Assembly (NCBI GenBank): GCA_938074335.1
Contig: CALJEL010000010.1
Span: 1 to 41,287, forward strand
Direction: 5' to 3'
DNA length: 41,287 nt
Source: an uncultured bacterium
GTDB lineage: Bacteria; Nitrospirota; Thermodesulfovibrionia; Thermodesulfovibrionales; CALJEL01
Shown here: positions 1 through 41,287 of the stretch, one piece after another
How positions within the stretch are numbered: position 1 is the stretch's first letter
Layout of the letters: each line of letters begins with the position of its first letter
Position numbers and translations under genes: made by a program
The notes under the pieces: model-generated
Told to the model about the DNA's origin: nothing
The model's input: the letters and a program-made list of their open reading frames with translations, nothing else
Databases searched by the model: none

Positions 1-89
1 GATTTTCTGGGGACCCCGCCTGCGACACCTTAATAGTGCGACAGAGCGACAGCTTTTAGTGCGATAGTGCGACAGCACACCTCACGGTG

Positions 90-148
90 AAGTGAGTTAG
101 GGATTAGTGAATTAGTGAGTTAGATAATTCTAATTCACTAACTCACTT
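90..148. repeat. Inverted-repeat-rich intergenic segment downstream of argG
   Basis: The 221 bases before the end of argG hold no gene. They contain short repeats built on GTGCGACAG-like words (about 1-80) and a nested inverted repeat. AAGTGAGTTAG at 90-100 pairs with CTAACTCACTT at 138-148, and TTAGTGAATTAG at 104-115 pairs with CTAATTCACTAA at 130-141. There is no T-run, so I do not call it an intrinsic terminator. Confidence 0.6.
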
Positions 149-172
149 GCATACTAACTTACTACTTTAGCT

Positions 173-226
173 CTGTCGCACTGTAGCACTACTTTGTAAG
201 CCACAGACAAGAATGTCTGTGCTACT
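173..226 (-). repeat. Dispersed repeat, copy 1 (54 bp, including the 39-bp core)
   Basis: The 39-bp core (188-226) is identical, on the opposite strand, to 6845-6883 and 37941-37979. Identity with the third copy extends a further 15 bp (173-187), giving 54 bp. The core contains a hairpin with ACAGAC and GTCTGT arms around a six-base loop. The core overlaps the argG stop codon at 222-224, so the repeat provides the last bases of argG. Confidence 0.85.
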
Positions 227-1427
227 TGCTCTGATACTCTGCCTGTCCCCTGAGCATCTTTCTTATCTTCAATCTCAGGGCATTGAGTTTTATGAATCCC
301 TCAGCATCCCTGTGATCATAGACCATATCCTTTTCAAAGGTTGCAAATTGAGGCTCATAAAGTGACTGAGAGGATTTTCTTCCAGCGATTATGCAGTTGC
401 CTTTATATAATTTTAACCTTGCAGTTCCTGTCACATCCTGTTCAATCTCATCTATGAGTTTCTGGAGAGCCTCTCTTTCAGGAGAGAACCAGTAACCATA
501 ATAAACCAGCTCTGAGTATCTCGTAATAAGGGAATCCCTCAGGTGCAGGACCTCTCTGTCAAGTGTTAATTGTTCAACAGCCCTTTTTGCTATGTGAAGG
601 ACTGTCCCTCCTGGTGTTTCATAGACACCCCTTGATTTCATACCCACATACCTGTTTTCCACTATATCTGTTCTACCTATTCCATGCCTTCCTGCTGAGG
701 TGTTCAGTTCTTTAAGCAGCTCAAAGGGTGATAAGTTCTTTCCATTTACTCTAACAGGATCTCCTTTTTCAAAATCTATCTCAATATACTCAGCTCTATC
801 AGGTGCCTTCTCAGGAGGTGTTATCATGGTGTACATATCCTCAGGTGGTTCATTCCAGGGATCCTCAAGGATACCTCCTTCATAGCTTATATGGAATATA
901 TTCCTGTCTGTGCTGTATGGTTTTTCCTTTGTAACAGGTACATCTATTCCCTTTGACCTTGCATACTCAATAAGCTCAGTCCTTGACCTGAAGGGCCATT
1001 CCCTCCAGGGAGCTATTACCTTTATGTCTGGTTTCAGGGCATAATAGGTGAGCTCAAACCTTACCTGGTCATTTCCCTTTCCTGTGGCTCCATGGCTAAC
1101 TGCCTCTGCCTTTTCTTTTAAGGCAATCTCTATCTGTTTTTTTGCAATCAGTGGCCTTGCTATGGATGTCCCAAGGAGATAGCCTTCATACTGGGCAGAT
1201 GCCCTGAGCATGGGGAATATATAGTCCCTTACAAACTCTTCCCTCAGGTCCTCCACATAGACCTTTGAGGCTCCTGTTTTAAGTGCCTTATTTTTTATTG
1301 CCTCTAGGTCTTCTTCCTGGCCGAGGTCTGCACAGAAGGCAATCACCTCTGCCCTGTAGGTCTCCCTGAGCCAGGCTATTGCCACTGATGTATCAAGACC
1401 TCCTGAATAGGCAAGCACTATCTTCAT
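222..1427 (-). CDS. argG: Argininosuccinate synthase
   Basis: ATP-dependent ligase joining citrulline and aspartate to argininosuccinate, the penultimate step of arginine synthesis, in the cytosol. The 401-residue protein has the family length. It opens with the ATP pyrophosphatase P-loop [12 protein letters not shown] (residues 6-17) and carries [15 protein letters not shown] in the nucleotide/citrulline-binding region. It is the last gene of a minus-strand run lysA-dapF-argG, 12 bases after dapF, with an AGGAGG-type ribosome site in that gap, so co-transcription with the lysine genes is likely. The stop codon lies inside a dispersed repeat, so the last residues may have been altered by that insertion. 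Function is confident. Confidence 0.97.
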
Positions 1428-1439
1428 CTCTAAACCTCC

Positions 1440-2273
1440 TTAAATCTCTATTTCTCCCCTGAATACCTCCTGAGCAGGTCCTGTCATGAATACACGGGTT
1501 ATCTCTCCTGCTTCTTCAACAAGCTCAATTATCAATTCACCACCAGGAAGTATGATTCTCTGCCTGAGTCCTCCAAGCCCCTTTAACCTCATTGCTACAG
1601 CCACAGCAGAGGCACCTGTACCGCAGGCAAGGGTCTCTCCAGCACCCCTTTCCCAGACTCGCACCAGAAAGGTATCCTCTGACTCCTGTTTTACGAATTC
1701 CACATTTATTCTTTTTGGAAACAGGGGATGATTTTCTATTAATGGGCCATAAATATGAATGTCGAGGTCCTTGATGTCCTCCAGAAGGATTACTGCATGG
1801 GGATTTCCCATTGATACACAGGTCATATGAAAGGTCCTATCCTTAATAGGGAGGGGATAGTCTATTAAAAGTTTCTCAGAAACCTTTACAGGTATCTCTT
1901 CAGGCTTCAATCTCGGCCTTCCCATATCAACCTTAACCATTTCATTCACTTTCTCAGGTCTTATAACTCCTGCGAGGGTCTCAATGGCTAAAGGAGATTT
2001 ATCAGAGATGCCATTTTTCCATATATAATTTGCAAGACACCTGATACCATTTCCGCACATCTCCACCTCTGAGCCATCAGGATTGAATATCCTCATCCTG
2101 AAGTCAGCCCTGAGTGATGAATCAAGCAGCAGGAGCTGATCTGCTCCAATGCCAAAGCGCCTGTTAAGAAGAAAACCTGCTATGCCCTTCCAGTCAATAC
2201 CATGTATATCCCTTGTGTCAATGACAACAAAATCGTTGCCAAGACCATGCATCTTGGTAAAATTTATCTTCAT
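1440..2273 (-). CDS. dapF: Diaminopimelate epimerase
   Basis: Converts LL- to meso-diaminopimelate, the precursor of lysine and of peptidoglycan cross-links; cytosolic, cofactor-independent. The two catalytic cysteines are visible in their standard contexts: NPDGSEVEMCGNGIRC (first half) and ERGAGETLACGTGASA (second half). The N-terminal MHGLGNDFVVID is also typical. At 277 residues it is full length. The start overlaps the lysA stop by four bases (ATGA), indicating translational coupling, and argG follows after 12 bases. Confidence 0.97.
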   Translation of the reverse strand: MKINFTKMHGLGNDFVVIDTRDIHGIDWKGIAGFLLNRRFGIGADQLLLLDSSLRADFRMRIFNPDGSEVEMCGNGIRCLANYIWKNGISDKSPLAIETLAGVIRPEKVNEMVKVDMGRPRLKPEEIPVKVSEKLLIDYPLPIKDRTFHMTCVSMGNPHAVILLEDIKDLDIHIYGPLIENHPLFPKRINVEFVKQESEDTFLVRVWERGAGETLACGTGASAVAVAMRLKGLGGLRQRIILPGGELIIELVEEAGEITRVFMTGPAQEVFRGEIEI

Positions 2274-3508
2274 ATCTCTCCCCTTATCAGGTCCTTATAG
2301 GTTTCCCTTTTTCTAACGAGTATAGCCCTGTTACCCTTTACCATTACCTCAGCAGCCCTTGGCCTTGAATTATAATTAGAACTCATGCTGAATCCATAGG
2401 CACCTGCACTCATTATTGCAAGCAGATCACCCTGCTCAGGTTCTTCTATCTCCCTGTCCTTTGCAAAGAAATCACCGGATTCACAGATAGGTCCTACTAT
2501 ATCTGCAATGATCTTTGACCTTTCATGTCTTTCCACAGGCACTATCTCATGATAGGCACCATAAAGGGTTGGCCTTATAAGGTCATTCATACCAGCATCA
2601 ACGATAATGAAATTTTTTTCTTTTGTCCTTTTATGATAGAGGACCTTTGTAACCAGGATGCCAGCATTACCAATAATGGAGCGACCGGGTTCGATTATGA
2701 GTGTCAGATTTCTACCTTTCAGGAGTTTTTTAACCTCTCTTGCAAGCTCCGATGGATGGGGTGGTTCTTCATCTTTGTAAGGGATGCCGAGGCCACCACC
2801 CATATCAATATATTTTATCCTTATGCCATGCAGGCTTAGTTCATCCACGAGGAGCAGCAGGCTTTTAAGGGCATCTTGGAAGGGCCTTACCTCTGTGATT
2901 TGAGAGCCTATATGCTTGTGAATTCCCTTTATCTCAATATTTTTAAGCTCCCTGGCAAGAAGATAGTTTTCCAGTGCCTCTTCCATTGGGATACCGAATT
3001 TGTGTTTCTTGAGGCCTGTTGATATATAGGGATGGGTCTTTGCATCTATATCAGGATTGACCCTTAGTGCAACTGGTGCCTTTTTCTTCATCATACCAGC
3101 AATCCTGTTTATCTCTTTGAGCTCCTCTGAGCTCTCCACATTAAACATTAAGATCCCTGCCTTAAGGGCATATCTTATCTCGGTCTCTGTCTTCCCAATA
3201 CCAGCATAGACAATCCTTTCGGGTCTGATACCAGCCTTCAATGCCCTGAAGAGTTCTCCACCGGATATTACATCAGCACCAGCTCCCATTTTTCCAATAA
3301 GCCTTAAAATAGATAAGTTAGAATTTGCCTTTACCGCATAGCATAAGATATGCCTTGTTCCTTTAAAGGCCTCCCTGTAGGCATCCACATGCCTTTCAAT
3401 GGTCTTTTGACTGTAGATATAAAGGGGTGTGCCAAACTCTTTGGCCAGTTTTTTAACCGGGATATCTTCTGCAAAAAGTTCTTTACCCTTAAACTGAAAG
3501 TAATGCAT
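2270..3508 (-). CDS. lysA: Diaminopimelate decarboxylase
   Basis: PLP enzyme catalysing the last step of lysine synthesis, meso-diaminopimelate to lysine plus CO2. The 412-residue protein shows the PLP-lysine segment CYAVKANSN, HKHIGSQI, the phosphate-binding EPGRSIIGNAG and the C-terminal CESGDFFAKDRE signature of fold-III decarboxylases. The start ATG follows a strong site (GGAGGTGAC). It is the first gene of the lysA-dapF-argG run. The 130 bases upstream are AT-rich, but I could not pick a promoter in them with confidence. Confidence 0.97.
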   Translation of the reverse strand: MHYFQFKGKELFAEDIPVKKLAKEFGTPLYIYSQKTIERHVDAYREAFKGTRHILCYAVKANSNLSILRLIGKMGAGADVISGGELFRALKAGIRPERIVYAGIGKTETEIRYALKAGILMFNVESSEELKEINRIAGMMKKKAPVALRVNPDIDAKTHPYISTGLKKHKFGIPMEEALENYLLARELKNIEIKGIHKHIGSQITEVRPFQDALKSLLLLVDELSLHGIRIKYIDMGGGLGIPYKDEEPPHPSELAREVKKLLKGRNLTLIIEPGRSIIGNAGILVTKVLYHKRTKEKNFIIVDAGMNDLIRPTLYGAYHEIVPVERHERSKIIADIVGPICESGDFFAKDREIEEPEQGDLLAIMSAGAYGFSMSSNYNSRPRAAEVMVKGNRAILVRKRETYKDLIRGEI

Positions 3509-3643
3509 GTCACCTCCAGCTTTTTGATTTTTCTTTACTTTTTGATTGTCTTTATTTTAACTAAAATGAAAAAATTTTACACATTCGGGCAATATCACAC
3601 TGAAACTGTTCAAACAAGATAGGATTTTCAAGGGAGGTAATAA

Positions 3644-3820
3644 CCCCAAAAAGAGGAATTCAAGACAAAGACTATACAGAGTATAAGGTGGATATTGATA
3701 GAAGTAGCGGGCAAGGTAGTGGAGCATGCAAGTAGGTTGTGTCTGAAGATATATGCAGAGGTGGAGAAATTTCTACATCTAAAAAGGATCAGGCTTAGGT
3801 GTGCTGAGTTATCAGGATAA
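3644..3820 (+). pseudogene. Relic of a transposase C-terminus (IS4/IS1380-like)
   Basis: One frame stays open for 58 codons but has no start and follows two consecutive stops (3638-3643). Its translation contains FKTKTIQSIRWILIEVAGK and HASRLCLKIY, then basic residues and a stop. This resembles the C-terminal tail of IS4-superfamily (IS1380-like) transposases, where an IRW...AGKVVxHAxR...LKI pattern closes the protein. Everything upstream, including the catalytic DDE region, is gone. The assignment is from memory of the family pattern. Confidence 0.5.
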
Positions 3821-3888
3821 GAAGGCTCAATAAAAAGGACAAAGGAAAGGGAATGAAGGAGGGGTATTGCCTGATAAGGCAAAAAGGA

Positions 3889-3978
3889 GGTAGCCGCAAG
3901 ATGGTAGAACAGGCTTCCAGCCTGTTGAAGGCTTTTTGTATTTCCACCATTTATCGCAGGCTGAAGCCTGCGGCTACC
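3889..3978. repeat. 90-bp palindromic (REP/MITE-like) element
   Basis: Outer arms GGTAGCCGCA (3889-3898) and TGCGGCTACC (3969-3978) are perfect inverted repeats. Inside are two further hairpins sharing a CAGGCT...AGCCTG core: AACAGGCT/AGCCTGTT at 3908-3926 and CGCAGGCT/AGCCTGCG at 3955-3972. An open frame on the opposite strand (3628-3993) is a by-product of this repeat, not a gene. Apart from this element and the transposase relic I see nothing else in the gene-free stretch 3514-4199 except the short repeats at 4071-4104. Confidence 0.8.
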
Positions 3979-4070
3979 CTCTCCGCTTGACAAGACCCCT
4001 AGGAAGAGATAGAATATGCTATGAAAGGAATGTTGATAATATATTGTTAAGTGCTATTGTCTTTTCTTAA

Positions 4071-4104
4071 TCGTGAGCGTGTCGAAATCGTGAGTCTGTC
4101 GAAC
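4071..4104 (-). repeat. Two adjacent TCGTGAGnnTGTCGAA repeats
   Basis: Two imperfect copies lie end to end (4071-4086 and 4089-4104). They are degenerate reverse-complement versions of the GGTTCGACAGGCTCACGA word found at 4676, 4991 and, inverted, at 6711-6749. Confidence 0.7.
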
Positions 4105-4199
4105 CGATGTAAAAAGCAGAAGGAGTGTAGGGGCGAAAAATTTTCACCCATACTTTTGTTAGTAAGCATGAGGAAAAGACTCAATTCAAGGAGGCTCTT

Positions 4200-4808
4200 A
4201 TGGATATAGAGAAGATTGCAGAAAAGTTAAGGGATATGGTCATAGGAGAGATAAAGGAGGAGTTAAGGGATTTTAAGGCTTCTGTTACAGGAGAACTTGC
4301 TGGATACAGGGTTGCCATGGAATCCATAAATGCAAGGATGTCTGCCCTTGAATCAAGGCAGGCTAATTTAGAGGCTGAAATAAGAGATATAAGACGGGCA
4401 CTTGACGAGACAAACAAGAGAATTGACGACTTAAGGGTTGAACTTAAAGCAGAGATTATGCTCAATACCCAAAGGATTGATGAGACAAACAAGAGGATTG
4501 ATGAGACGAACAAGAGAATTGATGAAACAAACAAGAGGATTGACGAGACAAACAAGAGAATTGACGAGACAAACAAGAAGATTGATGACTTAAGGGTTGA
4601 ACTTAAAGCAGAGATTATGCTCAATACCCAAAGGATTGATGAGACGAATCAAAGGATTGATAGTCTCTTTATATCGGTTCGACAGGCTCACGATGAGGTA
4701 TCTCATATAAAGGGAGACCTTAACAGAGCTCTTTCTACGAAAGAGGTTATTGATGATATTATTGTAAGGCTTCAGAGGCTTGAAGGGAAGGTCCTTGAGG
4801 TTGCTTAA
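4200..4808 (+). CDS. Coiled-coil protein with tandem RIDETNK heptads
   Basis: A 202-residue, highly charged, almost entirely helical protein with no signal peptide or membrane segment. The seven-residue unit RIDETNK, an ideal heptad, is repeated five times in a row (residues about 92-126). A longer block containing DDLRVELKAEIMLNTQ occurs twice, before and after the heptads. The DNA is nearly as repetitive, so the array expanded recently. AAGGAGG precedes the ATG. The C-terminal third includes a stretch (codons around 4675-4694) made of the dispersed GTTCGACAGGCTCACGAT repeat, still in frame. The function is unknown; structurally it resembles bacterial DUF1640/tropomyosin-like rods. Reverse-strand open frames here are shadows of the repeat. 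Confidence 0.8.
   Translation: MDIEKIAEKLRDMVIGEIKEELRDFKASVTGELAGYRVAMESINARMSALESRQANLEAEIRDIRRALDETNKRIDDLRVELKAEIMLNTQRIDETNKRIDETNKRIDETNKRIDETNKRIDETNKKIDDLRVELKAEIMLNTQRIDETNQRIDSLFISVRQAHDEVSHIKGDLNRALSTKEVIDDIIVRLQRLEGKVLEVA
4428..4645 (+). repeat. In-gene repeats: 59-bp duplication flanking five 21-bp units
   Basis: A 59-bp segment at 4428-4486 is repeated without mismatch at 4587-4645, offset by 159 bp (53 codons). Between and overlapping them lie five 21-bp units (4473-4577) differing mostly at wobble positions. All periods are multiples of three, so copy changes keep the reading frame. Confidence 0.85.
4675..4694 (+). repeat. Dispersed GGTTCGACAGGCTCACGA repeat, in-frame copy
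   Basis: Twenty bases identical to 4990-5009. Here the repeat lies inside the coiled-coil gene and is translated as part of SVRQAHDEV, without breaking the frame. Confidence 0.8.
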
Positions 4809-4874
4809 AAGATTATCAATAGAGCTACAGGCAGGCCTTGCCTGCTTAAATGCAAAAAGAAGGAGGTTTAAGCC

Positions 4875-5012
4875 ATGAAAACTTTGGAAAGCTTTAATAA
4901 TGCTTCTGGTTATCTTCTTTTTCATGACCTCTGTCTGGGCAGGAAAGGTAATTGATAAGAGCTCTACTGCTAAAGAGGCCACTGAGTCTCGGTTCGACAG
5001 GCTCACGATAAG
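4875..5012 (+). pseudogene. Frame-broken signal-peptide region of the following surface protein
   Basis: A strong ribosome site (AAGAAGGAGG) precedes ATG 4875, but that frame ends after 26 codons. The +1 frame encodes a convincing signal peptide, LWKALIMLLVIFFFMTSVWAG, then [15 protein letters not shown], and stops at the repeat at 4990-5009. Removing one A from the AAAA run at 4878-4881 would join ATG-AAA to this signal peptide. A second shift at the repeat would then be needed to enter the downstream frame. I read this as a gene start damaged by a one-base slip and a repeat insertion; sequencing error at the A-run cannot be excluded. Confidence 0.6.
4990..5009 (+). repeat. Dispersed GGTTCGACAGGCTCACGA repeat, frame-breaking copy
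   Basis: Identical over 20 bases to 4675-4694. It sits exactly where the frame carrying the signal peptide is lost, just before the first usable start (GTG 5013) of the downstream open frame. Confidence 0.8.
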
Positions 5013-6557
5013 GTGACAGAGAAAGAGAAAAACCTCAAGACAAAGACCCATACTGAAAGAAAGCTTGTAGGTGGTGTGGTGCTTAAAGAGAGGCTTATTA
5101 ATGCTCAGGTCAGAGAGGTAAGGGGTATTGATAGGGCAATCACAAAGGTTAGCTACTTTAAGGGCAATGACCCAAGCAAGTGGCAAAGCGGAGTATCAAC
5201 CTATGAAAGGGTATCTCTTGGAGAGGTGTATGAGGGCATAAGGCTTGAATTAAAAGCTTATGGCAGCAATGTGGAAAAGCTTTTTTATATATCTCCCAAG
5301 GCAGACCCAAGGAGCATAAGGGTTAAGGTAGAAGGAGCCCAAGACATAAGGGTAAACAACGGAGGGGAGCTTGTGCTTGATACACCTTTTGGAGAGGTAA
5401 AGTTTACAAAGCCAGTGGCATATCAAGATGTAGGTGGCAAGAGAAAGGAGGTAGAGGTAAGCTACAAGGTAGAGAAGAAAGGGGATATGCTTGCCTATGG
5501 CTTTGAGTTAGGGAAGTATGACAGGACAAGGGAGCTTGTGATAGACCCATTGCTTGCTTCTACATTTCTTGGGGGAAGTGATGGAGATTTGGGCAATTCC
5601 ATCGCCTTTGACAGCTCTGGCAATGTCTATGTGACAGGTGTGATATATTCTTCAGACTTTCCGACTACACCAGGGGCTTATGATAGAACTTACAATGGTG
5701 GTTGGTCTGATGTCTTTGTCTCAAATTATGATGTCTTTGTCTCAAAGCTAAATAACTCTTTATCAAGCCTCCTTGCCTCCACATTCCTTGGTGGAAGTGA
5801 TGATGATGCAGGCTATTCCATAGCCCTTGACAGCTCTGGAAATGTTTATGTGGCGGGTGGGACAAAATCTTCAAACTTTCCAACCACACAAGGTGTTTTT
5901 GATACAACTCATAATGGTTGGCATGATGTCTTTGTCTCAAAGCTCACAGGTGATTTAAGTGGTGGCACCCCCCTTACCTACACCCTTACAGTCACCAAAA
6001 CAGGCACTGGTTCTGGCACAGTAACAAGCAATCCGGCAGGCATAAACTGTGGCACAGATTGTTCAGAGCAATATCCAGTTGGCACCAATGTAACGCTTAC
6101 AGCCACAGCAAGCTCTGGCTCTGTCTTTGCAGGCTGGTCTGGTGGTGGATGCTCTGGCACAAATCCTACATGCACTGTGGTAATGAATAGTGATATCACA
6201 GTAACTGCCACATTTAATACAAGTGGTGGAGGTGGCAGTGGTGGTGGAGAAGGTGGTGGTAAAGGTGGTTGCTTTATAGCCACAGCAGCCTATGGTAGTT
6301 ATCTTGCACCTGAGGTGAAGGTCTTAAGAGACTTCCGTGACAGGTATCTTATGAGTATAGGTCTTGGAAGGGCCTTTGTAAGCCTCTATTATCAATACTC
6401 ACCACCTATTGCTGAGTATATTTCAAGGCATGAATCCTTGAGATTTGCTACAAGGCTTCTGCTTACACCTGTGGTCTATGGCATTAAGTATCCTTATGTA
6501 GTGATAGGCCTGATAATGATAGCAGGTGTGTTGGTGATAAGAAGAAGGCTTAAGTAG
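5013..6557 (+). CDS. SBBP beta-propeller surface protein with CFI-box C-terminal signal (front end disrupted)
   Basis: The 514-codon frame starts at GTG 5013 without a ribosome site. Residues about 1-180 match the N-terminal domain that precedes SBBP repeats ([19 protein letters not shown], ending [15 protein letters not shown]). Two SBBP propeller repeats follow ([22 protein letters not shown]). Next comes an InlB-B-type repeat with GTGSGTV...GWSGGGCSG, then a Gly-rich linker and the CFI box [16 protein letters not shown]. The end is a hydrophobic segment plus RRRLK, a typical sorting/anchor tail. The signal peptide is encoded in another frame upstream (4875-4989), so the gene may be inactive, phase-variable, or subject to a sequencing error. 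It is short of repeats compared with intact propeller proteins. Confidence 0.75.
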
Positions 6558-6710
6558 GGGAAATTCAGTTAGAGCGATGGTGAGACAGTGCGATAGAGCA
6601 GTATAGCAGACATTTCTTCAAACTGTTCAAACAGTTCAAACTGTTTAAGTACAAGTAGGGATAGGGCTTGCTCCTACCCTTTTGAGGGCTTGCCCCTACC
6701 CTTGTCATGA

Positions 6711-6749
6711 TGAGCCTGTCGAACCATGTCATGGTGAGCTTGTCGAACC
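6711..6749 (-). repeat. Two inverted copies of the GTTCGACAGGCTCA repeat
   Basis: TGAGCCTGTCGAACC (6711-6725) and TGAGCTTGTCGAACC (6735-6749) are reverse complements of the word at 4991, each preceded by a CATG(A/G)-type flank. Confidence 0.8.
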
Positions 6750-6756
6750 ATTTTGA

Positions 6757-6777
6757 GGGCAACCGCAAGGGTTGCCC
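6757..6777. repeat. Perfect hairpin GGGCAACC-GCAAG-GGTTGCCC
   Basis: Eight-base perfect arms around a five-base loop. It is followed by CCTACT rather than a T-run, so it looks like a REP-type palindrome more than a terminator. Confidence 0.7.
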
Positions 6778-6844
6778 CTACTATTGAAATTTTTGCATCT
6801 GAAAAGGTATTATGCCCTCTAAATTCATAGTGCTACAGTGCGAC

Positions 6845-6883
6845 AGTAGCACAGACATTCTTGTCTGTGGCTTACAAAGTAGT
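6845..6883 (+). repeat. Dispersed 39-bp repeat, copy 2
   Basis: Identical over 39 bases to 188-226 (inverted) and 37941-37979. In this copy the accessory word GCTACAGTGCGACAG lies on the left side (around 6831-6846) instead of the right, so the unit is modular. Confidence 0.85.
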
Positions 6884-7006
6884 AGGGACACGGCATGCCA
6901 TGCCCCTACTTGCGTTGCGGCTATCTGCTTACCTTAAAGGAGTCAATTTTTACCTGCCCATTTACGTTTGAAAGTGTCCAGATTTTTGGAACACCCTCCG
7001 TTAAAG

Positions 7007-7036
7007 ATGACAGTTCTGATTAATCTCTGTTACAAT
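7007..7036 (+). promoter_or_regulatory. Candidate sigma70 promoter of the yeeE-tusA-kinase-regulator run
   Basis: ATGACA at 7007-7012 and an extended -10, TG-T-TACAAT (TACAAT at 7031-7036), are 18 bases apart. Transcription would begin near 7043, only about eight bases before the ATG at 7051, which has no ribosome site. This points to an almost leaderless mRNA. Confidence 0.45.
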
Positions 7037-7050
7037 AAAATAAAAAAGTT

Positions 7051-8160
7051 ATGAACGAGGCGTTTATTCAGACAGGTATTATAATCCTTCTATCAGGCAC
7101 TCTTTTAGGGTTCCTTTTTCACAGGTCTGATTATTGCATGGCAGGTATGTTCAGGGATCTATTTCTTTTCAAGAGTTCACCACTTCTCAGGGTCTTCTTT
7201 GTTCAGGTCTTTGTGACAATGCTTCTTTTTTACCTCGCAAGACACGCTGGACTTATCAAACTCTATCCTCCACCCAACCTCAGAGAGGCATCCGTTGCTA
7301 CACTTATGGGTGGTTTTATCTTCGGCACAGGAATGGTCCTTGCAGGTGGGTGTGTTATAGGAACGCTCTATAAGATGGGTGCTGGTAGCTCAGGAGCAAT
7401 TGCCTCCTTTTTGGGGCTTGTTATTGGCAGCAGTCTGTATGCAGAGATCTATCCCCTTTTTAATAAACTTCACAGAAATACTATCTTTACAAATGATATA
7501 CTCCTTGGCCAGGCATATGGAGATGGCTTTTTCATGCCTTTAATACTCCTCAGTGGAGTGTTGATCTACCAGTGGAGTAAAAAGGGCAGGCTTTATCAAA
7601 AAGCTTATGCCGATGGTTATATCCAGCCTGTAAGGACAGCCGTATTTATTGCCCTTATCAATCTTATAATCTACATCTCATCAGGCACTCCCATGGCAAT
7701 AAGCACTGCCTATGCAAAGGTAGCAGCCTTTATTGAAAGATTTCTTGCACCTTCCCATTATGAATCCCTTGAATTTTTCAAAAGACTTTCTTACTCTGTA
7801 AAGAGTCCCGACGGAGATATAATCTCTGGTGGACCCGGTGCAGAAATTGATCATGTCTTTACAGCAGAGATGCCTCTTCTTGCAGGGGTGATCCTGGGTT
7901 CATTCATATCATCCTTAAGTCTTGGTGAATTCAGACCTTTCAAAAAACTCCCACCCCTGCCACAGCTTGTCTCAGCCTTCATCGGAGGTGTGCTCCTTGG
8001 CTTCAGCTCAAGGATGGCTGGTGGTTGTAATGTAAAGTTTCTTATGAGCGGACTGCCATTGCTCTCAATACAGGGCATTATATTTCTTGTAGTCCTTTTA
8101 CCAGGGACCTATGCAGGAACATGGATATTTAAAAATCTTGTTCTTAAACTCAGGAGGTAA
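7051..8160 (+). CDS. YeeE/YedE-family sulfur-compound membrane transporter
   Basis: A 369-residue integral membrane protein with many hydrophobic helices and the YeeE/YedE glycine-cysteine signatures: SDYCMAGMFRDL near the N-terminus, LAGGCVIGTLYKMGAG in the middle and MAGGCNVKFLMSGLP near the C-terminus. In characterised members such as the thiosulfate transporter TsuA, such cysteines line the substrate path. The next gene, three bases on, encodes a TusA-like sulfur carrier, the usual partner. The actual substrate (thiosulfate, another sulfur species or selenium species) cannot be read from the sequence. There is no Shine-Dalgarno site; see the promoter just upstream. Confidence 0.88.
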   Translation: MNEAFIQTGIIILLSGTLLGFLFHRSDYCMAGMFRDLFLFKSSPLLRVFFVQVFVTMLLFYLARHAGLIKLYPPPNLREASVATLMGGFIFGTGMVLAGGCVIGTLYKMGAGSSGAIASFLGLVIGSSLYAEIYPLFNKLHRNTIFTNDILLGQAYGDGFFMPLILLSGVLIYQWSKKGRLYQKAYADGYIQPVRTAVFIALINLIIYISSGTPMAISTAYAKVAAFIERFLAPSHYESLEFFKRLSYSVKSPDGDIISGGPGAEIDHVFTAEMPLLAGVILGSFISSLSLGEFRPFKKLPPLPQLVSAFIGGVLLGFSSRMAGGCNVKFLMSGLPLLSIQGIIFLVVLLPGTYAGTWIFKNLVLKLRR

Positions 8161-8163
8161 ATT

Positions 8164-8403
8164 ATGGATAATCTTGTCCTTGATATAAGGGGTCAGATAT
8201 GTCCTGCCTGTCTTCTCATATCCCTTAAGGAGCTTAACAATAACAGAAGCAGGATTAAAAATGGTGAGGCGAGCCTTGTTGTTCTTACTGACCACAGGGA
8301 TGCCACAAGGACGATTCCAAATGCAGTAACTGCCATGGGATATTCTGTAAATGTTGAAAAAAGGGAAGGCTACTATGAGATCACGATCAAAAAAGAAAAG
8401 TAG
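8164..8403 (+). CDS. TusA-like sulfur carrier with CPAC instead of CPxP
   Basis: A 79-residue TusA/SirA-fold protein: LDIRGQICPACLLISLKEL at the start, DHRDATRTIPNAVTAMGY in the middle, and a final beta strand. TusA proteins hand persulfide sulfur between enzymes using the first cysteine of a CPxP motif. Here the second proline is cysteine (C-P-A-C), so two thiols are available. A good ribosome site (AGGAGG) overlaps the end of the transporter gene, and the coding end overlaps the start of the kinase gene. Confidence 0.85.
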   Translation: MDNLVLDIRGQICPACLLISLKELNNNRSRIKNGEASLVVLTDHRDATRTIPNAVTAMGYSVNVEKREGYYEITIKKEK

Positions 8404-9727
8404 TCCTGACAGAGGCAGTTTCCAGAAAAACAATAGATCCTCCAGGGTGCAGGCAGGCACTAAGGATACAGAAAGGATTCTTTATAAATACATCCGCGAG
8501 AAGGTGAATCAACTCCTTGAGATAATGGGAACAAAGCCTTTAAGGGAAGAGGAGCTTGATGAAAGGACCATTGTTGAATTTGATCCGATTGGCATAATCG
8601 CTGAGTCCTTCAAGGAGATACTGGAGCATTTAAGGGAAAAAAACCTTCAGCTCCAGCAGGCAAGGGATTATCTTCAGGCTGTCTTTGATGCAGTTGGTGT
8701 TGGCATATCCATTGTTGACCGTGATCTGAAGATAATAAAATGTAATGAAAGGCAGAAAGAACTCCTTGTTAGAGATACAGATACTGTAGAGGGAAGGCAT
8801 TGTTATGAGGTCTATTGTGGCATAGATTCTCCACCTCTCATATGCCCTGCTATTGAGACAATTGAGAGAAGCAGGGAGGTCTTTTTAAAGGAGGTTACAA
8901 AGAAAGGAAGGGTCTTTCAGATAAATACATCACCTCTTAAGGATGGAGAAGGAAACATTACAGGTGTCGTAGAGGTTTCTGTTGATATAACTGATAAGAA
9001 GAGGACAGAAGAGGCCCTTCATCAGGCAGAAAAACTTGCTGCTGTTGGAAGACTTGCAGCTGGCATTGCCCATGAACTGAATAACCCGCTTGGAAATATA
9101 ATAGGCTATGCAAAGCTTCTCCTCAAGACAGGAGATCTTGGTGATTATGAGAGGGAAAAGCTTTCTGTGATTATTGAGCAGGCAGAAAAGGGAAGTGAGA
9201 TAATAAGAGGTCTTCTTGAGTTCTCCCATGAAAGACCCCTTGAATTAAGAAGTGTCCTTATTAATAATTCAATAGAAAGGGTCCTTTCCAGTATGGCCCA
9301 TATAATTGAATCCTCTGGCATTAAGGTCTTTAAATACCTTGATGACATACCACCTGTGGAGGTAGACCAGAAACAGATTGAGCAGGTCTTTCATAATACC
9401 CTGCTTAATGCAGTACAGGCACTTGAGGGAAGGAAGGATGGTATTATAGAGATCAGGACAGCAGGCCTTGACTCTACAGTTCAGATATCTCTCTCTGATA
9501 ATGGACCTGGCATACCAAGGGAACACCTTTCATTAATCTTTGACCCATTCTTTACCACAAAACCGCCAGGCAAAGGAACAGGTCTTGGGCTCAGCATATC
9601 ATCCGAGATAGTGAAAAAACATGGTGGCTCTATCTGGGTTGAAAGCGAATCAGGAAAGGGTACAACCTTTCATATTATCCTGCCAGTCAGGACAAGGATA
9701 GCTCTAAATGGTGAGGCGGAAAGTTAA
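8375..9727 (+). CDS. PAS-domain sensor histidine kinase
   Basis: Soluble kinase of about 450 residues with no membrane segment. After a basic, coiled N-terminus comes a PAS domain (about residues 97-210) containing clustered cysteines (RHCYEVYCGIDSPPLICPA). Then come HisKA with phospho-accepting His233 (AAGIAHELNNPLG) and a HATPase domain (DNGPGIP, FDPFFTTKPPGKGTGLGLS). Cysteine-rich PAS domains often bind a cofactor or sense redox; that is an inference here. I prefer ATG 8375, preceded by GGGAAGG, over ATG 8351. It overlaps the tusA-like gene by 29 bases and is followed two bases later by its likely partner regulator. Confidence 0.92.
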   Translation: MRSRSKKKSSPDRGSFQKNNRSSRVQAGTKDTERILYKYIREKVNQLLEIMGTKPLREEELDERTIVEFDPIGIIAESFKEILEHLREKNLQLQQARDYLQAVFDAVGVGISIVDRDLKIIKCNERQKELLVRDTDTVEGRHCYEVYCGIDSPPLICPAIETIERSREVFLKEVTKKGRVFQINTSPLKDGEGNITGVVEVSVDITDKKRTEEALHQAEKLAAVGRLAAGIAHELNNPLGNIIGYAKLLLKTGDLGDYEREKLSVIIEQAEKGSEIIRGLLEFSHERPLELRSVLINNSIERVLSSMAHIIESSGIKVFKYLDDIPPVEVDQKQIEQVFHNTLLNAVQALEGRKDGIIEIRTAGLDSTVQISLSDNGPGIPREHLSLIFDPFFTTKPPGKGTGLGLSISSEIVKKHGGSIWVESESGKGTTFHIILPVRTRIALNGEAES

Positions 9728-9729
9728 CA

Positions 9730-11067
9730 GTGGAGTTTGATTTTCTCATAGTTGAGGATGACCTCAGGATGAGGGAGCTCCTCAGGGAGCTCCTCTCAAG
9801 AGAGGGTTATAATGTAGAGACAGTGGGAAAAGGAGCTGATGCCTTTGATCTGCTTCAGAGAAAGACCTTTGATATAGTGATTACAGACCTCAGGATGCCA
9901 GATGCAGATGGTCTCTCAGTCCTTCAAAAGACAAAGGAACTTTATCCTGATACCCTTGTTATAGTTATAACAGCCTACGGTACAGTGGACTCTGCCATAG
10001 AGGCAATGAAGCTTGGTGCCTATGATTATATCCAGAAACCCTTTGATCCTGAAAGATTGATGCTAATCATCAAGAAGGCTGTTGACTACAGAAGGCTTGC
10101 ACGGGAGAACCTGAGGCTCTCATCACAGCTTGAAACCTGTATGGCAGAGGAACTCATTGGAACAAGCCCAGGGATGGTAGAGGTCAGGAGGCTTATAGAG
10201 AAGATTGCCCCTCTTGATACAACTGTTGTTATAGAAGGGGAGACAGGTACAGGTAAGAGCCTTGTTGCGAGGACGATTCACAGGCTGAGCAAGAGAAGCA
10301 CAGAGAAATTTCTCAGTATTAATTGTGGTGCCCTTACAGAGACCCTCCTTGAATCAGAGCTTTTTGGTCATGAAAAGGGTGCCTTCACTGGAGCAATAAG
10401 GCAGAAGAGAGGTCTTTTTGAGGCAGCCCACAGGGGAACGCTTTTTTTAGATGAGATAAATAATGCAAGCCCCAATCTCCAGATAAAGCTCCTCAAGGCA
10501 ATAGAGGAAGGAAAGATCTTCAGGGTTGGTTCAACAGAGCCAGTTTCAGTTGATGTGAGGATAATCGCTGCAAGCAATGTGCTTCTGAAAAATGAGGTTG
10601 ATGCGGGCAGATTCAGGAATGACCTCTATTTCAGGCTCAAGGTTGTGACCATTACCCTGCCATCTTTAAGAGAAAGGAAAGAGGATATACCTCTTCTATC
10701 CTATCACTTTTTAAGGAGATATACTCAGAAGTTTCAAAAAGAGATAAAGGGCTTCGCAACAGATGCAATGAACAGTCTGATAAATTACGACTGGCCTGGC
10801 AATGTGAGGGAGCTTGAATTTGCCATAGAGAGGGCAGTGATACTTGAGCAGACTGAAAAGATTACACCCCAGAGCCTTCCTCCTGAGATAAAGGGTTCTT
10901 CAAGGTCAATAAAAGCAGCAACGCGGATTATGAAGATAGAGGATATGGAAAGGGAATTGATAAAGGAGTGTCTGAGACAGTTCAATGGTAAGAAAGAGCT
11001 CTGTGCAAAGACACTTGGTATCAGCACAGCAACCCTTTGGAGAAAGATAAAGAAGTATAACCTCTGA
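9730..11067 (+). CDS. NtrC-type sigma54-dependent response regulator
   Basis: Three-domain activator of 445 residues. The receiver has Asp53 in FDIVITDLRMPDADG. The AAA+ domain has Walker A GETGTGKS (170-177), an intact GAFTGA sigma54-contact loop (217-222) and the arginine-finger region FRNDLYFRLKV. A Fis-type helix-turn-helix ends the protein (KELCAKTLGISTATLWRKIKKY). It starts at GTG, two bases after the kinase stop. A sigma54 promoter lies 91 bases beyond its stop (11158-11174) in front of the rhodanese operon, its most probable target. Confidence 0.94.
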   Translation: MEFDFLIVEDDLRMRELLRELLSREGYNVETVGKGADAFDLLQRKTFDIVITDLRMPDADGLSVLQKTKELYPDTLVIVITAYGTVDSAIEAMKLGAYDYIQKPFDPERLMLIIKKAVDYRRLARENLRLSSQLETCMAEELIGTSPGMVEVRRLIEKIAPLDTTVVIEGETGTGKSLVARTIHRLSKRSTEKFLSINCGALTETLLESELFGHEKGAFTGAIRQKRGLFEAAHRGTLFLDEINNASPNLQIKLLKAIEEGKIFRVGSTEPVSVDVRIIAASNVLLKNEVDAGRFRNDLYFRLKVVTITLPSLRERKEDIPLLSYHFLRRYTQKFQKEIKGFATDAMNSLINYDWPGNVRELEFAIERAVILEQTEKITPQSLPPEIKGSSRSIKAATRIMKIEDMERELIKECLRQFNGKKELCAKTLGISTATLWRKIKKYNL

Positions 11068-11073
11068 TTTCTC

Positions 11074-11103
11074 TCATTTTGAATTAAAATTTCATTTTGA
11101 AAT
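11074..11103 (+). promoter_or_regulatory. Candidate activator sites upstream of the sigma54 promoter
   Basis: TCATTTTGAA occurs at 11074 and again at 11092, 18 bases apart. The second copy is part of a 15-base inverted repeat, ATTTCA-TTT-TGAAAT (11089-11103). The position, 55-85 bases before the -24 element, suits an enhancer site for the NtrC-type regulator encoded just upstream. This is inference from position and symmetry. Confidence 0.4.
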
Positions 11104-11157
11104 ACTCCCTGTAAATTTACATTTTTATAACCCATTGAAAAGCCAGTATATTCTTTG

Positions 11158-11174
11158 CTGGCATTGCCTTTGCT
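11158..11174 (+). promoter_or_regulatory. Sigma54 (-24/-12) promoter of the rhodanese/sulfur operon
   Basis: TGGCAT-TGCCT-TTGCT: GG at 11160-11161 and GC at 11172-11173 are exactly ten bases apart, as sigma54 requires. The predicted start is near 11185, leaving a leader of about 67 bases before the ATG at 11252. The same hexamers occur at two sites before the methyltransferase genes. Confidence 0.75.
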
Positions 11175-11251
11175 TAATATTGATAAAAAAGAGGGTTTGA
11201 TTTTAAAGCCCTCAAACTTAGCAGACCCAAAATCTGAAGGGAGGTAATGCC

Positions 11252-12277
11252 ATGGCAGTAAAAAGAGTCCTTTTATTAGTTGTGATCTGGATATTTGTCC
11301 TCTCTGGTCTTGCCTATGCAGATATCCTCATGACACCTGATGAGCTTGAAAAGGTTATGGGAAAACCAGACTGGGTTATCCTTGATTGCAGGGTAAAGAA
11401 GAAATATGAAGAGGGTCATATACCGGGTGCGATTACACTTGGTGATTCCTGCAGGGTAAAGCTCAGGGATGGAACACAGAGGGCACTTCCAGCAGCAAAG
11501 CTTGAAAAGGTACTCGGTGAGGCAGGCATTAGCAATGACAAGCATGTGGTTGTTTATTCGGATGCTGACATCGTCCATGCAACTGTTGGATTCTGGATAC
11601 TTGAATATCTTGGTCATGATAAGGTCCATCTCCTTGATGGTGGAATAGTGGAGTGGAAGGCACAGGGTAAACCCCTTTCAAAGGAGGAGACAAAGCTTCC
11701 ACCAGCAACATTTAAGGCAAGGGTAAATGAAAGGGTTAAAGCCACTACAGAGGAGGTCCTGAAGATAGCAAAGGGTGAGATAAAAGATGTGCAGCTTATT
11801 GATGCAAGGACAGAGAAGGAATACAGTGGTTATGATGTTCGTGCTTTAAGAGGAGGTCATGTACCTAACACAACCATTAATGTCAGTCATGAGCTTACCT
11901 TTGACAAGCAGACAGGAAAGATCCTGCCACTGAAGATACTCAGGGAAAGATTCTTTGGAAAACTTGATCCTAACAAGAGGACAATCGCATACTGTCAGAC
12001 AGGCTCTCGTTCAACCCTCACATACATAATACTCAAGATGCTTGGTTTTAAGGATGTGGCAAACTATGATGACTCCTGGGTTGTTTATGGTAACAGTGTC
12101 TATCCACCATTTCCTATAGAGGACGAACAGTGGATGAATATAGAACCACTTAATAAGGATCTACCAAAGCTTGAAAAAGAGGTGAAGGCATTACAGGATG
12201 AGATCAAGACACTTAAAGAGGCCCTCCAGAAGGCAGGGATTGTAAAGGAAGAAAAGAAAGGAGAGGCTGCCCAATAG
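11252..12277 (+). CDS. Exported two-domain rhodanese (thiosulfate sulfurtransferase)
   Basis: Moves sulfane sulfur from donors such as thiosulfate to thiol acceptors. The signal peptide (VLLLVVIWIFVLSGLAYA) puts it outside the cytoplasm. Two rhodanese domains follow. The first (about 30-145) lacks a catalytic cysteine (VVYSDADIVHA). The second (about 165-285) has Cys248 in YCQTGSRST, the usual arrangement of tandem rhodaneses. The C-terminus is an unusual charged coiled-coil tail ending in KKGEAAQ. It begins after a strong ribosome site and is the first gene of a sigma54-driven operon. Confidence 0.92.
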   Translation: MAVKRVLLLVVIWIFVLSGLAYADILMTPDELEKVMGKPDWVILDCRVKKKYEEGHIPGAITLGDSCRVKLRDGTQRALPAAKLEKVLGEAGISNDKHVVVYSDADIVHATVGFWILEYLGHDKVHLLDGGIVEWKAQGKPLSKEETKLPPATFKARVNERVKATTEEVLKIAKGEIKDVQLIDARTEKEYSGYDVRALRGGHVPNTTINVSHELTFDKQTGKILPLKILRERFFGKLDPNKRTIAYCQTGSRSTLTYIILKMLGFKDVANYDDSWVVYGNSVYPPFPIEDEQWMNIEPLNKDLPKLEKEVKALQDEIKTLKEALQKAGIVKEEKKGEAAQ

Positions 12278-12298
12278 CGGGCTTGCGTTGAGGTCAAG

Positions 12299-12859
12299 AT
12301 GGGGAAAATAATAATGATAAGCCCTGCTGGTGAAATAGAGGCCTCCATAATAAAGGGAGTAAAAGAGACCATAGAACATAGATTCATGGCATCTGTCCTT
12401 GAGGACAGAAAACACCCTCTGCCACAGGAGGCCTTTGATCCAGAAAGGCTTCAGTACCATGCCCAGAGATTCTTAGAAAAGAGCGAGGCTCAGCTTCCCT
12501 CCTCCCCTTTAAGGGGGGTTGAGACCTTGCACCTCCTCCTTACCCATGTTGACCTCTACTGTCCTTCTTTAAATTATGTCTTCGGATATGCGGTGCCTGA
12601 AAGGAGAATTGCGATTGTCTCCACTGCAAGATTCAGAAATAAACTTTTTGAAAGGGCGGCAAAGACAGCTATACATGAGATCGGACATCTCTTTGGACTT
12701 TCCCACTGCCATGACCCGAAATGTGTGATGCATTTTTCCTTTGACCTTTCTGATACAGACAAAAAGACAGATCAACTATGCAGGGACTGCGAGAAGAGAC
12801 TTTCTTCAGTTATTTATCAGAGGAGGCAGCATGAAGCTTGGCATACTTGTGAATACTGA
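12299..12859 (+). CDS. amzA: Archaemetzincin-type zinc metalloprotease
   Basis: A 186-residue cytosolic protein with the metzincin zinc motif HEIGHLFGLSHC. The archaemetzincin-specific cysteine array follows: CHDPKCVMHFSFDLSD and LCRDCEKRL, which bind a second zinc. Natural substrates of archaemetzincins are unknown. It sits 21 bases after the rhodanese gene and overlaps the DsrE-like gene, so it is firmly inside the sulfur operon, an unexpected place for a protease. Confidence 0.9.
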   Translation: MGKIIMISPAGEIEASIIKGVKETIEHRFMASVLEDRKHPLPQEAFDPERLQYHAQRFLEKSEAQLPSSPLRGVETLHLLLTHVDLYCPSLNYVFGYAVPERRIAIVSTARFRNKLFERAAKTAIHEIGHLFGLSHCHDPKCVMHFSFDLSDTDKKTDQLCRDCEKRLSSVIYQRRQHEAWHTCEY

Positions 12860-13127
12860 CAGGAATCTTAAACACATCCTTGGCATTACAGAGGCTGCCC
12901 TGAGAAAAGGACATGAGGTGAGTCTGTTTGTCATGGACGATGGAGTAAGACTTCTCAGGGATGAGAGATTCACTGGATTATGTAAAAAGGTGTCCATGAG
13001 CTTCTGTGACCATAGCACACATGTGCTTAATGTATCAAAGAAAGGCATTCCTGAAGATATAATCTGCGGAAGCCAATATAACAATGCAGTGATGGCTCAT
13101 GACTCCGATAAGGTGATAGTCCTTTAA
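12831..13127 (+). CDS. DsrE-like sulfur-relay subunit
   Basis: 98 residues from ATG 12831, which has an AGAGGAGG site inside the end of the preceding gene (29-base overlap). The beta-alpha start MKLGILVNTDRN, the segment GHEVSLFVMDDGVRLL and the later cysteines (GLCKK, SFCDHS, IICGSQ) fit the DsrE/TusD fold, which carries persulfide sulfur. Two related small genes follow directly, mimicking a DsrEFH/TusBCD set. Confidence 0.75.
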   Translation: MKLGILVNTDRNLKHILGITEAALRKGHEVSLFVMDDGVRLLRDERFTGLCKKVSMSFCDHSTHVLNVSKKGIPEDIICGSQYNNAVMAHDSDKVIVL

Positions 13128-13140
13128 AGGAGAGATAAAA

Positions 13141-13410
13141 ATGGGACAGAAGAAAATAGCTGTAATGATCAGGGGAAGACAGTCAGAGGCCCTCAGGATG
13201 AGTGTGGGCCTGACTGTGCTTGATGATCAGGTGGAGATATTTATTACTGAACCATTAAAGGATGATCCAAAGACACTTACTGAGCTTGAAGGTGCAATGG
13301 AGCTTGGACTGAAGATTTATACCATCACAGAGGATCAGAGATTTCAGAGATTGAGTCTTGAGGAGATGGCAGAGAAAATACTTGAATATGATCATGTAAT
13401 TCCCTATTAG
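13141..13410 (+). CDS. DsrE/F-like small protein
   Basis: 89 residues, start preceded by AAAGGAGAG. The pattern IAVMIRGRQSEALRMSVGLT followed by a helix resembles the DsrE/DsrF superfamily, with its GLT helix after strand one. It has no cysteine, so it would be structural rather than a sulfur carrier. It lies 13 bases after the DsrE-like gene and 9 before the DsrH-like one. Confidence 0.65.
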   Translation: MGQKKIAVMIRGRQSEALRMSVGLTVLDDQVEIFITEPLKDDPKTLTELEGAMELGLKIYTITEDQRFQRLSLEEMAEKILEYDHVIPY

Positions 13411-13419
13411 GAGAAAAGG

Positions 13420-13581
13420 ATGAAGATTCTTTATATATTGACCTGTGAAGACGATACCGTGAAAGGACTCATGGAATTCCAGAAGAAATCTCATGAGGTA
13501 ATAAGCGTGGATATTGAAAGGGTTTCTTATGATGACCTTGTGGACCTGATATTCAGCAGTGATAAGGTTATCTCATGGTAA
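13420..13581 (+). CDS. Short DsrH/TusB-like protein
   Basis: 53 codons from ATG 13420 (preceded by GGAGAAAAGG) to TAA at 13579-13581. The translation starts MKILYILTCEDDT and ends YDDLVDLIFSSDKVISW. The C-terminal DxxVDL...KVxSW pattern, with a final tryptophan, is the DsrH/TusB ending. The usual length is about 95 residues, so the middle has been shortened or lost. Tight spacing to both neighbours argues that it is a real gene. Confidence 0.6.
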   Translation: MKILYILTCEDDTVKGLMEFQKKSHEVISVDIERVSYDDLVDLIFSSDKVISW

Positions 13582-13614
13582 AGATTAAAAATAAAATTTA
13601 TAAGGAGGACAGGC

Positions 13615-13779
13615 ATGGGAGAGGTAAAAGGCGGTTTGACACTCCCCTGGTTATGGGTAGCAATAATTGTTGCCTTTCTTGCCCTCGGGTTTATGCTTCC
13701 ACCACTTGATAAGCCCCTGAGGGAGCTTGCAAAGCAGGCACAAGAAATGAAGGCATCAATGACAGAGACTTCACAGTAA
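13615..13779 (+). CDS. Small single-span membrane protein
   Basis: 54 residues from ATG 13615 after TAAGGAGGA. There is one membrane helix (PWLWVAIIVAFLALGFMLPP) followed by a charged helix (REL AKQAQEMKA) on the other side. No family recognised. Its position between the DsrH-like gene and an exported protein, in front of a YeeE transporter, suggests an accessory membrane subunit. Confidence 0.7.
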   Translation: MGEVKGGLTLPWLWVAIIVAFLALGFMLPPLDKPLRELAKQAQEMKASMTETSQ

Positions 13780-13795
13780 AAAGGAGGATGAGAGC

Positions 13796-14248
13796 ATGAG
13801 AAGATTATTATTAATCGTTCTTGGTTTAACAGTACTCACTATTTCAGCAGGAGAGCTGAAGCTTAAGGAAGGCATCACCCTTAAGGCAGATGCAGAGGAA
13901 GTAACAGGTTTTAAGTGGATTCCAAGAAGGCCGGGGATTACCCGAGCACAGATTGCCCTTGGAAGGGCTGTAACACTTCCCTTTGAATTCTATATAAAGG
14001 GAGATGTCCAGAAGGTGAAGTTTGAGATCCCAAAAAAGTTTTCTGACCTCGGGATAGATGTAGCAGATGATGAGGTTACAGTAAAGGATGGAAAGGCAAG
14101 CTCTTCTGTAATATTCACCGTACCACCAGGAAAACCCCTCGGGAGATTCGAGCTTGAGATCACATTAAAGGATTCAAAGACAGGCAAGGAGCTCGGTAAA
14201 GGCACGATCCCCTTCATGCTCCTTCCACCTGGTGTAGGTGGATGCTGA
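13796..14248 (+). CDS. Exported beta-rich protein of unknown function
   Basis: 150 residues starting after AAAGGAGG. A signal peptide (LLLIVLGLTVLTISAG) is followed by alternating strands typical of an immunoglobulin-like fold (VTLPFEFYIKGDVQKVKFEIP, SSVIFTVPPGKPLGRFELEI). The protein ends in GVGGC, with a single C-terminal cysteine. I do not recognise the family. In this operon it could be a periplasmic binding or sulfur-carrying partner of the rhodanese or transporter; that is a guess from context. Confidence 0.75.
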   Translation: MRRLLLIVLGLTVLTISAGELKLKEGITLKADAEEVTGFKWIPRRPGITRAQIALGRAVTLPFEFYIKGDVQKVKFEIPKKFSDLGIDVADDEVTVKDGKASSSVIFTVPPGKPLGRFELEITLKDSKTGKELGKGTIPFMLLPPGVGGC

Positions 14249-14272
14249 AATACTAATTTCTAAGGAGGTCCT

Positions 14273-15685
14273 ATGTCAGAGATGGATTTTGGCATAAAAG
14301 GATGGTTTGAGACATGGTACAGAAAGTTCTTCAGGGAGAAGTGGCCACTCTGGATCGCTGCCATATTCATGGCACTTTCAGGGATAATTGCCTATGGTGT
14401 TGCCACATGGTCACTTTCAAGGACAGTGATGGGTGAGAATCCCTATGACCAGGCAAAACCCCTTGGCACATTCCTTGGACTGAAGGAGCTTGGTGGCATT
14501 ATAAACAGTGCCCTTGGAAAGCTCGGCCTTCCCCATTATCCCTTTAGTGGATACATCTGGCCTGATGGTCAGACCATAAGCTACTTTGTCCAGTATCCAA
14601 ACCCTTTGCTTGAGCCAACAGCAGGGACAATGCTTGGCATACTCTTTGGAGGTCTTATCGCAGCACTTCTTGCAAAGGAATTTGCGCTGAAGGTTCCCCT
14701 TGATAAACTTGAATATGGCCTTGCCCTTGTTGGTGGAGTACTCATGGGAGTGGGTGCAGTATTTCAGTTTGGATGTCCTATAGTGAGCACAACAAACCTT
14801 GGTGCAATGGGAGTTCAGGCAATAATAATGGTTATAGGGATGACCATAGGCTCATTCTTTGGTGCAAAGATAATTGTCTGGCTTGAAAAAAGGAGGCTTG
14901 CCTCTATAGCCTGTGTAACTGCTGATGGAGCTGGATACAGACCACTTATGCATTTTGAAAAGACAAAGACCATATGGCCAAAACCACCAGTGAATGCTGA
15001 TGGTGGTGAACCCTTTGGAATAAGGTTCCAGCCCTATCTTGGTCTGATTCTCATAGTGGTAATGTTTATTGTACTTTATAGATTCAGCCACATAGGTTAT
15101 CCTGCACTTTCCATGTCATTCCTTGCTGCTACCCTTACAGGGTTTGCAATGCAGCGTGGTGGTATGTGCTTTGCCTATGCCTACAGGGAACCATTCCTTA
15201 CGGGTTTTGCTGATATGTCAAGGGCAATGGCACTGCTTTATGGATTGCTCGTAATAGGTTTTCTTCCCTTCAAGCTCCTTGCAATAGCAATACCTGACAT
15301 ATCCTATGCAGAGATCTTTGCAGTAAGCCCGGCAGGGATAGGGGTGCTTATAGGTGCAATACTCTTTGGAATAGGTATGGCACTCAATGGAGCCTGTGTG
15401 AGCGATAGCCTCTGGAGGACCGCAGAAGGTCAGGTAAAGATATGGGTTGGACTTACAACACTCATATGTGTTTCATCCTGGCTCTTTCCCATGAGGGAGG
15501 AAAAATGGTTTAAATCAATCTTTGCACCTTTTGGTTCAAAGAATATAACTGATGTCTACCTTCCCAATATATTTGGAAGTTATCCAGTGGCTGTGTTCTT
15601 CACCCTTGGAGTGATAACACTCTGGGCGCTTCTTATGACATGGTTTGCTGGAAGGACCTTCAAGAGATATATGGAAGGAGCATAA
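14273..15685 (+). CDS. Large YeeE/YedE-family transporter
   Basis: A 470-residue polytopic membrane protein with three YeeE-type cysteine signatures: GAVFQFGCPIVSTTNLGAMG, MQRGGMCFAYAYREPF and GMALNGACVSDSLWRTAEG. It is longer than the transporter at 7051 and has an extra extracytoplasmic loop near the N-terminus. Translation starts after a strong AAGGAGG site. A canonical TusA gene follows after 44 bases, the transporter-carrier pairing expected for uptake of a reduced sulfur compound. Confidence 0.88.
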   Translation: MSEMDFGIKGWFETWYRKFFREKWPLWIAAIFMALSGIIAYGVATWSLSRTVMGENPYDQAKPLGTFLGLKELGGIINSALGKLGLPHYPFSGYIWPDGQTISYFVQYPNPLLEPTAGTMLGILFGGLIAALLAKEFALKVPLDKLEYGLALVGGVLMGVGAVFQFGCPIVSTTNLGAMGVQAIIMVIGMTIGSFFGAKIIVWLEKRRLASIACVTADGAGYRPLMHFEKTKTIWPKPPVNADGGEPFGIRFQPYLGLILIVVMFIVLYRFSHIGYPALSMSFLAATLTGFAMQRGGMCFAYAYREPFLTGFADMSRAMALLYGLLVIGFLPFKLLAIAIPDISYAEIFAVSPAGIGVLIGAILFGIGMALNGACVSDSLWRTAEGQVKIWVGLTTLICVSSWLFPMREEKWFKSIFAPFGSKNITDVYLPNIFGSYPVAVFFTLGVITLWALLMTWFAGRTFKRYMEGA

Positions 15686-15729
15686 ATGAAAGGTGAAATT
15701 TTCACCTCTAAAAATGTTAAGGAGGTAGT

Positions 15730-15972
15730 ATGGCAGTGACTACAGACATAAAGATTGACAGGGTTCTGGATGTAAAAGGACTTGTCTGCCCGAGGCCCAT
15801 GGTAATGACCATGAATACGCTTAAGACCATGGAAAAGGGACAGGTCCTTCAGGTCCTGGCAAATGATAGCAGCACAAAGCATAGCATCCCTGCACTCTGT
15901 GAAAGGAGCGGCTATAAGCTTCTTGAGATGAGGGAAGAGGCAGGGACCTTTATCTACATTATACAGAAGTAG
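15730..15972 (+). CDS. TusA-family sulfur carrier
   Basis: 80 residues with the canonical motif LDVKGLVCPRPMVMTMNTL, followed by VLANDSSTKHSIPALCERSGY and a closing strand. Cysteine in CPRP carries persulfide sulfur. The start ATG follows TAAGGAGG. Compared with the copy at 8164, this one keeps the full CPxP motif, so the two may serve different donors. Confidence 0.9.
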   Translation: MAVTTDIKIDRVLDVKGLVCPRPMVMTMNTLKTMEKGQVLQVLANDSSTKHSIPALCERSGYKLLEMREEAGTFIYIIQK

Positions 15973-15979
15973 TGAAGGA

Positions 15980-16022
15980 GTGATGCGTTATGAGTGAGTA
16001 TCTTCAACTCATAGCGCATCAC
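15980..16022 (+). terminator. Long hairpin between tusA and uspA
   Basis: GTGATGCGTTATGAGT (15980-15995) pairs with ACTCATAGCGCATCAC (16007-16022) over 16 bases with a single G-U wobble and an 11-base loop. No T-run follows, so it may be an mRNA-stabilising 3' structure or a weak terminator at the end of the sulfur operon. Confidence 0.5.
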
Positions 16023-16059
16023 ATATCACACTGAAATTATCACTAATCAGGAGGATAAG

Positions 16060-16515
16060 ATGTACGAAAGGATATTATTGCCTGTAGATGGTTCAGAGGC
16101 CTCAAAAAAGGCAGCAAAGACGGGGATTTCCATAGCAAAACTTACAGGGGCTAATGCAATAGCTCTCTATGTAATACCTCCACCCACACCAGGTGATATA
16201 TGGGATGTATGGACACCCTCTGATAGTGAGGAAGCAAAGAGGTTTAAACAAAAATTTGAAGAGCACCTGAAAACCATTGCAAACTGTTATCTTTCAGAAA
16301 TTAAAAAGATTGCTGATCAACAGGGTGTTTCCTGTGAATTGCTGTCTTTAAGAGGTGACTCTCCTGCAGATGAGATAATTAAAATAGCAGAACAGAAAAA
16401 CTGTGACCTCATTGTAATGGCATCTCAGAGTAAAGGAGGGATTAGTGCAGTTATCGGAAGTGTTACACTGAGGGTAATCTCAAAGAGCAGGATACCTGTG
16501 CTTGTTTATAGATAA
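16060..16515 (+). CDS. Universal stress protein (UspA family)
   Basis: 151-residue Rossmann-like domain. It begins MYERILLPVDGSEASKKA and ends with the nucleotide-binding loop ASQSKGGISAVIGSVTLRVISKS, a G-x2-G-x9-G(S/T)-type pattern that suggests ATP binding, although the first glycines are spaced slightly differently. It starts after AGGAGG. A long hairpin separates it from the sulfur operon, so it may be expressed separately. Confidence 0.9.
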   Translation: MYERILLPVDGSEASKKAAKTGISIAKLTGANAIALYVIPPPTPGDIWDVWTPSDSEEAKRFKQKFEEHLKTIANCYLSEIKKIADQQGVSCELLSLRGDSPADEIIKIAEQKNCDLIVMASQSKGGISAVIGSVTLRVISKSRIPVLVYR

Positions 16516-16580
16516 GCCAGGAGATAAAGATATTATATTCTTAAAGAGAGCCTGATTATCTGAGGGATGGAGCCAAGTTT

Positions 16581-16608
16581 TTGAACACTTCTCCCCCATT
16601 GGATAAAT
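16581..16608 (+). promoter_or_regulatory. Candidate sigma70 promoter of the orphan binding-protein-like gene
   Basis: TTGAAC (16581-16586) and ATAAAT (16603-16608) are 16 bases apart. The -10 directly abuts GTG 16609, which therefore cannot be the start if this promoter is real. The ATG at 16624 would then have a leader of about eight bases. Confidence 0.4.
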
Positions 16609-16623
16609 GTGGCACAATATTCT

Positions 16624-17535
16624 ATGTTCAGGATAGGCCATCTATCAACCTTTTATCACACATCCATTCTTTTTCTAACTAAAAAGGAATTCATGGAGAG
16701 GCTTGGTGTTGAGTTAAGATGGAGGCTCTTTGGCACCGGCCCTGCGATAATTGATGCCTTTGACAAAAGAGAGATAGACCTTGCCTATTTAGGTCTAACA
16801 CCAGCTATAACTGGTATCGAAAGGGGTATACCAATTAAGTGCATAGCAGGTGGACATGTGGAGGGGACCGTGATATGTGGCTTAAATTCTCTTAAGGCTT
16901 ATCCTGAAATTGACCTTAAGGAATTTTTTCTTCAATTCAGGGGCAAGGTGATCGGAGTTCCTGCAAAGGGTTCGATCCATGATGTAATAATAAGAGGGTA
17001 TCTTGAGGAATCAGGTATCCTCCACATGGTAGAGATAAAGAACTTTCAATGGGCTGACCAGATCATTGAGGCAATGAAGAAGGGAGAGGTCTCCATAGCA
17101 GCTGGTACTCCAAATCTTGCCATAGCAGTAAAACGGTTTCTTGGCGGAAGGATTCTCTGGCCACCTGATAGACTATGGCCTTACAGCCCGAGTTACGGGA
17201 TACTGATAAGGACAGATGGTCCTCATGATGACAAATTCATAAGGGAATTTATTGGCCTTCATGAAGAGCTCTGTAATCTTTTAAGGGAAAAACCTCTTGA
17301 GGCATCTGAACTCATAGCATCCCTTGTCGGAGTGGTTGATGCAGACTTTATTTATGAGGCGATCCAGCTTTCTCCAAGATACTGTGCCTCCCTTCCAGAG
17401 GAGTATATCTCCTCCACACTCGGGCTCATGAAGGTTATGAAGAGGCTTGGTTATATTAACAGGGAATTTTCAAGGGATGAGATATTTGATGAAAGGTTTA
17501 TAAGGGAGCTTCATCAGGAGAAATCGCATTACTGA
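16624..17535 (+). CDS. Cytosolic NMT1/SsuA-like substrate-binding-fold protein
   Basis: About 303 residues of the type II periplasmic-binding fold: MFRIGHLSTFYHTSILFLTK, a DLAYLGLTPAITGIERG ligand-loop region and KVIGVPAKGSIHDVIIRGYLEESGI. These match nitrate/sulfonate/taurine ABC binding proteins. It has no signal peptide or lipobox, and no permease or ATPase gene lies nearby, so it is probably a soluble cytosolic protein. Its 3' end overlaps the 3' end of comDE on the other strand by 38 bases. Sulfonate-type binding proteins and the sulfonate chemistry of CoM synthesis make a link attractive but unproven. GTG 16609 is an alternative start; neither has a ribosome site. Confidence 0.75.
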   Translation: MFRIGHLSTFYHTSILFLTKKEFMERLGVELRWRLFGTGPAIIDAFDKREIDLAYLGLTPAITGIERGIPIKCIAGGHVEGTVICGLNSLKAYPEIDLKEFFLQFRGKVIGVPAKGSIHDVIIRGYLEESGILHMVEIKNFQWADQIIEAMKKGEVSIAAGTPNLAIAVKRFLGGRILWPPDRLWPYSPSYGILIRTDGPHDDKFIREFIGLHEELCNLLREKPLEASELIASLVGVVDADFIYEAIQLSPRYCASLPEEYISSTLGLMKVMKRLGYINREFSRDEIFDERFIRELHQEKSHY

Positions 17536-18649
17536 AATATTCCTTTATCTCTGAAGGAGGGAAGGGTATATCAGGGACTTCCTTATTACCTGGCAATGTA
17601 ACAGCATGGATGAATAAGGAGCCAGGGTATTTTTTATTTAATATCCTCCTCAAAAGCGCCTTTGAATAGACCTTAACTGTATGTTTAAAACCAAAGGCCC
17701 TTGCTATTGCCTCGAGGTTAATGAATCTTGAGGTGAGGGTGGGTTGATTGCCTGTGGAGCCATAGGCACCATTGTCAATTGCAACAATGATGAGGTTTTC
17801 TGGATTAAAAAATGCCACTGTCCCTAAAGAAGCTGGGTTCATAAGTATGCTTCCATCACCATCAATAACAATAACCCTCCTTTCAGTAAAAAGTGATATA
17901 CCAAGCCCCAGGGGAGTTGCCATCCCCATGCTACCAAGCATGTAAAAGTTAAGAGGTCTATGCCTTATGAAAAAGAGTTCTTTTGATGGTATCCCGAGGT
18001 TTGATACCACTATCTCATCCTTCAGCATTGATGCAATGGTCTTAATAAAATCAAAGCGCTGATATCTTATTAAGAGCCTGTTAACTGGCTTCACAGCCTT
18101 TACGCCTATACCTGCTACCTTTTGTCTTTTTATCCTTTGCTCCTTTTCCTTATGAAGCACTCCATCCCATATCTCAGGGCTCATGAGAAAGGCAGTGATC
18201 CTGTTTTTCTCATATGCCTCTGATAGCTTATGCCTCATGTGTTTAAGATCATCCTTTTTTTCAATTATCCTGTATTCAATACCGCAGCCATTGAGTATAC
18301 CCTGAAGGGACCTCCCCATCGGGATCTGAGCAGGGATCTTTTCATTATACACTCCCCTCCAGCTGACAAACAGGGCAAGGGGCAATTCATAGGTCTTTGT
18401 TAAAGACATAAGGGCATTCAGCATATTCCCCATACCTGAACTCTGAACAAAGAGTGCCGGCCTTTTACCTGCAAGGGCTGCACCAGCAGATATGCCAATC
18501 CCTTCCTCTTCCCTTGTAAGGGGGATATGTAAGAAGTTTTTTTCAATCAATGAAAGAAGATTCTTTATCTTTTCGCAGGGAAGGCTTAATACCGGATTTA
18601 TACCTGCTGATCTCAGTTCTTCTATGATTAACTCCTCAGATGTGTACAA
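17498..18649 (-). CDS. comDE: Sulfopyruvate decarboxylase, ComD-ComE fusion
   Basis: TPP enzyme converting sulfopyruvate to sulfoacetaldehyde in coenzyme M synthesis. The 383 residues contain the pyrimidine-binding half (about 1-170; activating glutamate in REEEGIG at 46-52, SWRGVYNEKIPAQIPMG) and the pyrophosphate-binding half (about 205-370; GDGSILMN at 264-271, IDNGAYGSTGNQPT). The halves are separate ComD and ComE in Methanocaldococcus but fused in Methanosarcina, as here. Phosphonopyruvate decarboxylase is the close alternative. The adjacent cysteate synthase and Hdr genes, and the lack of phosphonate genes, favour the CoM role. Start is TTG 18649 behind GAGGAGG, overlapping cysteate synthase by 22 bases. 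Confidence 0.88.
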   Translation of the reverse strand: MYTSEELIIEELRSAGINPVLSLPCEKIKNLLSLIEKNFLHIPLTREEEGIGISAGAALAGKRPALFVQSSGMGNMLNALMSLTKTYELPLALFVSWRGVYNEKIPAQIPMGRSLQGILNGCGIEYRIIEKKDDLKHMRHKLSEAYEKNRITAFLMSPEIWDGVLHKEKEQRIKRQKVAGIGVKAVKPVNRLLIRYQRFDFIKTIASMLKDEIVVSNLGIPSKELFFIRHRPLNFYMLGSMGMATPLGLGISLFTERRVIVIDGDGSILMNPASLGTVAFFNPENLIIVAIDNGAYGSTGNQPTLTSRFINLEAIARAFGFKHTVKVYSKALLRRILNKKYPGSLFIHAVTLPGNKEVPDIPFPPSEIKEYFSNAISPDEAPL

Positions 18650-19875
18650 AGGGCCTCCTCAATTTCCTCCTTCTGAGACCTCTTTGATATAAAAAGAGGT
18701 TTAACAGGATAGGTCCTGAAATCCCTTTTATATCTTTCCTCTCCACCTCCTGTTATATGAAGAAGTATGAGGTCCTCATTCCCCACGAGCTCATATCTTA
18801 CTGCCTGCCTGAGGCCTGCCAGGGCAGCACCACCTGCAGGCACTATATCAATACCTTCTGATTCAGCAAATAGTTCCATAGATGAATATATCTCATCGTT
18901 TGTCACACCATACATCTGCCCCTCTGTGGTCTCAAGGATATCATAAATCCCGCCTTTTACAGAATAGGCAGGATATCTACTGGAGAGGACCCTTGTGGAT
19001 ATCTTTTCTATTAAAGCAGGATCAACATCCTCAGGAGATATCTCCCGTGACCTCCTCTGCCATGCCCTTAACATTGGCACAAAGGGAAGGTTTTGAACAA
19101 GATGGAATCTTGGTAATTTCGTCCCGAATCTTCTTTCCCTTATAAGTCTCTCAGCCATTTCATAGACACCTATTGCTCCTGCACCACTTCCCACAGCCTG
19201 AAAATAGTGTTCAGGAAGTCTTCCAATGACTCTAACTGCTGAGAGAAGCACAGAGCCAAGGCCATCCCTCTTTGCAGGATTCTTCACACCTCCCTCAAAG
19301 GGCATACCTGTTATCTCCGAGATCCTTTTTGAAAGATCTATGGCATCAGCATAGTCTCCATCAATTACCACAAATGTAGCAGGATTACCATTCTCATGGA
19401 CATACCACATCTCCTTAAGACAGGCAAGGGGAACAACTATGATAACAGGAAAACCTGTAATAACAGAAAAATAGGCAAAGGCCCTTGCTGTATTTCCGGC
19501 TGAAGCCACAACAAAACCATTTATGCGGTTTTCTTTTGCATTTTCTATTACTGTAGCAACCTCTATTTCCTTGAAGGTGCATGTCCTTAACAGGCAGTTT
19601 CTTTCAGGCCAGTATCCGCTAAAGACTATATAGAGGTTTTTAAGCCCGAGTTTTTCTGAAAGTCCCTCTGATTTATAAACTACTGGTGTTCCTACATGGA
19701 TGGATGGATGGTGAACAGGAAGCCAGTTAAAACCCCAGAGGCCTTTATCTTCTTTTTTAAAAGGTTCGGTGTATTCAGTTATTACAAGTGAACCCTTACA
19801 GTGCTCGCAGAAGGCACAGTAGGAATCTTTCAATATCCTTCCACATCCCCTGCATCTTAATACAAAGTGGCTCAT
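18628..19875 (-). CDS. Cysteate synthase (threonine-synthase paralogue)
   Basis: PLP enzyme making L-cysteate from phosphoserine and sulfite, the first committed step of the Methanosarcinales CoM route. The 415 residues begin with a zinc-ribbon-like cysteine set (CRGCG, CAFCEHC). The PLP lysine context is TCTFKEIE (Lys102) rather than the threonine-synthase SFKDRG. SAGNTARAFAY, HYFQAVGSGAGAIGVYE and LVQNLPFVPM match what I recall of the Methanosarcina enzyme. The start overlaps the HdrD-like stop by four bases, and comDE follows with overlap. A plain threonine synthase is unlikely given the changed lysine motif and context. Confidence 0.85.
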   Translation of the reverse strand: MSHFVLRCRGCGRILKDSYCAFCEHCKGSLVITEYTEPFKKEDKGLWGFNWLPVHHPSIHVGTPVVYKSEGLSEKLGLKNLYIVFSGYWPERNCLLRTCTFKEIEVATVIENAKENRINGFVVASAGNTARAFAYFSVITGFPVIIVVPLACLKEMWYVHENGNPATFVVIDGDYADAIDLSKRISEITGMPFEGGVKNPAKRDGLGSVLLSAVRVIGRLPEHYFQAVGSGAGAIGVYEMAERLIRERRFGTKLPRFHLVQNLPFVPMLRAWQRRSREISPEDVDPALIEKISTRVLSSRYPAYSVKGGIYDILETTEGQMYGVTNDEIYSSMELFAESEGIDIVPAGGAALAGLRQAVRYELVGNEDLILLHITGGGEERYKRDFRTYPVKPLFISKRSQKEEIEEALCTHLRS

Positions 19876-21071
19876 ATAAGGCTTCCTATGAGTTCCATGA
19901 TATCAGTAATCCTTATTTGTTTTTCATAGCCTTCCATTGCCTCATGCATCTTTGAATAACAGGCAGGGCAGCTCAGTATCAGCCTGTCTGCACCTTTTTC
20001 TACAGCCTCATCAATGATGAGTCTGCCCATCTTTATGGCATTTTCATGAAAGACCTTTCTTGCTGCTCCACCTGCACCGCAACACTGAGAATAAAGACCA
20101 TGCCTTTCAAATTCAATCAGTTCTATATCAGGTATGCTTTTCAATACATACCTTGGCTCCTCTATCACACCCACTCCCCTGCTCAGATAACAGGGGTCAT
20201 GGTAGATAAGCCTCTCTTTGAGATGGTCTTTAATAATTAATCTTTTCTCCTTTATCGCCTCAGCAATAAACTGGCTTATGTGCCTGATCTTAAAGGGAAG
20301 GGGTCTTCCGTACAGAGATGGCCAGTCCCTTGCCATTATATTTACACAGCATGGACAGGAGCTGATAAGGAGCTTTACACCCCTTGTCTCATAGGCACTG
20401 ACAAGTCTCCTGACAAGGTCCTCAAGCATATCCCATTGTCCTGTTATGAAAAGGGGAAAACCACAACAGACTTCCTCTTCTGGTGGAAGCATGGTAAAGG
20501 CATAACCAGTTGCATGAAGTGCAAGGACATCTCCCCTTACCATGGGCTGTGCCTCATAACAGCCAGTACAGCCAGCATAATAGCCTATCTCTGCCCTTTC
20601 ATGAACCTTTATATGCTCGGGAAACCAGCTGAATCTCTCCTCTGGAGGTTTATTATATACATTTCCTGTTTTTTTCACAAACTCTGTCAGATTTGCCTGT
20701 GGACCTATAGGTCCAAGACCCATCTCCACCATCTTTCGCCTGAGCACAGGCCATAATCTCTGTGTAAATATCCCAACCTCGCAGGCCTCTCCACAGGCAC
20801 CACAGGTAGTGCATTCATAAACAGCCCTTACAAAGTCCTCAAGGAGTCTCCTGTCCACCTTGCCTCCTGTTATCCTGGCCTTGAGACCTTCTGTATTCTC
20901 TATGAACTCCCTGTAGAGCCTTATCTTCTCAGGAGGTGATATCTGCCTTCTTCCTGTTACCTCCTGTACAGGACACCATTTCAGGCATTCACTGCATCTT
21001 GTGCAGGCATCAAGTTCAACCAATTGCCTCTTAGAGAGGCCATGAGAAAAGGAAAATTTCCTCTCAGTCAT
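19872..21071 (-). CDS. hdrD: HdrD-like heterodisulfide reductase Fe-S subunit
   Basis: 399 residues from ATG 21071 (GGGAGG site); an upstream TTG/ATG-less extension is not needed. Two [4Fe-4S] ferredoxin motifs come first (CTRCSECLKWCP at 23-34; CTTCGACGEAC at 87-97). Two CCG domains follow: Cys168/171, CC202-203 and 239/241-242, then Cys294, CC330-331, 368/371. The second CCG domain is the kind that holds the noncubane cluster at the disulfide site. Size and order match Methanosarcina HdrD (about 400 residues) rather than the longer DsrK. It overlaps the cytochrome b gene by eight bases. Other CCG proteins (glycolate or lactate oxidase subunits) are possible, but the pairing and CoM genes favour HdrD. 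Confidence 0.82.
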   Translation of the reverse strand: MTERKFSFSHGLSKRQLVELDACTRCSECLKWCPVQEVTGRRQISPPEKIRLYREFIENTEGLKARITGGKVDRRLLEDFVRAVYECTTCGACGEACEVGIFTQRLWPVLRRKMVEMGLGPIGPQANLTEFVKKTGNVYNKPPEERFSWFPEHIKVHERAEIGYYAGCTGCYEAQPMVRGDVLALHATGYAFTMLPPEEEVCCGFPLFITGQWDMLEDLVRRLVSAYETRGVKLLISSCPCCVNIMARDWPSLYGRPLPFKIRHISQFIAEAIKEKRLIIKDHLKERLIYHDPCYLSRGVGVIEEPRYVLKSIPDIELIEFERHGLYSQCCGAGGAARKVFHENAIKMGRLIIDEAVEKGADRLILSCPACYSKMHEAMEGYEKQIRITDIMELIGSLI

Positions 21072-21858
21072 GGACAAATCCTCCCAATCTCTGGCTCCTG
21101 AGGAGGGCATCCTTTGTGGTTATCTGGGCAGCGAACATGTGAAACTGCTTGGAAAAGGGGATAAAGGCAATAAAAGAAAGTGCTGTCATAACATGAATAC
21201 ACCAGAAGACAATATAGGTCTTCGGACTGTTCACACCACTAAAGAGAGCTGCAAACAAAGCTCCAACCGGAGACCAATCCATAAAAGGTGGATCTGTCAG
21301 AGAAAGCCTGAGTCCTTCTACAGAAAAACCGCTCAGGACTATGATTATGAGGAGGACGAGCAAGGGCAGGTCATCCCATCCTGAGATGATATCCTCTGAC
21401 AGCCTGATCCTCCTTACAATAAAAAAGGCTGTGCCAGTAAATACTGCAAGACCCGCCAGATCGAGTATGAAGGAGAAGATCAGGTAAATGTATCCCTTAA
21501 GGATATTAAGTCTTAGATAATGGTCAAGACCAACCAGAATAGTTCCAATAAAGAGGATTGTAAATCCCCAGTAGATAAAGATGAGCATTATGCCCCTTAT
21601 CCTGCTTTTACTCATGACCCTTCTTGCCAGGAGGCACTCTTTAGAAAAGAAATATCTGAAGCTCAAAAGAAGCAGGCCTCCTAATCCCTTTCCTTCTAAA
21701 AGGTCATCAGGTTCATCCCTGCCCTTCAGCCATATAGAGAATCTTGAGTATAGGCCAGCTAAAAAGATCAACAAGGAAAGCAGAGATGATATGTAAAAGG
21801 CTATTTTCAGCAACCAGGGTATGTATATAAAGGCCTCACGAGACATATCAAACCTCAC
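21064..21858 (-). CDS. hdrE: HdrE-like membrane cytochrome b subunit
   Basis: 264 residues with about five membrane helices, NarI/DsrM/HdrE type. Candidate haem-ligand histidines lie in GLDHYLRLN and in the last span (CIHVMTALSFIAFIPFSKQFHMF). The size matches HdrE of Methanosarcina. It would pass electrons between a membrane quinone and the HdrD-like subunit encoded immediately downstream. The start overlaps the folD stop by four bases. In methanogens the partner is methanophenazine; in this bacterium a menaquinone is more plausible. Confidence 0.8.
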   Translation of the reverse strand: MRFDMSREAFIYIPWLLKIAFYISSLLSLLIFLAGLYSRFSIWLKGRDEPDDLLEGKGLGGLLLLSFRYFFSKECLLARRVMSKSRIRGIMLIFIYWGFTILFIGTILVGLDHYLRLNILKGYIYLIFSFILDLAGLAVFTGTAFFIVRRIRLSEDIISGWDDLPLLVLLIIIVLSGFSVEGLRLSLTDPPFMDWSPVGALFAALFSGVNSPKTYIVFWCIHVMTALSFIAFIPFSKQFHMFAAQITTKDALLRSQRLGGFVHD

Positions 21859-22787
21859 ATTGAACAGGGACTCTTCATCATCTCGGTTCTTATAGCGGAC
21901 CTGACAGTATTTTTAAGTAACATTGCAATTGTGACTGGTCCAACTCCGCCAGGAACAGGAGTGATGAAGGATGCTTTTTTTGAAACACTTTCAAAATCGA
22001 CATCTCCCACAATCTTTCCATTAGAAAGTACATTTATACCTATATCAACAACCACCGCTCCTTCTTTAATCATATCATCCTTTATAAGACCTGCAACACC
22101 TGTAGCAGAACAGATTATATCTGCCTGCTTTGTAAAAAATGAAAGGTTATAGGTCTCCTTATGGCATACCGTTACCGTTGCGTCCTTTGCAAGGAACATT
22201 AATGAAAGAGGCTTCCCAACGGTAAGGCTCTTTCCTATAACGACTACATGCTTCCCTTTAATTGGAATGTTGTAATATTCAAGAAGTCTGATTACACCAA
22301 AGGGTGTACAGGGAAGGAAACCGGTAATGAGTGGTTCATAGCTGTTTATTATCTCATCAGCTTTATTTCTAAAGAGTTGAAAGGTAGATTCATCAGCAGC
22401 AAGTCTACCCACTGATAGGGAGCCAAGACCGTCCACATCCTTGTCTGGTAATATTGAATTGATAACCCTTCTGGCGTTTATCCTTTTCGGCAGTGGTAAA
22501 AGGATCAGCAGACCGTGAATTCTCTCATCGTGATTTACAGAGTTAATTATGTTCAGTATCTCATTTAGGTTTACTTCTTCGGATAACCTGAATTCATATG
22601 GTATTATACCAACATTTTTGCACGCCATAAGGGTTGCTGAGAAATACTGCTTTGAGGCAGGATTCTCTCCTATAAGCATCAGACCAAGACCCACCTCAAT
22701 ACCCGATTCCTTAAGCCTCTTTACCTCATTTTTAACCTTATCCTTAATCTCTGCTGCAAGTCTTTTGCCATCCATTATTACTGCCAT
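21855..22787 (-). CDS. folD: Divergent FolD (methylene-H4F dehydrogenase; cyclohydrolase residues missing)
   Basis: 310 residues with the FolD fold: LIGENPASKQYFSA, KDVDG (Asp119 retained), PCTPFGVIRLL and the nucleotide loop VIGKSLTVGKPLS. Two residues essential for cyclohydrolase activity are changed. The lysine four after the active-site tyrosine is Thr52 (YFSAT), and the VQLPLP glutamine is Leu96 (LLPLP). There is also about a 20-residue insertion near 126-150. It probably only oxidises or reduces methylene-/methenyl-H4F. The ATG follows AAAGGAGG and overlaps the previous gene by 44 bases. A normal bifunctional folD may exist elsewhere in the genome. Confidence 0.88.
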   Translation of the reverse strand: MAVIMDGKRLAAEIKDKVKNEVKRLKESGIEVGLGLMLIGENPASKQYFSATLMACKNVGIIPYEFRLSEEVNLNEILNIINSVNHDERIHGLLILLPLPKRINARRVINSILPDKDVDGLGSLSVGRLAADESTFQLFRNKADEIINSYEPLITGFLPCTPFGVIRLLEYYNIPIKGKHVVVIGKSLTVGKPLSLMFLAKDATVTVCHKETYNLSFFTKQADIICSATGVAGLIKDDMIKEGAVVVDIGINVLSNGKIVGDVDFESVSKKASFITPVPGGVGPVTIAMLLKNTVRSAIRTEMMKSPCSM

Positions 22788-23106
22788 CCAGTGCCTCCTT
22801 TGTAAACCTGATACTCACATCTTTTGGGATGCATAGTCCTGCCTCGACCTCAAGGGTCTTCAATATGCCAGCAGGTACAGGACATGCCACATGCTTGAGA
22901 TGCAGAGCTGCTGCCTTATATACAGGGTTGTTGAGAAAATCTTTAAAGGCTATCATGATATCAAGGGTATCAATCTCTCTGGCCATTGCCATTACCATCT
23001 CACAGCCTGATTCAATCTTTATCTTTATTTTTCTGTCCTTAGCCTTCTCTGCTATAATTTCTGTTGAAAAACCACAGTTCCCGGCGAATACTATAACCCT
23101 GGTCAT
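22744..23106 (-). CDS. DUF6951-like small protein of corrinoid methyltransferase clusters
   Basis: 120 residues with features of a small family found beside MtrH/RACo genes: VFAGNCGFSTEIIAEK at the start, IKIESGCEMVMAMARE, and AALHLKHVACPVPAGILKTLEVEAGLCIPKDVSI. Conserved Cys/His (HLKHVACPVP) might bind metal. The function is unknown. It overlaps the RACo gene by four bases and folD by 44, so it is translated with them. Family naming is from memory. Confidence 0.65.
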   Translation of the reverse strand: MTRVIVFAGNCGFSTEIIAEKAKDRKIKIKIESGCEMVMAMAREIDTLDIMIAFKDFLNNPVYKAAALHLKHVACPVPAGILKTLEVEAGLCIPKDVSIRFTKEALDGSNNGWQKTCSRD

Positions 23107-25073
23107 TTGATCTCTACAGAATATGCTCTATCCTGAAGAAGGCTCTTCAGATTAGGAAAAGGATCCTTCATATGGGGTATATGCATGGCCTGCATGAACT
23201 CCTTCTGAAATTCTGGCTCAACGGCGATCTCAACAAATTCAACCCATCTTGCCTTCTCATCAGCCTCCTGTCTCTTTGACACATTGAGCAGGGCCATCCT
23301 TGCACCATCTCCGGCTGCATTACCAACCGCATAGACATTGTTTATATCACAATCAGGAAACATCCCCAGTGTTAAGGCAGACTCCTTATCAATGTAACTT
23401 CCAAAGGCACCTGCAAGGATCACCTTATCAACCCTCTCTATGCCCATCCTTTTCATTAATAGCTTTGCTCCAGCATAGAGAGCTGCCTTTGCAAGCTGTA
23501 CTGCCCTCACATCTGACTGTGTTATTGTGATATCCATTCCTATGGATGTTTCATTTGCCCAGGCTATTACATATTCAGGCATACCATCAGTACCTCTTCG
23601 TATCCTCGGGGTATTAAGATTCATATTGAACCTTCCTGTCTTATCGATTATACCAGCCTTAAAAATCTCGGCTACAGCATCTATGATACCTGAGCCACAT
23701 ATTCCCTTAGCATCTATCTTTTCAATATGGGTATGCCAGTCTGCCTTTCCAATTACCCTATATTCAGGTTCCTTTGTAACAGGGTCTATCCTTACCTTTT
23801 CAATAGCACCTGGTGCAGCCCTCATGCCGAATTTTATCTGGGCACCCTCAAAGGCAGGTCCTGTTGCGCAGGATGTGGAGCATACCTTCTTTTTGTTTCC
23901 AAGGAGCAGTTCACCATTTGTACCTATATCTATTATTAAAACAATCTCATCCATGTTATAGGGCTCTTCTGCAATGAGGACACCCACATTGTCAGCACCA
24001 ACAAACCCTGCCTCAATGGGAAGGACATGGATATAGGATGAAGGGTTGATTTTTATCCCTAAATCCCTTGCCTTTATGTTCAGCGAGTGCTGTACAGCAG
24101 GTATAAATGGTGATCTTCCTATGTATTCAGGATTGAATCCAAGGAATATATGGTGCATGGCTGTATTAAATACAACGGTCATGTCCACTATGGCATGACC
24201 GCCATCCCTTCCATCTACCCTTAGATCAGCAGAGACCTTTTCAATAATCTCATTCAATCCGTCAATAATTGCCTTCTGCATGATCTTCAAGCCTTCAGGG
24301 TTTGTCATGGCATAGGTTATCCTTGACATCACATCCTCTCCATAAGGGACCTGTGGGTTCATCATGGACTCGGTATTTATAACCTTTCCCGTGTTGAGGT
24401 CACAGAGATAGCCAACCACTGTGGTTGTTCCTATATCCACCGCAATCCCATAGGAGGCCTCCACAAAGCCAGGTTCTACCTTTATTATCTCCCTGTTCAT
24501 CCATACAGAGACCGTGATCTTCCACTCACCCCTTCTCATGATATCTTGAAGTTCTTTAAGAACAGGATAGTCGATCTGAAGGCCTGATAATCCATAATCT
24601 TCCTTCAGTTTCCTGAAGAGCCTTTCGGCATCTCCTTCTGTAAGATCATGAAGGGTAGGGGGTTCAAATTCAACAAAGTATTTCTTAACAGCTGGATTTA
24701 CAGGGATGGACAATTCTCTTGCTGCCTTTCTTACAACCTGTTTGCCTGCCCTTGACTTTTCAGGTACAAATATCTTTACATCTCCATAAATCTCTGCCTT
24801 GCAGGCAAGCCTTATGTTTGGGCCATCCTCTGGCTTTATAAATTTTCTTTCTACATCCAATAGAGGGCTGAGATGGGACATCCTTGACTCCAGTGCATCT
24901 TTTTCAAAATACCCTTCCTCTATCCTTACCTTACATTTACCGCAGGTACCCTTTCCTCCGCATATTGATTCTATGTCAACACCGAGCTGCCGGGCTGCAT
25001 CAAGCAATGTGGTACCACTTTGAACCTCACCTCTTCTACCTGATGGCTGGAATATCACCCTGTGTTTTGACAT
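23103..25073 (-). CDS. RACo-type reductive activator of corrinoid proteins
   Basis: ATP-dependent reactivase that reduces inactive Co(II) corrinoid to Co(I). From ATG 25073 (AAAGGAGG site) the protein has 656 residues. The N-terminal plant-type [2Fe-2S] ferredoxin domain has Cys38, Cys44, Cys47 and Cys91. A linker and a large ASKHA-fold domain (DUF4445) follow, with AVDIGTTTVVGYL, IIDIGTNGELLLGN and ILAGAFGSYID. It sits two genes after the corrinoid protein, its expected client. Electrons could come from the Fe-S protein encoded just before. Confidence 0.93.
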   Translation of the reverse strand: MSKHRVIFQPSGRRGEVQSGTTLLDAARQLGVDIESICGGKGTCGKCKVRIEEGYFEKDALESRMSHLSPLLDVERKFIKPEDGPNIRLACKAEIYGDVKIFVPEKSRAGKQVVRKAARELSIPVNPAVKKYFVEFEPPTLHDLTEGDAERLFRKLKEDYGLSGLQIDYPVLKELQDIMRRGEWKITVSVWMNREIIKVEPGFVEASYGIAVDIGTTTVVGYLCDLNTGKVINTESMMNPQVPYGEDVMSRITYAMTNPEGLKIMQKAIIDGLNEIIEKVSADLRVDGRDGGHAIVDMTVVFNTAMHHIFLGFNPEYIGRSPFIPAVQHSLNIKARDLGIKINPSSYIHVLPIEAGFVGADNVGVLIAEEPYNMDEIVLIIDIGTNGELLLGNKKKVCSTSCATGPAFEGAQIKFGMRAAPGAIEKVRIDPVTKEPEYRVIGKADWHTHIEKIDAKGICGSGIIDAVAEIFKAGIIDKTGRFNMNLNTPRIRRGTDGMPEYVIAWANETSIGMDITITQSDVRAVQLAKAALYAGAKLLMKRMGIERVDKVILAGAFGSYIDKESALTLGMFPDCDINNVYAVGNAAGDGARMALLNVSKRQEADEKARWVEFVEIAVEPEFQKEFMQAMHIPHMKDPFPNLKSLLQDRAYSVEIK

Positions 25074-25765
25074 ACATAAACCTCCTTTAAAATCTTTCTT
25101 CCGAAGGGGCATATATTTATACAGAGCCCGCAGTTTGGTTTACCTGATATAGTTTTTCTTGATCTTCTATATTCCTCACATCTTTTAATATCAACAAGTT
25201 CCTCATAGGGCCTATCGATTGACCAGTCCTTTTCATTTATCGCATTAGCAGGGCAGTACCGGACACAGAGAAAACAACTTCCACAGAGTCCTTTTTCTAT
25301 GGGGCTACCAGGCTCAAAGGGTGCATCTGTCAGAACAGTGGCAAGCGAGAGCCTTGGACCATACTGAGGATTTATGAAAAGCCCATTTCTACCTATCCAG
25401 CCAAGTCCTGAACAGGTTGCAGCAATCTTATGGGTAAAAAGGCCATAAAGCCTTGAGATGAATTTATCCGATCTCTTTGAAGAATCAGGAGGTATGGCAA
25501 GGTATCTGAATCCCCTTTTTCTTAAAAAGAGTGTTACCACCTTTTGAAGGTCTTCAAGTATCTCTATGGTCCTGTCAGTAAGCCTTCTGTTTAGCCCTAT
25601 TGAAACAGCCTTTTTTAGATGGGCGATATCTCCCTTTACAACCATGCTTACATCAGCAAAACCCACCACAGTGGCGCCGAGACTTATCAGAAGCTCTTTA
25701 AGCTCATGGTTAAGGGATTCCATATTGTGGTTTTCTCTATTCACTGACAGCCTTTGCCTCTGCAT
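25055..25765 (-). CDS. QueG-like double [4Fe-4S] protein
   Basis: Up to 236 residues. The C-terminal half is a two-cluster ferredoxin domain (CGSCFLCVRYCPANAI and CGLCINICPFGRKIL). The middle matches epoxyqueuosine-reductase-like proteins (GLGWIGRNGLFINPQYGPRLSLATVLTD). It is much shorter than QueG and lies between the corrinoid protein and RACo genes, so a role in feeding electrons to, or protecting, the corrinoid is more likely than tRNA modification. The start is uncertain: ATG 25765 overlaps the corrinoid gene and its ribosome site is too close, while ATG 25723 has none. Confidence 0.75.
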   Translation of the reverse strand: MQRQRLSVNRENHNMESLNHELKELLISLGATVVGFADVSMVVKGDIAHLKKAVSIGLNRRLTDRTIEILEDLQKVVTLFLRKRGFRYLAIPPDSSKRSDKFISRLYGLFTHKIAATCSGLGWIGRNGLFINPQYGPRLSLATVLTDAPFEPGSPIEKGLCGSCFLCVRYCPANAINEKDWSIDRPYEELVDIKRCEEYRRSRKTISGKPNCGLCINICPFGRKILKEVYVCQNTG

Positions 25766-26432
25766 CTTCCTTTAATTTTTTAAGTGCGCTTATCATGTTG
25801 ATTGCCTCTTTCAGGGCATTGCTTGCATCCTTTGCATATCCATCAGCTCCCCACTTTTCAGCAATATCATGGGATACCGGGGCGCCTCCAATCATGATCT
25901 TTGCCTTTGGATTTCTCTTTTTTATCTCATCAATAACCTTTTTCATACCAACCATGGTCGTTGTCATCATGGCAGAAAGACAGACAAGATCTGCATCAGT
26001 GCGGAGCTGTTCTTCAACAAACCTGTCAAGAGGTACATCCCTTCCAAGGTCATAGACAGTAAAACCAGCAACATCAAACATCATCTTCACGATATTCTTT
26101 CCAATATCATGGACATCTCCCTCTACAGTTCCTATTACCACAGTGCCTTTTATACCAAGGTCAAGCTTTTTCATATGGGGTTTCAGGATATCAAGACCTG
26201 CATAAAGGGCATCGGCGCACATGAGGAGCTCAGGAACAAAATATTCCTGTCTTTCAAAGAGCCTTCCAACCTCCTCCATACCTGAAACAAGTCCATTAAA
26301 TATAGCCTCTGCTGGATCAAGGCCAGCCTCAAGGGCCTCCTTTGCTGCATCCCTTGCACCGTCTTCATCATAATTGATTACGGCCCTTTTCAGTTTTTCA
26401 AGTATCTCCTTCTTTTTTTCTTCGTCTATCAT
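25737..26432 (-). CDS. Methyltransferase corrinoid protein (MtaC/MtbC family)
   Basis: Carries the methyl group on a cobamide. The 231 residues comprise a four-helix cap (about 1-90) and a B12-binding Rossmann domain with the lower-ligand motif D106-x-H108-x-x-G111 (GTVEGDVHDIGKNIV) and GGAPVSHDIAEKWGADGYA. It starts four bases inside the end of the methyltransferase gene (ATGA). It is the only corrinoid protein in the window, so both UroD-type proteins and the MtrH-like protein probably act on it. Confidence 0.95.
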   Translation of the reverse strand: MIDEEKKKEILEKLKRAVINYDEDGARDAAKEALEAGLDPAEAIFNGLVSGMEEVGRLFERQEYFVPELLMCADALYAGLDILKPHMKKLDLGIKGTVVIGTVEGDVHDIGKNIVKMMFDVAGFTVYDLGRDVPLDRFVEEQLRTDADLVCLSAMMTTTMVGMKKVIDEIKKRNPKAKIMIGGAPVSHDIAEKWGADGYAKDASNALKEAINMISALKKLKEDAEAKAVSE

Positions 26433-27469
26433 GACCTATCCCCTCCTTTGTAATTCTTTATCTCTTCCATCATGGCATGGAAGTTTTCCGGTGGTATGGT
26501 TGGCCAGATGTCACATCCAGGCCAGATGGCACTTGCTCCATCGTCAATGCACTTCCTTACAGCCTCCCTTACCTTTTCAGTGGTGCCCTGGACAAGGATA
26601 TTGTATGGATCAAGATTTCCGAATATGAGGGCATCTTTTCCAAGTGTTTTTCTTGATTCAGCCAGGTCATTTTTCTGATCAACACTGATAGCTGTTGCTC
26701 CTGTCTCTATCATAAACTGCACTATCTGATTGGTCTTCCCGCATATATGCAAGACCGATGGAATGGTTATTCTTGATATGACCTTAATGAGGGGCTTTTG
26801 AATGAGATTCTTGAATACCCTCGGACTCAGGACATCAGAGGTCGCACCCATCTCCCTTACGGTAAGGTAGTCCAATCCTGCATCTATAAGTTCCTCTGCC
26901 ACCATAATAATGGCATCAGCAAGGAGGTCAAGAAGAAGGCTCACCTTATCAGGTTTTTTAAAGGAGAGCTTTAATAATTCATTCAGGTCCATTACCTGAC
27001 CTGCAAGTGTAAAGGGTCCAAGCACATAGGAGCCAATAGCCACCTCGTTACCCACCCGGTTTTTGGCTATCTTTATAGCCTCTACAAGAAGAGGGATCCT
27101 ACCCTTTTTCTTGAGATCATCAGGTATGGTAATCTCCATTTCCTGCTCTGAGTTAATTAATTTTTTCTTTATGGTTGGATAAAGAATACCTTCTGAGTGG
27201 GCATACACATTTATCTCGCATCCCAGGGCCTCTGCCTCTATACACAGGTCAAAGGGAAGGACCGCACATTCGAAACCGAATAGTTCATAGGTTGATGCAG
27301 AGGCCTCTGCCATCTTTTTTGCATCAAGGTGTATATCTGCAAATCTGTGACCCATCTTTTTAAGTGCATATTCAGTCACATTTCCCATTCCACTGAAACA
27401 GGGAATTCTGTCAACCTCCTTTTTCTGAAAAAGATTTAAAACCCGTTCTTTCGGAGATATTGTGCTCAT
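26429..27469 (-). CDS. UroD-superfamily methyltransferase 1 (MtaA/MtbA-like)
   Basis: 346-residue TIM-barrel protein. The thiol-activating zinc ligands of MtaA/MtbA are all visible: His241 and Cys243 in LHICGKT and Cys319 in WPGCDIWP (MtbA uses His239, Cys241, Cys316). Such enzymes transfer methyl between a corrinoid and coenzyme M. Related bacterial UroD proteins are O-demethylases acting on methoxy substrates, so substrate-side activity is also possible. It is flanked by MtrH-like and corrinoid genes, both with four-base overlaps. With CoM synthesis encoded in the same train, a methylcobamide:CoM role is reasonable. Confidence 0.88.
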   Translation of the reverse strand: MSTISPKERVLNLFQKKEVDRIPCFSGMGNVTEYALKKMGHRFADIHLDAKKMAEASASTYELFGFECAVLPFDLCIEAEALGCEINVYAHSEGILYPTIKKKLINSEQEMEITIPDDLKKKGRIPLLVEAIKIAKNRVGNEVAIGSYVLGPFTLAGQVMDLNELLKLSFKKPDKVSLLLDLLADAIIMVAEELIDAGLDYLTVREMGATSDVLSPRVFKNLIQKPLIKVISRITIPSVLHICGKTNQIVQFMIETGATAISVDQKNDLAESRKTLGKDALIFGNLDPYNILVQGTTEKVREAVRKCIDDGASAIWPGCDIWPTIPPENFHAMMEEIKNYKGGDRS

Positions 27470-28449
27470 ACTGCCTCCTTTACTCTTCGTGCCTTTGCAC
27501 CTGAGATAAGTTTTTCCACAAACTCATTGAAATAAAGTTTTATAGGCAGGGAAGGATTTTCCAGGACACTATTCCTTTCATGATAAACAAGGGTGCTGAG
27601 AAGAATATGGGCTGTTGCTACAGCATGGAATATCCTTGGTGCATTCACAATCGGTCCGTAGAAATTGAAATCACTCCAGAGGTTAGAGGCTATTGCCTGA
27701 GCTACTGCATCCATTACCCTGAATCCTTCTATTCCCCATTTATCCTTTATCTCCTTCCACATGTTGGTACCATTGGAATAGGCACCTCCAGCTGGAAGGC
27801 CATATTTTTCTTTGATCAGTCTGTTGGCTATCAAAGAAAAGGATGTGGCAGGAAGGTTCATTACAGATGTATCCACAAGGATTGTATCGAACTGGTCAGC
27901 ACCCTGAGAAAGTATATAATCCAGTGACTTTAATCTTCCATAAGGGGTCTGATCAGTATCATCGAAGACCTGTATTACCACATGTCTTATTCCCAGGTCC
28001 TTCAGCCTCTGGACCTGTGCCTTTATGTCCTTATCCCAGGGTGTTATGCTGTTGTAAAGAAATTTATCCTGAAGCCCGAGTTTTGCAATGTATTCAGTTG
28101 TCTTTATCCTTTTTTCAGCTACCCACATATCTATTCCAAAGGGCATATCTGTAGTCTCAAGATAAAAATCTATGTATATCTTTGCCTCTTCAGGTGTATT
28201 TGCAACCATCGCAACCATGGACGGGATACCGGTAATACTGGAGAGTTCCTCCTGTCTCTTAATGAGCTCACGGGCTCTCTGGCGGTCAAAATTGCCCTTT
28301 CTATCCTGAAGTAATCTGTCTTTGTTATGAAACATAGAGGCAATCAATAAAGGTGGATTTTCTCCTGGCTGACCGCCTACCTTGATATTCCCTATAGTAA
28401 AGACCTTCTGTTCTGTTTTAAATGTAAAGATATCCTTTCTTTCTTCCAC
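27466..28449 (-). CDS. MtrH-like methyl-tetrahydrofolate:corrinoid methyltransferase
   Basis: About 327 residues of the MtrH family: FTIGNIKVGGQPGENPPLLI, FDRQRARELI, the substrate-site region YNSITPWDKDI and KEKYGLPAGGAYSNGTNMW. In bacteria such proteins move methyl between corrinoid and tetrahydrofolate, which agrees with metF and folD in the same cluster. I prefer GTG 28449, which has GAGGTG four bases upstream, to ATG 28479. The latter lies inside the loop of a GC-rich hairpin, has no ribosome site and would add ten atypical residues. It ends with a four-base overlap into the UroD gene. Confidence 0.88.
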   Translation of the reverse strand: MEERKDIFTFKTEQKVFTIGNIKVGGQPGENPPLLIASMFHNKDRLLQDRKGNFDRQRARELIKRQEELSSITGIPSMVAMVANTPEEAKIYIDFYLETTDMPFGIDMWVAEKRIKTTEYIAKLGLQDKFLYNSITPWDKDIKAQVQRLKDLGIRHVVIQVFDDTDQTPYGRLKSLDYILSQGADQFDTILVDTSVMNLPATSFSLIANRLIKEKYGLPAGGAYSNGTNMWKEIKDKWGIEGFRVMDAVAQAIASNLWSDFNFYGPIVNAPRIFHAVATAHILLSTLVYHERNSVLENPSLPIKLYFNEFVEKLISGAKARRVKEAV

Positions 28450-28469
28450 TTTACACCTCACGATTTTTT

Positions 28470-28488
28470 GGGGCGGCATAGCCGCCCC
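28470..28488. other. GC-rich hairpin between the AhpD-like and MtrH-like genes
   Basis: GGGGCGGC and GCCGCCCC form a perfect eight-base stem around ATA. On the minus transcript it is followed by A residues rather than U, so it is not a terminator for the operon. It may mark mRNA processing or set relative expression of the downstream genes. Confidence 0.55.
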
Positions 28489-28493
28489 TTTGA

Positions 28494-28937
28494 TTAATGG
28501 ATGCCGTGATCGAACTTTGGTTGAGGTAGATATTCCCAGGGTTCACCCTTTATTACCTTCTGGGCAATCTCAACGCACTTTACCGCATATTCAAAAGCAT
28601 AAGGTATGCCTGGACCATTTGGAACGAATCCGGCAAGTATTGTACCTATGGCTGCAGCCTCAAAGACCTCCTCAACAGTTGCACCAGCCTTTACAGCAGG
28701 AACCACATGAACAATGCACCTTGGAGACATGTAGGCAACACCACCTGCCATGAAGATCAATTCCTTGATCTTCCTTGAAAGGGCTCCATCCTTCCAGAGG
28801 GATTCATAAAAGTCTGCAAAGGTCTTTCCTGCCTCAGGATTTAATTGATTGATGATCTTGAACATCCTCGGAAGGAAGAGCATATGTTCTTCCATGTACT
28901 TATTGGCCTCTTCCGGGGTTAATTTCTTTTCTGCCAT
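28494..28937 (-). CDS. Carboxymuconolactone decarboxylase/AhpD-like protein
   Basis: 147 residues, all-helical CMD fold, with the segment LIFMAGGVAYMSPRCIVHVVPAV. AhpD-type proteins use a CxxC...H thiol site; here it reads S-P-R-C-x-x-H, so one cysteine is serine and a disulfide cannot form within the motif. The start follows GGGAGGT. It lies between the two methyltransferase groups. Role unknown; a thiol or peroxide function beside CoM-thiol chemistry is only a suggestion. Confidence 0.8.
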   Translation of the reverse strand: MAEKKLTPEEANKYMEEHMLFLPRMFKIINQLNPEAGKTFADFYESLWKDGALSRKIKELIFMAGGVAYMSPRCIVHVVPAVKAGATVEEVFEAAAIGTILAGFVPNGPGIPYAFEYAVKCVEIAQKVIKGEPWEYLPQPKFDHGIH

Positions 28938-28981
28938 CGTTACCTCCCAATAAGGAAATTAGAGGATCCAAAGGATCCCTT

Positions 28982-30010
28982 TTATAATCTCCAGTTTCTG
29001 GCAGTCTCGATGAACCTCTGAATGTTTTCATATGGTACTGTTGGAGGTATATCACAGCCTGGCATGAGGACAAATCCTCCATCAGTACCAGCTATTTCTA
29101 TAATCTCCTTACATGTCCTCTCCACATCCTCAACTGTGCCTTGAAGCATTATCTTTACAGGATCAACATTTCCGGCAAAGCACATCCTGCCATGGAGTAT
29201 CTCCTTTGCCTTTTTTATATCAGTCTTATGATCAAGGCTTATGCAGCTTGCACCTGTGAAGGGAAAGAGGTCGAGCCTGTCTGTGGTATTTCCACAGATA
29301 TGGACAAGTGTATGGACATTCTTTGACCTCGCCCAGTCAGTAAATTTCTTAAGATAGGGAAGTGCAAATCTTTCAAACTGTGTTTTTGATATCAGGTCTC
29401 CTGAGGCAGTGGGATCAGCAAGGCTTATAACTTCTAATGTGCCATCCTCCACAAGGGGCTTATAGAGATGAATCAGGAGTTCTGTTGCGAAGTTAACGAC
29501 CTTTTCCACAAAGGCAGGTTTTTTGAAGGTGGCCTTCATCATTGGTTCCTCTCCAATGAGCCTTGCACCAAGGGTAAAGGGACCCCAGGCAGTCATGGTT
29601 ACAACATATTCATCACCAATCTTTGATTTTGTAAATTTCAGGGCCTCCTTGATGGTACTAATAACATCATGTCTGTCGACGGAGCTGATATCAAGCCTTG
29701 AAAGGTCTTCTTCTGATGAGATAATAGGTGCCTCGAGATCAGGTGCCCCGATCTCCCTGAATTTTATGCTTCCACCAAGGGCAGCGGCATGGAAATTATT
29801 GTAACCTGAACCGCAATAGACTATGTCAGCTCTCAATTTGTCTGCCATCTTAACGAGCATGTCAGTCATCTTCCGGGCATCTGTTGAAAGTTCCTTGAAA
29901 GTAGTGCCATAGTTATGGATACTCCACATCCCGCCACCAAAGAGGGTAACAGGCACCCTCTCTGGCTTTCCTCCCTCAAAGGCCTTAAATATAATCTCCT
30001 TTGGCTTCAT
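28982..30010 (-). CDS. UroD-superfamily methyltransferase 2 (MtaA/MtbA-like)
   Basis: 342 residues, clearly paralogous to the protein at 26429 but diverged. Zinc ligands are His237 and Cys239 in VHICGNT and Cys319 in MPGCDIPP. The N-terminal region, which forms the substrate funnel, differs most (TLFGGGMWSIHNYG, YCGSGYNNFHAAALGG), suggesting a different methyl donor or acceptor. It is the first gene behind the sigma54 promoter at 30060-30075, with ribosome site AAAGGAG. In a two-enzyme scheme, one UroD protein would load the corrinoid from the growth substrate and the other would face CoM; which is which cannot be read here. Confidence 0.86.
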   Translation of the reverse strand: MKPKEIIFKAFEGGKPERVPVTLFGGGMWSIHNYGTTFKELSTDARKMTDMLVKMADKLRADIVYCGSGYNNFHAAALGGSIKFREIGAPDLEAPIISSEEDLSRLDISSVDRHDVISTIKEALKFTKSKIGDEYVVTMTAWGPFTLGARLIGEEPMMKATFKKPAFVEKVVNFATELLIHLYKPLVEDGTLEVISLADPTASGDLISKTQFERFALPYLKKFTDWARSKNVHTLVHICGNTTDRLDLFPFTGASCISLDHKTDIKKAKEILHGRMCFAGNVDPVKIMLQGTVEDVERTCKEIIEIAGTDGGFVLMPGCDIPPTVPYENIQRFIETARNWRL

Positions 30011-30059
30011 CTTGAACTCCTTTTTAAAATTGTTTATAAAGAGTTACATTATCACTTCA

Positions 30060-30075
30060 GCAACATTTATGCCAG
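30060..30075 (-). promoter_or_regulatory. Sigma54 promoter of the methyltransferase/CoM operon
   Basis: On the minus strand: TGGCAT-AAATG-TTGCT, with GG at 30073-30072 and GC at 30061-30060, ten bases apart. Predicted start near 30048, leaving about 38 bases of leader containing the AAAGGAG site of the first gene. It matches the elements at 11158 and 31139 in both hexamers. Confidence 0.75.
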
Positions 30076-30076
30076 C

Positions 30077-30093
30077 TTTTATGATTCATAAAA
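30077..30093. promoter_or_regulatory. 17-bp palindrome touching the -24 element
   Basis: TTTTATGA-T-TCATAAAA is a perfect inverted repeat, centred about 12 bases upstream of the -24 GG on the minus strand. A direct repeat of AAAAAGCTATTT follows (30093-30104 and 30113-30124). The palindrome could be an operator or activator site. Sites this close to -24 more often repress or bind an auxiliary factor than serve as classical enhancers. Confidence 0.45.
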
Positions 30094-30156
30094 AAAAGCT
30101 ATTTATTGATTTAAAAAGCTATTTTTCGGAAGGCCTCAAGATTGGCAAATTTTTAT

Positions 30157-30195
30157 TGAGTAAAAATTCCCCTGAGGATGGGGAATTTTTACTCA
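30157..30195. terminator. 16-bp perfect hairpin between metF and the methyltransferase operon
   Basis: TGAGTAAAAATTCCCC (30157-30172) pairs perfectly with GGGGAATTTTTACTCA (30180-30195), loop TGAGGAT. It lies 38 bases past the metF stop, before the next sigma54 promoter. There is no separate U-run beyond the stem on the minus strand, so terminator, attenuator and mRNA-stabiliser are all possible. It suggests that metF has its own transcript with some read-through. Confidence 0.6.
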
Positions 30196-30232
30196 GCTCC
30201 TGAAATTAGAAATGGCAAAGAAAGCAAATATC

Positions 30233-31096
30233 TTAGGTGCCTATAACCTTAACTATAGAGCTTACCATATCAGATTTATTAAGTGTATAAAAATGAAAGA
30301 ATCTCACCCCATTATTACGAAGATCAGTGCATTGTTTTATGGCTATCTCTATTCCTATCTTCTTCATTTCTTCCGGGTTATCCTGGTAGGGTTCCATCTT
30401 TTTAATGATTGAATCAGGTATTGTGGCCTTGCAAAAGCTTGCAAATTCTATTATTTTTTTGATATCTCCAATGGGCATTATGCCTGGTATGATCGGTATA
30501 TTAATTCCTGCCCTTTCGGCCCTTTCCATAAACTGGTAAAAATACTTATTATCAAAAAACATCTGTGTTATGGCAAAGTCAGCTCCCTCATCAATCTTTT
30601 TCTTTGTGTATTCCATGTCCTTTTCAAGACTGGGTGATTCCTGATGTCCTTCAGGATAGACAGCCACGGCAATAGAAAAAAAATTATATCTCTTTATGAA
30701 TCTTATAAGATCTATCGCATATTTAAACTCACCCTTCAGAGGGTCAAAATCAGGAACCCCCCTGGGAGGATCTCCCCTTAGAGCAAGGATGTTATCCACA
30801 CCAATAGACATATAGCTTCTGAGAAGCTCATCTATAGCCTTTTGAGTTGCTCCTATACAGGTCAGGTGTGACATTACTGTAAGATCTGTCTCTTCTCTTA
30901 ACCATTTCAGTGTGCGATAGGTTCTATCCTGAGTTGTTCCTCCAGCACCATAGGTCACAGATACATACAAAGGATTAAAGGCACTGAGGTCCCTGATTAC
31001 AGCCAGAAAGCTATCCTTTCCCTCCTCGGACTTGGGGGGAAAGAATTCAAAGGAAATACCTCTACCTTTTTCTTTCAGGATATCTCTTATGAGCAT
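30233..31096 (-). CDS. metF: Methylene-tetrahydrofolate reductase
   Basis: FAD enzyme interconverting methylene- and methyl-tetrahydrofolate. The 287 residues show the family signatures: FEFFPPKSEEG, VSVTYGAGGTTQDRT, HLTCIGAT, ILALRGDPPRG and IPGIMPI. Ribosome site AAGGAGGAG. It is the first gene after the sigma54 regulator gene and has its own sigma54 promoter. Linked with an MtrH-like enzyme and corrinoid protein, it probably serves methyl-group oxidation or Wood-Ljungdahl flux rather than, or in addition to, methionine synthesis. No MetV-type partner gene is present nearby. Confidence 0.95.
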   Translation of the reverse strand: MLIRDILKEKGRGISFEFFPPKSEEGKDSFLAVIRDLSAFNPLYVSVTYGAGGTTQDRTYRTLKWLREETDLTVMSHLTCIGATQKAIDELLRSYMSIGVDNILALRGDPPRGVPDFDPLKGEFKYAIDLIRFIKRYNFFSIAVAVYPEGHQESPSLEKDMEYTKKKIDEGADFAITQMFFDNKYFYQFMERAERAGINIPIIPGIMPIGDIKKIIEFASFCKATIPDSIIKKMEPYQDNPEEMKKIGIEIAIKQCTDLRNNGVRFFHFYTLNKSDMVSSIVKVIGT

Positions 31097-31138
31097 TTGT
31101 CGCTCCTCCTTTTGTTTAAGGTCTTATTGCTATTTTTA

Positions 31139-31154
31139 GCAAAAATAATGCCAT
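31139..31154 (-). promoter_or_regulatory. Sigma54 promoter of metF
   Basis: On the minus strand: TGGCAT-TATTT-TTGCT, with GG at 31152-31151 and GC at 31140-31139, ten bases apart. The predicted start is near 31128, about 32 bases before the metF ATG. It lies directly downstream of the sigma54 regulator gene ending at 31188. Confidence 0.72.
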
Positions 31155-31187
31155 ATTTAAATTTCCCCACTGACCAGGCTATAGATT

Positions 31188-32522
31188 TTATCCAGGCTGG
31201 GACTTTATTGCATATTTCTTCAACTTCAGATAAAGGGTCTTTCTGTCGATACCAAGGATCTGACTTGCCTTAGACTGATTCCATCCTGTCTCGGCAAGGA
31301 CCTTAAGAATATGGCTCCTTTCGATCTCATCAAGGGAATTGAGAGAACCACTCTCTTTCTGGTATGCCTGTGTTATAGATATATCTTCTGGTCTGATTAA
31401 GCCTGTATCAGAAAGTATAACAGCCCTTTCAATGATATTTTCAAGTTCCCTTACATTTCCAGGCCAGTGATAAGAATTAAGGATCTCCATGGCCTCATCA
31501 CTGAAGCCCTTGATGGTCTTTGAAAATTTAGTGCTGTATCTTTTTAAAAAGTATTCAGCAAGCAGTGGTATATCTTCCCTCCTTTCCCTCAATGGAGGTA
31601 TCCTTATGTTTATCACATTAAGCCTGTAGTAAAGGTCTTCTCTGAATTCGTTCTTTGCGATCAGCTCCTGTATATTCCTGTTTGTTGCTGCTATGATCCT
31701 CACATCTGCATAGAGGGTCTTGTTGCCTCCAACCCTTCTGAACTCTCCTGAATCAAGGAACCTCAGGAGTTTTGCCTGAAGGCCCTGAGGCATCTCTCCT
31801 ATTTCATCAAGAAAAAGTGTACCCTTTGAGGCCACCTCCACTATGCCATATTTTGTCTTATAGGCATTTGTAAAGGCTCCTTTCTCATAACCAAAAAGCT
31901 CTGCCTCCATAAGATTTTCAGTGAGATTTGCGCAGTTGAGGGCAAGAAATGGTGCATCCCTCCTCAGGCTATTCTGCCATATAAGCCTTGCCACTATCTC
32001 TTTACCCGTACCTGTTTCACCCTCTATGAGTACCGGAGAATCTATGGTGGATATTTTCATTATAAGCTGGTATATCTCTGACATCCTCTTGCTCCTGAAG
32101 ACGAAATCTCTGACCCGTCCTTTGAGCAGCTCCTGATGCAGGGCCTCACTTTTTATTTTGAGACTTCTATATTCATAGGCCTTTTCAATTAAAATTATAA
32201 GTTCATCAAGTTTATATGGCTTTGTGACAAAATCAAAGGCTCCATGCTTCATTGCCAGAACAGCATTTTCAACTGTTGCCTTACCTGTGAGGACAATGAT
32301 AGAGGGTGAATAAGGATCATTCTTTAATCTTTTAAGGAATTCTATCCCATCCAGTCCTGGCATCACAAGATCAAGCAGGATCACATCAAAAGAGTCTTTC
32401 TGGAGAAGCTCAAGACCTTCCTTTCCATCGCAGGCCTCGGTATAAAATCCCTTTCTTGAAAGCTCCTTTTTGAGTATCCTTCTGATGGGCTCCTCATCAT
32501 CAATAACAAGTATTCTTATCAT
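31188..32522 (-). CDS. NtrC-type sigma54 response regulator adjacent to the methyltransferase genes
   Basis: 444 residues. The receiver has Asp51 (FDVILLDLVMPGLDG). The AAA+ domain has GETGTGKE (168-175) and the sigma54-contact loop as GAFTNA (215-220) rather than GAFTGA. FREDLYYRLNVINIRIPPLRER follows. The Fis-type DNA-binding end is NQSKASQILGIDRKTLYLKLKKY. It overlaps the upstream kinase gene by 23 bases. With sigma54 promoters 36 and 1,115 bases downstream of its stop, it is the obvious activator of metF and the methyltransferase/CoM operon. Confidence 0.93.
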   Translation of the reverse strand: MIRILVIDDEEPIRRILKKELSRKGFYTEACDGKEGLELLQKDSFDVILLDLVMPGLDGIEFLKRLKNDPYSPSIIVLTGKATVENAVLAMKHGAFDFVTKPYKLDELIILIEKAYEYRSLKIKSEALHQELLKGRVRDFVFRSKRMSEIYQLIMKISTIDSPVLIEGETGTGKEIVARLIWQNSLRRDAPFLALNCANLTENLMEAELFGYEKGAFTNAYKTKYGIVEVASKGTLFLDEIGEMPQGLQAKLLRFLDSGEFRRVGGNKTLYADVRIIAATNRNIQELIAKNEFREDLYYRLNVINIRIPPLRERREDIPLLAEYFLKRYSTKFSKTIKGFSDEAMEILNSYHWPGNVRELENIIERAVILSDTGLIRPEDISITQAYQKESGSLNSLDEIERSHILKVLAETGWNQSKASQILGIDRKTLYLKLKKYAIKSQPG

Positions 32523-34581
32523 ACCCTTCCTCCATGGCAGGAAGTTTAATTGTTACAGTGGTTCCCTTGTTTACAGTGCTCTCCACATCAATTACACCTC
32601 CGTGTTCTTCTACTATCCTGTGGCATATGGCAAGTCCCAGGCCCGTTCCTTCGCCCACTGGTTTTGTGGTGAAAAAGGGATCAAATATCCTGTTCTTTAT
32701 ATCCTCAGGGATCCCGGGACCTGTATCACTTATTGTTATATTGACCGGTAAGGAGTTTCCTCTTAATCTATGATCAAGGATCTGATCTATTTGCGTGGTG
32801 ACCGTTATTGTACCACCTTCAGGAGTAAAATAGAGTGAATTAAGTATTATGTTCAGAAATACCTGTCTTAAACCACCAGGACTTCCATAAATCTTTGGAA
32901 GTTTGTCTTCAAGTTTCAGTTCGATATTATGTCTCAGATCCTTTGCCTTCCATTTTACAAGGAGCATAACCTCCTTGATGACCTCGTTAATATCAATCTC
33001 TCTAAATACAGAGCCTGATGGTCTTACAAATTCCAGGACACTTTGAAGTATCTCTTTACATCTGAATATCTCTTTGTGAATTATCTCCAGATATTCAGGG
33101 AAGTCCTCAAACTCTTTAAGTCTTCTCAGTCTTTCTTCCTTGCTCCGTTCCAGAAGGGCCTCTGCACAGGTTGCGATTGCTGTTAAGGGATTATTGATCT
33201 CATGGGCTATACCAGCAGCAAGTGTTCCGAGGGAGGCGAGCTTTTCTGTCTTCATAAGGTGCTGTTCGATCAGCTTTTGAGAAGTAACATCCTTCAGGTA
33301 ATGGACAATTGCATAGAGCCTGCCTTCCTCATCAATAAGCGGATAGGCCCAGAAATTAAAAAACCTTCCTCCGTGTCCCCTTAATTCTTTAAAGGAGCTT
33401 CTTCTGGTCATAAGGGTATCAAGGCAAAGACAGTCATCGCTTGCAACACCGATCCTTCCCAGTATCTCCCTGCAGTTAATACCCCTTATGCCAATATAGC
33501 TATAACCCGTTCTTGCAAGAAGTGCCTCATTGGCCCTTATTACCTTCTGGTTTCTATCCTCTATCCAGACCATGTCGGTTATTGCATCAAAGGTCCTTTC
33601 CCACTCCCTTTTTTCCCTTGTTAATTCATCAAATAAAATGGCATTTTCAAGGGCAATGGATATATGTTTAGCCACAGGCGTAAGGAGCCTGAGATGTTTT
33701 TCGGAATACATATTTTTATTCCTGCTGTCCAGGTTGAATACACCAAGGACCCTGTCCCTGTAAAGGGGGATACTTATTGTGGAGCGGATATCCTCTGCAA
33801 GGAGTTTTCTATCAAGTTCAAAGGAAATAGAGCTTTCAAGGTCATAATTTATCCATGGTCTATTATTCCTGACAACCCAGCCAGCAGAGGTCTTATCAAT
33901 GGGTGCCTTTATCCCTTTTTTAAGAACTGTATTCAACTCTGTATCAAGGGCATAGATGATAAGTTTTTCAGAACCCTCATCGTACAGAAGAAGGCTTGCC
34001 CTGTCGTATTCTAAGAACCTCCTTATTTCGGATACCATTATCCTGAATATGGTTCCAATGCTTAAGGCAGAATTTACCACCCAGCTCAGTTCATTAACAA
34101 GTTCGCCAATCTTCTGTTCTGTAATATCCTGCAGGCAGGTAATGGTCAGCCCGTCTTCAAGAGGTATGAATACCAGTTTGCCGGCAAAGATATCCATGTC
34201 CGGCTTTTTAATAAGAACCTCAGATTCCGAGAGGAATTCTATCCTTTCAAATATCTCCCATAAATACCTTGAGCAAACCTTATCCTCTGTAAGATTAAAG
34301 GTCTCTGAGCAGGAATGATTAATAGACAGAATATAGAGATCTTCATCCACCATAAAGGCAGGTATCTTGAGGATGTCAAGTATATTAAAAATATTGTTAA
34401 CGCCTCTTACCTCTACCCCATATTTTATGTTAACCTCTTTATTAAAAAAGAGGCAAGTTGCTCTGCGGTGAATCTGACAGTTGCGATACCTGAGAAAAAC
34501 ATACAGGCCTAAAAAATGCCGATAGAAATTTCCGATAGACCATTTAATAAAACTGGCAGCCTGCCAGCAGGATATCGGCAA
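32500..34581 (-). CDS. PAS-GAF-PAS sensor histidine kinase
   Basis: Soluble sensor of up to 693 residues. A first PAS (about 66-155, LKIPAFMVDEDLYILSINHS) is followed by a GAF domain (about 157-317), a second PAS (about 330-435, TDMVWIEDRNQKVIRANEAL), HisKA (LAAGIAHEINNPLTAI) and HATPase (ISDTGPGIPEDI, FDPFFTTKPVGEGTGLGLA). The N-terminal boundary is unclear. The open frame reaches TTG 34581 without a ribosome site, while a purine-rich stretch near 34400-34420 suggests a later start, possibly at a rare codon. It overlaps its partner regulator gene. The ligand is unknown; a methylated substrate or redox signal would fit. Confidence 0.88.
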   Translation of the reverse strand: MPISCWQAASFIKWSIGNFYRHFLGLYVFLRYRNCQIHRRATCLFFNKEVNIKYGVEVRGVNNIFNILDILKIPAFMVDEDLYILSINHSCSETFNLTEDKVCSRYLWEIFERIEFLSESEVLIKKPDMDIFAGKLVFIPLEDGLTITCLQDITEQKIGELVNELSWVVNSALSIGTIFRIMVSEIRRFLEYDRASLLLYDEGSEKLIIYALDTELNTVLKKGIKAPIDKTSAGWVVRNNRPWINYDLESSISFELDRKLLAEDIRSTISIPLYRDRVLGVFNLDSRNKNMYSEKHLRLLTPVAKHISIALENAILFDELTREKREWERTFDAITDMVWIEDRNQKVIRANEALLARTGYSYIGIRGINCREILGRIGVASDDCLCLDTLMTRRSSFKELRGHGGRFFNFWAYPLIDEEGRLYAIVHYLKDVTSQKLIEQHLMKTEKLASLGTLAAGIAHEINNPLTAIATCAEALLERSKEERLRRLKEFEDFPEYLEIIHKEIFRCKEILQSVLEFVRPSGSVFREIDINEVIKEVMLLVKWKAKDLRHNIELKLEDKLPKIYGSPGGLRQVFLNIILNSLYFTPEGGTITVTTQIDQILDHRLRGNSLPVNITISDTGPGIPEDIKNRIFDPFFTTKPVGEGTGLGLAICHRIVEEHGGVIDVESTVNKGTTVTIKLPAMEEGYDKNTCY

Positions 34582-34624
34582 AATAGGGATACAGGCCCTA
34601 TTGTTTCTTTCAATAGCCCCTGAA

Positions 34625-34633
34625 TGCTAAAAT
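34625..34633 (+). promoter_or_regulatory. Extended -10 just before the tolC-like gene
   Basis: TG-C-TAAAAT ends seven bases before ATG 34641, which has no ribosome site. Transcription would start at or next to the ATG, giving a leaderless mRNA. No good -35 is present at standard spacing, as is common with extended -10 promoters. Confidence 0.4.
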
Positions 34634-34640
34634 ATAATCT

Positions 34641-35951
34641 ATGCAAATAAGGACTGTCTTGATTTTTTTTCCTTTATTAATGATCTTATTCCTTGATAAT
34701 CTTCATGCCCTTACCCTTGAGGAGGCACTTGAGCTTGCAAGGCAGAATCTTCCTGAGTATAAGTCAAGATTATATCAGCGTGAATCAAGGCTCTATGAAT
34801 ACAGGGCAACCCTTTCACCATATTTTCCAGTTATTGACCTTACCCTTGCTGAGAGGAGATTTTATGTAGAGCCAGAAGACTACAGGCTTAGGAGCCTTGA
34901 GCTCAGACTGAGTTATCTTCTCTATGATGGTGGCAGGCGTTACAGTGAGAGGCTTTCTTCAAAGACACTTCTCAGTATCTCGGAGGAGGATCTGAGAGAA
35001 GCCCTTCTTAATCTTCATTATAATGTAAAGCTCAGTTTTTATAATGCCATTGCAAGGAGGGACATACTTGCCCAGAGGAAAGAGCAGTTGAAGTATGCAG
35101 AGAAGGATTACGAGGTGGCAAAGGGAAGGCATGAGCTTGGTGTTGCAAGGCTTTCTGATGTGCTTCAGGCATCTGTGAGGCTTGAGGAGGCAAGGTACAG
35201 GCTCATAGAGGCAGAAGGTGAATTGAATAAGGCACTTTCTGAGCTTAGTTCCCTTATTGGAATAACGGTAAAGGAAGATGAGCTTGAAGGAGAGCTACAT
35301 GAGCCCGAGACAATACCTGAAAAAACTTCGTTTATTGAGCTTGCAATGAATTCACCTGAGCTTAAAAGGATAGAATATCAAAAGGATCTGAGCATCTATG
35401 AAAGGACCTCTGTGAAGAGCGAGTTTTTGCCGCATCTTTATCTTGATGCAACCTATACAAAGAATTCTTCATCAGCCTCAAGATTCTATCCTGATGAGGA
35501 GAAAACCATAGGTCTGAGGCTCACATTTAATATATTTGAACTTGGAAAGTTTTTCAGATTAAAGGCAACAGGTTTATCAATAACTTCAAAAGAGGAAGAC
35601 ATAAAAGAGGTTAAGAGAAATCTGGAACTCAGGATAACAAGGTCCTATGAGGATATGGTAACAGAGCTGAGGGGGCTTGAGGTTGCAAGGGAGCAGTTGA
35701 GGTCTTCAGAGCAGAATTATGAGCAGGCCTTTGGTGAATATAAGGTGGGCAAGGCAGACATACTTTCCCTTATACAGGCAGAGTCCCTGCTTGCTCAGGC
35801 AAGGGAAAGGCTTATACTTTCAAGGCTGAATATACTGAATGCCCTGATAGCCCTTGAAAGGATTGCAGGGATACCGGGATGCCAGCTTGTCAGGTGTAAC
35901 AGCGTGGGGGTAAAGCTTGCTTTACCCCCACGAACCCCCAAAATATTGTGA
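34641..35951 (+). CDS. TolC-family outer-membrane efflux protein
   Basis: 436 residues: a signal peptide (VLIFFPLLMILFLDNLHA), then ALTLEEALELARQNLPEYKS and two long coiled-coil repeats typical of the TolC barrel-tunnel fold (YEVAKGRHELGVARLSDVLQA; YEQAFGEYKVGKADILSLIQA). It is the first of three exporter genes. The last 15 codons are altered by an inserted palindrome (35903-35932), so the C-terminus SVGVKLALPPRTPKIL is probably not ancestral. That end is variable in the family, so the protein may still work. Confidence 0.92.
   Translation: MQIRTVLIFFPLLMILFLDNLHALTLEEALELARQNLPEYKSRLYQRESRLYEYRATLSPYFPVIDLTLAERRFYVEPEDYRLRSLELRLSYLLYDGGRRYSERLSSKTLLSISEEDLREALLNLHYNVKLSFYNAIARRDILAQRKEQLKYAEKDYEVAKGRHELGVARLSDVLQASVRLEEARYRLIEAEGELNKALSELSSLIGITVKEDELEGELHEPETIPEKTSFIELAMNSPELKRIEYQKDLSIYERTSVKSEFLPHLYLDATYTKNSSSASRFYPDEEKTIGLRLTFNIFELGKFFRLKATGLSITSKEEDIKEVKRNLELRITRSYEDMVTELRGLEVAREQLRSSEQNYEQAFGEYKVGKADILSLIQAESLLAQARERLILSRLNILNALIALERIAGIPGCQLVRCNSVGVKLALPPRTPKIL
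35903..35932. repeat. Perfect 14-bp-arm palindrome in the 3' end of the tolC-like gene
   Basis: CGTGGGGGTAAAGC (35903-35916) and GCTTTACCCCCACG (35919-35932) form a perfect stem with a two-base loop. It is translated into the C-terminal tail. It looks like an inserted palindromic element and might also stabilise or terminate part of the transcript. Confidence 0.8.
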
Positions 35952-35979
35952 GGTTTAAGCTGATAGTTAAGGAGTAATT

Positions 35980-37179
35980 ATGAAGAAGAGGATTCTCGTT
36001 GTAGCTATTATTGTAGCAGCTTTAGCCGGGGTTATATTTTTGAGACCTTTATTTATTAAAGAAGGGGTAAAGGTTCTTGAGACAACCACTGTAAAGAGGG
36101 GAGATATAAAGGGAGTCCTTGTGGAGACAGGGATTATAAAGCCTCAGGTGGGTGCTGTTGTGAAGACTGGCACAAGGGCAACAGGCACTATAACAAAACT
36201 CTATGTAAAGATTGGTGACAGGGTAAGGAAGGGTCAGCTCATTGCCCTTATTGATGACAGGGAGATAAGGGAGCAGATTGCCCAGTCAAGGGCAGCACTT
36301 GCCCGTCAGGAAAATACCATGAGACAGATAGAGCTCACCTACCCTCAGAGGATCAGGGAGGCAAGGGCAAATTATGAATATGCAAGACTCAATTACGAGA
36401 GAGAACAGGAATTATTGAAGAGACAGTTCACGACAAAGGAATCTGTTGACAGGGCAAAAAAGGAGCTGGAGATTGCAGAGGCAAATCTGAAAAGATTACA
36501 GGATGAATATGAGACCCAGCTCAGCATTACAAAGGCATCTATAGAGGAGATAAAGGCGCAGATCAATCAGCAGGAGACAAGGCTCTCCTATACAAGGATA
36601 TATTCTCCCATAGATGGAATTGTCTCTGATGTTACCATTCAGGAAGGAGAGACCGTTGTTGCAGGCCTTCAGGTGGCAAATCTCATAACGGTCTTTGATC
36701 CCCTGAGTCTTGAGATGTGGATATATGTTGATGAGGCTGACATAGGAAGGGTAAAAACAGGCCAGGCTGTGGAATTCTCTGTTGATACCCTTCCTGATAG
36801 GTCTTTCCATGGCAGGATTGAAAAGATCTATCCCCAGCCTGTTGTGAAGGACAATATTGTCTATTATCTTGCCATAGTAAAGGTATCAAGGCAGGATGCA
36901 CAGTATCTCAGGCCTGAGATGACAACACATGTAAGGATTACCTTTGATGAAAAGAAGGATGTCCTTGTGGTGCCAAATTCTGCCATAAAATTTGAAGAAG
37001 GAAGGCAGATTGTTTATAAGTTAACAGGGCAGGGCACTGTGGAAAAGATTCCGGTAAAGATTGGTCTGAGGAATGAAGAGATTACAGAGATAATCTCAGG
37101 ATTAAAAGAAGGTGACAGGGTTGCAACAAAGATAATCCTTCCTTTAAAGGCAAAACCCGAGCAGAGGCAGCTTAGATAG
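35980..37179 (+). CDS. MacA/HlyD-type periplasmic adaptor protein
   Basis: 399 residues with an N-terminal membrane anchor (ILVVAIIVAALAGVIFL), a lipoyl half (GTITKLYVKIGDRVRKGQLIALID), a long coiled-coil hairpin (about 95-200), the second lipoyl half (YSPIDGIVSDVTIQEGETV), and beta-barrel and membrane-proximal domains. It joins an inner-membrane ABC transporter to the TolC-like channel. Ribosome site AAGGAG; the ATPase gene follows after two bases. Confidence 0.94.
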   Translation: MKKRILVVAIIVAALAGVIFLRPLFIKEGVKVLETTTVKRGDIKGVLVETGIIKPQVGAVVKTGTRATGTITKLYVKIGDRVRKGQLIALIDDREIREQIAQSRAALARQENTMRQIELTYPQRIREARANYEYARLNYEREQELLKRQFTTKESVDRAKKELEIAEANLKRLQDEYETQLSITKASIEEIKAQINQQETRLSYTRIYSPIDGIVSDVTIQEGETVVAGLQVANLITVFDPLSLEMWIYVDEADIGRVKTGQAVEFSVDTLPDRSFHGRIEKIYPQPVVKDNIVYYLAIVKVSRQDAQYLRPEMTTHVRITFDEKKDVLVVPNSAIKFEEGRQIVYKLTGQGTVEKIPVKIGLRNEEITEIISGLKEGDRVATKIILPLKAKPEQRQLR

Positions 37180-37181
37180 TC

Positions 37182-37850
37182 ATGACCCTTGAGCCACTCT
37201 GCATTTTGACTGATATAAAGAAGACCTATCATGTTGGAGAGATTAATGTTGAAGTCCTGAGAGGCATTAATCTTGAGATAAAAAGGGGTGAATTTATTGC
37301 CATAATGGGGGCCTCTGGTTCAGGAAAGACAACCCTTCTTAACATAATAGGCTGTCTTGACAGGCCAACCTCTGGAAGGTATATCCTTGCAGGAAAAGAG
37401 GTCTCAGCACTCACTGATGAGGAACTATCAGAGATAAGAAACAGGCACATTGGTTTTGTATTTCAGAATTTTTATCTCCTGCCTTATGCCACTGTCCTTG
37501 AGAATGTGCTTCTGCCAACATTATACAGAAGTTCAGGTTCTTCTCATGATGCAATGGAGATCCTTAGACTCGTGGGGCTTTCTGACAGGGCAAGGTTCAA
37601 GCCAAATCAGCTTTCTGGAGGACAGCAGCAGAGGGTTGCCATTGCAAGGGCATTGATAAATGACCCTGACATTATACTTGCTGATGAGCCCACTGGCCAG
37701 CTTGATAGTTCCACAGCAAAAGAGATAATGAATCTTCTCAGGGAATTAAACACCAGAGGGAAGACTATTATACTTGTCACCCACGACAATAACATTGCCT
37801 CCTATTCAAAAAAAATAATTTACATGAAGGATGGATTGATTACAGGTTAA
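37182..37850 (+). CDS. MacB/LolD-type ABC ATPase
   Basis: 222 residues with Walker A (GASGSGKTT), signature [15 protein letters not shown], Walker B ([15 protein letters not shown]) and the H-loop (ILVTHD). This is the ATPase of MacAB/Lol-type exporters, whose FtsX-type permease is either fused or encoded next door. Here the gene ends at 37850 and only repeats follow, so the permease is missing locally. It may be encoded elsewhere, or may have been deleted together with the repeat insertions. Confidence 0.94.
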
Positions 37851-37940
37851 TCCACGGGAAGACACTAGAAGGGAAATTTGTTTTTAGGCTCTTCACGGAA
37901 TATGGTGCAAGTATAGTGCGACAGATAGAGCAGCAGACCC

Positions 37941-37994
37941 AGTAGCACAGACATTCTTGTCTGTGGCTTACAAAGTAGTGCTACAGTGCGACAG
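37941..37994 (+). repeat. Dispersed repeat, copy 3 (54 bp) in a repeat-filled gap
   Basis: Identical over 54 bases to 173-226 (inverted), the first 39 also to 6845-6883. The surrounding 37851-38068 is filled with GTGCGACAG, GAGCAG and CTGTCG-type words and no credible gene. An open frame on the minus strand through 37865-38437 is a shadow. Confidence 0.85.
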
Positions 37995-38068
37995 TGCGAC
38001 AGACTATACAGAACCTCTCCAAAAGCTGTCGAACTGTCATTCTGTCGCTTTGTTGCTCTACTGCTCTG

Positions 38069-38077
38069 TGTTAAAAT
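38069..38077 (+). promoter_or_regulatory. Extended -10 before the deoxyhypusine-synthase-like gene
   Basis: TG-T-TAAAAT ends six bases before ATG 38084, which has no ribosome site; again a leaderless transcript is suggested. Confidence 0.4.
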
Positions 38078-38083
38078 ATTGCC

Positions 38084-39052
38084 ATGCATTACAGGCCCAT
38101 AAAGCTTGAAGGTCTCAGGACTTATTCTATTAAAAAGAGAAAGAGTAAGGTGAGAAAGGAATTCCTTGCCACTCCCTATAAAAAGGCAGGCTCCTTTAAG
38201 GACTTTATTGATGGTCTTCCTGATATTCTTCAGGCAAGGGCAGTGAGGGAGCTTGCAAGGGCGATTATAAAGGCAAGAAAACAGGACAGGCCTGTTGTGC
38301 TTGGAATGGGTGCCCATGTGATCAAGGTGGGACTTTCTCCTGTGATTAATGACCTTATCAATAAAGATATAATCACAGCCATTGCCACGAATGGTGCATG
38401 CATTATTCATGACTTTGAACTCAGTTATGCAGGCCATACATCAGAGGATGTTCATGAAGAGATAAAGACAGGTATGTTTGGAATGGCTAAGGAGACAGGC
38501 CTTTATCTCAACATGGCAATAAAAAGGGGTGCAAGAAGGGGTATAGGCATTGGAAGGGCAGTTGGGGAGATGATAGAAAAGAAGGGATTTACTTACAAAG
38601 AATTAAGCATATTCAGGACTGCCTACCTGAAGGATATCCCTGCAACAGTCCATGTTGCCATAGGAACAGATATAATACACATGCATCGGTCTGCTGATGG
38701 TGCTGCCATAGGAAAGGCAAGCCTCTTAGACTTCAGGCTTTTTACATCAGTGGTCTCAGAGCTTGAAGGTGGTGTCTATATAAATCTCGGTTCAGCTGTT
38801 ATTATGCCAGAGGTCTTTTTGAAGGCCCTTACAATTGCAAGAAATCTCGGGCACAGGGTGGAGAATATTACCACTGCAAATATGGACTTTATACAGCATT
38901 ACAGACCCCGTGAGAATGTCCTTGTAAGACCGACAAATCTTGGTGGACGATATTTTGCCATTACAGGTCATCATGAGATAATGTTTCCATTACTTGCAGC
39001 CATGATAATAGAGGAACTTGAAGGGAGTTTTTTCGATGACTCCAAGGGTTGA
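38084..39052 (+). CDS. Conserved protein, possibly deoxyhypusine-synthase-like
   Basis: 322 residues, soluble, no signal peptide. Repeated glycine-rich nucleotide-type loops are seen: VVLGMGAHVIKVGLSPVIND, IATNGACIIHDFELSYAGHTSEDV and GTDIIHMHRSADGAAIGKAS. The alternation of strands and helices and the NGACIIHDFE/GHTSEDV segment recall deoxyhypusine-synthase-fold proteins, but the catalytic lysine context of true deoxyhypusine synthases is not recognisable. I cannot assign a reaction. A ferredoxin gene overlaps its 3' end by 17 bases, suggesting a redox-linked role. Confidence 0.6.
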   Translation: MHYRPIKLEGLRTYSIKKRKSKVRKEFLATPYKKAGSFKDFIDGLPDILQARAVRELARAIIKARKQDRPVVLGMGAHVIKVGLSPVINDLINKDIITAIATNGACIIHDFELSYAGHTSEDVHEEIKTGMFGMAKETGLYLNMAIKRGARRGIGIGRAVGEMIEKKGFTYKELSIFRTAYLKDIPATVHVAIGTDIIHMHRSADGAAIGKASLLDFRLFTSVVSELEGGVYINLGSAVIMPEVFLKALTIARNLGHRVENITTANMDFIQHYRPRENVLVRPTNLGGRYFAITGHHEIMFPLLAAMIIEELEGSFFDDSKG

Positions 39053-39227
39053 TGAGGAAAAGTGCATAGGCTGTGGCACCTGTCAGGAGATCTGCCCTGC
39101 GGTATTTTTTGTTGATGAGACCACAGGCAAATCAAGGGTTGTTGATCCTGATGGTTGTGATTATGCAGGATGCTGTGAGGCAGCAGCAGAGAACTGCCCG
39201 GTTGAGGCAATCACACTTGAGGATTAA
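39036..39227 (+). CDS. Single-cluster [4Fe-4S] ferredoxin
   Basis: 63 residues from ATG 39036 (GGGAG site). CIGCGTCQEICP supplies the first cysteines and CCEAAAENCPVEAITLE the closing pair, the pattern of monocluster bacterial ferredoxins, where two remaining cysteines may form a disulfide. Overlap with the preceding gene indicates a shared mRNA. It ends nine bases from a convergent minus-strand gene. Confidence 0.92.
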   Translation: MTPRVDEEKCIGCGTCQEICPAVFFVDETTGKSRVVDPDGCDYAGCCEAAAENCPVEAITLED

Positions 39228-39236
39228 CCAGATTCC

Positions 39237-39521
39237 TTATTTCTGGAGCTTCTGCTCAAGGGCAAAGTTATATAAGTCCCTGCACATCTGAAGCCTCTTT
39301 AAATAGACCCTCCTTGTGCTATCATCTTCAAGTCCTTCTATAATAGTCCTGAGCTTATCACACCTTGATATTAATTCTCTCAATTCATCAATGCTGAGAG
39401 CCATTACATCCGCAGTCTTTGAGCATATCTCCTCATATTCCTTCTTCCAGTCCTGTGCGAGGGTGATTGAAAAAAAGGAGATTAAGAAAATCAGCAGGAA
39501 AAGAGATATTACCTTCTTCAT
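39237..39521 (-). CDS. Small exported helical protein
   Basis: 94 residues from ATG 39521 (TAGGAGGAAT site). A signal peptide (VISLFLLIFLISFFSITLA) is followed by a charged helical domain with three cysteines (EEICSK, LISRCDK, LQMCRDL). No CxxCH motif and no family recognised. It follows the cytochrome gene after eight bases, so it may assist that periplasmic cytochrome pair. Confidence 0.75.
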   Translation of the reverse strand: MKKVISLFLLIFLISFFSITLAQDWKKEYEEICSKTADVMALSIDELRELISRCDKLRTIIEGLEDDSTRRVYLKRLQMCRDLYNFALEQKLQK

Positions 39522-39529
39522 TATTCCTC

Positions 39530-40285
39530 CTAATGTCCCATCCCTGGATGACATCTCTTACAGTCATTCATGGGAAAGGCTACTGTAAGATGACAGACAC
39601 CGCAGAATTCTCCCTGAAGTATCCTTGTCATATAGAAATGCTTCGTTGTCTTTTTCTTTATATTAAAAATATCTGGATGACATATGTTGCACTCAAGCCA
39701 TTCATTGTGAGGCTTGTGGGGGAAAACAGCAGCAGGAATATTGGTCCATTCTGCCTCAAGGATGATTCTTTTATTAAAGGTAATATCTTCAGGTGGCTTT
39801 ATAGTAAGGTAATTAACAGGCTTGATCAATCCATCCCTCATGGCAGCAACCCAGTCTATCCCGTTTCCGAATTTTGTCTTTGGAAACTTCAAAAGTTCTG
39901 AGAACTTCTCCTTTCCATGATCTTTCTTTCCGTTATGACACCTTTCACAATCAGCAGGATTATCATGCCCGAACAGGTCCTTACCATTGTGGCAGGCTCC
40001 ACAGAACCTGCCACTTCTGTTTAAAGCTTCCGTTATTTCAGTTGTATTTGTCTTCATATTGAATTCAAGTTCAAAGTGGCATACCCTGCATGTATATTTT
40101 CTCCTGTGAATCCAGTGGGAGAAGCTCACTGCCTTCACATTATTTTTCTCTGAAGTCCTGTTTATCAAAATATTTCCATATTCCTCTGGTGGAGGAAGTG
40201 GTGGAAGGTCAAAATAAGCCTCCATTAATTGAGGCAATACAAACAGTGTAAGGAGTATTATTACTGAACCTGCTTTGTATGACAT
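39530..40285 (-). CDS. Periplasmic hexaheme c-type cytochrome B
   Basis: 251 residues from ATG 40285, which lies within the end of the preceding gene. A signal peptide (VIILLTLFVLPQLMEA) and six CxxCH haem sites follow: CRVCH, CGACH, CERCH, CNICH, CGVCH, CKRCH. Spacing suggests two three-haem (cytochrome c7-like) halves joined by a linker with FGNGIDWVAAMRDGLIKP. It is paralogous to the cytochrome upstream. Likely periplasmic electron carrier; partner unknown. Confidence 0.9.
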   Translation of the reverse strand: MSYKAGSVIILLTLFVLPQLMEAYFDLPPLPPPEEYGNILINRTSEKNNVKAVSFSHWIHRRKYTCRVCHFELEFNMKTNTTEITEALNRSGRFCGACHNGKDLFGHDNPADCERCHNGKKDHGKEKFSELLKFPKTKFGNGIDWVAAMRDGLIKPVNYLTIKPPEDITFNKRIILEAEWTNIPAAVFPHKPHNEWLECNICHPDIFNIKKKTTKHFYMTRILQGEFCGVCHLTVAFPMNDCKRCHPGMGH

Positions 40286-41070
40286 CTCTGACAATCCAGA
40301 AGTGGAAAGGCCACTGAATTATGGCACACACCGCAGTACTTGCCCTGGAATATATCAACCATTGTGTATTTTGTGGTTCCTTTCTTAACACCAAGGAATA
40401 TCTCGGGATGGCATCCCTCACAGCCCATCCATACTGTGTGTTTTTTATGGGAGAAGATTATATCAGGGAGTCCGCTAACCTTTGATTCAAGTGTAAAATC
40501 CTGTGGTCTCTGAAGCTGAGTCTTTTTTATGGATACACCTTCAATAAAATCTATTGGCTTAATAAGTCCATCTGCCTCAGCCTTTTCCCAGTCTATGCCA
40601 TTCCCGAATCTCTCCTTTGGGAATCTCTCAGTGAATTTATAAAAATCATACTCTTTCTTTGCAGTCTTACCATAGGAATGGCAGCGCTCACATCTCTTGA
40701 AATCCTCTTTTGAAGGATTCTTCGAGCATGCCTCAAAGACCTTTCTTCCCTCTACCTCCATCTTTCCATTATGACAGGTACCGCAGTAATAACCCCTCAT
40801 ATTGTCTGCAGCCTTGATGCCGGTTCCTCCGGTTTTCATTGCGAAGGCAATGTCTACATGGCATAGTCTGCATGTAAACCTTGCCCTGTGGAGCCAGTGG
40901 TCAAATTCCACAGGAGCAAGTCCTGCATTTTCAGAATAGTTATTTATAACAACCTTTCCATAGTCATGAGGTAACGGCCTTTTTTTCTTAACACCGGTCT
41001 GGGCAAGAACCAGCCCCCAAATCATCAGGATAGAACCCATAATTAGAAATAAAAACATTACCCTCTTCAT
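40261..41070 (-). CDS. Periplasmic hexaheme c-type cytochrome A
   Basis: 269 residues. A signal peptide (FLFLIMGSILMIWGLVLAQ) and six haem sites are present: CRLCH, CGTCH, CERCH, CEGCH, CGVCH, CQRCH, again as two triheme halves. The linker FGNGIDWEKAEADGLIKP and the end CGVCHNSVAFPLLDCQRCH match the neighbouring cytochrome, so the pair arose by tandem duplication. It is first in a three-gene operon, with a strong ribosome site (GGGGGAGG) and a good promoter at 41106-41134. Confidence 0.92.
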   Translation of the reverse strand: MKRVMFLFLIMGSILMIWGLVLAQTGVKKKRPLPHDYGKVVINNYSENAGLAPVEFDHWLHRARFTCRLCHVDIAFAMKTGGTGIKAADNMRGYYCGTCHNGKMEVEGRKVFEACSKNPSKEDFKRCERCHSYGKTAKKEYDFYKFTERFPKERFGNGIDWEKAEADGLIKPIDFIEGVSIKKTQLQRPQDFTLESKVSGLPDIIFSHKKHTVWMGCEGCHPEIFLGVKKGTTKYTMVDIFQGKYCGVCHNSVAFPLLDCQRCHTKQVQ

Positions 41071-41105
41071 CTCTGACCTCCCCCAGGATTTTCCTTTTTA
41101 TTCAA

Positions 41106-41134
41106 AGCATAGTAAAAAAGGACTTTTTTGTCAA
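41106..41134 (-). promoter_or_regulatory. Sigma70 promoter of the cytochrome operon
   Basis: On the minus strand TTGACA (41134-41129), a 17-base spacer and TATGCT (41111-41106). Predicted start near 41099, giving a leader of about 29 bases before ATG 41070. The -35 is a perfect consensus. The insertion-sequence end starts only about 17 bases farther upstream. Confidence 0.65.
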
Positions 41135-41150
41135 GTATTGGAGTAAACCC

Positions 41151-41287
41151 TGTGGTTACTATATTGAAATGTCACACATAATTACTATTTTAAAATGTCA
41201 CATATATGGTAGTCTCCTTCTTAAGGATGAGAACATTTTAAGGAGGAGGCTATGCAGAAAAGATACCTTATCACGGAGGAAGAGATG
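41151..41287 (+). mobile_element. Left end of an IS21-like insertion sequence (cut by window edge)
   Basis: From about 41151 (TGTGGTTACT) two near-identical 22-base direct repeats lie 26 bases apart: 41156-41177 and 41182-41203, both TTACTAT(A/T)TT(G/A)AAATGTCACA(C/T). Multiple internal terminal repeats behind a TG end are typical of IS21-family elements. An open frame with a strong ribosome site follows. The right end is outside the window, so family and boundaries remain provisional. Confidence 0.6.
41252..41287 (+). CDS. Start of probable transposase (partial)
   Basis: ATG 41252 follows TTAAGGAGGAGG. Only 12 codons are visible (MQKRYLITEEEM) before the window ends. The start is consistent with an IstA-type transposase whose N-terminus carries a helix-turn-helix, but identity rests on the upstream terminal repeats. 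Confidence 0.55.
   Translation, partial: MQKRYLITEEEM

Follow-up and report, generated by a model that had tools for sequence, protein, structure and literature searches.

A conserved operon in uncultured Nitrospirota joins predicted coenzyme M synthesis genes to corrinoid methyltransferases

Gene content and inheritance of the operon

The window analysed here, a stretch of 41,287 nucleotides, carries an operon of 14 minus-strand open reading frames (17498-31096), in which genes assigned to coenzyme M (CoM) synthesis lie together with corrinoid methyltransferases and a membrane thiol/disulfide redox unit (Table 1). The host belongs to Thermodesulfovibrionia-type Nitrospirota, and the operon hosts as a whole are an uncultured subsurface group of this phylum. 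The proteins were identified using curated HMM cut-offs (NCBIfam/TIGR) and Pfam models, and the window's own genome was covered by targeted searches. The initial annotation, made from this DNA alone, had counted the same 14 genes, and its single corrinoid protein, RACo, MtrH-like protein, metF and folD were matched by TIGR02370, the Pfam RACo domains, NF002142, TIGR00676 and Pfam, respectively. The double 4Fe-4S protein, the CMD/AhpD-like protein and DUF6951, core genes to which it had given no name, are all conserved. Contamination by an archaeal contig was ruled out because the operon is flanked by the bacterial genes argG/dapF/lysA and is also carried by single-contig bacterial genomes, namely L049/G150, L089 (CP070788) and L091 (CP070737). 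An Rfam scan found no riboswitches.

Table 1. Features of the operon and its surroundings in the window
Feature	Position	Strand	Evidence
c3, cytosolic TauA/SsuA-fold protein, new operon partner	16609..17535	+	co-occurrence, structure model
ComDE, putative fused sulfopyruvate decarboxylase alpha + beta	17498..18649	-	TIGR03845, TIGR03846 over cut-off
Putative cysteate synthase (PLP; phosphoserine + sulfite to cysteate)	18628..19875	-	TIGR03844
HdrD-like Fe-S protein, two 4Fe-4S and two CCG non-cubane motifs	19872..21110	-	TfrB, Pfam CCG x2
HdrE-like membrane subunit, about 5-6 TM	21064..21858	-	QmoC 35 bits (weak), conserved His222, His240
FolD, accessory	21855..22787	-	Pfam THF_DHG_CYH
DUF6951 protein, three invariant Cys	22744..23106	-	PF22263 106 bits
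RACo, reductive activator of corrinoid protein	23103..25112	-	Pfam RACo_linker, middle, C_ter
Double 4Fe-4S protein (QueG/RDH C-terminal-like)	25055..25765	-	Fer4_16; 8 invariant Cys, n=31 sequences
Corrinoid protein (MtbC/MtgC-like)	25737..26432	-	TIGR02370 216.9 bits, cut-off 215.3
MtaA1, methylcorrinoid:CoM methyltransferase-like	26429..27469	-	NF004889, TIGR01463 over cut-off
MtrH/MtgA-like methylcorrinoid:tetrahydrofolate methyltransferase	27466..28479	-	NF002142 over cut-off
CMD/AhpD-like protein, single conserved Cys74 + His77	28494..28937	-	Pfam CMD
UroD2, MtaA/CmuA-family enzyme, proposed substrate S-demethylase	28982..30010	-	TIGR01463 184.5 bits, below cut-off
Sigma-54-like site TGGCAT-N5-TTGC before UroD2	30060..30074	-	1 mismatch, 64 bp upstream of start codon
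MetF, accessory	30233..31096	-	TIGR00676 over cut-off
Sigma-54-like site TGGCAT-N5-TTGC before MetF	31139..31153	-	1 mismatch, 57 bp upstream of start codon
NtrC-type sigma-54 response regulator	31188..32522	-	Response_reg, Sigma54_activat, HTH_8
Histidine kinase with GAF + PAS domains	32500..34581	-	Pfam; same neighbourhood in relatives

A search for this gene order in other genomes, as proposed in the initial annotation, revealed that 30 of 40 relatives' loci keep the core order UroD2-CMD-MtrH-MtaA-corrinoid-FeS-RACo-DUF6951-(membrane subunit)-HdrD-CysteS-ComDE on one strand; seven of the other loci were cut by contig ends, and three, from one family, were rearranged. The same order was found in named Nitrospirota MAGs. 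In family f12 (L042, L044, L058), the CoM genes lie apart from the rest of the operon, and both parts are kept in the genome. UroD2 and DUF6951 were present in all 41 genomes with cysteate synthase and in none of the 37 without it (p=4e-23), and nine families contain genomes both with and without the set. The CoM synthesis genes and the methyltransferase module are thus inherited all-or-none, which indicates that CoM synthesis is not incidental. The possibility that the CoM genes fall outside the unit in relatives was therefore not borne out by either gene order or occurrence.

The MtrH-like gene was kept in all complete loci, and the CMD/AhpD-like gene adjoins UroD2 in all of them. FolD and MetF, through which the methyl group had been proposed to be oxidised, were found in 8 of 40 loci and 5 of 30 complete loci, respectively; they are accessory genes, and this branch stands outside the conserved core. 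The alpha subunit of methyl-CoM reductase (MCR; PF02249) was absent from all 59 operon genomes, whereas the Methanoperedens positive control was matched, in line with the initial annotation. ACS was encoded in 75 of 78 genomes and did not discriminate between those with and without the operon; an outlet for methyl-tetrahydrofolate therefore exists.

Of the two sigma-54-like sites in Table 1, the one upstream of UroD2 scored at least 9/10 in 6 of 46 loci, compared with 1.7% of shuffles; apart from the window, it stands out clearly in only a few relatives, because a small receiver-like gene, c1, intervenes in many. The kinase and response regulator genes lie beside the operon in about eight relatives, and the NtrC-type regulator is probably dedicated to it.

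Coenzyme M synthesis genes and their partners

The putative cysteate synthase scored 449 bits against TIGR03844 (cut-off 325), and its assignment as a threonine synthase was rejected, as those models gave at most 90 bits, below cut-off. ComDE reached 197.9 with TIGR03845 (cut-off 147.95) and narrowly passed the beta-subunit model TIGR03846 (224.4, cut-off 221.5); the phosphonopyruvate decarboxylase model scored 212.8, below its cut-off of 312.5, and this function was discarded. The GDG...N TPP-type motif of ComDE was invariant in 41 sequences. On the cysteate synthase tree, the Nitrospirota proteins formed one separate deep clade with a support of 100, distinct from that of Bacteroidota, and a recent transfer from methanogens was unsupported. 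A single Thermoplasmata sequence joined the Nitrospirota clade, a position that carries a risk of long-branch attraction. Both the curated cut-offs and the tree support the earlier reading of the PLP and TPP genes as probable genes of the cysteate route to CoM.

The last CoM-forming enzyme, which the initial annotation had suggested seeking in the full genome, was not found as MMP16/COG1900 (PF01837): all 59 operon genomes lacked it, positive controls were matched, and it was rejected as the last step. This absence counts against CoM as the end product. The PEP-dependent ComA route was likewise rejected, since ComA-like PF04029 was absent. We found no description of CoM synthesis in Nitrospirota in the open-licence PMC literature.

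Other genes tied to the set may bear on the final step. The c3 gene, which lies on the plus strand beyond the interval given in the initial annotation, was present in 39 of 41 genomes with cysteate synthase and in 1 of 37 without it, often on another contig. Its structure model (pLDDT 86) best matched TauA and SsuA, followed by Thi5. Orthologues occur in the CoM-making archaea Methanoperedens and Methanolobus, and that of Methanolobus adjoins CysDNH and ThiS/ThiF-like sulfur genes. In DUF6951, residues C11, C35 and C75 were invariant, archaeal members included; weak matches to IscU/SufE-like folds were obtained, and its sequence profile had no match in the PDB. Outside Nitrospirota, our searches found DUF6951 only in methylotrophic CoM users, namely Methanosarcina (control), Methanolobus and Methanohalophilus, at several loci near corrinoid or UroD methyltransferases; it was absent from Methanoperedens, Methanothrix and Methanoregula.

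The taurine/sulfonate-binding fold of c3 and the absence of MMP16 would also suit a pathway in which cysteate synthase and ComDE supply cysteate or sulfoacetaldehyde for another product (taurine, isethionate, a sulfonolipid or other sulfonate) while the methyltransferases use another thiol. Cysteate synthase occurs without ComDE in Bacteroidales, WOR-3 and Aminicenantes; in Bacteroidales it presumably serves sulfonolipids. However, ComDE accompanied cysteate synthase in all 40 loci fetched, the Bacteroidota and Nitrospirota enzymes belong to separate clades, and the genes are inherited all-or-none with an MtaA-type CoM methyltransferase and DUF6951. Moreover, sulfide can react non-enzymatically with sulfoacetaldehyde in vitro to yield CoM (PMC12068725). 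We therefore regard a non-CoM product as unlikely.

The initial annotation had also described HdrDE-like subunits. For HdrD this held: the cysteines of its two 4Fe-4S and two CCG motifs were all invariant in 39 sequences, the best NCBIfam model was TfrB (184.8 bits), and the best PDB match was a generic iron-sulfur reductase. The HdrE-like subunit was weakly recognised, and in 32 of 40 relatives its slot is taken by a NarI-like membrane cytochrome with four conserved His. In almost every locus the HdrD gene is a neighbour of cysteate synthase and ComDE, including loci that show no other part of the operon, as would be expected if CoM were mainly a small-molecule thiol buffer whose disulfide is recycled by HdrD and the cytochrome, with the methyltransferases only loosely related. 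CoM overproduction does shield Methanosarcina from oxidative stress (PMC12713407). Nevertheless, the inheritance of UroD2, MtaA1, MtrH and DUF6951 strictly follows that of the CoM genes, and relatives of the same family lack the whole set, which would be odd for a general redox buffer; a role of this kind is quite improbable.

Methyltransferases and their zinc sites

The two UroD enzymes had been annotated as MtaA/MtbA-like, which proved apt for one of them. MtaA1 scored 280 bits against NF004889 (cut-off 244), passed TIGR01463 and aligned full-length to the MtaA structure 4AY7, staying below the MtaA- and MtbA-specific equivalog cut-offs; all 16 MtaA1 members matched NF004889 (E<=1e-30). UroD2, of 342 residues, is MtaA/CmuA-like and fell below all curated cut-offs (184.5 vs 235.4 for TIGR01463, 173.8 vs 244 for NF004889). 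The MtrH-family protein scored 342 against NF002142 (cut-off 287), and its PDB matches were MtrH (8z9u) and the methylcorrinoid:THF methyltransferase of D. hafniense (6sj8). In the corrinoid protein, D106-x-H108 of the DxHxxG motif was invariant, and the 2Fe-2S cysteines of RACo were conserved.

The putative zinc ligands His241-Cys243...Cys319 of MtaA1 and His237-Cys239...Cys319 of UroD2 were invariant in 16/16 members each. A His-Cys-Cys ligand set is tied to S/Se chemistry, whereas in O-demethylases the zinc Cys ligands are swapped for carboxylates or non-ligands (PMC10418091). Because this site is invariant in both enzymes, S- (or Se-) methyl chemistry is favoured over O-methyl chemistry, and an S-methyl compound is the probable substrate. 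The MtrH-like protein, corrinoid protein, RACo and UroD-family methyltransferases do recall the Mto operon (PMC8630106), and the initial annotation had offered O-demethylation of methoxylated compounds, with CoM incidental, as its alternative. For methoxylated aromatics (Mto/Mtv type), this is highly unlikely: MtoB has 47-48 kDa (PMC8630106), compared with the 342 residues of UroD2, both enzymes keep His-Cys-Cys in all aligned members, and the CoM genes are never missing from the all-or-none set.

A further possibility is salvage of methyl-selenium or methyl-sulfur compounds by a cluster like those of type 1 mlp, in which the methyl group would be disposed of by transfer to CoM as the accepting thiol. 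The two MtaA-like enzymes with His-Cys-Cys zinc sites, the one corrinoid protein and the RACE protein fit type 1 mlp clusters (PMC10418091), and SelD, usually with an in-frame TGA, was found in 78/78 genomes. Yet SelD occurs equally in genomes without the operon; selenium therefore does not account for the phyletic pattern, and we set this association aside as uninformative. In addition, type 1 clusters lack the H4folate methyltransferase conserved here, and salvage alone needs no HdrD with a membrane cytochrome. We consider such a salvage role distinctly improbable.

Proposed methyl exchange and comparison with known systems

The observed gene content, order, inheritance as a set and motifs, together with the absence of MCR and MMP16, are best explained, with moderate probability, by a bacterial corrinoid S-methyl-transfer system using self-made CoM, in which a methylated thiol, CoM and tetrahydrofolate exchange methyl groups and HdrD with cytochrome b handles CoM disulfide. 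Cysteate synthase would form cysteate from phosphoserine and sulfite, a general aminotransferase would convert it into sulfopyruvate, and ComDE would release sulfoacetaldehyde, into which sulfur would be inserted either through sulfide chemistry or by a new enzyme, for which c3 and DUF6951 are candidates. The methyl hub would be the single corrinoid protein, whose active state RACo, probably together with the 4Fe-4S protein, would maintain; UroD2 would exchange methyl between this hub and a methylated thiol (or selenol), MtaA1 between the hub and CoM, and the MtrH-like protein between the hub and tetrahydrofolate, leading to the Wood-Ljungdahl pathway or oxidation. The direction of methyl flow, like CoM production itself, is inferred. 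HdrD and the cytochrome would link CoM disulfide, their putative substrate, to the quinone pool. Several points count against this explanation: the absence of MMP16/COG1900, the scores of UroD2 below all curated cut-offs and the narrow pass of ComDE with the beta-subunit model; in addition, operon genomes have no MCR and therefore no assigned reaction making CoM disulfide for HdrD, and proteins of the HdrD type also work in many redox systems of other kinds.

More tentatively, and with considerable doubt, these Nitrospirota may run a complete CoM economy without MCR, with a cysteate route ending in a new enzyme (c3 and/or DUF6951), methyl-CoM as an exchangeable methyl pool connecting a methylated-sulfur substrate with the folate branch of the Wood-Ljungdahl pathway, and CoM disulfide respired via HdrD and cytochrome b. 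If so, CoM metabolism would be a trait shared by bacteria and archaea, untied from MCR or epoxide degradation.

CoM, a methyl carrier known above all from methanogenic archaea, is usually seen as an archaeal cofactor of alkane and methane metabolism and as part of a rare bacterial epoxide pathway. The results suggest that bacteria without the methane-making enzyme use CoM in one-carbon metabolism. A conserved, widespread operon in anaerobic bacteria that couples CoM synthesis with corrinoid methyl transfer and a disulfide-reductase module would separate CoM from MCR. It would allow methyl transfer to and from CoM to be studied apart from methanogenesis, a context in which it may also have existed, and would point to a sink for methyl groups, probably methyl-sulfur, that has gone unrecognised in subsurface sediments. 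Proteins c3 and DUF6951 are two concrete candidates for the missing CoM-related functions, and CoM production in these Nitrospirota is now a directly testable question.

Comparison with known systems demonstrated partial likeness to several of them. Type 1 mlp clusters (Kountz and Balskus, PMC10418091), found in anaerobes, share two or three MtaA-like UroD enzymes with His-Cys-Cys, one corrinoid protein and one Ram/RACE protein; those examined had no H4folate methyltransferase and no conserved gene order, unlike the Nitrospirota operon with its MtrH, CoM synthesis, HdrD plus cytochrome, DUF6951 and strictly conserved order. The main text of that paper mentions neither CoM biosynthesis nor Nitrospirota. 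The Mto, Mtv and MtgBC demethylation systems share the MtrH-like corrinoid:folate methyltransferase, corrinoid protein and RACo, but have no CoM synthesis, MtaA-type enzyme or HdrD, and their substrate enzyme is of another type. Bacterial CoM is known from alkene/epoxide metabolism of the Xanthobacter and Haliea type, where synthesis begins with phosphoenolpyruvate and ComA (PMC12068725); here, ComA-like PF04029 is absent and the setting is corrinoid methyl transfer. The type 2 CoM biosynthesis of Methanosarcina (cysteate synthase, ComDE, MMP16) shares cysteate synthase, fused ComDE and the lack of ComA, whereas the 59 Nitrospirota genomes have no MMP16/COG1900, their cysteate synthases form a separate clade, and the genes are joined to a methyltransferase operon. 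Finally, methanogens with MtaABC/MtbA and HdrDE share the MtaA-type CoM methyltransferase, HdrD with a membrane cytochrome, and the predicted use of CoM, while in the Nitrospirota MCR is absent and a bacterial folate MtrH branch replaces H4MPT.

Gene content, order and distribution of the operon

The window is one contig (C10) from a genome of 2.22 Mb whose completeness is given as 100%. All 14 minus-strand genes described in the initial annotation were found; family assignments came from NCBIfam and Pfam models. The cysteate synthase (CysteS) exceeded its curated cut-off, as did each half of the ComDE fusion, in agreement with the identities proposed for them. Threonine synthase and phosphonopyruvate decarboxylase were rejected as identities, both models scoring under cut-off. 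Of the two UroD-family enzymes considered MtaA-like, MtaA1 exceeded the cut-off of the "methylcobalamin:coenzyme M methyltransferase" subfamily model and aligned over its full length to Methanosarcina mazei MtaA (PDB 4AY7), whereas UroD2 was clearly MtaA/CmuA-like yet remained under cut-offs. The MtrH-like protein was similar to MtrH and to the Desulfitobacterium methylcorrinoid:tetrahydrofolate methyltransferase.

Features of the operon and its surroundings in the window
Feature	Position	Strand	Remark
YeeE/TsuA-type (thiosulfate) transporter homologues and 3-mercaptopyruvate sulfurtransferase-like rhodanese	7051-8160, 11252-12277, 14273-15685	+	neighbouring group; sulfur genes thus adjoin the operon
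c3, cytosolic TauA/SsuA-fold protein	16609-17535	+	convergent to ComDE; beyond the coordinates first reported
Operon, 14 genes	17498-31096	-	
DUF6951 protein	22744-23106	-	
MtaA1	26429-27469	-	
CMD/AhpD-like protein	28494-28937	-	
UroD2	28982-30010	-	
Sigma-54-like sites, TGGCAT-N5-TTGC	57 bp before MetF; 64 bp before UroD2		2 sites
NtrC-type regulator and kinase	directly upstream of operon		likewise in several relatives

CysteS was above cut-off in 59 of the 396 genomes sampled from the phylum. The matches that had names belonged to Nitrospirota MAGs; some were labelled "Thermodesulfovibrionia" or "Nitrospiraceae", and two were chromosomes (CP070788, CP070737). Since the genes flanking the operon in the window (argG, dapF, and lysA) are bacterial, an archaeal contaminant was rejected.

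Comparison of up to 20 kb around CysteS in 40 relatives, onto which the window proteins were mapped, demonstrated the single-strand order UroD2-CMD-MtrH-MtaA1-corrinoid-FeS-RACo-DUF6951-(FolD)-(membrane subunit)-HdrD-CysteS-ComDE in 30 of them. Seven of the remaining loci were truncated by contig ends, and three were rearranged; the latter all belonged to one family (f12), in which the methyltransferase genes were located elsewhere in the genome but still retained. The metF and folD genes, initially counted among the operon modules, proved to be accessory in relatives (FolD in 8/40, MetF in 5/30).

Across the window, 41 sigma-54-like sites were found against 31.6 expected with two mismatches allowed, which is only marginally above chance; the sites before MetF and UroD2 are nevertheless credible because of their position and the neighbouring sigma-54 activator.

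Proteins of four clusters (c1, c2, c4, and c5) recurred around the operon: 22 loci had a small receiver-like protein encoded upstream of UroD2, 14 had a protein of about 190 aa of no assigned family next to the TauA-fold gene, 9 had a CobW-type GTPase, and 8 had an OsmC-like protein. The CMD/AhpD-like protein, in which one conserved Cys stands in place of CxxC, shared 66–90% identity across the phylum and was always adjacent to UroD2. In an uncultured Nitrospirae MAG (L099), the region downstream of ComDE held a further UroD2-like gene (63% identity), encoded on the other strand, and close by an FeS-like gene (30% identity). All 78 Nitrospirota genomes had selD, and the gene almost always contained an in-frame TGA, which suggests widespread selenocysteine use in the class.

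Co-inheritance of the operon and its partner genes

The co-occurrence analysis covered 78 genomes of 90% completeness or higher, of which 41 had CysteS and 37 did not. UroD2 and DUF6951 were each present in 41/41 genomes with CysteS and 0/37 without, and UroD2 scores were widely separated (588–680 bits with the operon, at most 132 bits without it). The Fisher p-value of 4e-23 for each gene against CysteS overstates independence, because the sampled genomes are related. More telling are the nine families that hold both states, all of which agree; therefore, the CoM genes are a fixed component of the unit, and their membership, as initially proposed, holds among relatives. One 98% complete genome (G221), congeneric with the operon-bearing G320 and G374, kept the TauA-fold gene and lacked CysteS, UroD2, and DUF6951, reflecting either a recent loss or a missing contig.

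The c3 gene was detected with a high score in 39/41 operon genomes, though commonly on a separate contig, versus 1/37 of the others. Sequence analysis found neither a signal peptide nor a membrane segment at the N-terminus of the protein, which carries numerous invariant His and Cys residues. Its AlphaFold model (pLDDT 86) matched taurine-binding TauA, alkanesulfonate-binding SsuA, and then the cofactor-forming enzyme Thi5; a sequence profile search also recovered TauA. Orthologues occurred in Methanoperedens (401 bits) and Methanolobus (379 bits), both CoM-making genera; Odoribacter, WOR-3, and Aminicenantes, where cysteate synthase is not accompanied by ComDE, had none. The Methanolobus orthologue adjoins genes recognised by eye as CysDNH- and sulfite reductase-like (sulfate assimilation) and ThiS/ThiF-like. 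We propose that c3 may function in the CoM pathway, binding or producing one of its C2 sulfonates.

DUF6951 (also L158-L162) is a marker common to the operon and methylotrophic methanogens. Among 14 control genomes it occurred only in Methanosarcina acetivorans; it was also present in Methanolobus and Methanohalophilus, with several loci close to corrinoid proteins or UroD methyltransferases, and absent from Methanoperedens, Methanothrix, and Methanoregula. Three cysteines were invariant in its bacterial and archaeal members alike. A sequence-profile search returned nothing, and the predicted model gave weak structural matches (E ~0.2), mostly to IscU/SufU/SufE-type sulfur acceptors; a possible role in sulfur delivery or Fe-S is thus a lead rather than a result.

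Proposed CoM synthesis and methyl exchange

None of the 59 operon genomes encoded COG1900/MMP16, which is the established CoM synthase of Methanosarcina (PMC12068725). Thus, the final CoM step would rely on either a non-enzymatic reaction with sulfide, as noted in that study, or a new enzyme. ComA was absent from the source genome, consistent with the cysteate route. As noted initially for the window, no methyl-CoM reductase was present: MCR alpha was found in 0/59 operon genomes, while the Methanoperedens positive control was detected.

The His-Cys-Cys zinc set was kept in UroD2 and MtaA1 in all 16 aligned members of each; this set marks S-/Se-methyltransferases in the superfamily, whereas O-demethylases have carboxylates (PMC10418091). 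The operon combines a single corrinoid protein with two enzymes of the thiol type and one acting on folate, so that in the simplest scheme methyl groups would be exchanged three ways, among a methylated thiol, CoM, and tetrahydrofolate. ACS occurred in 75/78 genomes irrespective of the operon, so methyl-THF has an outlet. HdrD, with every cluster cysteine kept in 39 sequences, would together with a cytochrome couple CoM disulfide to quinones. The direction of methyl flow, the substrate, and the disulfide source are those that we infer.

The window and a few relatives had an HdrE-like membrane partner for HdrD; in 32 relatives its place was taken by a NarI-type protein that looks unrelated and has four conserved histidines, so that one type is exchanged for the other among relatives (L031-L070, cluster c0). 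Two loci (L064 and L086) carried an additional HdrD in tandem, with an HdrE-like gene.

Comparison with described systems

Among described systems, type 1 mlp clusters (PMC10418091) come nearest, as they too contain several MtaA-like enzymes plus a single corrinoid protein and a single RACE protein; however, they lack the H4folate methyltransferase and conserved order seen here, and the main text of that study mentions neither CoM synthesis nor Nitrospirota. The Mto system shares MtrH, a corrinoid protein, and RACo with the operon but has a larger demethylase, and MtoA was demonstrated to use folate, not CoM (PMC8630106). No report of CoM synthesis in Nitrospirota was found among the open-access papers searched. 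Corrinoid methyltransferase operons are already known; the one described here carries its own genes for CoM synthesis together with a disulfide-reductase module.

Follow-up and report, generated by a model that had tools for sequence, protein, structure and literature searches.

The main finding of this analysis is the genomic setting of a cysteate synthase (CS) gene and a gene for a fused sulfopyruvate decarboxylase (ComDE), which in the window (the whole stretch of 41,287 nucleotides analyzed here) close a long co-directional cluster at its 3′ end. This methyltransferase and Hdr context was missed by the preliminary description, which had treated the pair as a two-gene cassette. With moderate confidence, we read the locus as a coenzyme M (CoM)-dependent methyl-transfer operon of Nitrospirota with a membrane disulfide reductase, and it suggests CoM-dependent one-carbon chemistry in bacteria without the methane-forming enzyme. 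The recurring order of the cluster is MtaA2, CMD, MtrH, MtaA1, corrinoid protein, QueG-like protein, RACo, DUF6951, cytochrome b/HdrE, HdrD, CS, and ComDE; the cluster of the window additionally has FolD, between DUF6951 and the cytochrome b-like gene (Table 1).

Table 1 Features of the CS-ComDE cluster and its flanks, with positions counted from the first nucleotide of the window
Feature	Position	Strand	Basis and remarks
SsuA/NMT1-like binding protein, no obvious signal peptide	16609..17535	+	Profile matches; convergent with ComDE
ComDE, fused sulfopyruvate decarboxylase (TPP enzyme)	17498..18649	-	383 aa, TTG start; TIGR03845 and TIGR03846 over cut-off
CS, cysteate synthase (PLP; phosphoserine + sulfite to cysteate)	18628..19875	-	415 aa, ATG start; TIGR03844, AF2 model, tree
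HdrD-like subunit, two 4Fe-4S and two complete CCG (C...CC...CxxC) motifs	19872..21110	-	Pfam CCG, Fer4; among named models TfrB scored best, though under its cut-off
Membrane cytochrome b-like subunit (HdrE/NarI/QmoC-like)	21064..21858	-	Weak QmoC, TmcC, NarI matches
FolD, methylene-THF dehydrogenase/cyclohydrolase	21855..22787	-	Present in 9 of 71 loci
DUF6951, small protein, predicted IscU/SufE-like fold, invariant C11, C35, H72, C75	22744..23106	-	Alignment, model, fold searches
RACo, corrinoid reductive activator	23103..25112	-	Profile matches
QueG/RDH-like Fe-S protein	25055..25765	-	Profile matches
MttC-type corrinoid protein, DVHDIG cobalamin motif	25737..26432	-	TIGR02370 over cut-off; motif
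MtaA1, methylcobalamin:CoM methyltransferase-like, Zn motif HIC...GC	26429..27469	-	NF004889, TIGR01463; PDB 4ay7/4ay8
MtrH-family pterin:corrinoid methyltransferase	27466..28479	-	NF002142, 342 versus 287; PDB 8z9u, 6sj8
CMD, carboxymuconolactone decarboxylase (AhpD)-like protein	28494..28937	-	
MtaA2, second URO-D methyltransferase, Zn motif HIC...GC	28982..30010	-	Below MtaA/CmuA cut-offs; PDB 4ay7
Sigma-54-type site TGGCATAAATGTTGCT, upstream of MtaA2	30059..30074	-	
MetF, methylene-THF reductase	30233..31096	-	TIGR00676 over cut-off
Sigma-54-type site TGGCATTATTTTTGCT, upstream of MetF	31138..31153	-	
Sigma-54-dependent response regulator	31188..32522	-	ORF; identified from its translation

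Identity of the CS and ComDE proteins

Both ORFs were found on the minus strand where the preliminary description had placed them, with an overlap of 22 nt, and the motifs TCTFKEIE and GAYGSTGNQPT that it had quoted are present in the two proteins. CS scored 449 bits with the cysteate synthase model TIGR03844 (cut-off 324.9), while the highest score from a threonine synthase model was 90 bits (cut-off 303). ComDE passed both TIGR03845 (198 versus 148) and TIGR03846 (224 versus 221.5) and fell below the cut-off of the phosphonopyruvate decarboxylase model TIGR03297 (213 versus 312.5), on which true phosphonopyruvate decarboxylases reach 414 to 446. In the PLP-lysine stretch of CS, residues F101, K102, E103, and E105 were invariant, also in the Streptomyces proteins and in the solved relative 9k3c, which is CapA2 of Alistipes finegoldii. 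9k3c was the best solved match to the AF2 model of CS (TM 0.93, 2.2 Å, 39% identity; 41% identity where the two proteins align), and all threonine synthases ranked behind it.

In trees that had no archaeal sequences among those placed, CS stood apart from threonine synthases and the other PLP fold-II enzymes of the genome (100/99, with very long outgroup branches), and ComDE stood apart from phosphonopyruvate decarboxylases (100/100). The CS proteins of Nitrospirota formed a single group (86/92), as did their ComDE proteins (91/88). The CS of the window is fast-evolving, with 10 of 128 near-invariant columns changed compared with at most 6 in the other loci. Shared folds and distant homology are what could be said for the ancestral threonine synthase and phosphonopyruvate decarboxylase activities having been kept, but the distance to the threonine synthase cut-off, the separate tree branches, and the presence of other threonine synthase-like genes in the genome (at C84) leave this next to no probability. 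The curated cut-offs and the trees thus bear out the choice of the specific functions over the ancestral ones, and the two proteins are those named in the preliminary description, their activities being predicted from sequence.

Distribution and origin of the cluster

A scan of GTDB species genomes with Nitrospirota-specific patterns yielded 71 loci, which had the same gene order and were nearly all labelled Nitrospirota/Nitrospirae or Thermodesulfovibrionia; the cluster was present in about 70 Nitrospirota genomes. The genes were counted in 71 (CS), 68 (ComDE), 65 (HdrD), 57 (DUF6951), 56 (HdrE-like), 54 (RACo), 48 (MttC), 47 (MtaA1), and 45 (MtrH) loci, with contig ends explaining many of the lower counts. 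Clustering of the ORFs across loci gave HdrD and a DsrM-like membrane protein as the commonest neighbors after CS and ComDE, the latter occupying the HdrE-like position in 56 of the 71. Because the CS-ComDE pair recurs beside HdrD in nearly all of these loci, chance is excluded. The cluster-bearing hosts are uncultured sulfur-cycle bacteria.

Co-occurrence within the order was nested. Among 61 of its genomes, an MtaA-type protein over the cut-off was found in 23, DUF6951 in the same 23, ComDE in 22 of these, and CS in 21 of those, while the other 38 had no MtaA-type protein over the cut-off, DUF6951, ComDE, or CS. Fisher's test gave a p of about 2e-14, a value to be read in light of the genomes being related, the genes linked, and the events not independent, since a single operon, moved or lost as a whole, lies behind the co-occurrence. 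Several families mix cluster-bearing and cluster-less genomes, and a congener (G001) is without the cluster. Across the phylum, CS was present in 29 of the 245 sampled genomes, belonging to the same order, to other orders of the class, and to another class.

The preliminary description had likened the pair to the arrangement of Methanosarcina, and it does match cs-comDE-MMP16 (MA3297-MA3298-MA3299) of Methanosarcina acetivorans (PMC12068725), in which CS likewise adjoins ComDE in a route from phosphoserine to sulfoacetaldehyde. This shared gene order, together with the finding that among 14 control genomes only M. acetivorans had CS over the cut-off or DUF6951 at all, speaks for the archaea-to-bacteria transfer of a two-gene cassette that the preliminary description had proposed, taken as recent and with a Methanosarcina-like donor. 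However, the pair lies in a cluster of about 12 genes that is kept phylum-wide, in at least two classes, and the divergence of CS was congruent with that of the other cluster proteins (rho 0.63 for ComDE, 0.51 for RACo, 0.49 for HdrD, 0.46 for MtaA1, and 0.42 for MtrH; 0 of 500 permutations were as high). In addition, the GC content and codon use of CS and ComDE are native and match the flanks, and bacterial relatives exist, with CS-like genes on Streptomyces plasmids and comD and comE on roseobacter plasmids. Such a transfer therefore appears very unlikely, and an old, jointly inherited operon fits the congruent divergence and the native GC and codon use. Membership in TIGR03844 is uninformative on an archaeal origin, because 9k3c is an Alistipes protein; it outscores the CS of the window on this model. 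Archaeal CS was sought in viral contigs and plasmids, and none was found.

Proposed CoM-dependent methyl transfer

We hypothesize that CS would form L-cysteate from phosphoserine and sulfite, that a general aminotransferase would convert it to sulfopyruvate, and that ComDE would decarboxylate the latter to sulfoacetaldehyde. Production of sulfoacetaldehyde by CS and ComDE is highly probable, and its conversion to CoM, through a further enzyme or a sulfide-driven step, is fairly probable. MtrH would then exchange methyl groups between tetrahydrofolate (THF) and the MttC-type corrinoid protein, and MtaA1 (perhaps also MtaA2) would exchange them between the corrinoid and the CoM thiol, with RACo and the QueG-like protein serving in corrinoid repair. 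The HdrD/cytochrome b pair would link the quinone pool to a CoM-containing disulfide by electron exchange. What we infer is that CoM stands at the end of the route and serves as a methyl carrier, and likewise the direction of flow and the disulfide; on balance, we would favor a methyl-carrier role for CoM in this operon.

The protein components agree with this proposal to different degrees. MtaA1 passed the NF004889 subfamily model (280 versus 244) and TIGR01463 (257 versus 235), and among solved structures it is closest to MtaA, a CoM methyltransferase; it missed the equivalog cut-offs for MtaA (259 versus 400) and MtbA (200 versus 600), which leaves CoM as its putative thiol. MtaA2 reached none of the MtaA-type cut-offs. 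The corrinoid protein retains DxHxxG, and HdrD carries both noncubane-cluster (CCG) motifs, with a membrane cytochrome b partner encoded alongside, although it was below the cut-offs of all Hdr equivalog models as well as of TfrB-type and other models. No substrate-specific MtaB or MttB gene was seen in the cluster. CODH/ACS was nearly universal, and the THF methyl branch therefore exists. An alternative account draws on the HdrD/HdrE genes, which directly adjoin CS in most loci, and on CoM as an antioxidant thiol, a function that it has in Methanosarcina (PMC12713407). We consider this account unlikely, as CS and ComDE never occurred without an MtaA-type methyltransferase in the 61 genomes and as both URO-D proteins retain the thiol-activating HxC...C zinc motif.

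Against the proposal, the known CoM synthase family, MMP16/HcyBio (PF01837/COG1900), is absent from the source genome and from 60 of the 61 genomes of the order (COG1900 genes occur in one relative, G048), and methyl-CoM reductase (MCR), searched for as McrA, is absent from all 61, the source genome included; neither the final step of CoM synthesis nor what becomes of methyl-CoM is thus accounted for. M. acetivorans forms CoM without MMP16 under high sulfide (PMC12068725), and a sulfide-rich cell may therefore manage without this enzyme. The DUF6951 model resembled the IscU/SufE-like fold (Foldseek probability 0.98 but E 0.046; Z 6.4), while a sequence search for this likeness gave no match; C11, C35, H72, and C75 fall near C37, C63, H105, and C106 of IscU, as judged from the alignment offset alone. 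Judging from the model, DUF6951 may be a carrier of sulfur or of an Fe-S cluster. As a candidate for the CoM synthase it was rejected, since G048 retains DUF6951 without ComDE, which ties the protein to the methyltransferases instead. The fuller picture of a Nitrospirota CoM-dependent one-carbon metabolism without MCR, with THF/CoM methyl exchange through a corrinoid, a quinone-linked CoM-disulfide reductase, and CoM completed by a non-MMP16 enzyme (perhaps the IscU-like DUF6951), is put forward tentatively.

The missing MMP16 also favors a sulfonate other than CoM as the product, with cysteate or sulfoacetaldehyde leading to isethionate, taurine, a sulfonolipid, or another compound and the methyltransferases being mere neighbors. 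In line with this, the same CS family supplies cysteate for the sulfonolipids of Bacteroidota, through CapA2 (PMC11211663), the Streptomyces CS-like genes lie beside NRPS-like ORFs, and most genomes of the order have a gene resembling serine palmitoyltransferase. However, sulfonolipids need no ComDE, and the palmitoyltransferase-like gene was found in CS-less genomes, while the CS-bearing G006 and G040 had distant matches only; the sulfonolipid route was rejected, as this gene shows no co-occurrence with CS. Xsc, which would degrade sulfoacetaldehyde, was over the cut-off in none of the 61 genomes. That CS and ComDE nest with CoM-type methyltransferases across the genomes points to a common function, and a non-CoM product seems to us rather improbable, if worth keeping in mind.

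Two relatives, both MAGs, carry clusters that lack CS or ComDE. In G058, only the first 34 and the last 51 residues of CS remain and ComDE is complete; between RACo and DUF6951 lies an SsuA-SsuC-SsuB importer, with SsuA over its cut-off. The cluster of G048 is without HdrED, CS, and ComDE and contains the same importer; CS and ComDE were not found elsewhere in that genome. The importer is suggestive only: import may replace synthesis of a sulfonate needed by the methyltransferases. An SsuABC-type importer was also present in 3 of the 71 CS-bearing loci.

Relation to known systems and flanking genes

Open-access journal papers yielded no account of this cluster, nor of Nitrospirota making CoM; the papers retrieved connect cellular CoM with the MCR chemistry of archaea and, for a few bacteria, with the metabolism of alkenes and epoxides. 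If the proposal of CoM-dependent methyl transfer is true, parts of the methanogen-type machinery work without MCR in bacteria of a widespread phylum, and the use of methyl-CoM and CoM disulfides in Nitrospirota becomes a testable question. The clusters without CS or ComDE but with a sulfonate-type importer provide a natural test set, and DUF6951 is a small protein to assay.

Compared with the M. acetivorans locus, the pair here belongs to a bacterium, is attached to a cluster of THF-linked methyltransferase and HdrED genes, and lies in a source genome without MMP16 and MCR. The Xanthobacter route, which the preliminary description had rightly set apart, is the only described bacterial CoM route (PMC12068725); it starts from phosphoenolpyruvate, and its ComA (PF02679) is absent from the source genome and was found in six genomes with no link to CS. 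The CapA/Cys sulfonolipid cysteate synthase of Bacteroidota (9k3c) belongs to the same enzyme family, both proteins being over TIGR03844, but the CapA pathway makes capnine lipids and has no ComDE and no methyltransferases. ComD and ComE on the roseobacter plasmids (Leisingera, Sulfitobacter) belong to the sulfopyruvate decarboxylase family and are 35 to 37% identical to the ComDE of the window; they are encoded by two separate genes, adjoining alcohol dehydrogenase and hydroxy-acid oxidase genes, and are presumably degradative. The methylotrophic MtaABC and MtgBCA systems share the corrinoid protein, an MtaA-type Zn enzyme, an MtrH/MtgA-type enzyme, and RACo, whereas the cluster of the window pairs two URO-D enzymes with CoM-synthesis genes.

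MetF lies directly upstream of the cluster with its own sigma-54-type site, and the sigma-54-type regulator gene adjoins it. Across the loci, such sites were present upstream of MtaA2 in 5 of 16 cases versus 8 of 37 upstream of MtrH, which is not a strong signal outside the window. At the other end of the cluster, an SsuA/NMT1-like gene lies opposed and downstream in about 18 loci.

Divergence and loss of the cysteate synthase

The window's cysteate synthase was the fastest evolving of the set, with 10 of 128 near-invariant columns changed, A106V and N373H among them. In the relative G058, only both ends of the cysteate synthase gene are left, ComDE is intact, and the cluster also holds a sulfonate-type importer (SsuABC). 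This importer is present as well in the cluster of G048 (L121), which is without HdrED, cysteate synthase, and ComDE. On a separate G048 contig (L120), two COG1900/HcyBio genes flank an HdrD-like gene.

Occurrence in other bacteria

On two Streptomyces plasmids (L102 and L103), a cysteate synthase gene adjoins NRPS-like ORFs, and the L103 protein scored 370 bits with the cysteate synthase model TIGR03844; these genes possibly have a role in a sulfonated natural product. A MAG labelled Thermoleophilia (Kmv30; L093) carries the same operon as the window, which may reflect mis-binning or transfer.

Accessory and neighboring genes

The SsuA-like protein, whose gene lies downstream of that for ComDE, possibly serves as a sulfonate sensor in the cytoplasm. 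A CobW-type GTPase gene adjoins the cluster in a few relatives, for example G006, and a Ni-binding GTPase has been reported near archaeal CoM genes (PMC12068725). Among 14 control genomes, DUF6951 was found in M. acetivorans only.

Features of the window and of related clusters
Feature	Position	Remarks
SsuA-like protein	window 16609-17535	opposite orientation conserved; signal peptide not obvious
Cysteate synthase	window 18628-19875	
DUF6951	window 22744-23106	predicted IscU/SufE-like fold; invariant residues three Cys and one His
Bacterial protein with deoxyhypusine synthase domain	window 38084-39052	Pfam DS 34.9 bits (cut-off 27)
CobW-type GTPase, G006	L126:3098-3997	
SsuABC importer, G058	L122:9966-12545	
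Cysteate synthase remnant, G058	L122:14836-15098

Follow-up and report, generated by a model that had tools for sequence, protein, structure and literature searches.

Coenzyme M (CoM) is known from archaea with alkyl-CoM reductases and from a few alkene-oxidising bacteria, and the Xanthobacter alkene oxidisers make it by a bacterial pathway encoded by XcbB1-E1. DsrK and HdrD, two CCG-domain proteins that recur below, are homologues. In EtfD, the mycobacterial ETF:menaquinone oxidoreductase, one heme is held by two histidines, a threonine stands in place of one cysteine of the first CCG motif (CCG1), and His583 of a CPHC motif caps the second noncubane cluster; through these Thr and His583 changes EtfD has lost disulfide chemistry (PMC13083937). 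ComF, the known final enzyme of CoM synthesis, carries a ferredoxin domain, and its relative L-ASST has a ferredoxin partner that is thought to supply electrons (PMC12068725).

The window, the whole stretch of DNA analysed here, comprises 41,287 nucleotides of a 2.2 Mb Nitrospirota genome that also encodes an ACS/CODH subunit and a separate DsrK (at C37). On the minus strand a FolD gene is followed by genes for an HdrE-like membrane subunit, an HdrD-like protein, cysteate synthase and a fused ComDE, successive genes overlapping. Upstream the overlapping run extends through genes for a DUF6951 protein, RACo, a QueG/RDH-like protein, a corrinoid protein, an MtaA/CmuA-family protein and an MtrH-family protein (to 28479). 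The overlaps are unbroken from the MtrH-family gene to ComDE, so the eleven genes are a single overlapping run, a corrinoid methyltransferase run of which the HdrE-like, HdrD-like, cysteate synthase and ComDE genes are the final part. A CMD/AhpD-like gene and a second UroD-family gene lie 5' of it. The features are as follows.

17498..18649, minus strand: fused sulfopyruvate decarboxylase ComDE; TIGR03845 (alpha/beta pair with TIGR03846), both above cut-off (NCBIfam)
18628..19875, minus strand: cysteate synthase; TIGR03844, 449 bits against a cut-off of 325 (NCBIfam)
19872..21071, minus strand: HdrD-like protein, 399 aa; two [4Fe-4S] ferredoxin motifs and two full CCG noncubane motifs, with a further invariant Cys (CPCC)
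21064..21858, minus strand: HdrE-like membrane subunit, 264 aa; five helices, NarI/HdrE type, His222 and His240, without the helix-2 His
21855..22787, minus strand: FolD, methylene-THF dehydrogenase/cyclohydrolase; model match
22744..23106, minus strand: DUF6951 protein; model match
23103..25112, minus strand: RACo-type corrinoid reductive activator; model match
25055..25765, minus strand: QueG/reductive-dehalogenase-like Fe-S protein; model match
25737..26432, minus strand: corrinoid (B12-binding) protein; named by sequence features, conserved in relatives
26429..27469, minus strand: MtaA/CmuA-family methyltransferase; Zn ligands HxC...C (His241, Cys243, Cys319)
27466..28479, minus strand: MtrH-family methyltransferase; model match
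28494..28937, minus strand: carboxymuconolactone decarboxylase/AhpD-like protein; by translation, conserved in relatives
28982..30010, minus strand: second UroD-family methyltransferase; identical HxC...C Zn ligand pattern
30233..31096, minus strand: MetF-like methylene-THF reductase, putative operon member; by translation

The longest ATG version of the HdrD-like frame has 412 residues (ATG 21110), and a 399-residue version starts at ATG 21071. The 399-residue start fits better: it gives an 8-nt overlap with the HdrE stop, CATGACTGA, and relatives have equivalent HdrE/HdrD overlaps of -7 to -10 nt. The same CATGA start codon largely dictates the conserved His-Asp/Glu at the C-terminus of HdrE, which was for this reason discarded as a functional motif and is not counted as evidence. 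The sequence ATGA (19872-19875) is common to the HdrD stop and the cysteate synthase start, a 4-nt overlap found in many relatives. The ferredoxin motifs are C36/39/42/46 and C100/103/106/110, and both CCG motifs are full, C181-C215C216-C252-C255 and C307-C343C344-C381-C384 (all in 412-residue numbering). All 8 ferredoxin and 10 CCG (noncubane) cysteines are invariant in 39 aligned homologues, and two complete CCG motifs (CX31-39CCX35-36CXXC) are present in 70/70 CoM-operon HdrD members. An earlier note on this DNA had described a 399-residue HdrD-like protein with two ferredoxin motifs and two complete CCG domains, directly overlapping the CoM genes; the coordinates, the motifs, the noncubane-cluster cysteines at sequence level and the overlap are all confirmed. 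An extra cysteine, Cys184, is not conserved in homologues and was dropped as a functional feature.

The Pfam CCG score of the protein is 81.9 bits, over two stretches. The NCBIfam models rank in one and the same order for the window protein and archaeal HdrD, with TfrB at the top and LdhH second, and no HdrD model is among the NCBIfam matches. AlphaFold predicts the fold with confidence (pLDDT 88.8). The best solved-structure match of both subunits is EtfD of M. smegmatis (PDB 9ojn); for the HdrD-like protein it is followed by a LutA-LutB model and then by HdrB chains.

Phylogenetic trees, calculated from reduced row sets, reveal that the CoM-operon HdrD proteins group with archaeal HdrE-partnered HdrD, with support of 98/96 in a 44-row tree and 99/98 in a second tree from which the long-branched DsrKs were left out. 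The HdrDE-like identity proposed earlier is thus upheld. The contrary placements raised with it fared less uniformly. Grouping with GlpC is rejected by the AU test (p 7e-7) and the operon has no GlpA/LldD-type partner, so assignment as a GlpC or lactate/glycolate oxidase subunit was rejected. Union with DsrK, a long branch, is not formally rejected (p 0.51), nor is grouping with the HdrD2 proteins of Nitrospirota (p 0.11). A DsrK/TmcB identity was rejected notwithstanding this AU result: the first CCG motif is entirely absent from DsrK, the genome has its own separate DsrK, and the window protein reaches 81 bits with the DsrK model (cut-off 400) and 70 bits with the TmcB model (cut-off 735). 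The one TmcB sampled, the long-branch row L253, fell with DsrK in a quick tree.

The partner subunit, called a cytochrome b in the earlier note, has five long predicted membrane helices and aligns with archaeal HdrE (profile E 6e-21). The heme ligands expected of it are reduced. Archaeal HdrE rows have three conserved histidines, one in helix 2 and two in or near helix 5, whereas the window subunit conserves only the two in helix 5 (222 and 240) and has lost the one in helix 2. Most relatives have a divergent HdrE subunit, mostly of 216-260 residues, with a four-His NarI-like pattern; this pattern was found in 47 of the 52 upstream subunits assigned in relatives.

The first CCG motif of the HdrD-like protein carries an additional cysteine, Cys254 (CPCC), that is invariant in 70/70 CoM-operon HdrD proteins. 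The position is Gly in 5/5 archaeal HdrD and in 10/10 HdrD2 proteins, Met in the variants of genomes G216 and G048, His in DsrK and Thr or Ser in GlpC; the Gly that archaeal HdrD has at this CxGC position is not present in any of the 70. In a HMMER alignment Cys254 is aligned exactly with EtfD His583. Because it replaces Gly and coincides with His583, the site may not cleave disulfides. The EtfD signature itself (Thr for the second CCG1 cysteine, with CPHC) does not occur in the CoM-operon HdrD proteins, in which the CC is intact and the motif is CPCC. The family f21 proteins L248 and L249 do carry EtfD-type C-T and CPHC. As judged from the alignments, the CoM-operon family has the full Hdr cysteine set plus one added conserved thiol, which homology places where the two clusters meet. 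Cys254 may either cap a cluster, as in an electron wire, or join in catalysis.

Among 295 Nitrospirota genomes, cysteate synthase was found in 43, and all 43 have an HdrD protein. In 42 of these it is an orthologue, mostly of 61-76% identity (in two fragments in G222); that of G216 is a 41% variant within the same operon type. Only two of the 295 genomes, G126 (74% complete) and G294 (88% complete), have an HdrD orthologue and no cysteate synthase. At least ten families contain both states (f1, f2, f4, f7, f8, f12, f13, f15, f18 and f23), and the two genes are concordant in each. Both genes are retained even in G005 and G017, where they are on separate contigs and HdrDE adjoins methyltransferases. 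Genome G048 has a variant HdrDE (38%) beside a likely molybdopterin oxidoreductase, with no CoM genes at that locus.

In a second scan, of named genomes that partly overlap the phylum sample, 59 bacterial cysteate-synthase loci were fetched. HdrD is nearby in 53, usually directly upstream, and where the contig extends far enough it is mostly preceded by a methyltransferase island. Conservation of the neighbourhood in 53 of 59 loci of other genomes indicates that the arrangement is not chance; this synteny and the co-distribution are both very strong and support the proposed link to the CoM genes. In one of the 53 (L181) the nearby pair is HdrD2, and the orthologue is on the same contig at a distance of about 100 kb. 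Six loci have no nearby HdrD: three are on contigs of 3-5 kb (L130, L174, L175), L132 is the split locus of G005, L163 has little upstream sequence, and in L185 the methyltransferase island and CoM genes are present and HdrDE is truly absent at the site. FolD is in only 8/59 loci. The bacterial cysteate synthases are one clade, separate from the archaeal ones.

No MCR was found in the source genome or in 45 operon-bearing genomes, and a Methanolobus control was positive. None of the cysteate-synthase genomes in the Nitrospirota sample had a match to ComF/Mmp16 (TIGR03287) or COG1900 (PF01837). The window thus holds part of the archaeal-type CoM set, with cysteate synthase and ComDE above cut-off and ComF not found. 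Since ComF is absent, CoM is an end product that we can only infer. The HxC...C zinc ligands of both UroD-family proteins are also present in their archaeal relatives.

These features suggest how the locus could work. Cysteate synthase and ComDE would produce sulfoacetaldehyde, a CoM precursor, and an enzyme other than ComF/COG1900 would convert it to CoM. The Zn-motif UroD-family proteins would transfer methyl groups onto or off CoM, and methyl groups would shuttle among the corrinoid, a zinc-bound thiol (proposed to be CoM) and THF. The two noncubane clusters of HdrD would be the binding site for a CoM disulfide (CoM-S-S-CoM or CoM-S-S-R) or for CoM thiols, and electrons would pass from there to the two ferredoxin clusters, HdrE and the quinone pool. 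HdrDE would in this way cycle CoM between thiol and disulfide against menaquinone, in either direction. The potential of menaquinone is about -74 mV and that of CoM-S-S-CoB about -140 mV, so that thiol oxidation toward menaquinone and disulfide reduction are equally plausible. We give an even chance to the reading that the pair is a membrane HdrDE-type thiol/disulfide:menaquinone oxidoreductase serving CoM in MCR-free, CoM-linked methyl transfer of these anaerobic Nitrospirota. In its favour are the placement with archaeal HdrD, the invariant cysteines, the HdrE profile match, the co-distribution, the conserved operon, the Zn ligands and the absence of MCR. Counted against it are Cys254, the absence of ComF, L185, the G048 variant, the loss of the helix-2 His and an AU test that does not reject DsrK. 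Disulfide-reductase function is the leading, if unproven, explanation for the pair. A more specific proposal is unlikely: that CoM methyl metabolism in these bacteria is MCR-free and probably CoB-free, and that Cys254 is the enzyme's own second thiol, forming a mixed disulfide with CoM as CoB does in methanogens, coupled to menaquinone.

The same features can be read in other ways. The pair could be an EtfD-like wire without disulfide chemistry, its CCG domains serving solely to relay electrons between menaquinone and some soluble redox partner, with Cys254 capping the second noncubane cluster. The structural match of both subunits to EtfD, the alignment of the invariant Cys254 with His583 and the likely molybdopterin oxidoreductase beside the G048 variant all favour this. 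The second CCG1 cysteine, however, is Thr in EtfD and is kept in all CoM-operon members, EtfAB was not recognised in the operon, and the co-distribution with cysteate synthase would be unexplained unless the partner is CoM-linked; we consider the wire unlikely. HdrDE could instead provide electrons to the CoM synthase that is missing, and might feed or form the ComF replacement, given that conversion of sulfoacetaldehyde to CoM needs sulfur and two electrons. The HdrD and cysteate synthase genes overlap and go together across Nitrospirota, TIGR03287 and PF01837 are absent from all cysteate-synthase genomes of the phylum sample, and both the ferredoxin domain of ComF and the presumed electron source of L-ASST would fit such a role (PMC12068725). 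Yet HdrDE stays with the methyltransferases and apart from the CoM genes in G005 and G017, in L185 the CoM genes are present without a local HdrDE, and menaquinol would be a weak donor for this reaction, which makes a supplier role quite unlikely.

The overlap of FolD with HdrE, and the RACo and QueG-like Fe-S proteins of the operon, would suit a connection between the quinone pool and either folate C1 oxidation (MetF/FolD) or the re-activation of corrinoid (RACo, QueG-like). Its probability is low, as FolD accompanies so few of the loci, the potential of corrinoid activation is far below that of menaquinol, and neither version explains the tie to cysteate synthase. Very improbable is a DsrMK/TmcBC-type sulfur-metabolism module (acting on DsrC-trisulfide or similar) that is here by happenstance. 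The homology of DsrK and HdrD and the unrejected AU grouping speak for it; the missing CCG1 of DsrK, the separate DsrK of the source genome, the siding of TmcB L253 with DsrK and the low model scores speak against it.

No prior description of this operon, or of CoM in Nitrospirota or Thermodesulfovibrionia, was found in the literature searched, though one may exist elsewhere. The conserved combination of CoM precursor genes of the Methanosarcina type with corrinoid methyltransferases and an enzyme of HdrDE type, in scattered lineages of a bacterial phylum and without MCR, points to an undescribed use of CoM. The operon makes testable whether Nitrospirota produce CoM, which enzyme stands in for ComF and what role an Hdr-type enzyme has in the absence of CoB.

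Compared with known systems, the CoM genes differ from those of Xanthobacter, another bacterium that makes CoM: no Xcb genes were recognised within the window, which instead has cysteate synthase and ComDE as in Methanosarcina. DsrMK/TmcBC resemble the pair in combining a cytochrome-b-type subunit with a CCG protein of the same superfamily, but DsrK is without CCG1 and is encoded apart from the operon in the source genome. The HdrD2 proteins of Nitrospirota (420-475 aa, with their own cytochrome-b-like subunit) share the domain plan, the complete cysteines and sometimes the gene cluster; they are a separate clade, keep the Gly (CAGC) and occur also away from CoM genes. EtfD has a similar five-helix membrane part, ferredoxin and two CCG domains, and, at the matching position, a possible additional ligand to a cluster. 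It is one gene where the Nitrospirota pair is two, its ligand is His where the pair has Cys, its CCG1 has Thr where the CC is intact here, and the EtfAB gene it would work with was not recognised in the operon. Archaeal HdrDE, the membrane heterodisulfide reductase of Methanosarcinales and Methanoperedens, is like the pair in the gene order E-D, in having both ferredoxin motifs and both CCG motifs complete, and as its neighbour in the tree. Archaeal HdrD is 33-36% identical to the window HdrD over its full length, and the match in size and order to methanosarcinal HdrDE claimed earlier was seen with HdrE-HdrD of Methanoperedens, Methanosalsum, Methanolobus and ANME-2. The differences are the Nitrospirota hosts without MCR, Cys254 for Gly, a window HdrE without the helix-2 heme His and the four-His NarI-like subunit of most relatives. 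Cys254 is, on the residues aligned, the sharpest departure of the pair from HdrDE, and with the predicted reduction in heme ligation it sets the pair apart from genuine HdrDE.

A gene for an SsuA/NMT1-like substrate-binding protein lies close to ComDE, on the opposite strand in most cases, at about 10 loci. In the window it is accompanied by other genes outside the CoM operon:

7051-8160, a further YeeE-like protein
11252-15972, plus strand, a rhodanese, two DsrE-like proteins, a YeeE/YedE-type transporter and TusA (read by eye)
16609-17535, plus strand, the SsuA/NMT1-like protein
39530-41070, minus strand, two proteins in tandem with several CxxCH motifs

In relatives the binding domain of the SsuA/NMT1-like protein begins right at the N-terminus, and no signal peptide was seen by eye. 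The protein is a candidate CoM sensor or a candidate component of the missing CoM synthase step. The 11252-15972 group and the YeeE-like protein at 7051-8160, judged by eye, appear to function in sulfur handling; no conserved neighborhood of these genes with the operon was seen among relatives. The tandem proteins are likely multiheme c-type cytochromes, as their motifs suggest.

One bacterial Nitrospirota genome (G116, L064/L263) has a strong match to ComF/Mmp16 (503 bits), and cysteate synthase was not found in it. At L091 (G058) HdrD and ComDE are present with no cysteate synthase between them, possibly because the first CoM gene was lost or because sulfopyruvate comes from another source. 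A complete operon is present in a record labeled Thermoleophilia (Actinomycetota; L162), and its HdrD is placed within the Nitrospirota clade; this is either a transfer or a mislabeled MAG.

In G216 (L121/L131) the gene order is reversed, HdrD preceding HdrE, and the HdrD, a 41% variant, is still within the same methyltransferase-CoM operon as in the window. A variant pair in G048 (L123), 38% identical to that of the window, has no CoM genes at its locus and adjoins a ferredoxin and a likely molybdopterin oxidoreductase, which indicates that the module is employed in other settings too.

Two Nitrospirota proteins (L248 in G101, L249 in G071) bear the EtfD signature, C-T in CCG1 plus CPHC, and are likely EtfD relatives. 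The second HdrD family, HdrD2 (420-475 aa), is paired with its own cytochrome-b-like subunit (L100, L112, L160, L164, L177, L181 and L256) and in several cases shares a cluster with DUF6951 and CoM genes. This family retains CAGC, with the glycine found in archaeal HdrD.
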